Part shown: positions 1-29,193 of the stretch, piece after piece
Numbering within the stretch: position 1 is the first letter of the stretch
Layout: every line of letters starts with the position of its first letter
Origin: a bacterium
GTDB lineage: Bacteria; BMS3Abin14
Assembly: GCA_029210545.1 (NCBI GenBank)
Contig: JARGFV010000025.1
Span: 1-29,193 of the forward strand
Length of the DNA: 29,193 bases
Reading direction: 5' to 3'
The notes under the pieces: generated by a model
The model's input: only the letters and a program-made list of their open reading frames with translations
Database searches by the model: none
What the model was told of the DNA's origin: nothing
Translations under genes and position numbers: made by a program

Positions 1-77
1 TGAGGAAAGGGAAAACCACACTTTTCCCTTTCCGTGGAGCGAAAAGTCCCGCCTGGACTTTTCGCGACCCTGTCAAT
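1..77 (+). repeat. 77-bp hairpin repeat, copy 1
   Basis: This segment is repeated without a mismatch at 155–231. It holds two strong hairpins. The first has a 12-bp perfect stem (4–15 with 22–33, loop CCACAC). The second has an 11-bp perfect stem (39–49 with 55–65, loop CGCCT). A short tail GACCCTGTCAAT follows. A diverged inverted copy lies at 29118–29193. No reading frame is supported here. Confidence 0.9.
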
Positions 78-154
78 TGATGGCTTTTTAAAAGTCATCA
101 ACGCGCCCCGGGTGGGGCGCCCGGATCGATGATCGGAAATAATGTCGAGATCCG
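78..154 (+). repeat. Hairpin mosaic between the two 77-bp copies
   Basis: Three further palindromes lie end to end. There is a 10-bp stem with one G·U pair (78–87 with 91–100), then a 7-bp GCGCCCC/GGGGCGC stem (103–109 with 114–120). A decayed GATC-flanked hairpin covers about 124–153. The same order of hairpin types, better preserved, is found at 7696–7809, so this is one composite repeat family with swappable modules. Confidence 0.75.
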
Positions 155-231
155 TGAGGAAAGGGAAAACCACACTTTTCCCTTTCCGTGGAGCGAAAAG
201 TCCCGCCTGGACTTTTCGCGACCCTGTCAAT
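155..231 (+). repeat. 77-bp hairpin repeat, copy 2
   Basis: Perfect copy of 1–77, ending 14 bases before the MOSC start codon. Its two hairpins would lie in the leader of that gene if transcription starts upstream. The perfect identity of the copies points to a recent duplication or gene conversion. Confidence 0.9.
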
Positions 232-245
232 AGAAGGAATACATC

Positions 246-692
246 ATGCGTATCCATGCCATCTCCACAAGCGAGACCAAGGGGGTTCGTAAGGACAACG
301 TGCTTTCGGCCGTGCTTCGTCCGGACCACGGTATCGAAAGCGACGCCCACGCCGGACAGTGGCATCGCCAGGTGAGCCTCCTCGCCAGGGAAAGTATCGA
401 GAAGATGATCGCCAAGGGTCTGACTGTAGGTCCTGGCGATTTTGCCGAGAACATCACTACCGAAGGTGTGGACCTGGTGTCCCTCCCGGTGGGGCGTCGC
501 CTGTTGCTCGGTGACGAGGCCCTGGTGGAGGTGACACAGATCGGCAAGGAATGCCACAACCGTTGCGCCATCTACCAACAGGCCGGTGATTGTGTCATGC
601 CCCGCGAAGGGATCTTCGTGAAGGTGCTGACGGGCGGCACCATCCGGGAAGGTGATCCGATCTCTTTTGTGGAGGACGGTGATGAAGGTTAG
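246..692 (+). CDS. MOSC domain protein (molybdenum cofactor-associated)
   Basis: A 148-residue single-domain MOSC protein, the usual length for free-standing bacterial members. MOSC domains descend from the C-terminal part of eukaryotic molybdenum cofactor sulfurase and are thought to handle sulfur or molybdopterin; the exact reaction of small members is mostly unknown. Visible family marks are the start MRIHAISTSETKGVRK, the GPGDFAENITTEG segment and the cysteine-rich stretch CHNRCAIYQQAGDC before PREGIF. The ATG is preceded by AAGGA at good spacing. It overlaps the next gene, mogA, by 11 bases, so the two are translationally coupled and probably serve Moco synthesis or insertion together. 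Confidence 0.88.
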   Translation: MRIHAISTSETKGVRKDNVLSAVLRPDHGIESDAHAGQWHRQVSLLARESIEKMIAKGLTVGPGDFAENITTEGVDLVSLPVGRRLLLGDEALVEVTQIGKECHNRCAIYQQAGDCVMPREGIFVKVLTGGTIREGDPISFVEDGDEG

Positions 693-1185
693 GGCCGGCG
701 TTCTGACACTCAGCGACCGGTCATCCCGGGGGGAATACGAGGATCTGAGCGGGCCGTCCATCGTCAGGATCATGGATGCCAGGCCTGAGTTCGATATCGT
801 CTGGGAACAGTCCGGGATCATCCCGGATGAAGAACCCCTTATCGTCGAGACCCTCCGGCGGTGGTGCGACGAGGACGGCCTGGACCTCATCATCACTACA
901 GGAGGGACAGGCCCCGCTCCGAGGGATCGGACGCCTGAGGCAACCCGGAAGGTTCTCGATTTCGAGATCCCGGGGATCCCTGAAGCCATGAGGGCGGCCG
1001 TCCGGGATCGAGTACCCACATCCGTGCTGACCCGGGGCCTTACTGGTGTCAGGGGACAGACCCTCATCGTCAACCTCCCGGGAAGTCCCAGGGCGGTCAT
1101 GGAGAACATGGAGGTTTTGTTCGGTTTTCTCGAGCATCTCATCGAGAAGATCAAGGGCGATCCATCTGAATGTGGCAGCAAATGA
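682..1185 (+). CDS. mogA: Molybdopterin adenylyltransferase (MogA-like)
   Basis: A 167-residue MogA/MoaB-fold protein. The family adenylates molybdopterin before molybdenum insertion, in the cytoplasm. Seen in the sequence: TLSDRSSRGEYED near the N terminus, the nucleotide-binding LIITTGGTGPAPRDRTPEAT around residues 70–90, and NLPGSPRAVMENM near the C terminus. The start at 682 is chosen because GGAGG lies just upstream inside the MOSC gene and the family begins close to this point; an in-frame ATG at 652 would add ten unrelated residues. It forms an operon with the MOSC gene. MoaB-type paralogues cannot be excluded from sequence alone. Confidence 0.88.
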   Translation: MKVRAGVLTLSDRSSRGEYEDLSGPSIVRIMDARPEFDIVWEQSGIIPDEEPLIVETLRRWCDEDGLDLIITTGGTGPAPRDRTPEATRKVLDFEIPGIPEAMRAAVRDRVPTSVLTRGLTGVRGQTLIVNLPGSPRAVMENMEVLFGFLEHLIEKIKGDPSECGSK

Positions 1186-1189
1186 TACG

Positions 1190-1224
1190 GAAATCAGTAA
1201 TCAGTAATCAGAAATCAGTAGAAG
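1190..1224 (+). repeat. Heptad array, unit close to GTAATCA
   Basis: Five consecutive 7-bp units (GAAATCA, GTAATCA, GTAATCA, GAAATCA, GTAGAAG) directly follow mogA. This is a short tandem array with drifting units. Confidence 0.8.
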
Positions 1225-1263
1225 GCCCTGTAAATTGCGGACTATTCAGAAGCTCTGCGGTTT

Positions 1264-1298
1264 CACTGGCTACTGGCTACTGGCTACTGGATACTCAC
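1264..1298 (+). repeat. Heptad array, unit TACTGGC, upstream of tmk
   Basis: Five 7-bp units (CACTGGC, TACTGGC twice, TACTGGA, TACTCAC) end 17 bases before the tmk ATG. The same unit class recurs at 15916, 16631, 21681 and 27218, each time near a gene boundary. Confidence 0.85.
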
Positions 1299-1315
1299 CG
1301 CGGGGAAACCGCGTA

Positions 1316-1963
1316 ATGCGCGGAATATTTATCACATTCGAGGGCATCGAGGGCTCGGGAAAGACGACCCTCATGGAGCTCGTGGCCCGGTCCCTGGGCC
1401 GGAACGGCAGGAACTGCGTTCTGACCCGGGAGCCTGGCGGTACGCCGTTGGGCTTATCCCTGCGGCGTGTCCTTCTCGACCCGTCAGCCGCTCAGATCTC
1501 ATCCACAGCCGAGCTCATGCTGTTCGCTGCCGACCGTGCCCAGCACGTTGCCGAAGTCATCCGTCCAGCTCTCGACCACGACAGTATCGTCCTGTGCGAC
1601 CGTTTCTCGGACGCAACTGTCGCCTACCAGGGTTATGGCAGGGGGCTCCCCCTGGAGGTTATCGCGTCGGTGGACAGCCAGGCCCGGGGCGAAACGGCAC
1701 CTGACCTGACGGTCCTCCTTGACCTCACTGTGGGAGAGGGGCTCGGGCGGGCCAGGTCCCGTAACGAGGGCTCATGCGGTCCCTCCGAATCCAGGATCGA
1801 CGAGGAGGAAACGGCGTTTCACCAGAGGGTCCGGGACGGTTATCTCGATCTGGCCAGGGAAGAACCGGACCGGTTCCTTGTGCTGGACGCCACCCTGGAG
1901 CCGGGGAACCTGGCCGAAATGGTGACCGACGAATTGGCGAGGAGGTTTCCCCGTGCGTTTTGA
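1316..1963 (+). CDS. tmk: Thymidylate kinase
   Basis: A 215-residue dTMP kinase that makes dTDP for DNA synthesis. The P-loop FEGIEGSGKTT is at residues 8–18. TREPGGTPLG and the LCDRFSDATVAYQGYGRG segment (DR(F/Y) motif) follow in family order, and length is typical. The frame opens earlier at 1235, but that extension is encoded by the TACTGGC heptad array, and the protein family begins at MRGIFITFEG, so 1316 is the start. A small hairpin (CGCGG/CCGCG) lies between array and start, and the ribosome site is weak. The 3' end overlaps holB by 11 bases. Confidence 0.95.
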   Translation: MRGIFITFEGIEGSGKTTLMELVARSLGRNGRNCVLTREPGGTPLGLSLRRVLLDPSAAQISSTAELMLFAADRAQHVAEVIRPALDHDSIVLCDRFSDATVAYQGYGRGLPLEVIASVDSQARGETAPDLTVLLDLTVGEGLGRARSRNEGSCGPSESRIDEEETAFHQRVRDGYLDLAREEPDRFLVLDATLEPGNLAEMVTDELARRFPRAF

Positions 1964-2951
1964 ACTCCTCAAGGCCCAGTGCGGGGCAGTGACCATTCTT
2001 CAAAGGAGCCTGGAAAGAGGACGTGTGCCCACCGCGTACCTGTTCACAGGACCTCCCGGATGCGGTCGTCTGACAGCAGCCGTGGCCCTCGCTGCCAGTC
2101 TTAACTGCGAGGCCGGCCCCATCGCCTGCGGCGCCTGCGCGTCGTGCCGGCTTTACGCTGCCGGAAACCATCCTGATCTTCATATCATCGTCCCTGAAAA
2201 GGGAAAGCGCTGGATCGTCATCGAGCAGGTAAGGGAAGAGATCCTCGCCAAGGCCTACCTGAAACCGATGATCGGCGGCACCTCCACATTTATCGTGGAC
2301 GACGCCAATACCATGAACGCCAACGCGTCCAACGCCTTTTTGAAAACCCTGGAGGAGCCGCCCGAGACTTCACATTTTGTCCTCATCGCCCCGGATCGGG
2401 ATTCGGTACTGCCCACCATTTCCTCAAGGTGTCAGACCCTCGTCTTTAACCCCCTGCCGCGGAAGCTCCTCGAGGAGATCCTCGTCGGCCAGGGGATCGA
2501 CCATGTTGACGCGGCCCTTCTGGCAGCCATGGCCAAGGGGAGTGTTGAACGGGCCTTGCACTATCACGCCAGCGGCGCTCTGGAAAGCCTGGCCGAGGAG
2601 TTTGGACCGCTGTCATCCCTTCACGATTTCGGGGCGGGTCAGCTTCTCGACCTTTCCCAGCGCTGGGGCAAGAACCGCAAAGACGCCATGGGAGTCCTCG
2701 AGTTCATGTCGCAGTGGTACAGGGACATGATGATCCTGTCCGAAGGGGCTCCGGAAGAGCAGGTCATCCACATGGCCCACCTCGACCGCTTGAAGGAGGG
2801 GGCCGACCGTCTCGGGAGCGGCGCCCTCGCCGAGGTCCTCGAATCGGTGGAGGACGCCAGGCAGGCGCTGGACGCCAATACAAACGTACAGTTAACCCTC
2901 GACACACTGCTTTTGAAGGTGCGCCGCCGCGCGGCACCGACGCCAGCCTAA
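1953..2951 (+). CDS. holB: DNA polymerase III delta' subunit
   Basis: A 332-residue clamp-loader subunit of the AAA+ family. The P-loop region at residues 32–40 is TGPPGCGRL; the usual lysine is arginine, as expected for delta', which does not need to hydrolyse ATP. A zinc-binding cysteine set (C52, C59, C62, C65 in CEAGPIACGACASC) follows. The sensor/arginine-finger region SSRCQTL is present near residue 158. The start is GTG with GAGGAGG upstream inside tmk. It is coupled to tmk and followed after 17 bases by ricT, a classic order in deltaproteobacteria and Firmicutes. Confidence 0.92.
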   Translation: MRFELLKAQCGAVTILQRSLERGRVPTAYLFTGPPGCGRLTAAVALAASLNCEAGPIACGACASCRLYAAGNHPDLHIIVPEKGKRWIVIEQVREEILAKAYLKPMIGGTSTFIVDDANTMNANASNAFLKTLEEPPETSHFVLIAPDRDSVLPTISSRCQTLVFNPLPRKLLEEILVGQGIDHVDAALLAAMAKGSVERALHYHASGALESLAEEFGPLSSLHDFGAGQLLDLSQRWGKNRKDAMGVLEFMSQWYRDMMILSEGAPEEQVIHMAHLDRLKEGADRLGSGALAEVLESVEDARQALDANTNVQLTLDTLLLKVRRRAAPTPA

Positions 2952-2968
2952 CCCAAGAGAGAACATAA

Positions 2969-4075
2969 ATGGAAAAATATGACGATAACAGTGATTTGAC
3001 TCAAAAACCGCCGGAGAGCGATCAGCCCGAACCGGAGGTTACGTCTCCCGGGGATTCCGACCCGGGGCTCGACCGGAGCGAGGATCTCCAGACCGAGGCC
3101 CCCCAGGCCGGGGATTTCCAGGCCCCCGACCCTGTTCCGGAAATCCCGTCGGAATTATCAGACCCGGATACGCCAGACCCCGGGATCCAGGACATGGACG
3201 CTGATGAAGGAACGCAGGAGGCCGATGCCGATCCGCACGCGGACCTGGAAGCCGACCCGTCGGATTTTCCTGCTGGCATCCGCACCGTCCTTGTTGGGAT
3301 CCGGGGGCAGAACCGTACCGCCCATTTCAACGCCGGGGAGCACACCTTGAATCTCGGCGACGAAGTGGTGGTCCAGACCGAACATGGGAAAAATATCGGG
3401 GTTGTCATGGAGCCCCCGGTCACCCTCGAATACCGCGGATGCAGGAACCTGAAGATCCTTCGCAAGGCCAACCCCGAAGAGGTCGCCAGGGATGTAGAGA
3501 ACAGGGAACTGGAGAAAAAGGCTTTGGAGTTCTGCACCAGGACTGTCGAGGACTGGGAGATCCCCATGCGCCTCGTGCAGGTCGAGTTTCTCCTGGACCG
3601 CTCCAAGGCGATCTTCTTTTTCACGGCTGAAAAAAGAGTGGATTTCCGCGAACTGGTCAGGATCCTGGCCCGGGAGTTTTCCACTCGCATCGAGATGCGC
3701 CAGATCGGGATCCGGGACGAGGCCCGCCTCCTGGGCGGCATCGGTCCGTGCGGCATGGCTTTTTGCTGCAGCACTTTTCTCAAGGAGTTCGCTCCCATCT
3801 CGGTGAAAATGGCCAAGGAGCAGAACGTGATATTGAACCCCAACAAAATATCCGGCGGATGCGGCCGTCTTCTGTGCTGTCTCAACTACGAGTATGACAT
3901 GTACAAGGAAGCTTCCAGGGGTGTTCCCAAGATCGGCAAGAAGGTGAACCTGCCCGAGGGGACCGGGAAAGTCCGTTCGGTGGACATCTTCGCGCGGACC
4001 GTCACCATCGACCTGCCGGAAGAGAAAAAGAACATCGTGATGGATATCGACGAACTGCGGGAGAAACTCAAATGA
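2969..4075 (+). CDS. ricT: PSP1-domain protein (RicT/YaaT family) with acidic N-terminal tail
   Basis: A 368-residue protein. Residues 1 to about 105 are an Asp/Glu/Pro-rich, probably disordered tail. From there the PSP1 domain runs to the end. Paired cysteine motifs typical of RicT are present: C261, C266, C267 (CGMAFCC) and C298, C303, C304 (CGRLLCC). In Bacillus, RicT with RicA and RicF carries Fe-S clusters and promotes RNase Y mRNA processing; in this organism the role is inferred. The gene lies between holB and metG and its stop overlaps the metG start (ATGA). The acidic tail is the unusual part and may bind a basic partner. Confidence 0.88.
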   Translation: MEKYDDNSDLTQKPPESDQPEPEVTSPGDSDPGLDRSEDLQTEAPQAGDFQAPDPVPEIPSELSDPDTPDPGIQDMDADEGTQEADADPHADLEADPSDFPAGIRTVLVGIRGQNRTAHFNAGEHTLNLGDEVVVQTEHGKNIGVVMEPPVTLEYRGCRNLKILRKANPEEVARDVENRELEKKALEFCTRTVEDWEIPMRLVQVEFLLDRSKAIFFFTAEKRVDFRELVRILAREFSTRIEMRQIGIRDEARLLGGIGPCGMAFCCSTFLKEFAPISVKMAKEQNVILNPNKISGGCGRLLCCLNYEYDMYKEASRGVPKIGKKVNLPEGTGKVRSVDIFARTVTIDLPEEKKNIVMDIDELREKLK

Positions 4076-6009
4076 GCGACAAGACTTTCTACGTGACCAC
4101 ACCCATCTATTACGTCAACGATGTCCCCCATATCGGGCACGTTTACACCACCGTGGCGGCTGACGTCATTTCCCGCTACATGAGATCGGCGGGACGCGAG
4201 GTCATGTTCCTGACGGGCACCGACGAACACGGGCAGAAGGTGGAGCAGGCGGCGAAGGAACGCGGGAAAAAGCCCCAGGAGCACTGCGACGAGATGGTGG
4301 TGAGGTTCAAGGATCTCTGGAGGCGTTATAGCATCTCCAACGATGATTTTATCCGGACTACCGAGGAGCGCCACACGCTGGTTGTTCAGCATTTCCTTCA
4401 GAAGCTCTACGACAGCGGCGATATCTACAAAAGTTCTTACTCCGGCTGGTACTGCGTCCCTGACGAACGGTTCTGGACCGAGAAAGACCTTTCCGAGGGC
4501 AACTGCCCGGATTGCGGCCGGCCGGTCGTGCAGATCGAGGAGAGCAACTACTTCTTTAAAATGAGCAAGTACCAGGAGTGGCTGATCAAGCACATCGAGG
4601 ACAACGAGAACTTCATCCGGCCGGAGTCGCGGCGGAACGAAATGCTGGGGTTCCTCAGGAAACCGCTGGAGGACCTTTGCGTCAGCCGCCCCAGGAGCAG
4701 GCTGCGTTGGGGTATCGAGATCCCCTTCGATAAAGAGTACGTGACCTATGTGTGGTTCGATGCCCTGATCAACTACGTCACCTCCCCGGGATATACTTTA
4801 GACAACGTAAGGTTCGCCGAATTCTGGGAGAACTGTACCCACCTCATCGGAAAGGACATCCTCACTACCCACACCATCTACTGGCCCACCATGCTCCGGG
4901 GCGAGGGGCTTGCGCCCCCGAAGCGGGTGTTCGCCCACGGCTGGTGGACCGTGGAGGGGAAAAAGATGTCCAAGTCCGTCGGGAACGTGGTGGAACCGAA
5001 CCTGCTCCTGGACAAGTACGGCGCCGATGCCATCCGCTACTTTCTCCTGCGTGAAGTGCCCTTCGGCCTGGATGGCGATTTTTCCCACTCCGCACTCATC
5101 GGCCGGATCAACTCGGACCTCGCCAACGACCTCGGCAACCTGCTTCAACGCTCCCTGGGCATGCTGGAAAAATACCGTGACGGCGTCATCCCTCCCGTAC
5201 CGGGTACCGGGGAGACCGGTGACCTCACAAAAGGCCTCATGGATTCAGCCGTGAAGACCGTGGGCGAGCTTGCCGAACAGATGGAGAGCCTGGCCTTCGA
5301 CAGGGCCTTGAAAACCATCTGGGAGTTTATCAGCGCCGCCAACAAGTACATCGATTCCGCCGCCCCGTGGACCCTGCACAAGGAGCATAAAGACACCCTG
5401 CTCGACTCGGTGATGTACTCCCTCTTCGAGGCCATCCGGCAGGTGGCCGTCATGATCACCCCCTTCATGCCCGAGACGGGCCAGAAAATGTTCAGGCAGA
5501 TCGGGATCGCCCAGAAGAAGGAGCTGCAGACCCTTGCCTCCCTTGCATCGTGGGGAGCCCTCCCCGGGGGCACAAGGACCTTCCGGGGACCTGCTCTTTT
5601 CCCGCGAATCGAAGAGATCTCCGAAGAGGAGAAGAGGGGAAAAGGAGAAAAGGGGAAAGAACCTAAAGCCAGGGAGAAGAGTGTGGAGAACGTCATCACT
5701 TTCGATGATTTCGCGAAGATCGAGCTTCTCACCGGCAAGGTCCTTGAGGCGGAAAAGGTTCCCAAGTCCAAGAAGCTGGTGAAGATCATCGTGGACACGG
5801 GGGAGAAACGCCAGATCGTGGCGGGTATCGCCGAATATTATGAGCCCGAGGAGCTGGTGGGCCGGACAATAGCCGTCGTTGGCAACCTGGCTCCCGCAAA
5901 GCTCATGGGCGTGGAATCCAACGGGATGCTCCTGGCCGCCCACGACGAGAACGGCCTCGCCCTGGTAACCTTTGATAAAGAGGTGAAGGCGGGAGTGCGT
6001 ATTAAATGA
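4072..6009 (+). CDS. metG: Methionyl-tRNA synthetase
   Basis: A 645-residue class I aminoacyl-tRNA synthetase charging tRNA-Met. HIGH is at residues 20–23 and KMSKS at 298–302. The connective-peptide zinc knuckle is CVPDERF...CPDC, so the second ligand position of the Thermus-type CxxC is Asp here. The anticodon-binding helical domain follows. A charged linker occupies residues 518–530, encoded by five 8-bp units at 5623–5662. The last ~105 residues are the EMAP/Trbp111-type tRNA-binding dimerisation domain (VLEAEKVPKSKKLV, GNLAPAKLMG). It overlaps ricT by 4 bases and is the last gene before a repeat-filled spacer. Confidence 0.97.
   Translation: MSDKTFYVTTPIYYVNDVPHIGHVYTTVAADVISRYMRSAGREVMFLTGTDEHGQKVEQAAKERGKKPQEHCDEMVVRFKDLWRRYSISNDDFIRTTEERHTLVVQHFLQKLYDSGDIYKSSYSGWYCVPDERFWTEKDLSEGNCPDCGRPVVQIEESNYFFKMSKYQEWLIKHIEDNENFIRPESRRNEMLGFLRKPLEDLCVSRPRSRLRWGIEIPFDKEYVTYVWFDALINYVTSPGYTLDNVRFAEFWENCTHLIGKDILTTHTIYWPTMLRGEGLAPPKRVFAHGWWTVEGKKMSKSVGNVVEPNLLLDKYGADAIRYFLLREVPFGLDGDFSHSALIGRINSDLANDLGNLLQRSLGMLEKYRDGVIPPVPGTGETGDLTKGLMDSAVKTVGELAEQMESLAFDRALKTIWEFISAANKYIDSAAPWTLHKEHKDTLLDSVMYSLFEAIRQVAVMITPFMPETGQKMFRQIGIAQKKELQTLASLASWGALPGGTRTFRGPALFPRIEEISEEEKRGKGEKGKEPKAREKSVENVITFDDFAKIELLTGKVLEAEKVPKSKKLVKIIVDTGEKRQIVAGIAEYYEPEELVGRTIAVVGNLAPAKLMGVESNGMLLAAHDENGLALVTFDKEVKAGVRIK
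5623..5662 (+). repeat. 8-bp tandem array inside metG
   Basis: Five 8-bp units (GAAGAGGA, GAAGAGGG, GAAAAGGA, GAAAAGGG, GAAAGAAC) encode the Lys/Glu/Gly-rich linker before the tRNA-binding domain. The first three units are nearly identical to the intergenic array at 7601–7632. Confidence 0.85.
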
Positions 6010-6010
6010 C

Positions 6011-6098
6011 GTACGTGAGTAGATGCGTATGTCCGTAATCGCGTCAATTCAAGCGGTCATTCGCCCTCACGCTCCACGCACGAACGCACGCACGGGAA
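6011..6098 (+). repeat. Degenerate 8-bp array after metG
   Basis: The spacer can be cut into eleven successive 8-mers: GTACGTGA, GTAGATGC, GTATGTCC, GTAATCGC, GTCAATTC, then drifting to CACGCACG, AACGCACG, CACGGGAA. The first four units share the start GTA, the fifth begins GTC, and the late units share ACGCACG. It starts two bases after the metG stop codon. Confidence 0.65.
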
Positions 6099-6187
6099 TT
6101 TCCATGCCAGCCCCGGTGGGAGTTTTCCGGCGATACTAAAAGCTTTGAGCAATAGTTTGATAGCGATTCGAAAGGACTCCTCACCTG

Positions 6188-7585
6188 ATGACCCACCTTA
6201 TCGACGCCCATGCCCACCTTGAAATGCGCCAGTTCAAGGGGGATCTGGAACTGGTTCTCGAGCGGGCCCACACGGCGGGGGTTACCCACATCGTGACCGT
6301 GGGCTCTACCCTGGCTGAAAGCCGCAGGGCCATGAAGATCGCTGAAAAGTACAGCGAAGTCTCGGCGGTTGCAGGCATTCACCCCCATGACGCAGCCGAC
6401 GTGGATGAGTTCGCCATGGCTGAGCTGGAAAAACTTGCCGAACGCAAAATGGTGGTGGGGGTGGGAGAAACGGGTCTGGACTTTTTCCGGGATCGTTCTC
6501 CCAGGGACCTGCAGGAAGAGTCGTTCCGGCTGCACCTGGCCCTTGCTAAAAAGGCGGACCTGCCGGTGGTTATCCACGTGCGGGACGCCTACGCGAGGGC
6601 CCTGGAGATCCTCAATGAAGAGGGGATACCGGAGCGGGGCGGCCAGGTCCACTGTTTTTCCGGAAGCGTTGAAGACGCCCGGGCCTTCCTGGAGATGGGC
6701 CTTTACCTGTCTTTCACGGGGACCATTACCTACGAGGGCAGAAAAAACGCGAGGTGGGTCGAGGAGGTCCTGTCAGCGGTGCCGCTGGAGCGCATGATGG
6801 TGGAGACAGACTGTCCCTACCTCACTCCACATCCCATGCGCGGCAAGCGCAATGAACCTGCCTACGTCCACCTGGTGGCCGGGAAGATCGCTGCTGTCAA
6901 GGGCCTTTCCATCGACGATGTGGCCAGGGTTACCACCTGGAACGCCATCGACTTTTTCCGGCTTCCCTTGAAGGTTGAAAGCTCCGGCGCAGCGTACACC
7001 ATCCGGGATTCCGTGTACCTCAACGTTACGGGAAGCTGCACCAGTGCCTGCACCTTCTGCCAGAGGAGCACCAACCCCGTCGTCAAGGGCCACAACCTGC
7101 GTCTGGACAGGGACCCCACGGTGGAAGAGATGCTCGACGCCCTGGAAAAAGAAGGGTGGAGGGACAGGTCCGAGGTGGTTTTCTGCGGCTACGGCGAACC
7201 CACCTTGAAACTTGCCGAGATCACCACTGTGGCCTCGAGGATCAAGGAGATCAGACCGGACGTCAGGGTCCGCCTGAACACCAACGGCCTCGGCAACCTC
7301 TACCACAGGCAGAACATCGTACCGGATCTGACCTACGCCATCGATACCGTTTCCATCAGCCTCAACGCCCACGACGCCGCCACCTTCGAAAAGCTGTGCC
7401 GCCCGACCGTTGGCCCGGCCCCCTACGAGTCCGTGCTGGATTTTTCGAAAAAGTGCGTGGCTGCGGGCCTCAAAACGGTTCTCACGGTAGTGGACCATCC
7501 GGACGTTAACGTGGAGAAGTGCAGGAAGATCGCACAGGGCATGGGGGCGGGGTTTCGGGTGAGACCGTTCAACGAAGTCGGGTAG
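6188..7585 (+). CDS. TatD metal-dependent hydrolase fused to a radical SAM domain
   Basis: A 465-residue two-domain protein. Residues 1–255 are a TatD-type TIM-barrel nuclease with its metal ligands: H8 and H10 (DAHAH), E94 (GVGETGLDFF), H130 (VIHVRD), H155 (HCFSGS) and D208 (ETDCPYLTP). Residues about 270–465 form a radical SAM domain with the CX3CX2C cluster C284, C288, C291 and a CGYGEPT glycine-rich SAM-binding segment. It matches the TatD-linked radical SAM family (TIGR04038 type). TatD proteins act as 3'-5' exonucleases or deacylases; the radical SAM substrate is unknown. It sits downstream of metG, as in Geobacter-like genomes. No strong ribosome site is visible. Confidence 0.88.
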   Translation: MTHLIDAHAHLEMRQFKGDLELVLERAHTAGVTHIVTVGSTLAESRRAMKIAEKYSEVSAVAGIHPHDAADVDEFAMAELEKLAERKMVVGVGETGLDFFRDRSPRDLQEESFRLHLALAKKADLPVVIHVRDAYARALEILNEEGIPERGGQVHCFSGSVEDARAFLEMGLYLSFTGTITYEGRKNARWVEEVLSAVPLERMMVETDCPYLTPHPMRGKRNEPAYVHLVAGKIAAVKGLSIDDVARVTTWNAIDFFRLPLKVESSGAAYTIRDSVYLNVTGSCTSACTFCQRSTNPVVKGHNLRLDRDPTVEEMLDALEKEGWRDRSEVVFCGYGEPTLKLAEITTVASRIKEIRPDVRVRLNTNGLGNLYHRQNIVPDLTYAIDTVSISLNAHDAATFEKLCRPTVGPAPYESVLDFSKKCVAAGLKTVLTVVDHPDVNVEKCRKIAQGMGAGFRVRPFNEVG

Positions 7586-7600
7586 GTAGAGTCGAATCCG

Positions 7601-7636
7601 GAAGAGGAGAAGAGGAGAAAAGGAGAAGAGGAAAGG
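7601..7636 (+). repeat. 8-bp GA array after tatD
   Basis: Units GAAGAGGA, GAAGAGGA, GAAAAGGA, GAAGAGGA, then AAGG. The unit is the same as the one within metG. Confidence 0.85.
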
Positions 7637-7695
7637 CAGCTCACCTCCTCACAGGCAACAACCACTTGTCCGCCGTTTTTATCATCATGGAAGTC

Positions 7696-7845
7696 TTGAT
7701 GGACTCGCAAAAAGTCCATCAACGCGCCCCGCGCGGGGCGCCCGGATCAATGACTCGCACCGTAAGTCATTGATCTGTAAGGAAAGGGAAAACGACGCCT
7801 TTCCCTTTCTCCTTTTCCCCTTTTCACCTCTTTGTGAAATCACTC
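7696..7845 (+). repeat. Composite palindrome element plus pyrimidine 8-mers
   Basis: Four hairpins stand in series: a 10-bp stem 7696–7705/7713–7722, an 18-bp perfect palindrome 7724–7741, an 11-bp perfect stem 7745–7755/7765–7775, and a 10-bp stem 7782–7791/7800–7809. They correspond in order to hairpins of the 1–154 mosaic. Pyrimidine 8-mers (TTTCTCCT, TTTCCCCT, TTTCACCT, CTTTGTGA) follow at 7806–7837. No coding signal is seen in this spacer. Confidence 0.85.
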
Positions 7846-7862
7846 CCCGGAGGTCCTTCTAG

Positions 7863-7957
7863 CCCGCATTATTCATGATGGTGATGAGATGTCAGCTAAC
7901 TGTGTGGCAAATATGGATAAATGGGAATGGCACGATAAACATCATGAATTATGCGGG
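7863..7957. mobile_element. 95-bp MITE-like element with 18-bp terminal inverted repeats
   Basis: The ends 7863–7880 and 7940–7957 are inverted repeats matching at 17 of 18 positions, beginning CCCGCAT and enclosing a 59-bp AT-richer core without an open frame. Size and structure fit a miniature inverted-repeat element derived from a DNA transposon. No clear target-site duplication is visible in the flanks (CTAG against GTTG), so it could also be a long stem-loop RNA. The parent transposon is not in this window. Confidence 0.5.
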
Positions 7958-7983
7958 GTTGCCCGGACATAGTCACGAGAGGA

Positions 7984-8162
7984 GTTGTTCGTTCCGGCAA
8001 GGCGACTGTGGAGTGAGCGCGGAGGCATGCTTTAGTATTCCGCACAAGCGAACGACACAGCAACGCAGCCAGAACGGAAAAGAACCTCGTGAATAGTCCG
8101 GGCTAGCAGCGTGTCATGGTTTTCCGACACGCTGCCAGGGAGGGATCTCACAGCTCCCTCCC
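7984..8162 (+). other. Structured gene-free stretch upstream of tctC
   Basis: Three stem-loops follow one another: an 8-bp stem with one G·U (7984–7991/8049–8056) enclosing 57 bases, a perfect 10-bp stem (8106–8115/8126–8135, loop ATGGTTTTCC), and an 8-bp G/C-rich stem (8138–8145/8155–8162). No reading frame looks real. It could be a small RNA, an attenuator or a terminator pair before the tct operon. I recognise no known riboswitch. From 8163 to 8370 I see only AT-richer leader or promoter DNA with no clear box. Confidence 0.35.
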
Positions 8163-8379
8163 CCGTGAACACAATGCTCACAAATCCCAGAATGAATTAA
8201 ACACCCTTTAGTTCCCGTTTATTTACACGCAGTCCTGGTTGTCATAGTAGTACTGAAGGAACATCTATTTCGCGTACATTATTTCATTCCGGTGAACCCT
8301 GTCCGCCCGGCAGTCGCCTGTAAAAGGTCAGGTGGATCACCTGGGGGAGGCAGTTAACCCGTTTCAAAAGGAGGATGGA

Positions 8380-9357
8380 ATGAAGGGAAAATGGATTCAG
8401 ACAGCAGCATTGGCAACGGCGATGATCGTGGCAATGGCCGTACCGGTTATGGCTTTCGAGCCGGGCAAGGTCACCTGCATCGCTCCTGCCAACCCGGGGG
8501 GCGGCTGGGACTTTACCTGTCGAGCCGGAGGCCAGCTCCTTAACGGTCTGGGACTGGTTTCCAAACCGGTACAAACGATCAACATGCCGGGAGGGGGCGG
8601 AGGAGTCGCCTATGCCCACGTGGTCAATGAGCGTATAGGCGAGGATAACGTCCTTGTCGCCGCCAGTCGTTCAACTACCACCCGCCTGGCTCAGAACCAG
8701 TATGGCAATTTTACTGCCAAGGACGTCCGGTGGATCGGGGCGATCGGTGCTGATTACGGTGTCATTGCCGTTAATGCCGATTCACCTTTCAAAACCCTCA
8801 AGGACCTCATCGAATCCTGGAAAAAGAACCCCAAAATAGCAGCCACTGGCGGCGGCAGCGCAGTGGGCGGCCAGGATCACATGAAGATCCTCATCCTCGC
8901 CAAGGCTGCGGGGATCGATCCCATGAGTGTCAAGTACGTTCCTTTCGATGGCGGCGGCGAGGCCATGACGTCGCTTCTGGGCGGGTTCATCCAGGTCTTC
9001 CCGGGGGACATCTCCGAGGTAAAACCGCAGCTGGAAGCAGGCAAAGTACGAGTGCTTGCAGTGCTCGGCGACGAGCGGCTTCCCGATGACCTGAGCAGCA
9101 TCCCGACAGCCAAGGAAGAAGGGTTCGACGCCAAGTGGGTAGTCTGGCGGGGTTTCTACATGCCCAGCGGTACTTCTGACGATGCGTATAACTACTGGCT
9201 GAAGGCTCTGGAGAAGATGGAGAAATCCAAGGAATGGGCCGAAAAACGCAAGCAGAATGGGGTGGCGCCCTTCTGGAGCGGCGGCAAGGATTTTGAGGCG
9301 TTTGTGAACGCCCAGGTCGAGGAAATCAAGGCGCTTACCAAGATGGTAACCAAGTAG
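8380..9357 (+). CDS. tctC: Tripartite tricarboxylate transporter periplasmic binding protein
   Basis: A 325-residue TctC/Bug-family solute receptor. A Sec signal peptide (MKGKWIQ, then a hydrophobic stretch ending VMAF) is at residues 1–25. The conserved APANPGGGWDFTCR and NMPGGGGGVAYAHV segments, which line the ligand site, follow. Family members bind citrate or other carboxylates in the periplasm and hand them to TctAB. The start at 8380 is fixed by AAAAGGAGG just upstream and by the signal peptide; an earlier in-frame ATG at 8332 lacks both. It is the first gene of tctCBA-abrB'-cax. The ligand cannot be read from sequence. Confidence 0.93.
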   Translation: MKGKWIQTAALATAMIVAMAVPVMAFEPGKVTCIAPANPGGGWDFTCRAGGQLLNGLGLVSKPVQTINMPGGGGGVAYAHVVNERIGEDNVLVAASRSTTTRLAQNQYGNFTAKDVRWIGAIGADYGVIAVNADSPFKTLKDLIESWKKNPKIAATGGGSAVGGQDHMKILILAKAAGIDPMSVKYVPFDGGGEAMTSLLGGFIQVFPGDISEVKPQLEAGKVRVLAVLGDERLPDDLSSIPTAKEEGFDAKWVVWRGFYMPSGTSDDAYNYWLKALEKMEKSKEWAEKRKQNGVAPFWSGGKDFEAFVNAQVEEIKALTKMVTK

Positions 9358-9376
9358 CAGAATTGGCAGGAGGACA

Positions 9377-9835
9377 ATGTTCTCTGAAGGGAAGAAACGC
9401 AGAACTGACAAGCTTGCAGGGTTGATCCTGTTGGTCATGACCCTGATCTACGCTTACATGGCTTTCCAGTTCAAAATACCCTTTATGTCGGACCCCATTG
9501 GTCCCAAGGCTTTTCCTCTTATTATCGCCGGCATGACGCTCGTTTTCAGTGTCTTTCTCATTGCCCGTCCGGATGAAGATCCGGATTGGCCAGACAGGAA
9601 AGTGTGGCTGAGAAAGGCACTGGTGCTGGCAAGTTTCGTCATCTACGCTTACGCCCTGGTTCCCCTGGGGTTCCTGGTGTCCACAACTCTGGAGATCACT
9701 TTTCTTGCCGTCATGTTCGATGGAAAGGCATCAAAGGGGCTGGTAGCAGCTATCGTTACCAGCCTCGTACTTTACACCCTTTTCGTCTTCATCCTGAGTA
9801 TACCCCTGCCGTTCGGCAAGATATTTGGAGGCTAG
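9377..9835 (+). CDS. tctB: Tripartite tricarboxylate transporter small membrane subunit
   Basis: A 152-residue TctB protein with four predicted membrane helices: around residues 12–30, 43–60, 82–105 and 120–145. The loop FMSDPIGPKAFPLI is typical of the family. TctB joins TctA to form the membrane part of the carboxylate symporter. AGGAGG lies 5 bases before ATG. The stop codon is immediately followed by the tctA ATG with no gap. Confidence 0.92.
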   Translation: MFSEGKKRRTDKLAGLILLVMTLIYAYMAFQFKIPFMSDPIGPKAFPLIIAGMTLVFSVFLIARPDEDPDWPDRKVWLRKALVLASFVIYAYALVPLGFLVSTTLEITFLAVMFDGKASKGLVAAIVTSLVLYTLFVFILSIPLPFGKIFGG

Positions 9836-11356
9836 ATGAGTGTTTTTCAATCCCTTGCTCAGGGCTTTTCAGTGGCCCTGATGCCTTTGAACCTCGGGCT
9901 GGCTTTTGCCGGAGCGCTGATGGGTACTATTATCGGTGTCCTGCCCGGGATCGGCCCCATTACCGGCGTGGCCATCCTGGTGCCCCTGACCTATGCCCTG
10001 AAACTTCCGCCAGAATCAGCCATGATCCTGCTTGCGGGGATTTATTACGGGGCCATGTACGGGGGATCGACGACCAGCATCCTCCTCAACGTCCCGGGTG
10101 AGACCGCCTCGGTGGTAACCACCCTGGACGGCTACCAGATGGCCCGTCAGGGTCGTGCCGGACCGGCACTGGCAGTGGCCGCCATCGGCTCCTTCGTGGC
10201 CGGTACCATTTCCGTGATGGGCCTCATGTTCTTCGGACCCTACCTGGCGTCCTGGGCCATCAGATTCGGTCCGGCTGAATACCTGGCGCTCATGGTATTC
10301 GCTTTTTCAATGATATCGAGCCTGGCCGGGCGTAGTCTGATTAAAGCACTGATAGCAACCTGTTTCGGCCTCACGCTGGCAACCGTGGGTATGGATACCG
10401 GCAGCGCGGTACCACGCTACACCTTCGGACAGCTCAAGCTCTACGACGGGATGGACTTCCTGGTGGTTGCCATCGGCCTGTTCGCTATCAGCGAAGTCCT
10501 GGTTCTCCTGGAGGAGACCCATGTGGGAACGGCCGTGCAGGCCAAGGTCGACAGGGTATTTATATCGTTCAAGGAACTGATCTTCTCCGCCGGAGCGATC
10601 ATGCGCGGCAGCATGTTGGGGTTTTTTATTGGTGTGCTTCCCGGCGCCGGAGCTTCCATCGCAAGTTTCATTTCCTACACCTTTGAAAAGAGGATTTCCA
10701 ACAAGGATGATACATTCGGTAAGGGCGATATCCGGGGAGTGGCCGCCCCGGAAGCCGCCAACAACGCAGCCGCGGGTGGAGCACTCATACCGCTGCTGAC
10801 ACTCGGTGTACCGGGAAGCGGCACCACCGCCATCCTCCTGGGAGCGCTCATGGGGATGAACGTTACTCCCGGTCCGATGATGTTCCAGCAGCACCCCAAA
10901 GTCGTTTGGGGCCTGGTGGCGTCCATGTACGTTGGTAACGTCATGCTCCTTATCCTGAACCTGCCGTTGGTCGGGCTTTTTACCAAGATACTGCTGATTC
11001 CGCGGTGGGTCCTGCTCCCCGTGGTGACGATAATAAGCTTCATCGGGGTTTACTCGGTGAATAACAGTCCCTTCGATCTGCTGCTCATGGCCGGGTTCGG
11101 TCTCCTGGGCTACATCATGCGCAAAATGGACTTCCCGCTGGCTCCGGTCATCCTGGGGTTGGTACTGGGTGAGTTAATGGAGAAAAACCTGAGGCGAGCA
11201 ATGGCGCTTAGTGATGGTGACTGGGGATATCTCTTTACAAATCCCATCTCCATCATCCTATGGATAATGGCCGCCGTCAGCCTGTTCGCTCCCCTCATTT
11301 TCCGCAGATTGGGTCAGTTGAAAGAACAGGCAGTAACGGGGGAAGACGAACTGTGA
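9836..11356 (+). CDS. tctA: Tripartite tricarboxylate transporter large membrane subunit
   Basis: A 506-residue TctA permease with about twelve membrane helices. The two inverted-repeat signature loops are visible: GVLPGIGPITGVAILVPLTY near residue 38 and GVLPGAGASIASFISY near 265, together with GVPGSGTTAILLG near 325. These line the transport path for the carboxylate and coupling ion. It starts directly at the tctB stop, and its own stop overlaps the next gene's GTG start (GTGA). Length and motifs are standard. Confidence 0.95.
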   Translation: MSVFQSLAQGFSVALMPLNLGLAFAGALMGTIIGVLPGIGPITGVAILVPLTYALKLPPESAMILLAGIYYGAMYGGSTTSILLNVPGETASVVTTLDGYQMARQGRAGPALAVAAIGSFVAGTISVMGLMFFGPYLASWAIRFGPAEYLALMVFAFSMISSLAGRSLIKALIATCFGLTLATVGMDTGSAVPRYTFGQLKLYDGMDFLVVAIGLFAISEVLVLLEETHVGTAVQAKVDRVFISFKELIFSAGAIMRGSMLGFFIGVLPGAGASIASFISYTFEKRISNKDDTFGKGDIRGVAAPEAANNAAAGGALIPLLTLGVPGSGTTAILLGALMGMNVTPGPMMFQQHPKVVWGLVASMYVGNVMLLILNLPLVGLFTKILLIPRWVLLPVVTIISFIGVYSVNNSPFDLLLMAGFGLLGYIMRKMDFPLAPVILGLVLGELMEKNLRRAMALSDGDWGYLFTNPISIILWIMAAVSLFAPLIFRRLGQLKEQAVTGEDEL

Positions 11357-11868
11357 TCGAATTTTCGCGGGAGACAGGCATGGGACTGTTGATTTTGCTG
11401 GTTTGGGCGACGATCGGCGGGTTTCTCGCTTTCAGGCTTCATATACCCGGAGGCGCCTTCATAGGGGCGATGCTGGCGTGCGTTGTGTACCGGACCTTTG
11501 CTGTTCAGAGTGTTGATCTTCCCCCTGCGGTCAACCTTGCTGCCCAGGTGCTGGCCGGCGTACTGGTTGCCAATTCCTTTAACCCTCATTTGGCCAGGAC
11601 CTTCAAACCTCTTCTGCCGTGGGCCGTGGGAGGCGCTGTATTTTACCTGGTTGTGGGTTTTGTCCTGGCCAAGATCTTCACGGTCCTGGGAATACTGGAA
11701 CCGAGAGTAGCCATGTACAGCCTCACACCAGGCGGCCTCATGGGGATGTCCGTCATTTCCGCAAGCGAAGGAGCCCAGGCCGGGGTGGTGGTAATGTTCC
11801 ACTTCATCCGGGTGATCCTCGTTCTTCTGGGAGCCCCGTTCATCGCGCATTTTATCCTGAAACAGTGA
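11353..11868 (+). CDS. Half-length AbrB-type membrane protein
   Basis: A 171-residue, very hydrophobic protein of the AbrB-duplication membrane family (PF05145/TIGR03082 type), which databases often mislabel as a transcription regulator. The full family has about 350 residues built from two repeats; only one repeat is present here, with five or so membrane helices and the family segments HIPGGAFIGAMLA and TPGGLMGMSVISASEG. It lacks a DNA-binding domain. GTG at 11353 overlaps the tctA stop; ATG at 11380 with GGGAG upstream is an alternative. Its place in the tct operon suggests an accessory role in transport, by inference only. Confidence 0.75.
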   Translation: MIEFSRETGMGLLILLVWATIGGFLAFRLHIPGGAFIGAMLACVVYRTFAVQSVDLPPAVNLAAQVLAGVLVANSFNPHLARTFKPLLPWAVGGAVFYLVVGFVLAKIFTVLGILEPRVAMYSLTPGGLMGMSVISASEGAQAGVVVMFHFIRVILVLLGAPFIAHFILKQ

Positions 11869-11905
11869 ACCGGACCTATCCAACATCCCAACGGAGAGAA
11901 CCGGC

Positions 11906-12868
11906 GTGACCTTTTACACCATGGGGCTTTTGGGAGGCATCATAGGGCTCGCCTGGGGCGCTGATCGTTTCGTCGATGGTGCATCATCCCTGGCTGCACG
12001 TCTCGGGATTTCACCTCTATTCATCGGCCTCACCCTCGTATCACTGGGAACATCCCTGCCTGAACTGCTGGTGACACTCACCGCAACCTTGAGCGACCTC
12101 CCGGATGTCGCCGTCGGCAACGTGGTGGGAAGCAATATCAGCAACATCGCCCTCATTCTGGGCACAACCGCCTTGGTGAGACCCCTAGCCATCCATTCAA
12201 GGCTACTGGCCAGGGAACTTCCCCTGCTGATAATAATTTCGGGGGGGTTCTGGCTTACAGCCGCCAGCGGGGAGATAAACAGATTCGAGGGTCTTGTCCT
12301 GATCACCGGGTTGATGTTGTTCCTGGTGTGGATGGGACGCTCGGCAAAAACAGACAGTTCCGATCCTGTGTTCACGGAAGCAGCCCAGATGGTCGAGGGA
12401 TATCATGGGACATCAACAGGCAGCCTGACCGCGGTGGTGGCAGGTGTGGTCGCGCTTATTGCTGGCAGCCGTTTACTGGTATGGGGAGGCGTAGGTATCG
12501 CTCACGCATTCGGTGTTCCTGAGCTGGTGATAGGCCTGTCCCTTGTGGCCCTGGGTACCAGTCTGCCTGAGTTGGCCACTACCATGGCCGGTGCCATGAA
12601 GGGCGAAGATGATATCGCTGTGGGAAACATTGTCGGCTCTAACATCTTCAACTGCCTGGCCATCATCGGTATCCCGGCAGCTATCCACCCGATGACCGTC
12701 CACAAAACCGCCTTGGTGAGAGATTTCCCGGTAATGATGGTCTTGACACTGGCACTTTGGCCGATTTTTTATCCCTTCGGGCGGTCGGGCAACGGAGTGG
12801 TGAACCGGTTTGAAGGGTTCCTCCTGCTTGCAGCCTACATCATCTATATTTCCTATCTATTCTCCTGA
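11906..12868 (+). CDS. Sodium/calcium exchanger family antiporter
   Basis: A 320-residue CaCA-superfamily antiporter (YrbG/CaxA type). Two inverted NCX repeats carry the ion-binding motifs: SLGTSLPELLVT with VGNVVGSNISN (residues ~47–80), and ALGTSLPELATT with VGNIVGSNIFN (residues ~215–250). The acidic and Ser/Thr residues in these motifs bind Ca2+ and Na+ in the inner membrane. The start is GTG with GGAGAG upstream; ATG five codons later is an alternative. It lies 37 bases after the AbrB-like gene, so it is probably the last cistron of the tct operon. Its stop is at the edge of a hairpin shared with the convergent regulator gene. Confidence 0.9.
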   Translation: MTFYTMGLLGGIIGLAWGADRFVDGASSLAARLGISPLFIGLTLVSLGTSLPELLVTLTATLSDLPDVAVGNVVGSNISNIALILGTTALVRPLAIHSRLLARELPLLIIISGGFWLTAASGEINRFEGLVLITGLMLFLVWMGRSAKTDSSDPVFTEAAQMVEGYHGTSTGSLTAVVAGVVALIAGSRLLVWGGVGIAHAFGVPELVIGLSLVALGTSLPELATTMAGAMKGEDDIAVGNIVGSNIFNCLAIIGIPAAIHPMTVHKTALVRDFPVMMVLTLALWPIFYPFGRSGNGVVNRFEGFLLLAAYIIYISYLFS

Positions 12869-12889
12869 CCCGTATTACACCATCGGGTC
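12867..12889. terminator. Shared hairpin between convergent stop codons
   Basis: A 6-bp GACCCG/CGGGTC stem (12867–12872/12884–12889) with an 11-base loop sits exactly between the exchanger TGA and the regulator TAG. It may serve both strands, but there is no uridine tract. Confidence 0.45.
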
Positions 12890-13590
12890 TAAACCTGCCT
12901 TCGATGCGGGAAATACTTCCTCTCGGGCCGGCCGATCTTGCGGTACACAAGATCCGCCACCAGCAGACCACCGGAAACCATATATTCCAGGTACCTGCGA
13001 GCAGTGGTCCTGCTGACGCCCAGGATCGAACCAACCTCCTCGGCACCGAGACCTTCTTCGGGAGCGTTGATGAACACCCCCAGTACCTTCTTGAGGGTAA
13101 GGGGATCGATACCTTTTGGAAGCTCATCGGATATTGTCTTGCTGCGTCGCGGTGAACCCATCAGATGGTCCACCTCCTGCTGCTGCAGTTCTTTCTCCTC
13201 TGCCAAGCGGCTTCGATACTGCAGGTATTTCTCCAGGGACTCCTGGAACCTGGAAAAGATCACAGGTTTCAGTATGTAGTCAAACACACCACCACGCAGC
13301 GCCTCTTTAAGAGGCCCCACTTCCCTGGCCGCCGTGATGAGTATCAGGTCCACCTCCTGCATGCGACCCCGCAGGGCTTTGAGAAGATCGATCCCGTAAC
13401 CATCAGGAAAGTAGAGATCGAGAAGGAGAAGGTCCGGTTCAAGCACTTCGCACATTTCCTGGCCGTGGGCCAGGTTGTGTGCCATTCCGACCACTTCAAA
13501 TCCGGGCACCTTTTCTGTGAGCCTCCGGTGTATTTCGGATATCCTCTCGTCATCCTCTATGATCAGCACCCGGACAGCATCGCCGCTCAT
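12889..13590 (-). CDS. CitB/DcuR-family response regulator
   Basis: A 233-residue regulator. The receiver domain (1–120) has the acidic pair D13/D14, phospho-acceptor D58 in LLLLDLYFPDG, the conserved Thr in LILITAARE and Lys in YILKP. A linker and a C-terminal winged-helix/HTH domain follow (EEVGSILGVSRTTARRYLEYM, about residues 178–205), ending in a basic tail. This is the CitB/DcuR/DctR architecture that controls carboxylate transport genes. It overlaps its kinase by 4 bases (ATGA), and converges on the tct operon, its likely target by location. A Gln/Glu-rich coil around 130–145 links the domains. Confidence 0.92.
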   Translation of the reverse strand: MSGDAVRVLIIEDDERISEIHRRLTEKVPGFEVVGMAHNLAHGQEMCEVLEPDLLLLDLYFPDGYGIDLLKALRGRMQEVDLILITAAREVGPLKEALRGGVFDYILKPVIFSRFQESLEKYLQYRSRLAEEKELQQQEVDHLMGSPRRSKTISDELPKGIDPLTLKKVLGVFINAPEEGLGAEEVGSILGVSRTTARRYLEYMVSGGLLVADLVYRKIGRPERKYFPHRRQV

Positions 13591-15212
13591 GAACCTGTCT
13601 CCTTGGGAATGATCACCGTGAACATGGCGCCTCCAAGTTCACTGGAACCGATAGTTACATGACCACCGAGGTCTTCCAGCGCCTGGTTGACCAGGAAAAG
13701 ACCCAGCCCGCCGTGAGGCTTATTTTTGGATGTGTTACCTCTCTGGAAGATCTCCATCTCGTACCCCTCAGCGATCCCGGCACCGGAATCCTCGACCTCG
13801 ATGATAATATCATCACCCAGGTCGGTCATGGACATTCTCACTTCCCCGTCCTGCTTCCCGGAGTCCAGAACAGCTTCCAAAGCGTTATCCAGGAGGTTGC
13901 CGATAATAGTGATTATCTGGTCACGGCTGATCTCTTCAGGGATATCGGACAGGCTGCTCTCTTCGTCAACAGAGAAACGGATCCTGAGTTCCTGGGCCCG
14001 GTTGTATTTACCAAGCACGATGGCGGACAAAAGGGGATCAGGTACCGCCGATACGAGGAAACGGATTATATTCTGGTAACCGGAAGCCTCCCGGGCAACA
14101 AGATCAAGTGCCTCCTTGTAAGCTTCTATCTGCATGAGTCCCGCTAAGGTGTGAAGCTTGTTGGAATATTCGTGGGTCTGCGCCCTCAACATCTCCGCGT
14201 ACCCACGGACATGGGACAATTCTCTTACCAGCATGTCGATCTCGTCCTTGGGACGGAATGTGGCGACCGCCCCAACCGCCGATCTGCCGCGGATGATAGG
14301 CAGAATATTTAATATCATTTCCTGTCCGTTTACTGTCACCTCCCGGTCGAGGATCGGCTCTCCCGTGGCGAGGACATCCCTCATCCCGGTCCGGGGGAAA
14401 AGCTCCTCGATTCTTTTTCCAACCACGCCATCGGGGTTTTCATACCCCAGGTTCCTGAGCGATGCCTTGTTGGCCATGGTGATAATACAGTCAGTGTCGA
14501 TCGCGATGATCCCTTCCCGGATCGATTCAAGGACAGCTGTGCGCTCGGTGTATAACCGGGCGATCTCCTCTGGTTCCAGTCCGAAAATGGCCTTTTTTAT
14601 ATCCCCGGCAATAAACCCGGCGCCGATGATCCCCAATATGATAAACAGCACGATGTAGGAGGTCACACTGGACTGATGAACCCTGACAATGTCCTTGATA
14701 TCCGCGATAAGATACCCCACTGATATTATCCCAACGATATTGCCCTCATCATCAAGTACCGGTGTTTTTCCCCTGAGTGAAGGCCCGAGAGTACCCACCG
14801 CCCTGGATGTATAGGACCGTCCTTCTTCGAGGGCCGGAGCATTATCTCCTCCGACCATTAATTTTCCGAGGCGGTCCGGATTGGGATGAGAGTAGCGGCG
14901 TCCATCCACATCTCCCACAACGACGAACTCGGCTCCGGTGAGCTTGCGTATCTCCTCAGCGATCACCTGGATCCGGCCTTGAGGATCTCCCGCCACAAGC
15001 CCGTGACGGATCTCCGGGATACGGGATACGGACTGGGCCACCTGAAGGGCCCGTTCACCGATCTGCTCTTCCAATATCTGGGCGATGGAGTTCGAAAAGA
15101 CCATGCCAATGAAGCCGAGCATGAATACGATGAGCACCGTCACCAGCAGGAGCATACGGGTTCTCAGCGTGATTGGACGCAGGTATGAAAAAACAGTTTT
15201 GAACGAATTCAT
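13587..15212 (-). CDS. CitA/DcuS-family sensor histidine kinase
   Basis: A 541-residue membrane kinase. The order is: TM1 at residues 18–42, a periplasmic sCache/PDC-like sensor of about 130 residues with GDVDGRRYSHPNPDRLGK and SVGYL (carboxylate-sensor motifs), TM2 near 185–205, a cytoplasmic PAS domain near 220–320, a SpoOB-type dimerisation helix with H347 in QTHEYSNKLHTLAG, and a HATPase domain (N box NLLDNALEAV, G1 EDSGAGI, G2 GGLGLFLV). This is the citrate/C4-dicarboxylate sensing layout. GGAG precedes the ATG. It is the first gene of the kinase–regulator operon, convergent to tctCBA. Confidence 0.93.
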   Translation of the reverse strand: MNSFKTVFSYLRPITLRTRMLLLVTVLIVFMLGFIGMVFSNSIAQILEEQIGERALQVAQSVSRIPEIRHGLVAGDPQGRIQVIAEEIRKLTGAEFVVVGDVDGRRYSHPNPDRLGKLMVGGDNAPALEEGRSYTSRAVGTLGPSLRGKTPVLDDEGNIVGIISVGYLIADIKDIVRVHQSSVTSYIVLFIILGIIGAGFIAGDIKKAIFGLEPEEIARLYTERTAVLESIREGIIAIDTDCIITMANKASLRNLGYENPDGVVGKRIEELFPRTGMRDVLATGEPILDREVTVNGQEMILNILPIIRGRSAVGAVATFRPKDEIDMLVRELSHVRGYAEMLRAQTHEYSNKLHTLAGLMQIEAYKEALDLVAREASGYQNIIRFLVSAVPDPLLSAIVLGKYNRAQELRIRFSVDEESSLSDIPEEISRDQIITIIGNLLDNALEAVLDSGKQDGEVRMSMTDLGDDIIIEVEDSGAGIAEGYEMEIFQRGNTSKNKPHGGLGLFLVNQALEDLGGHVTIGSSELGGAMFTVIIPKETGS

Positions 15213-15264
15213 CTGTTTTTTTACTCCTTCAAAGGCTGTTTTTGAAAACTCTCCTGATATCTCG

Positions 15265-15299
15265 TTCCAGATCCCAGATCAGATCCAAGATCCAGGAAA
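15265..15299 (+). repeat. Heptad array upstream of the kinase gene
   Basis: Units TTCCAGA, TCCCAGA, TCAGATC, CAAGATC, CAGGAAA lie in the spacer between kinase start and the GGQ gene end. Confidence 0.6.
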
Positions 15300-15311
15300 A
15301 TCTGCGCACAT

Positions 15312-15325
15312 GTGCACCGGTGCAC
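15312..15325. promoter_or_regulatory. 14-bp perfect palindrome, possible operator
   Basis: GTGCACCGGTGCAC is a perfect inverted repeat without a loop, about 100 bases upstream of the kinase start. Loop-free palindromes of this size often bind a dimeric regulator. Nothing links it to a known factor. Confidence 0.3.
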
Positions 15326-15403
15326 CATTGCACAAGATTCTCAGACCGAGTCTGTGTCTGAGACTCGCTTTTCCCTTTTCCCTGCCCCGAGCCTGCCGAA
15401 GTG

Positions 15404-15460
15404 CCCTCTTCCCCTCTTCATGAAATCACTCCGCATCCACTCGCTTGCGGAGCGATTTCA
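15404..15460 (-). terminator. Hairpin over the 3' end of the GGQ gene with pyrimidine 8-mers
   Basis: A 14-bp stem with one G·U in the mRNA (15421–15434/15447–15460) contains the TGA stop codon and the last ten or so sense codons. Two CCCTCTTC units (15404–15419) abut it. There is no classic U-tract. Confidence 0.6.
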
Positions 15461-15761
15461 CACCCCCCCTTTTCTTCTTGGCCTCCAGTTCTCTTTCCCT
15501 GACTGCCCTTGATTTGCGGGTGGGTACTCTCTTCTTCCTTCTTCCTTCTTTTCTTCTCTCTTCAATCCTTTCCGCCAACCGCCGGAGGGCGTCTTCCATG
15601 TTCCGGTGCTGGGAGCGTTCGCGACGGCCGATGACCACGATCCCCGTGGGACGGTGCTTCAGGCGCACGGCCGACTCGGTGACGTTCTTGTGCTGTCCCC
15701 CCGGGCCGCTGGCCCGGAAGAAGGTGATGTCGCACTGTTTTTTCAGATCTTCGAGGTCCAC
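15426..15761 (-). CDS. Small GGQ-containing release factor-like protein
   Basis: A 111-residue RF-1 domain protein of the stand-alone 'peptide chain release factor-like' group. [13 protein letters not shown] (residues ~13–25) holds the GGQ that triggers peptidyl-tRNA hydrolysis. [14 protein letters not shown] and RERSQHRN follow, and a basic C-terminal tail could enter the ribosomal mRNA channel, as in ArfB. It probably rescues stalled ribosomes or acts on a special substrate. The frame continues upstream to 15866, but that part is encoded by an ACGCGGAG 8-mer array and hairpins, so GTG at 15761 is preferred. No ribosome site is clear for either start. The stop codon lies inside a hairpin. 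Confidence 0.75.
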
Positions 15762-15806
15762 GGGGGGATTTAAACACAGAGGAGGGAAAGGGTCTAGAAT
15801 AACCAG

Positions 15807-15838
15807 ACGCGGAGACGCGGCGATACGGAGACGCGGAG
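15807..15838 (+). repeat. 8-bp ACGCGGAG array
   Basis: Four units: ACGCGGAG, ACGCGGCG, ATACGGAG, ACGCGGAG. A complementary-strand array of the same class lies at 16590–16629, so the two flank the rhodanese gene in opposite orientation. Confidence 0.85.
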
Positions 15839-15847
15839 AAAAACCAC

Positions 15848-15892
15848 GCCTGTCATCGCGAGTCACGCCGCTGGCGTGACGAAGCGATCTCA
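15848..15892. repeat. Palindromic repeat with GTCACGCC/GGCGTGAC stem
   Basis: The motif TGTCATCGCGAG leads into an 8-bp perfect stem with loop GCT, followed by GAAGCGATCTC. A TCACGCC/GGCGTGA stem also forms part of the in-gene insertion at 17523–17539, and TGTCATCGCGAG recurs at 23757. Confidence 0.75.
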
Positions 15893-15915
15893 GGTAGATC
15901 CGGGTTACGCTTTTC

Positions 15916-15963
15916 TACTGGCTCCTGGCTCCCCTATCCTCCGTAGCCTCGGCGAAGGAGGAT
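15916..15963. repeat. Heptads and a 7-bp hairpin downstream of rhodanese
   Basis: Units TACTGGC, TCCTGGC, TCCCCTA, TCCTCCG run from 15916. They merge into a hairpin with stem ATCCTCC/GGAGGAT (15936–15942/15957–15963). Confidence 0.65.
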
Positions 15964-15970
15964 GACTACT

Positions 15971-15983
15971 GGCCCTCAGGGCC
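15971..15983 (-). terminator. Mini-hairpin with the rhodanese stop codon as its loop
   Basis: A 5-bp GGCCC/GGGCC stem encloses exactly three bases, which are the TGA stop codon of the rhodanese gene on the minus strand. Confidence 0.4.
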
Positions 15984-16437
15984 TGTTCCCGCTCACCATC
16001 ATGTTCTTCCACGGGAAACCCCAGCTGCCGCCCTGGAGGACGTAAAGCTGTTTGTTGGGGATCCCCCTGGCGACGAGAATATTCCTGGCGTTGGGCGCTC
16101 CCGTTATCCCGCCGAAGCAGACCAGCACGATGGGCTTTTTGGTCTTCTTCAGGGTGGGGATGATCGCCTCGACTCTCTTTTTCTGATCTCCGGTGACAAC
16201 GGGGTAGGCATGAGTTGTCACGGAACCGGGGAAGTGCATCTTGAGGTACCCGTCGTAGGTCTGGACGTCCACGATGAGAGCCTTGTCCTGGGAGATCCAC
16301 TGCCGGAACGTCTCAGGGCTCACGAACCGGGCACCGGTGACATCCCCCGGAGCGTGGTAGGAGTTAAAGGCCAGAAAGCCGACAAAGGCGCCGATGATGA
16401 GGACAGGGGCGCCGATGAGAAGAAACCTGTTTTTCAT
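15976..16437 (-). CDS. Membrane-anchored rhodanese-like protein
   Basis: A 153-residue protein with one N-terminal membrane helix (residues ~5–25) and a single rhodanese domain outside the cytoplasm. The domain shows ALIVDVQTYDGYLKMHFPGSV and the active-site loop VCFGGITGAPNARN, with a cysteine at the catalytic position. Rhodaneses carry persulfide sulfur or act as structural relatives. The start at 16437 is chosen for GAGGAGG upstream; 46 extra in-frame codons would be heptad repeat. A strong sigma-70 promoter precedes it (16481–16508). It is divergent from the CCG Fe-S protein gene, which may hint at a shared sulfur or redox role. Confidence 0.82.
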   Translation of the reverse strand: MKNRFLLIGAPVLIIGAFVGFLAFNSYHAPGDVTGARFVSPETFRQWISQDKALIVDVQTYDGYLKMHFPGSVTTHAYPVVTGDQKKRVEAIIPTLKKTKKPIVLVCFGGITGAPNARNILVARGIPNKQLYVLQGGSWGFPWKNMMVSGNRP

Positions 16438-16480
16438 GGATGTTGAACCTCCTCTGCGGGTAATTATATGAGGCTTATCT

Positions 16481-16508
16481 AATATAATGAATAACTGTAA
16501 TGAGTCAA
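16481..16508 (-). promoter_or_regulatory. Sigma-70 promoter of the rhodanese gene
   Basis: On the minus strand TTGACT (16508–16503) and TATATT (16486–16481) are separated by 16 bases. Transcription would start near 16474, leaving a leader of about 37 bases with a good ribosome site. Confidence 0.7.
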
Positions 16509-16524
16509 GGGGGAAGGAACGCCC

Positions 16525-16672
16525 GAAATCCGAGATTGGTGATTCGTGATTCGTGATTCGAAATATCCGAATCATAAGTCATGTCCCTTTCTCCGCGTCA
16601 CCGTGTCTCCGTGTCCCAGCGTCCCCTTTTCTGACTACTGGCTTCTGGCTACTGACTTCCGATTCTGCTATA
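16525..16672 (+). repeat. Joined 7-, 8- and 7-bp arrays upstream of the CCG protein gene
   Basis: From 16525 to 16587 the unit is 7 bp (GAAATCC, GAGATTG, GTGATTC three times, GAAATAT, CCGAATC, ATAAGTC, ATGTCCC). From 16590 to 16629 it is 8 bp (TCTCCGCG, TCACCGTG, TCTCCGTG, TCCCAGCG, TCCCCTTT). From 16631 it is 7 bp again (CTGACTA, CTGGCTT, CTGGCTA, CTGACTT, CCGATTC, TGCTATA), ending in the -10 box of the next gene. Confidence 0.8.
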
Positions 16673-16674
16673 AC
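16666..16674 (+). promoter_or_regulatory. Extended -10 box placed for a leaderless transcript
   Basis: TGCTATAAC is an extended -10 (TGN plus TATAAC) with 8 bases between it and the ATG at 16683. Transcription should begin at or within two bases of the ATG, and no Shine-Dalgarno sequence is present. Confidence 0.5.
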
Positions 16675-16682
16675 CTCCCCCT

Positions 16683-17873
16683 ATGTCCGACACGGTCACC
16701 GATTTCATAACCGAATGCTCTTCCTGCACCCAGTGCGGTACGGTGTGCCCGTTCCTCGAAAAGCACGGCTCTCCCAAGGACATCATCGCCAACAGGCCCC
16801 AGCTGGCCTTCCTGTGCACCAACTGCACCGGGTGTGACAAGAGATGCCCCCTGGAGCTGTCGCCCTCCGAAGCCCTGTTCGCCACCAAGCAGAAGCTCAT
16901 CGCCGAGCAGAGAGTCCCGGAGAAAGCTGCAAAGGCCATCAGGGGCGCGGCCTCCTTCGCCGAGCGCAGTCACAAGGCGCCCTTCGTGCGCTACGACAGC
17001 AAGAAGGTCGGCTTCTGGCCGGGCTGTTCCCTGGCAGGCACCAGCCCGGAGGCGACAGAAGCGACCCGGCAGCTGCTGGAGTCGCTGCTGGGAGAGGAGG
17101 TGGGGCTCATCCTGGACTGCTGCTACGACCCCCTGTACCAGATGGGAGACACCGGGCCCGTGACCGAAGCGTGCGGACGGATCGTCGAAAGGCTCGCCAA
17201 ATCCGGCATCGAGAGGGTCATCGTCGGGTGCGTCAACTGCCGGAAGGTGTTCGCCCGGTACATGGACCAGGTGGACGTCAGCCACGTCATCGAGGTTCTG
17301 CCACCGGACATCCTCAAAGAACTGCCCGAGGACGAAGACCTTTATCTCCATCACCCGTGTCCCGTCTATCACGTGGAAGGGATCCGGGAGAAGATAACCG
17401 CAGTGCTGGGCCATTCCATGATGATGGTGGACTCGCAAGGAGTCCATCATCCAGGGTCTTCGCAAGGCGAAGATCCTGGGGTAGGGGTGGAACCAGACGG
17501 ATTTACTCCGTCTGGCGGGGGATCACGCCGTTGGCGTGACCGCTCGACTCAAAACAGCTCGAAGAGCCAATTTGAAAGGTTATCCATATCGCAGGCGGTG
17601 GATGAACAGAAGATCCCGGCCTGCTGCGGTTACGGCGGCAGCCTTAACACGCAGGACGAAGAACTGTCCATGAAGTTCACCAAGCGGGTGACTATGGCAG
17701 CTTATGGGGCCACCATTGTCACCTCGTGCATGGGGTGCAACAACATGTTCAACAGGAAGGGAACCCCCACCTACCATATCCTGGAGCTGATCACTGGTGT
17801 TAAGCCCAAGAAGAAGGCAGTGGGCTCGGCAAGGAAGTGGGCTAACAGGCTTTTACTTGCCAAAGGCAAGTAA
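16683..17873 (+). CDS. Fe-S CCG-domain protein (HdrD/GlcF-like) with an in-frame repeat insertion
   Basis: A 396-residue soluble electron-transfer protein. N-terminal motifs C12, C15, C18, C22 and C45, C48, C51, C55 bind two [4Fe-4S] clusters. Two CCG domains follow, as in heterodisulfide reductase HdrD/HdrB and glycolate oxidase GlcF. Domain 1 is C115-X30-C146C147-X35-C183xxC186. Domain 2 is C226-X87-C314C315-X33-C349xxC352, so about 50 residues too long; residues ~248–291 are encoded by four tandem hairpins of the genomic repeat family. All cluster ligands are kept, so the protein may still work. The partner and substrate are unknown. The stop codon lies in a 12-bp perfect hairpin. It is divergent from the rhodanese gene. 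Confidence 0.85.
   Translation: MSDTVTDFITECSSCTQCGTVCPFLEKHGSPKDIIANRPQLAFLCTNCTGCDKRCPLELSPSEALFATKQKLIAEQRVPEKAAKAIRGAASFAERSHKAPFVRYDSKKVGFWPGCSLAGTSPEATEATRQLLESLLGEEVGLILDCCYDPLYQMGDTGPVTEACGRIVERLAKSGIERVIVGCVNCRKVFARYMDQVDVSHVIEVLPPDILKELPEDEDLYLHHPCPVYHVEGIREKITAVLGHSMMMVDSQGVHHPGSSQGEDPGVGVEPDGFTPSGGGSRRWRDRSTQNSSKSQFERLSISQAVDEQKIPACCGYGGSLNTQDEELSMKFTKRVTMAAYGATIVTSCMGCNNMFNRKGTPTYHILELITGVKPKKKAVGSARKWANRLLLAKGK
17424..17539 (+). repeat. Palindromic repeat inserted in frame in a coding sequence
   Basis: Four hairpins stand head to tail within the gene: 10 bp with one G·U (17424–17433/17441–17450), 13 bp with one G·U (17451–17463/17467–17479), 9 bp (17493–17501/17507–17515) and 7 bp (17523–17529/17533–17539). 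The first matches the hairpin at 7696–7722 and the last matches 15862–15880. Confidence 0.9.
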
Positions 17874-17876
17874 AAG
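17850..17876 (+). terminator. 12-bp perfect hairpin containing the stop codon
   Basis: Stem CTTTTACTTGCC/GGCAAGTAAAAG with loop AAA. The last seven sense codons and the TAA of the CCG protein gene lie within it. It lacks a T-tract on the + strand. Confidence 0.75.
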
Positions 17877-17880
17877 AAGT

Positions 17881-18084
17881 GTCTAGAGTCTGGTGTCTGG
17901 AAAAAGCAAAACGTCAGGATCAGGAAAAACTCGACCCTATTAGCAAATGCTAATAGTGGCCGATTGGAGTTTCAGGTTTCAAATTCCAGGTTCCAGGTTT
18001 TTCCCCGATACTCCGATACCTGGATACGTGTGTAGGTATGTAGGTATGAACGTAAATACGTAGACACTTTGATACGTAGATACC
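17881..18084 (+). repeat. 7-bp arrays followed by a ten-unit 8-bp array
   Basis: Heptads GTCTAGA, GTCTGGT, GTCTGGA (17881–17901) and TTTCAGG, TTTCAAA, TTCCAGG, TTCCAGG (17970–17997) come first. Then ten 8-mers run from 18005 to 18084: CCGATACT, CCGATACC, TGGATACG, TGTGTAGG, TATGTAGG, TATGAACG, TAAATACG, TAGACACT, TTGATACG, TAGATACC. The spacer holds no gene. Confidence 0.85.
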
Positions 18085-18095
18085 TTACCCCCTCT

Positions 18096-19631
18096 TCAGT
18101 TCTCTTCCCCCCCTCCCCCACTCTCCTTCTCGCCCTCTCCAGGAAATGGGAGAATATTCTTTTCGCCTTCTTCTCCCTCCTCCCCCCTGCCCGGCCCCGA
18201 GTCCCGCCCTGGCGGGATCGAAGGGCCTTCTCCCTGTCCATATAACCCCACCACCCAGAACAGCACGGGCAGCGTCACCGCAATGACGCCAATGACGGCC
18301 ACGGCTCGTAACCGTACAGAACTCATAACGTGGTACCCGCAGTACACAATGGCCCCGGCCAGCAGGTAGGCCTGTATTGAGAGGATCTTCCCTCCTCCGA
18401 GCTTCCTGGAAAAGAGAAAGAAATAGACGGCCAGGGAAACGGTCGTGGCCATGGCTGCTCCGAATACACCCGCAAAAGGGATCAGGTAGAAGTTCAGGAA
18501 CGCGTTGAGGATAAAAACCTTCATGGCGATGCGGTTGAGTTCATTCTCTTCACCGGCACGGATGAAGAGCGGTTCGGCGACCACCGTTGGGATAAAGATG
18601 AGAAGGCCCGGAAGGAGAAGGGAGAACACCCTGAAGAAGACGGGAACGTCCCCCTGGACCTGGAACACGGCCCTCAGGATGTGGGGAAAGTACAGGAGGA
18701 AGCCCAGACCCGCTATGGCGTGAACGGTGAACAGCCTGGCAGCTGTACGCCGGCAATCCCGGTAGATACCCGGTTCATCGACTCCGGTGGTCCTGTAGGT
18801 CTTCACACGGTACAGAGGTGCGGCTCCCAGTGGGACGAGGAGAAACAGCCGGGCCAGGACCGAGGCCTCGGCGTAGGCACCCTCCCGGGCGGCGGAGACA
18901 AAGAACCCGAGGACGAAGAAGTCCACGAAAAAGAGGATCCTTAAGCCCTCCTGGGTGAAATAGTACCGGGCGCTCCGACGAAAGACCGCTGTGACCTTTC
19001 CCAGCTTTCCCAGGGCGGTGATCAGGGACGGCGCCAACACCTTTCTTCCGGCGGCGAGGATGAACGACGTCTCGGCAAGGATGAAAACGGACACCAGAAG
19101 CTCCGGACGAAGCCTGGCAGACGAAAGAAAAAAAACCAGAACAACCAGGACGAGCCGTTTGCCAAGGCCGGCCCTTGCCGCGTGCGCATGCTGCCCCCGA
19201 CCGTGGAGGATCGAAGCCATGTACCCCGAATAGAGTTTAAGGGGCACAGCGACGGCCAGCAGGGCAAAACCCGGCAGCGTGCCACGGGCAACGGTATCGG
19301 CTCCGGCAGCCCAGCTACCCAGGAGAACTGTCCCGAGAGCGCCAAGCACACCCGCGACCAGGACAGCCGCTTTCGCCTCGGCCAGCAAGCTGGGCACATC
19401 ACCCCTGGCGCTGGCTGCCAGCTCCTTTTCCACCCACTTGTCCACACCGAACTCGGCCAGGAAAGAAACAATGACGAACACGGACAGGAGAAAAGTGTAG
19501 ATCCCCAAGCCCCCGGGGCCGTAGGTACGGCCCACCAGGACCAGGACAAGGATGGAGACGGCGATATCCATCGCCATCTCCCCGACGGTGAGGATGTAGT
19601 CTACAGCCGATCGCCTCGAGCCAGTAGCCAA
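18096..19631 (-). CDS. Polysaccharide/lipid-linked oligosaccharide flippase (MOP superfamily)
   Basis: A 511-residue multi-pass membrane protein of the oligosaccharide flippase (Wzx/RfbX-like) group, with 12–14 hydrophobic segments. GRTYGPGGLGIYTFLLSV near residue 34 and EFGVDKWVEKELA near 60 match the family's first helices; GVFGAAMATTVSLAVYFF near 400 matches the late ones. It would flip lipid-linked glycans across the inner membrane. The start is TTG at 19631, with AAAGGA upstream; the first five codons are part of a heptad array. The C-terminal ~35 residues are a Gly/Glu-rich tail from GA-rich low-complexity DNA. No glycosyltransferases lie nearby. Confidence 0.8.
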   Translation of the reverse strand: MATGSRRSAVDYILTVGEMAMDIAVSILVLVLVGRTYGPGGLGIYTFLLSVFVIVSFLAEFGVDKWVEKELAASARGDVPSLLAEAKAAVLVAGVLGALGTVLLGSWAAGADTVARGTLPGFALLAVAVPLKLYSGYMASILHGRGQHAHAARAGLGKRLVLVVLVFFLSSARLRPELLVSVFILAETSFILAAGRKVLAPSLITALGKLGKVTAVFRRSARYYFTQEGLRILFFVDFFVLGFFVSAAREGAYAEASVLARLFLLVPLGAAPLYRVKTYRTTGVDEPGIYRDCRRTAARLFTVHAIAGLGFLLYFPHILRAVFQVQGDVPVFFRVFSLLLPGLLIFIPTVVAEPLFIRAGEENELNRIAMKVFILNAFLNFYLIPFAGVFGAAMATTVSLAVYFFLFSRKLGGGKILSIQAYLLAGAIVYCGYHVMSSVRLRAVAVIGVIAVTLPVLFWVVGLYGQGEGPSIPPGRDSGPGRGEEGEEGEKNILPFPGEGEKESGGGGEEN

Positions 19632-19682
19632 CGAAAGTCCTTTCTTAGCTCTTATTCCTTAGCACTTAGCTCCGAGGCAAGC
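19620..19682 (-). repeat. Nine-unit heptad array spanning the flippase start
   Basis: Read on the + strand in one unbroken phase: GCCAGTA, GCCAACG, AAAGTCC, TTTCTTA, GCTCTTA, TTCCTTA, GCACTTA, GCTCCGA, GGCAAGC. The flippase start codon and its ribosome site fall inside. Confidence 0.75.
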
Positions 19683-19712
19683 GCTGTTTTCATCAACTGC
19701 CCATCGCTTGCC
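19676..19712 (-). terminator. 8-bp hairpin with the DUF2892 stop codon in its loop
   Basis: Stem GGCAAGCG/CGCTTGCC (19676–19683/19705–19712) with a 21-base loop that contains the stop codon (19693–19695). Confidence 0.5.
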
Positions 19713-19926
19713 CCCCCGTATCCTTGTCACACTTGCAGGTGCATACGCCCAGGGCCGTGTAAAGGGGACAGAACCCGATGGCGCTGGTCACGAGGAAGAC
19801 CACGGCGATAACACCCAGTGCGATACCCAGCACCCCCGAAAGTCTGCCTGTGACGAGAAAGTACCCCACACCGAGAGCCAGCAGGGTCCTGACGGTACGA
19901 TCCACAACTCCCATGTTCTTTTTCAT
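19693..19926 (-). CDS. DUF2892 (YgaP-like) small membrane protein
   Basis: A 77-residue protein of the DUF2892 family: KNMGVVDRTVRTLLALGVGY followed by two membrane helices and GFCPLYTALGVCTCKC. The family occurs alone or fused to rhodanese domains (YgaP) and has been linked to sulfur handling; the function of stand-alone members is not established. The four cysteines (CPLYTALGVCTCKC) are a family feature and could bind metal or persulfide. GGGGG lies 6 bases before the ATG at 19926. An upstream in-frame ATG would add residues from a heptad array and is rejected. Confidence 0.85.
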   Translation of the reverse strand: MKKNMGVVDRTVRTLLALGVGYFLVTGRLSGVLGIALGVIAVVFLVTSAIGFCPLYTALGVCTCKCDKDTGGQAMGS

Positions 19927-19937
19927 ATTATCCCCCT

Positions 19938-19983
19938 TCAAATTATCAAAATTCCATATTCCATATTCCATATTCATCTTACT
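19938..19983 (-). repeat. Heptad array, unit ATATTCC
   Basis: AAATTCC, ATATTCC, ATATTCC, ATATTCA, TCTTACT and neighbours lie directly upstream of the DUF2892 ribosome site. Confidence 0.75.
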
Positions 19984-20119
19984 CTTTTTTCCAGCTCTCT
20001 CAAAGCGTCGTTGGCGATCCACCGGGCGCTCTTTGTACCCTGATCCCGAACCGCCCCATACCCGCACGATTCTCCGCTGACTCCATGGTTTTGAGCTGCC
20101 AGAGCACCGCTTCAACACT

Positions 20120-20755
20120 GTCGAGCTTGGGGATGCTATTCATCGTTTTGAGAATCCGGTATCCAGAATCCAGCAGCTCGTAGAGAACCTGAAGCCTTAA
20201 CGCAGAGGCGGCCTTTCCCAGGCCTACCCACCCAAGAACGCGGAGAAGAACAAGGACCGGGTTAAACCAGATAGCTGCTCAGGTTTTCCTTGGCGAACTC
20301 CGCGTGCTTGAGTGAGTCCTGCTAAAGCAGGATGAACGGGCGGTTAATACCAATGGCCTTTTAGCGCCACAGCGCCGGGATTTACCGCCAAGCACGCCAG
20401 GAACGCCAAGAAAAGCAACAAAAAGGATACTGGGTACAGGCGCTGTCACGTGACCCAACTTCTTAAATATTTACCACCAGAGGGCCGCAGGGGAAATCGA
20501 CTCAAAGCATAAGAGCAAAGACAGAAAGGATCTGCGTTAACGTTTTAGATCTGGATTCCCACCTTCGCGGGAATGATGTTGATAAAAAGGTTTCCCCCCG
20601 GTTAACAGATCTTCTCTGTGCCCCTCCGTGTCCTTCTCTGTGGTGGATCAGCTCTCGGAGCCATTATGGCACACGCCTGAGTTCCCCCCCCTGGCTTTCG
20701 CCTTCCTTTGCGAAACTTCGCGTACTTTGCGTTAAATCCGCTTCTGGTCTTCCCC
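20120..20755. other. Gene-free stretch with 7- and 9-bp arrays and hairpins
   Basis: No convincing gene was found. Seen: heptads at 20152–20186 (GAATCCG, GTATCCA, GAATCCA, GCAGCTC, GTAGAGA); a TCCTGC/GCAGGA hairpin at 20317–20332; 9-bp units at 20386–20430 (CGCCAAGCA, CGCCAGGAA, CGCCAAGAA, AAGCAACAA, AAAGGATAC); and 9-bp units at 20695–20748 (CTTTCGCCT, TCCTTTGCG, AAACTTCGC, GTACTTTGC, GTTAAATCC, GCTTCTGGT). Confidence 0.65.
20555..20574. repeat. ATTCCC-N8-GGGAAT repeat
   Basis: A 20-bp inverted repeat of exactly the dRS3 layout known from Neisseria genomes (ATTCCC, 8 bases, GGGAAT). Similar GGATTCCC...GGGAATGA sequences occur in many bacterial spacers. Confidence 0.6.
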
Positions 20756-20781
20756 ATAATAAATTGCGCGCAATTTATTAT
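20756..20781 (-). terminator. 26-bp perfect palindrome over the DUF4197 stop codon
   Basis: ATAATAAATTGCG followed at once by its exact reverse complement. The TAA stop codon of the DUF4197 gene (20778–20780, minus strand) is inside. The stem is AT-rich at both ends with a GCGC centre. Confidence 0.7.
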
Positions 20782-21500
20782 TTCCCGAACACTTTCTGCA
20801 GCAGCTCCGTTACCCTGGCCGCCGGGTCTTTCCTGATCTTCTTCTCCTCTTCGGCCACCATGAAGAACAGGCCGTTTAGCGCCATGTCGGTGACGTAATC
20901 CTCCAGGTCCACCTCCACCTTTCTGACCAGGGGCAGGGAGTTGTACTTGTCCATCATCCTCTTGTAGCTGCGGACAGCTCCGACCTTGGCCATGGATTCG
21001 GTGACCACGGGCCTGAAAAGGCCGTAAAGTTCGCTGGAAGTATTGCTTTTAAAATAGTCCGTTGCTGCCGTCTCCTCCCCCTTCACGATGCCGTAGGCGT
21101 CCACCACGCTCATATCCCTGATAGCGCCCACGAAGATATCCACAGCCTGGGGAGCTGCCGTTTCCGCGGCCCGGTTCATGCTCAGGATGAACTCGTCCAC
21201 CCGGTCGTCCATCCCCACCTTGCGCAGGAGCTCCTCGGCTTTCTCGAGCTTTTCAGGCACAGGGATCCTGATATCAAGGTTGTGGAAGTAACCATCGGTC
21301 ACCGAGACCTTTTCCACGGCCTTTCTGGTCCCGATATCGAGGGCTTCCCTGAGACCGGCCACGAAGGTGTCCTCCTCGCTGGTCTTGCTGGACTGTTTGG
21401 TCGCCTCTTCGAGGACATTGTCCAGGAACCCCCCGGAGGAGCACTGGACAGTGCCGAGAAGAAGAGCGGCCGTCAGCAGGAACAGGGTATGCTTTTTCAT
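20778..21500 (-). CDS. DUF4197 exported protein
   Basis: A 240-residue member of DUF4197. It begins with a signal peptide (MKKHTLFLLTAALLLG) followed by a cysteine at residue 20, which might be a lipoprotein anchor although the lipobox (TVQC) is poor. The body is mainly helical with family segments such as IPVPEKLEKAEELLRKVG, MNRAAETAAPQAVDIF and YNSLPLV. The function of the family is unknown. AGGAGGT lies 6 bases before the ATG. No operon partner is nearby. A 26-bp palindrome covers its stop codon. Confidence 0.88.
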   Translation of the reverse strand: MKKHTLFLLTAALLLGTVQCSSGGFLDNVLEEATKQSSKTSEEDTFVAGLREALDIGTRKAVEKVSVTDGYFHNLDIRIPVPEKLEKAEELLRKVGMDDRVDEFILSMNRAAETAAPQAVDIFVGAIRDMSVVDAYGIVKGEETAATDYFKSNTSSELYGLFRPVVTESMAKVGAVRSYKRMMDKYNSLPLVRKVEVDLEDYVTDMALNGLFFMVAEEEKKIRKDPAARVTELLQKVFGK

Positions 21501-21626
21501 GGATAGACCTCCTGGAACGTTTTTGGGAGTTTCGTAAAAGATACCATAAAGCAGCAGACCGGTGACAGCAAACAGCTTAAAGGAATAACGCTTTTAGGCA
21601 GAGCAGGCGGATTGCCCGCCGTACCC

Positions 21627-21728
21627 TTTTGTATTTTCTTCGCGTCCCTCTGCGCACTCTGCGTTCAGATGGTTCTTTTCCGGCTACTGGCTACTGGATA
21701 GTGGCTCCTTGCTTCTGCTACTATCTCT
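21627..21728 (+). repeat. 9-bp array joined to a 7-bp array upstream of the PNPOx gene
   Basis: Six 9-mers (TTTTGTATT, TTCTTCGCG, TCCCTCTGC, GCACTCTGC, GTTCAGATG, GTTCTTTTC; 21627–21680) pass directly into 7-mers (CGGCTAC, TGGCTAC, TGGATAG, TGGCTCC, TTGCTTC, TGCTACT; from 21681). The last units form the -10 box. Confidence 0.75.
21716..21724 (+). promoter_or_regulatory. Extended -10 box placed for a leaderless transcript
   Basis: TGCTACTAT is an extended -10 with six bases before ATG at 21731, so transcription would begin at the A of ATG. TGGATA 18 bases upstream could act as a -35. No Shine-Dalgarno sequence is present. Confidence 0.5.
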
Positions 21729-21730
21729 CC

Positions 21731-22186
21731 ATGCGCCGGAAAGATAAAAAGATAGGATCTGCTGCCGACCTGGCTGAACTCCTCCGAAAAGGAGATATCT
21801 GTCACCTGGCAATGGTGGACGGCGGCAAACCTTACGTCGTCCCCCTTAATTACGGATACGTGGAACAGGCCCTGTATTTCCACTCTGCTCCGGAAGGCAG
21901 GAAGATCCGGATCCTTCGAAAGAACCCGCAGGTCTGCTTCTGCGTGGTGGCCGACCACCAGCTCATCGAAGGGGTCAAGGCATGCTCCTGGTCGGCGAGC
22001 TACAGGAGCGTCATCGGCACCGGCAAAGCTCACATCCTCACCGACCCGGCAGAAAAGGACGAGGGGCTGAAGATCCTCATGGCCCAGTACTCGGAGAGGG
22101 ATTACGAGCTCAGCCACAGCGACCTGGAGAGGGTGGCGGTGATCAGGGTGGAGATTGAAAGTTTAACGGGGAAAGGCAGTGGCTAG
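21731..22186 (+). CDS. Pyridoxamine 5'-phosphate oxidase-fold (NimA-like) flavin protein
   Basis: A 151-residue single-domain protein with the split beta-barrel fold. MRRKDKKI, HLAMVDGGKPYVVPLNYGY, YFHSAPEGRKIRIL and ACSWSASYRSVIGTGKA match the NimA/NimC-like group, which binds FMN or a related flavin and reduces nitroimidazoles or other substrates. The cellular substrate is unknown here. The start at 21731 follows an extended -10 box and has no ribosome site; a longer frame from 21629 would translate repeats and is rejected. It stands alone between repeat arrays. Confidence 0.88.
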   Translation: MRRKDKKIGSAADLAELLRKGDICHLAMVDGGKPYVVPLNYGYVEQALYFHSAPEGRKIRILRKNPQVCFCVVADHQLIEGVKACSWSASYRSVIGTGKAHILTDPAEKDEGLKILMAQYSERDYELSHSDLERVAVIRVEIESLTGKGSG

Positions 22187-22230
22187 GAGTCTGGTGTCTA
22201 GTTCCAGCTAGACCCTGGACCCTGGACGCG
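22182..22230 (+). repeat. Seven-unit heptad array
   Basis: GCTAGGA, GTCTGGT, GTCTAGT, TCCAGCT, AGACCCT, GGACCCT, GGACGCG. The first unit contains the stop codon of the PNPOx gene. Confidence 0.75.
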
Positions 22231-22293
22231 GTGACCCGCCTTCGCTGAAGCTACGGCGTGGCAAGCACAGAGAATTAAAGCTCTTGCTCCCCC

Positions 22294-23211
22294 TCACCCC
22301 CTCGTGAGTCTCGTGGCCTGCGGGCGATTGACCAGGTATATCCCCCCGGCCACGAGACCAAGACCTACCCACAGCTGTATGGGTAGCGGATCCCCCTGGA
22401 AGATCCCCCCCAGCAAAACCCCGAAAAGGGGCGCGAGGAAGATAAAGGCAGCCAGGCGGCTGACGGCGTAGGTGTGGATCAACCAGAACCAGAGCAGGTA
22501 GCTGAAGAAAGCCACGATGACGCCCTGGTAGAAAAGGGCGCTGAGCACTATTCCATTGAGGACAATGGGCTTACCAAGATCCAGTAAAAGCCACCCGACC
22601 ACCAGGACAGGGATGGAGAACAGGAGCTGGGAGAACAGCGTCTGGTAGTGGTCGATGGGACGTCTTCCCGCGACCCATTTGATATAGACGGTGGTGGTCG
22701 CCCAGAAGAGAGCCGCCACGACTTCCAGCAGGTCTCCGATCCAGTAGCCTGGCGGGAGGTGCTCTGACCGGACCCCGAAAACCAGCACGACGCCCAGGAA
22801 AGCCAGGACAAGCCCTCCTGTTCTCACCGGTGTCAGGCGGTCATGCTTGAGGAAGAAATGGGCGCCGACGGCGGCCCATATGGAGTGGCTGTATAAAAAG
22901 ATAATGGCCCTGGATGCCACGGTGAAGGCAGTCCCCCAGTAGAGAAACAGAAAATCCAGACCGAAGAGGATCCCGATAACGAGACCGTGCCTGAAGTCGA
23001 CCCCCCGCATCCATACCGACTTACCCTTGTAAAGGCTGAACAACCACAGGCATCCGGCCGCCACGACGGAACGCACTGTCGCCGCCACCATGGGCGGGAC
23101 CCCGGCGTTGCTGAACTTGATGCTCACCATGTTGCCGCCCCAGATGAGGCAGACAAAAACAAGGAGTGCCGCTCCTGATAACGGGATATGTGAACGCGTA
23201 TTAGGACTCAT
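22294..23211 (-). CDS. EamA-family (DMT superfamily) transporter
   Basis: A 305-residue inner-membrane permease with ten predicted helices made of two EamA repeats (about 13–145 and 157–297). LLVFVCLIWGGNMVSIKFSN at the start and FIFLAPLFGVLLGGIF near residue 260 are typical. EamA proteins export amino acids, nucleotides or other metabolites; the substrate cannot be inferred. The ATG at 23211 has only a weak ribosome site. A weak CTCAC/GTGAG hairpin covers its stop codon. Confidence 0.88.
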   Translation of the reverse strand: MSPNTRSHIPLSGAALLVFVCLIWGGNMVSIKFSNAGVPPMVAATVRSVVAAGCLWLFSLYKGKSVWMRGVDFRHGLVIGILFGLDFLFLYWGTAFTVASRAIIFLYSHSIWAAVGAHFFLKHDRLTPVRTGGLVLAFLGVVLVFGVRSEHLPPGYWIGDLLEVVAALFWATTTVYIKWVAGRRPIDHYQTLFSQLLFSIPVLVVGWLLLDLGKPIVLNGIVLSALFYQGVIVAFFSYLLWFWLIHTYAVSRLAAFIFLAPLFGVLLGGIFQGDPLPIQLWVGLGLVAGGIYLVNRPQATRLTRG

Positions 23212-23258
23212 TCCGAGTTATCCGTTCCTCTGAACACGGTTTTAGGCACTCCTTGTTG

Positions 23259-23342
23259 AAAAGGGGAAAAGGAGAGTGCGCTTTCTCCCATTTTCTCCTC
23301 TTCCCCTCTTCTCCTCTTCGCGATGAAGCTACGCTTCATCGC
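23259..23342 (-). repeat. 8-bp arrays abutting a stop-codon hairpin
   Basis: Pyrimidine 8-mers CTTTCTCC, CATTTTCT, CCTCTTCC, CCTCTTCT, CCTCTTCG fill 23281–23320 and meet a 10-bp perfect stem GCGATGAAGC/GCTTCATCGC (23320–23329/23333–23342). The TAG stop codon of the DUF4389 gene is at the tip of the hairpin. Purine units precede at 23259–23276. Confidence 0.8.
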
Positions 23343-23613
23343 TTGAGCCCGGCCACGGGCTGAACGGGAACGGCTTTTCCTCCGAGTTGTAGGTCCAGTA
23401 GCTCATGATCTGGTAAACAAAGGTGGAAAGGGACCGGCCGAAAGACCGAAGCCGTTCGTTCTGCCTGCCGGAAAAAAGAACGAAGAAGAATTGAAGTATG
23501 ACTACCGCGGCAACGAGCACTTCCGTCACACCATAGATCATGACGAACAGGAGCATGAACAGCCCCCTCAACCACGTCTGACCCCGGGTCAGGTTCTCTG
23601 TAAATTGACTCAT
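23329..23613 (-). CDS. DUF4389 membrane protein
   Basis: A 94-residue protein of the DUF4389 type. A membrane helix pair covers residues ~20–52 (GLFMLLFVMIYGVTEVLVAAVVILQFF as a family core), followed by SGRQNERLRSFGRSLSTFVYQIMSYWTYNSEEKPFPFSPWP, all conserved in this family of unknown function. The start at 23613 is set by GGGGG 6 bases upstream; a longer frame from 23640 is possible but less likely. The last residues (SDEA) and the stop codon are encoded by a 10-bp hairpin. Confidence 0.82.
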   Translation of the reverse strand: MSQFTENLTRGQTWLRGLFMLLFVMIYGVTEVLVAAVVILQFFFVLFSGRQNERLRSFGRSLSTFVYQIMSYWTYNSEEKPFPFSPWPGSSDEA

Positions 23614-23929
23614 GGCGAGCCCCCTTTTCCATGCTGTCATTCGATATGCGCAGATTTATGAATTGAGAGTACCCCCTATCAGCGTTGCTTTCAAGGGAGG
23701 AGAGCTTTGATCTGACGGCTATCCGCCAACAGCGAAAAGCCGGATGGGAACGAGCCTGTCATCGCGAGCTGAATATTGATGGACTCGCAATGACAAACGT
23801 ATTTATCCCCTTTCCACCTGCTATCCTCCCTCCTCACTCCTCCCTGCCTTTTCCCCTTGCCCCTCATCCACCCGTGGTTAAACTGTCTACCAATACAGTC
23901 TGATATTAAGCCGAAAGGATGGTAGCCTC
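23614..23929. other. Gene-free spacer with a 12-bp hairpin and heptads
   Basis: A stem TGTCATCGCGAG/CTCGCAATGACA (23757–23768/23784–23795, one G·U) is a sibling of the element at 15848. Pyrimidine heptads (CTATCCT, CCCTCCT, CACTCCT, CCCTGCC, TTTTCCC, CTTGCCC, CTCATCC) run from 23821 to 23869. TGATATTAA at 23901–23909 could be the msrB extended -10 box. Confidence 0.65.
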
Positions 23930-24499
23930 ATGATCAAAAGACGCGACTTCCTGTTTTTGATGAGCAAGGGAGCGGCAATACTTCTGGCAACCGGTCCCCT
24001 GGGACTGGTTATCAGGCGTGCCCACGCTGAAACGGATGGGGGCATGATCAGGGTCTATCTGGCCAGGGAAGGCGGGTATGTGAACATGGAGAAGGTTGTC
24101 AAGAGTAAAGACGAGTGGAAAACCTCCCTTACAAAGGAGCAATACAAGGTCCTCAGGGAAAAAGGCACCGAACGGGCCTTCGCGGGAACCCTTCACGACA
24201 ACAAGAAACCCGGCATATACAGGTGTGCGGGATGCGGGCTCGATCTTTTTTCCTCCGAGCACAAGTTCGATTCAGGTACCGGCTGGCCGAGCTTCTGGCA
24301 GCCCATCGCCAAAGAGAACGTCGCCACCGAGGAGGACAACAGTTTCTTTACGCGCCGCACTGAAGTCCACTGCCACCGATGCGGCGGTCACCAGGGCCAC
24401 ATTTTCGAGGATGGCCCCCAACCAACGGGGCTTCGCTACTGCATCAACTCGGTGAGCCTGGATTTCGTCGGCGAAGATGGGAAGGTCATAAAGGGCTGA
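23930..24499 (+). CDS. msrB: Exported peptide-methionine (R)-S-oxide reductase
   Basis: A 189-residue MsrB with a twin-arginine-like signal (KRRDFLF, then hydrophobic [15 protein letters not shown], ending AHA) in the first 33 residues. The MsrB domain shows zinc ligands CAGC and [23 protein letters not shown] and catalytic C171 in RYCINSVSL. It reduces methionine-R-sulfoxide in proteins, here outside the cytoplasm, so it should need an exported electron donor; no MsrA or DsbD-like partner is adjacent. AAGGA lies 11 bases before the ATG. The TGA stop codon is inside an 8-bp hairpin. Confidence 0.93.
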
Positions 24500-24515
24500 C
24501 CGGGTATCCGGTCAG
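24496..24515 (+). terminator. 8-bp perfect hairpin containing the msrB stop codon
   Basis: Stem CTGACCGG/CCGGTCAG with loop GTAT. The TGA at 24497–24499 is in the left arm. There is no T-tract. Confidence 0.6.
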
Positions 24516-24518
24516 GCG

Positions 24519-24602
24519 CGAAGTACAAAGTACAAAGATCGAAGATAAGATCTCGCTTCGCACATCGCGCTTTGCGCTTCGTTCTGATTGTTCCAATTGA
24601 CA
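24519..24602 (+). repeat. Twelve-unit heptad array upstream of the phospholipase D gene
   Basis: CGAAGTA, CAAAGTA, CAAAGAT, CGAAGAT, AAGATCT, CGCTTCG, CACATCG, CGCTTTG, CGCTTCG, TTCTGAT, TGTTCCA, ATTGACA. The last unit supplies TTGACA, a consensus -35 box, 30 bases before the ATG. Confidence 0.75.
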
Positions 24603-24632
24603 GAATCGCCCCGCTCTGGTGAAACTGTGATC

Positions 24633-26204
24633 ATGAAGCTGCCGAAACTCACCCGGAAAAAGATCTTCATTGTCACGGCCGCGGCGTTAACCGTCGCGGT
24701 CGTCGTCCTGCTCGTGCCTCCTCTTCTTCATACGGCGGTTCCCCTTCCTCCGGGGACTCGCATTTCGATGGAACCTGTGCCCGCCGATCCGGAAGCGATA
24801 CGCCTTCTCATCGACGATACGGCGTGGGATGAGAGCATGGAGCAAAGGGTCATCGACCAGGAGATCTTCGACCAGGTCCTGGCCATGATCGACAGGGCCG
24901 ACCAGTTCGTTTACGTGGACCTTTTCCTCTGGAACCCATGGCAGGGCAGCATACCCGAGGAACACCGGCAGCTTTCTACCGAACTGGCCAAGGCCCTCAT
25001 CAGGAAAAAGCGGGCTGCCAGGGGCATCGATATCATTGTCCTCACCGACCCCATCAACCGGATCTACGGCGGACACGAGCCTGAGTTTTTCAAGGATATG
25101 GCAAAGGCGGGGATCCCGATCGTGTTCACTGACCTGGACCGGCTCCCCGACTCCAACCTCGTATACTCCCCGTACTGGCGGCAACTGGAAAAAGCCCTGA
25201 ACAGCCGTGCTCTTGGCGGCTGGGCCGGACGGCCACGTCTAAGCAACCCGTTCCTGCGCGGTGGTGCGGACATCTCGACTTTCCAGTTCGGACTTATGCT
25301 CCTTTTCAAGGCTAACCATCGAAAGGTGGTCATTACGGGGTCTACCGATCACGGTCTCGAAATGCTCGTGGGAAGCCTGAACCCCGCCGACGGGAGTTCC
25401 GCCCACTCAAACATGGCCCTCGCTGTGAAGGGCAGATCGGCTTACGAGGCTCTCAGGTCAGAGCTCGACATCCTGCGCTGGAGCACGGAAAGGAAAGCCA
25501 ACGTCATCGTTGGCGCCACCAACTCCGCCAGGTTCAAGGCCGACTCCATGGAAAAGAAGGCTCTCCGGCTCCTTGAGAGGGACACGACGTACTCCGGCCC
25601 GGCTACCTTGCAGTTCCTTACGGAAGGGGCCATCGCTGACGGGATCGTCGACCTCCTCGGGGAGGCGGGCGACAAAAGCGAGATCCGAATCGCAATGTTC
25701 TACCTCTCCCAGAGAGCCGTGGTGGACGCCATCGCGGCAGCCGCAAAACGGGGCGCCACCGTGAAGCTTGTCCTGGACGCCAACCGGGATGCCTTCGGAA
25801 TGAAAAAGGTGGGGATCCCAAACCGTCCCGTAGCGGCGCGCCTGATGAAACTGGCCCGGGATCACGACATCCAGGTCAGGTGGGCCGACACCCACGGGGA
25901 ACAGTTCCACACCAAGGCCATGTCCATCGTGCATCAGAACCCGGGGGACACTGCTTTCATCACCGGGTCGGCCAACTGGACAAGGCGCAACATCGATGAC
26001 CTCAACCTCGAAGCGAACCTGGTTGTCAGGAACGCCCCTGGAATAACGGAGGCCTTTAACTCGTACTTCGACACCATCTGGTCCAACAGCGACGGCCTGA
26101 ACCACACCCTCCCTTACCAGGCCTGGGAAGAGAAGGGGTTGAAACTGATGCTCAAAGAGGGACTGTACAGGATCCAGGAGAGGTTCGGAGCGGGAACATT
26201 TTAA
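24633..26204 (+). CDS. Phospholipase D-like phosphodiesterase, membrane-anchored
   Basis: A 523-residue protein with an N-terminal membrane helix (residues ~8–33) and two PLD repeats. Repeat 1 has H229xK231 followed by VVITGS and, later, GSLNPADG; repeat 2 has H426xK428 and GSANWTRRN. In both repeats the Asp expected in HxK(x4)D is not at its place (Gly and Val instead), while His and Lys are kept. Such members can still form the phosphohistidine intermediate. It would cleave or transfer phosphodiester groups at the membrane, possibly like cardiolipin synthases. The ribosome site is weak. The 'distant' repeat spacing (about 195 residues) is typical. Confidence 0.82.
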   Translation: MKLPKLTRKKIFIVTAAALTVAVVVLLVPPLLHTAVPLPPGTRISMEPVPADPEAIRLLIDDTAWDESMEQRVIDQEIFDQVLAMIDRADQFVYVDLFLWNPWQGSIPEEHRQLSTELAKALIRKKRAARGIDIIVLTDPINRIYGGHEPEFFKDMAKAGIPIVFTDLDRLPDSNLVYSPYWRQLEKALNSRALGGWAGRPRLSNPFLRGGADISTFQFGLMLLFKANHRKVVITGSTDHGLEMLVGSLNPADGSSAHSNMALAVKGRSAYEALRSELDILRWSTERKANVIVGATNSARFKADSMEKKALRLLERDTTYSGPATLQFLTEGAIADGIVDLLGEAGDKSEIRIAMFYLSQRAVVDAIAAAAKRGATVKLVLDANRDAFGMKKVGIPNRPVAARLMKLARDHDIQVRWADTHGEQFHTKAMSIVHQNPGDTAFITGSANWTRRNIDDLNLEANLVVRNAPGITEAFNSYFDTIWSNSDGLNHTLPYQAWEEKGLKLMLKEGLYRIQERFGAGTF

Positions 26205-26209
26205 AAAGC

Positions 26210-26237
26210 AGGAGCCAGGAGTCAGGAGCCAGGAAAA
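26210..26237 (+). repeat. Heptad array, unit AGGAGCC
   Basis: AGGAGCC, AGGAGTC, AGGAGCC, AGGAAAA begin six bases after the phospholipase D stop codon. Confidence 0.8.
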
Positions 26238-26318
26238 CCCCTTGGTATCAGCCTCCCCGAAAGCAGAGGATCAGCTCAATGGCCGGCGGTAAAGGACAAG
26301 ATTCGGGAATTGTGACTC

Positions 26319-27158
26319 ATGTTTAAATTTACCAAAAACCCGAAACGCAATACTCGACAGGCGAAGCGGCAACGCGCTCCGCGCGTCGGGTTGGCCCTGG
26401 GCAGCGGGGGCGCGAAGGGGTTGTCCCATATCGCCTTCCTGGAAGCCCTGGACGAGATGGGGATCCAGCCTTCCATCATTGCCGGGACCTCCATCGGGGC
26501 CGCCATCGGGGCCTTTTACGCATCGGGGCTGACGGGAAGGCGCATCGAAAGGATCTTCGACGGGATGGGGATCCGCAAGATGGGGAGCATGGCCGATCCG
26601 GCCGGGCTCAGCAACTCCGGTCTCCTGAAGGGCAAAAAAGTGGAGGCATTCCTTACAAACCACCTTCCCGCAAAGACCTTCGAGGATCTGGAGATCCCCT
26701 TGAAGATCGTCGCCACCGATTTCTGGAACCGCGTGGAGGAAATCTTCGACTCCGGAGACCTGGTCACCGCCATCCGGGCCAGCATTTCCATTCCCGTGGT
26801 CCTCGAACCGGTGGAACTCGGGGGACGCGTGTTCACCGACGGAGGCGCCGTCAACCCCCTGCCCTACGACATCATCCGGGACGAGTGCGACATCCTCATC
26901 GCCATCGACGTTTCCGGCGAGAAGGTGCCTGACGAACACGATCCCACACCCTCCATGCTGGAGAACGTTTTTTCCACCTTCCAGACCATGCAGGCCTCTA
27001 TCGTACGCTGCAAGATGAGCACATCAAAACCCGACATCCTCGTCCGGCCCGATCTCATTAACATCCAGCTCATGGACTTCCACCGAAAGGACGAGATTCT
27101 CGACGGCGTGAAGGAAGATGTGGAAAGATTCAGACAAGAGCTGGAGGCGAAACTATAA
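26319..27158 (+). CDS. Patatin-like phospholipase (RssA/NTE family)
   Basis: A 279-residue serine lipase-like protein. The oxyanion loop GSGGAKGLSH is at residues 28–37, the nucleophile S58 in GTSIGA and catalytic D174 in TDGGAVNPLP. A basic N-terminal tail (KNPKRNTRQAKRQR) precedes the domain and could bind membranes. The family hydrolyses phospholipids or lysophospholipids. It follows the phospholipase D-like gene by about 115 bases, and the two may both act on membrane lipids, by inference. No strong ribosome site is seen; the start is the first ATG, and the next ATG falls within the domain. Confidence 0.9.
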   Translation: MFKFTKNPKRNTRQAKRQRAPRVGLALGSGGAKGLSHIAFLEALDEMGIQPSIIAGTSIGAAIGAFYASGLTGRRIERIFDGMGIRKMGSMADPAGLSNSGLLKGKKVEAFLTNHLPAKTFEDLEIPLKIVATDFWNRVEEIFDSGDLVTAIRASISIPVVLEPVELGGRVFTDGGAVNPLPYDIIRDECDILIAIDVSGEKVPDEHDPTPSMLENVFSTFQTMQASIVRCKMSTSKPDILVRPDLINIQLMDFHRKDEILDGVKEDVERFRQELEAKL

Positions 27159-27217
27159 TGTTATTCAGATGTCAGTAATAAATCCAGGGAAAAGTCTGGA
27201 AAATGATCTTCGATTTT

Positions 27218-27259
27218 CTCTGGCTACTGGCTACTGACTACTGGCTACTGGAGAATCCC
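27218..27259 (+). repeat. Six-unit heptad array ending at a start codon
   Basis: CTCTGGC, TACTGGC, TACTGAC, TACTGGC, TACTGGA, GAATCCC run without a gap into the ATG at 27260. The last TACTGGA unit plus the next G provides GGAG as ribosome site. Confidence 0.9.
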
Positions 27260-27718
27260 ATGACCCGACCCATGTCCGAGATCCGGAAACGAATGCTGGC
27301 AGGCGTTGAAGCCGGAGACTGTTTCACAGTGCGAAGGACCTTTATCGAGGACGACATGCACCTTTTCACCGGTGTTTCCCACGACCACAACCCGATCCAC
27401 TTCAATGAAGGGTACGCCGAGGGGAAGGGGTTTACAGGCCTCATTTGCCACGGGCTTCACGTGGGCAGCCTGGTCACAGAGATCGGCGGTGAACTGGGAA
27501 TGCTGGCCTCGGGGATGAACTTCCATTTCCGGCGCCCGGTCTACTGCGGCGACACCATCACCTGCACCCTGACTATCGACGAGATGGACGAAAGGAACCG
27601 GGTCAAGTGCACGGCCCTGTTCACCAACCAGCATGGGGAAGATGTCATTGAAGGGCAGCTGTTCGGGATTCTTCCCAGCGAGGAGGAGAAAAAACTCCTC
27701 ACTGAAAAATGCGTCTAG
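27260..27718 (+). CDS. MaoC-like (R)-specific enoyl-CoA hydratase
   Basis: A 152-residue single hot-dog domain protein. The hydratase motif with the catalytic Asp/His is in FTGVSHDHNPIHFNEGYA (residues ~38–55), followed by FTGLICHGLHVGSLVTEIGG. Such enzymes hydrate trans-2-enoyl-CoA to (R)-3-hydroxyacyl-CoA. The start at 27260 is set by GGAG in the adjoining heptad array; a longer frame from 27203 would translate the array. The next gene, YedK-like, begins 24 bases after its stop codon; the pair may be co-transcribed without a functional link. Confidence 0.9.
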   Translation: MTRPMSEIRKRMLAGVEAGDCFTVRRTFIEDDMHLFTGVSHDHNPIHFNEGYAEGKGFTGLICHGLHVGSLVTEIGGELGMLASGMNFHFRRPVYCGDTITCTLTIDEMDERNRVKCTALFTNQHGEDVIEGQLFGILPSEEEKKLLTEKCV

Positions 27719-27741
27719 ACACTGAAACCGGAGGTTTCACT

Positions 27742-28410
27742 GTGTGCGGCCGATTCGTTCAATTCAGTTTGTTCCCGATCCTCCAGAAGGAGTTCGGGTT
27801 GAAATTCGGGGAGGACGCCTCCATATCTCCCTCATACAATATCACCCCCACCCAGACAGTTCCCGTGGTTGTCAACGAGGGCGGCAACCGGCTGATCTCC
27901 TGCCGGTGGGGCCTTATCCTCCCATGGGCGAAGGACATGGCCATCGGCAGCCGTATGATCAACGCCCGGGCCGAAACCCTGGCGGAAAAGCCAAGCTTCA
28001 AGGGACTGTTCCGGAAGCACCGCTGCCTGGTAGTGGCCGACGGTTTCTACGAGTGGAAAAAGACGGAAACGGGAAAGGTCCCGGTCTACATACACATGAA
28101 GGGTGGATCGCCCATGGGCTTTGCGGGCCTTTATTCCGACTTGACCTCACCGGATGGAGAGCTCATACGCACCTGCACCATCGTGACCACCGGGCCCAAT
28201 ACACTTCTCGCCCCCATCCACGACCGCATGCCGGCCATCATTGAGCCTGGAAAAAGGAAAACGTGGCTCGACCCGGACCAGCACGATCCGGATGCTCTGG
28301 CACCTCTCCTCGGCCCCTACCCTGCTTCGGAAATGGAAGCGTGGGAGGTATCCAGGGCCGTGAACTCGCCGGCAAACGATGAGCCGGATAATATACGGCC
28401 TCTGGGGTAG
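27742..28410 (+). CDS. yedK: SRAP-domain abasic-site protein (YedK/HMCES family)
   Basis: A 222-residue SOS response-associated peptidase-like protein. In this family Met is removed and Cys2 forms a thiazolidine cross-link with abasic sites in single-stranded DNA. GTG at 27742 is followed directly by TGC (CGRF), with GGAGG 8 bases upstream, so this is the start; a longer frame from 27709 would bury the cysteine. Other conserved parts are YNITPTQTVPVV, MINARAETLAEKPSF, RCLVVADGFYEWKK (Glu) and APIHDRMPAII (His). It shields abasic sites from breakage during replication. Confidence 0.95.
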   Translation: MCGRFVQFSLFPILQKEFGLKFGEDASISPSYNITPTQTVPVVVNEGGNRLISCRWGLILPWAKDMAIGSRMINARAETLAEKPSFKGLFRKHRCLVVADGFYEWKKTETGKVPVYIHMKGGSPMGFAGLYSDLTSPDGELIRTCTIVTTGPNTLLAPIHDRMPAIIEPGKRKTWLDPDQHDPDALAPLLGPYPASEMEAWEVSRAVNSPANDEPDNIRPLG

Positions 28411-28496
28411 GGAAAGTGGAAAGTGGAAGGAAACCTTCAACCTCGCACGTCTGGTTTCCCTATTCCCTACTTAGTACTTAGCGCTGGTTAAAGAAG
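28411..28496. repeat. About twelve heptads between yedK and hpt
   Basis: GGAAAGT, GGAAAGT, GGAAGGA, AACCTTC, AACCTCG, CACGTCT, GGTTTCC, then in a shifted phase ATTCCCT, ACTTAGT, ACTTAGC, GCTGGTT, AAAGAAG. The whole spacer between the convergent genes is filled. Confidence 0.7.
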
Positions 28497-28498
28497 TT

Positions 28499-28518
28499 AT
28501 TGACGCTCATACGTCAAT
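28499..28518 (-). terminator. 7-bp hairpin with the hpt stop codon in the loop
   Basis: Stem ATTGACG/CGTCAAT with a six-base loop that contains the TGA (28507–28509, minus strand). Confidence 0.5.
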
Positions 28519-29040
28519 GACCTCGTAAACCCCCGGCAGATCCCTCCACATGCCGGCGTGGTCCAGGCCGTAGCCAACCAGGAAGCCGTTGGGGATGGTG
28601 AAGCCGAGGTAGTCCACTTTTGGGGTGTACTCCTGGCGTTCAGTTTTGTTGATCAAAGCGGCAAGACGCAGGGAGGCGGGGCCCCGCTGACGCAGTTCGT
28701 TGAGGTAATGGTGAAGGGTTCGGCCGGTGTCGATGATGTCCTCCACCACGATGACGTGCCTGCCGGCGATGGGCGTGGAGATGTCCTTCATGACCTTGAT
28801 CCTGCCCGAGGACTCGGTCTCGTCCCCGTAGCTGGATATCTGGGCAAAATCGATCTCTGCCGGCACTTTCATGGCCCTTACGAGATCGGCCATAAAAATG
28901 AATGCTCCCTTGAGGACACCCACGATCACCGGGGTTTCCCCTAAAAGGTCCCGGCTGATCTGTGCAGCCATTTCCTGCACCCTCATCTCGATCTGCTCGG
29001 CAGTGAGGACAGCTCGATAGTTGTCAGGGATGGTGTTCAT
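28507..29040 (-). CDS. hpt: Hypoxanthine phosphoribosyltransferase
   Basis: A 177-residue purine salvage enzyme converting hypoxanthine or guanine plus PRPP to IMP or GMP. The PRPP-binding motif VIVVEDIIDTGRTL is near residue 95, VGVLKGAFIFMADLVR near residue 42 and VDYLGFTIPNGFLVGYGLD near the C terminus. The ATG at 29040 has AAAGGA 6 bases upstream; an in-frame ATG at 29079 lacks support. It converges with yedK, and the stop codon lies in a hairpin loop. Confidence 0.94.
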   Translation of the reverse strand: MNTIPDNYRAVLTAEQIEMRVQEMAAQISRDLLGETPVIVGVLKGAFIFMADLVRAMKVPAEIDFAQISSYGDETESSGRIKVMKDISTPIAGRHVIVVEDIIDTGRTLHHYLNELRQRGPASLRLAALINKTERQEYTPKVDYLGFTIPNGFLVGYGLDHAGMWRDLPGVYEVIDV

Positions 29041-29117
29041 AGCTTTCCTTTTTATAACCCCATGCACCCCTTTCAGCAAGACTCAAGCTGCCGCAGAGAC
29101 TGTTTTCTCCATTCATT

Positions 29118-29193
29118 CTTGACAGGGTCGCAAAAAGTCCAATCCGGGACTTTTCGCTCCACGGAAAGGGAAAAGCGTCGTTTTCCCTTTCCT
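29118..29193 (-). repeat. Inverted, diverged copy of the 77-bp hairpin repeat
   Basis: The reverse complement follows 1–77 closely. The 12-bp GGAAAGGGAAAA/TTTTCCCTTTCC stem is exactly kept with a new loop, the second stem has one G·T pair, and GACCCTGTCAA is kept. The loops differ while the stems are conserved. The copy runs to the window edge and may continue. Confidence 0.85.

Follow-up and report, generated by a model that had tools for sequence, protein, structure and literature searches.

Introduction

The "global regulator binding sites" of Geobacter metallireducens (classes 1 to 4) consist of tandem 8-mers (GTTGCTYN in four copies and TCTCCGTS[Y] in three) and a 7-mer (MTYCTGA in five); they fall into few consensus families of 16 to 48 sites each, mostly form opposite-strand pairs at variable distance, and are bound by IHF or HU as a proposal only (Aklujkar et al. 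2009, PMC2700814). In Xanthomonas and Nostoc, the G-rich strand of GGGNATC and GGGGA(C/T)T heptamers is non-coding upstream of starts and coding downstream of stops, and these repeats, of about four units, lie on average 28 nt from the open reading frame, form 70 to 75 inverted pairs, and vary between related species (Rehm et al. 2015, PMC4692102). The TAACTGA repeats of Beggiatoaceae, Cyanobacteria, and Bacteroidetes are intergenic, occur in 2 to 6 copies, for the most part immediately before start codons, and use essentially one fixed unit, related heptamers being rarely repeated (MacGregor 2015, PMC4679880). For cyanobacterial STRR and over-represented heptanucleotide SSRs, Mrazek et al. 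2007 is cited in two of these papers (PMC4679880, PMC4692102) for seven as the commonest long SSR period and for the proposal of polymerase slippage.

The window analyzed here is a 29,193-nt stretch of DNA from an uncultured bacterium (contig JARGFV010000025.1). As in G. metallireducens, its genome contains both 7- and 8-mer arrays and inverted same-period pairs with a variable gap, and the two share the unit TCTCCGTG and CTG-type heptamers. An initial annotation had considered mixed periods undescribed, which the paired 8-mer and 7-mer arrays of G. metallireducens contradict (PMC2700814), and had taken cyanobacterial STRR as the parallel; that parallel holds, but there are others, since the Xanthomonas and Nostoc repeats obey the same orientation rule. 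Unlike cyanobacterial STRR, the arrays here are degenerate, inverted-paired, and purine-polar and also use steps of 8 and 9, and the nearest named relatives of their host are unclassified or Proteobacteria-labelled MAGs. The phenomenon is thus not categorically new, as inverted 7-/8-mer array pairs are known from G. metallireducens and the orientation rule from the Xanthomonas and Nostoc heptamers. What is new is that one lineage uses three periods, that the pattern depends on neither unit sequence nor G-quadruplexes, and that units turn over completely.

Tandem arrays in the spacers

Matching at fixed lags in the 19 spacers of the window (4.5 kb) exceeded that in 300 dinucleotide shuffles at lags 7 (z = 9.0), 8 (z = 3.9), 9 (z = 2.3), and 14 (z = 6.6), and runs of 9 or more exact matches at lag 7 scored 45, against 0.0 in shuffles. 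A genome sample of 1.18 Mb out of 2.72 Mb, with genes called by a home-made caller, gave z scores of 54.6, 18.7, and 7.8 at lags 7, 8, and 9 (669 spacers). The fixed-period spacers reported in the initial annotation are therefore real, autocorrelation at these lags being higher than in shuffles in both the window and the genome sample. This sample holds 177, 62, and 13 arrays of periods 7, 8, and 9, where 0.05 to 0.1 were expected, and 0, 1, 5, 1, and 2 arrays at lags 5, 6, 10, 11, and 12. Arrays occur in 197 of the 669 spacers, about a third of intergenic gaps; they are degenerate and short (mostly 2 to 5 copies), lie at a median of 27.5 nt from a gene end, and are single in 158 of 242 array spacers. 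Their density is similar in co-directional, convergent, and divergent spacers, on which ground a promoter- or terminator-specific role was rejected.

The pattern of periods 7, 8, and 9 recurs in most sampled family members. Array density reaches 153 to 302 per 100 kb of spacer in G008, G003, G001, G007, and G010 and is 0 to 61 in G009, G002, and G004. The arrays in the window are as follows.

1192..1218, minus strand: 7-bp array AATCAGT, left arm of the spacer 3' of a mog/moaB-type gene (P = 0.001; TRF score 51)
1265..1295, plus strand: 7-bp array ACTGGCT, right arm of the AATCAGT spacer, just before a thymidylate kinase-like gene (P = 0.001; TRF score 55)
5623..5658, plus strand: 8-bp array GAAAAGGA within the metG coding sequence, linker region
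7601..7632, plus strand: 8-bp array GAAGAGGA, purine arm 3' of a TatD/radical-SAM-like gene (P = 0.001)
7802..7832, plus strand: 8-bp array CCTTTTCM, pyrimidine arm, inverted match to 7601..7632 (locus significant)
15281..15297, plus strand: weak 7-bp array AGATCCA (P = 0.003; a 12-bp period fits better)
15805..15839, minus strand: 8-bp array AGACGCGG (= TCTCCGCG on the minus strand) (P = 0.001)
16523..16560, plus strand: 7-bp array GATTCGT (P = 0.001)
16590..16625, plus strand: 8-bp array TCTCCGTG (P = 0.001)
16631..16657, plus strand: 7-bp array TTCTGAC/TACTGGC, directly upstream of the next gene (P = 0.001)
17878..17900, plus strand: 7-bp array GTGTCTR, with a stop codon 5 bp before (P = 0.006)
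17969..17999, plus strand: 7-bp array GTTTCAG/GTTCCAG (P = 0.001)
18005..18062, plus strand: 8-bp array CCGATACT, drifting to GTAGGTAT along the array (P = 0.001)
19951..19975, plus strand: 7-bp array ATTCCAT, at or overlapping the start of a small minus-strand gene (P = 0.001)
20154..20173, plus strand: 7-bp array ATCCRGA (P = 0.002)
20386..20423, minus strand: 9-bp array CGCCAAGAA (P = 0.001)
21648..21663, plus strand: 9-bp array CTCTGCGCA, two copies (P = 0.008)
21682..21704, plus strand: 7-bp array GGCTACT, upstream of a pyridoxamine-oxidase-like gene (P = 0.001)
22208..22227, plus strand: 7-bp array GACCCTG (P = 0.001)
23293..23319, plus strand: 8-bp pyrimidine array TTCTCCTC (P = 0.001), preceded by the purine arm GAAAAGGGGAAAAGGAG, read from the sequence
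23824..23845, plus strand: 7-bp array TCCTCMC (P = 0.004)
24521..24546, plus strand: 7-bp array AAGTACA (P = 0.001)
26209..26234, minus strand: 7-bp array CAGGAGC, 5 bp 3' of a phospholipase-D-like gene (P = 0.001)
27220..27251, plus strand: 7-bp array CTGGCTA, just upstream of the start of a MaoC-like gene (27260) (P = 0.001)
28411..28428, plus strand: 7-bp array GGAAAGT, directly after the stop of an SRAP-like gene (P = 0.001)

At the period originally assigned, 24 of 27 loci are significant (P < 0.01), the exceptions being 6011 (P = 0.19), 19620 (P = 0.018), and 20695 (P = 0.017). The locus at 15265 is significant at 7 bp but is better described by the 12-bp period, and that at 21627 is significant at 9 bp but comprises just two copies. 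Arrays of different period had been described as directly joined; they are neighbors, not strictly joined. Gaps of 29 and 5 bp separate the members of the supposed 7-8-7 set (16523 to 16560, 16590 to 16625, and 16631 to 16657), and 18 bp those of the 9-7 set (21648 to 21663 and 21682 to 21704).

Unit similarity and turnover

Neighboring units within an array differ by 1.21 mismatches, as opposed to 1.70 when unit order is shuffled (P = 4e-11), as predicted by local duplication. Unlike the fixed consensus classes of G. metallireducens, the distinct consensus units number 78 7-mers and 39 8-mers, plus 9-mers, in 1.18 Mb, and are not conserved between relatives. The commonest 7-bp unit, AATCAGT (TTACTGA when rotated), is one base from TAACTGA, but it accounts for 11 of 176 arrays, so that no unit predominates as in the TAACTGA system. 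The repeat vocabulary is limited and common to loci and species of the family.

Where orthologous spacers carry arrays in both species, none of 33 pairs has identical units (1.5 expected at random); for example, (ATCTGAA)n stands against (GCCCATA)n at an aligned place in species with about 90% mean protein identity. In this comparison with relatives, which the initial annotation had suggested, unit sequence is replaced while the period is kept. The fixed-step amplifying process proposed there is well supported by the confinement to periods 7, 8, and 9, by the likeness of adjacent units, and by the turnover of units at constant period; its interpretation as a whole is partly supported. In the full comparison, array sites tended to persist between species (odds ratio, 2.5; P = 0.014), but not significantly in pairs where each spacer measured 80 bp or more (P = 0.23), so that persistence is possibly a length effect.

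Repeat words of the spacers recur at protein termini and linkers. The metG linker that holds array GAAAAGGA has different repeats or gaps in relatives (comparisons with G003, G002, G001, and G004 in the first metG alignment were disregarded because strands were mixed). Fast-evolving, independent repeats in both spacers and disordered protein parts are also known from Borgs, whose units are perfect and, in the examples given, longer (PMC9879509), whereas those here are short and degenerate.

Opposite-strand pairing at variable spacing and some consensus words coinciding with Geobacter (TCTCCGTG) would suit sites bound by a global regulator or nucleoid protein, as Aklujkar et al. 2009 proposed with IHF/HU for the Geobacter pairs. 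We give such sites a slim chance, given that a single genome has three periods and many families of units, that orthologs lack unit conservation, and that coding linkers contain arrays.

We regard as distinctly unlikely that a transposase, whether of RAYT type or another, mobilizes small non-autonomous elements of which the array pairs form the ends or the bodies. A vocabulary common to non-orthologous places, the wholesale replacement of arrays between orthologs, one dispersed hairpin element with an empty site in a relative, and a Y1-transposase family in G000, G001, G003, and G008 are as mobile elements would predict, but in the spacers inspected no body conserved between loci was seen outside the arrays, and the loops between arms are unrelated in sequence and range from 10 to 519 bp. 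RAYT/Y1 transposases were rejected as the cause, being found in array-rich and array-poor genomes, equally commonly in the latter, and in most other phyla. A reverse-transcriptase writer was likewise rejected: RVT_1 is absent from the genome of the window and from array-rich G001, G007, G008, and G011 and is present in array-free G009.

A universal unit grammar was rejected: units resemble one another more than letter-permuted units do, though weakly for period 7. Cross-phylum sharing of 7-mer words was not above chance, and that of 8-mer words was suggestive yet partly circular, because the regions had been picked by an 8-mer pattern.

Orientation and pairing of arrays

Purine-rich arrays lie at the left edge of spacers and pyrimidine-rich arrays at the right (178 of 256; P = 4e-10), a rule also followed in relatives (106 of 155 arrays; P = 5e-6) and by single arrays (69 of 106). 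Adjacent pairs run from purine to pyrimidine in 29 cases versus 5 in the reverse order, and array-free spacers have no purine polarity. Inverted pairing, purine polarity, and the shared vocabulary are absent from the initial annotation.

The strand rule and the inverted pairs match those of the GGGNATC repeats, for which G-quadruplex or i-motif elements were proposed in Xanthomonas and Nostoc. Unlike that single quadruplex-capable family, the arrays here belong to many families and three periods and are mostly quadruplex-incapable: 14 of 350 can form a three-tier quadruplex, yet the strand rule spans families. The G-quadruplex explanation is largely refuted here, and we give it next to no credence.

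Many spacers contain an inverted pair whose arms match each other, and they do so better than random partners (P = 7e-4). Inverted same-period pairs score at least 12 in 25 of 102 cases, compared with 27 of 306 random pairs; the top score of all, 21, belongs to 7601 to 7632 and 7802 to 7832. An arm from the same species is a better match than one from another species in 11 of 12 comparisons (P = 0.003).

Inverted arms might act in RNA, as stem-loops at transcript ends serving termination, end protection, or attenuation. Pairing alone would then matter, leaving sequence free to change while arms co-vary. Arms do co-vary within species, arrays lie close to gene ends, and individual array spacers fold well (z = -3 to -5.6; -3.5 for the spacer of the 1192 to 1218 and 1265 to 1295 arms). 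We nonetheless judge this explanation unlikely: array spacers are not more structured than array-free ones (mean fold z, -2.22 versus -2.19), which removes any special structure as a candidate, divergent spacers bear arrays about equally often, most array spacers have a single array, coding linkers have arrays too, and a search of Rfam for known RNA families gave no match.

Origin of the arrays

In a judgment that is evenly balanced, we favor an origin of the arrays as unconstrained non-coding DNA made by DNA-synthesis errors, through slippage-type growth in steps of 7 to 9 nt and template-switch mirroring, rather than as regulatory sites. Such arrays would be tolerated only where sequence is unconstrained. 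Short seeds from a genome-wide pool of repeat words may enter spacers, a seeding or copying step assumed because the limited vocabulary common to loci and species goes beyond pure local slippage. Seeds would then grow in place by duplication of 7, 8, or 9 nt per step, a stage that the data support strongly. Fold-back template switching could copy one arm inverted across the spacer, yielding a 5' arm rich in purines and a 3' arm rich in pyrimidines, with units in common; pairing and polarity are observed, and the copying is what we infer. Arrays would be lost and replaced so fast that genera, and even congeneric species, share at most position and period. The unit sequence itself would be functionless, with step length and purine polarity probably reflecting the synthesis machinery. 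Arm matching could also stem from selection for pairing, and purine polarity, including that of single arrays, is not predicted by fold-back copying alone. Loss of mismatch repair was rejected as a requirement, MutS being present in the genome of the window and not found in G003 and G008.

A telomere-like reading, in which a 3'-end extension activity with an intrinsic 7- to 9-nt step adds repeats at breaks or forks before rejoining, is a long shot. It starts from geometry: the purine-rich strand of the 7- to 9-nt repeats at each gene block points with its 3' end out into the spacer, as in telomere repeats and in telomeres fused head to head. If true, telomere-like end extension would continually rewrite spacers in this phylum and scattered others, by an enzyme other than an RVT_1-family reverse transcriptase.

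The cyanobacterial, Xanthomonas, Geobacter, and Beggiatoa repeat families look like cases of a single phenomenon, in which step length, inverted pairing, and purine polarity stay constant and unit sequence does not. This weakens the regulator-site and G-quadruplex explanations. The old question of why seven is the favored long repeat period in bacteria becomes testable, because array density varies strongly among several complete genomes from a single small lineage. The arrays also reveal how quickly mutation can supply new sequence to spacers and protein linkers.

Spacer periodicity in the window and the genome

The source genome comprises 2.72 Mb in 241 contigs, one of which, in its entirety, is the window. 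Within the 19 spacers of the window, base matching exceeds that of dinucleotide-shuffled controls by 9.0 standard deviations at lag 7, 6.6 at lag 14, 3.9 at lag 8, and 2.3 at lag 9, and periodicity in the coding DNA is limited to the expected multiples of three. Spacers were defined by gene calls from a simple home-made hexamer caller, and the 669 recovered from a genome sample of 1.18 Mb (43% of the genome) yield z scores of 54.6 at lag 7, 18.7 at lag 8, and 7.8 at lag 9. The initial annotation had read at least fifteen spacers of the window as units of fixed period 7, 8, or 9, and the excess over shuffled sequence decisively bears this reading out. Arrays (imperfect head-to-tail tandem repeats) number 177, 62, and 13 at these lags in the 669 spacers, against approximately 0.1 expected for each, and 0, 1, 5, 1, and 2 at lags 5, 6, 10, 11, and 12. 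When the 27 places listed in the window are considered one by one, 24 are significant at the period assigned to them, and the remaining 3 are not.

Position, polarity, and pairing of arrays

Arrays consist mostly of 2 to 5 copies and make up 6.4% of spacer bases; their median distance to a gene is 27.5 nt. Read on the plus strand, arrays at the left edge of a spacer are purine rich and those toward its right edge pyrimidine rich (178 of 256, P = 4 × 10^-10; 64 of 78 for period-8 arrays alone), independent of the direction of the flanking genes, and this edge asymmetry is absent from array-free spacers. Among adjacent pairs of the same period, the purine-rich array precedes the pyrimidine-rich array in 29 cases and follows it in 5. 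Two arrays in one spacer tend toward inverted copies of the same family, with scores of at least 12 in 25 of 102 pairs versus 27 of 306 random pairs (P = 7 × 10^-4). The clearest example in the window is:

7601-7632 with 7802-7832: two arrays forming an inverted pair

Similar repeats are known from other bacteria. In Geobacter metallireducens, arrays of 7-mers and 8-mers are paired on opposite strands and have been read as IHF/HU sites (PMC2700814), the G-rich heptamers of Xanthomonas and Nostoc follow the same strand rule as the present arrays and form inverted pairs (PMC4692102), and the TAACTGA repeats of Beggiatoaceae are placed before start codons (PMC4679880). The present arrays have their architecture in common with these families but display neither the fixed consensus nor the G-quadruplex features that define them, and are therefore a variant of these families and a member of no single one.

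Growth and turnover

Neighboring units within arrays are closer than in shuffled order (1.21 versus 1.70 mismatches in 78 arrays, P = 4 × 10^-11), which is what local duplication predicts. The family includes the genomes G001 to G011, several of which correspond by shared metG loci to the named records bin582, bin676, bin47, PFL40, and SZUA-204. In these relatives, read as samples of 13 to 100 kb plus extra pieces of two genomes (G003 and G011), the number of arrays per 100 kb of spacer runs from 302 in G008 down to 0 in G009 (a small sample), with period 7 far above periods 8 and 9 throughout. The MutS N-terminal domain was not found in G003 and G008, the two genomes with the highest sampled array density, whereas every other member of the family that was tested has it, G011 as a contig-edge fragment only.

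Orthologous spacers of relatives differ in unit sequence: in the 33 orthologous pairs where each species has arrays, there is not one identical unit, no more than random pairing gives. The spacer before a thymidylate-kinase-like gene contains 7-bp arrays in five genomes, built from five different units, and one aligned place holds (ATCTGAA)n versus (GCCCATA)n in two species of one genus whose mean protein identity, from few genes, is ~90%. In 11 of 12 cases (P = 0.003), the two arrays (arms) of an inverted pair within a species are closer to one another than to the arms of the ortholog. RNA hairpins are the strongest rival explanation of the arrays, since the arms still pair as their sequence changes, but array spacers are no more structured than other spacers, and divergent spacers hold arrays equally often.

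The best-supported account of the arrays is instead mutational. The arrays grow stepwise, pair, have a polarity, turn over, and are tolerated in protein linkers. In this account, spacers would receive words out of a pool, the arrays would grow by slippage in steps of 7 to 9 nt, an inverted copy would be made on the other side of the spacer, and arrays are rapidly replaced where the DNA tolerates change; the seeding, the inverted copying, and the agent are inferred. Mismatch repair is efficient on loops of 1 to 3 bases and weakens as length rises, such that long loops escape (PMC4060949). This escape may set a lower bound on the period but does not account for the absence of periods 5 and 6. 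Mrazek et al., as cited in PMC4679880 and PMC4692102, proposed that seven corresponds to the polymerase contact length.

A limited vocabulary of units

The 176 period-7 arrays reduce to 78 consensus units, compared to approximately 142 to 164 in random sets of equal size. Units of relatives are often identical to words of this genome at nonorthologous places (11 of 27 in G008, with 1.5 expected, and 10 of 13 in G007, with 1.8 expected). A limited lineage-wide word pool combined with complete local turnover resembles the behavior of a satellite library. Same-word arrays also occur at protein ends and linkers, where 22 of 42 coding arrays of period 7 or 8 (excluding runs of N) have spacer-identical units; some N-terminal cases may be start-codon miscalls.

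Of 376 genomes sampled, 54 contain CTGNNTN arrays, with a scattered distribution beyond the family, and TCTCCGTG-type 8-mers were detected in 17 genomes. Four genomes outside the family (G364, G109, G375, and G333) contain period-7 and period-8 spacer arrays together and have some words in common with the family, although density and word sharing are biased in those regions that were picked by pattern match. Polarity agrees in three of the four on small counts and is indistinct in G109.

Other repeats and hairpins

1-245, 7690-7800, and 29053-29193: modular palindromic element, at both contig ends and in the interior, with stems including GGAAAGGGAAAA..TTTTCCCTTTCC, GGACTTTTCGC, and GCGCCCC..GGGGCGC
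7863-8110: segment bounded by inverted GCCCGCATTATTCATGATG and CATCATGAATTATGCGGG, plus a further GCCCGGACTATTCACGAGG-like end; a possible mobile-element remnant
15312-15333: 8-bp repeats on the palindrome GTGCAC (GTGCACCN)
17426-17545: in-frame segment rich in hairpins, within a reductase-like gene of the cysteine-rich CCG type (16683-17873); it resembles an insertion of the dispersed palindromes into a protein linker
23258-23320: a run of purines followed by two runs of pyrimidines (GAAAAGGGGAAAAGGAGAG..CTTTCTCCC..TTCCCCTCTTCTCC), resembling a motif for an intrastrand triplex (see PMC4666352 for comparison)

One 21-bp end of the palindromic element (2 or fewer mismatches) occurs 112 times in this genome, 66 in G003, 25 in each of G004 and G007, 2 in G008, and 0 in G001. 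Because many contig ends carry it, the element probably breaks the assembly. An 83-bp hairpin insert in G011 (L191:2535-2665) lies opposite an empty site in G003 (L185:7486-7533), and these hairpins are therefore gained or lost as units. The GTGCAC repeats are also present at the loci L191, L192, and L194 and recur in this genome and in spacers of G011.
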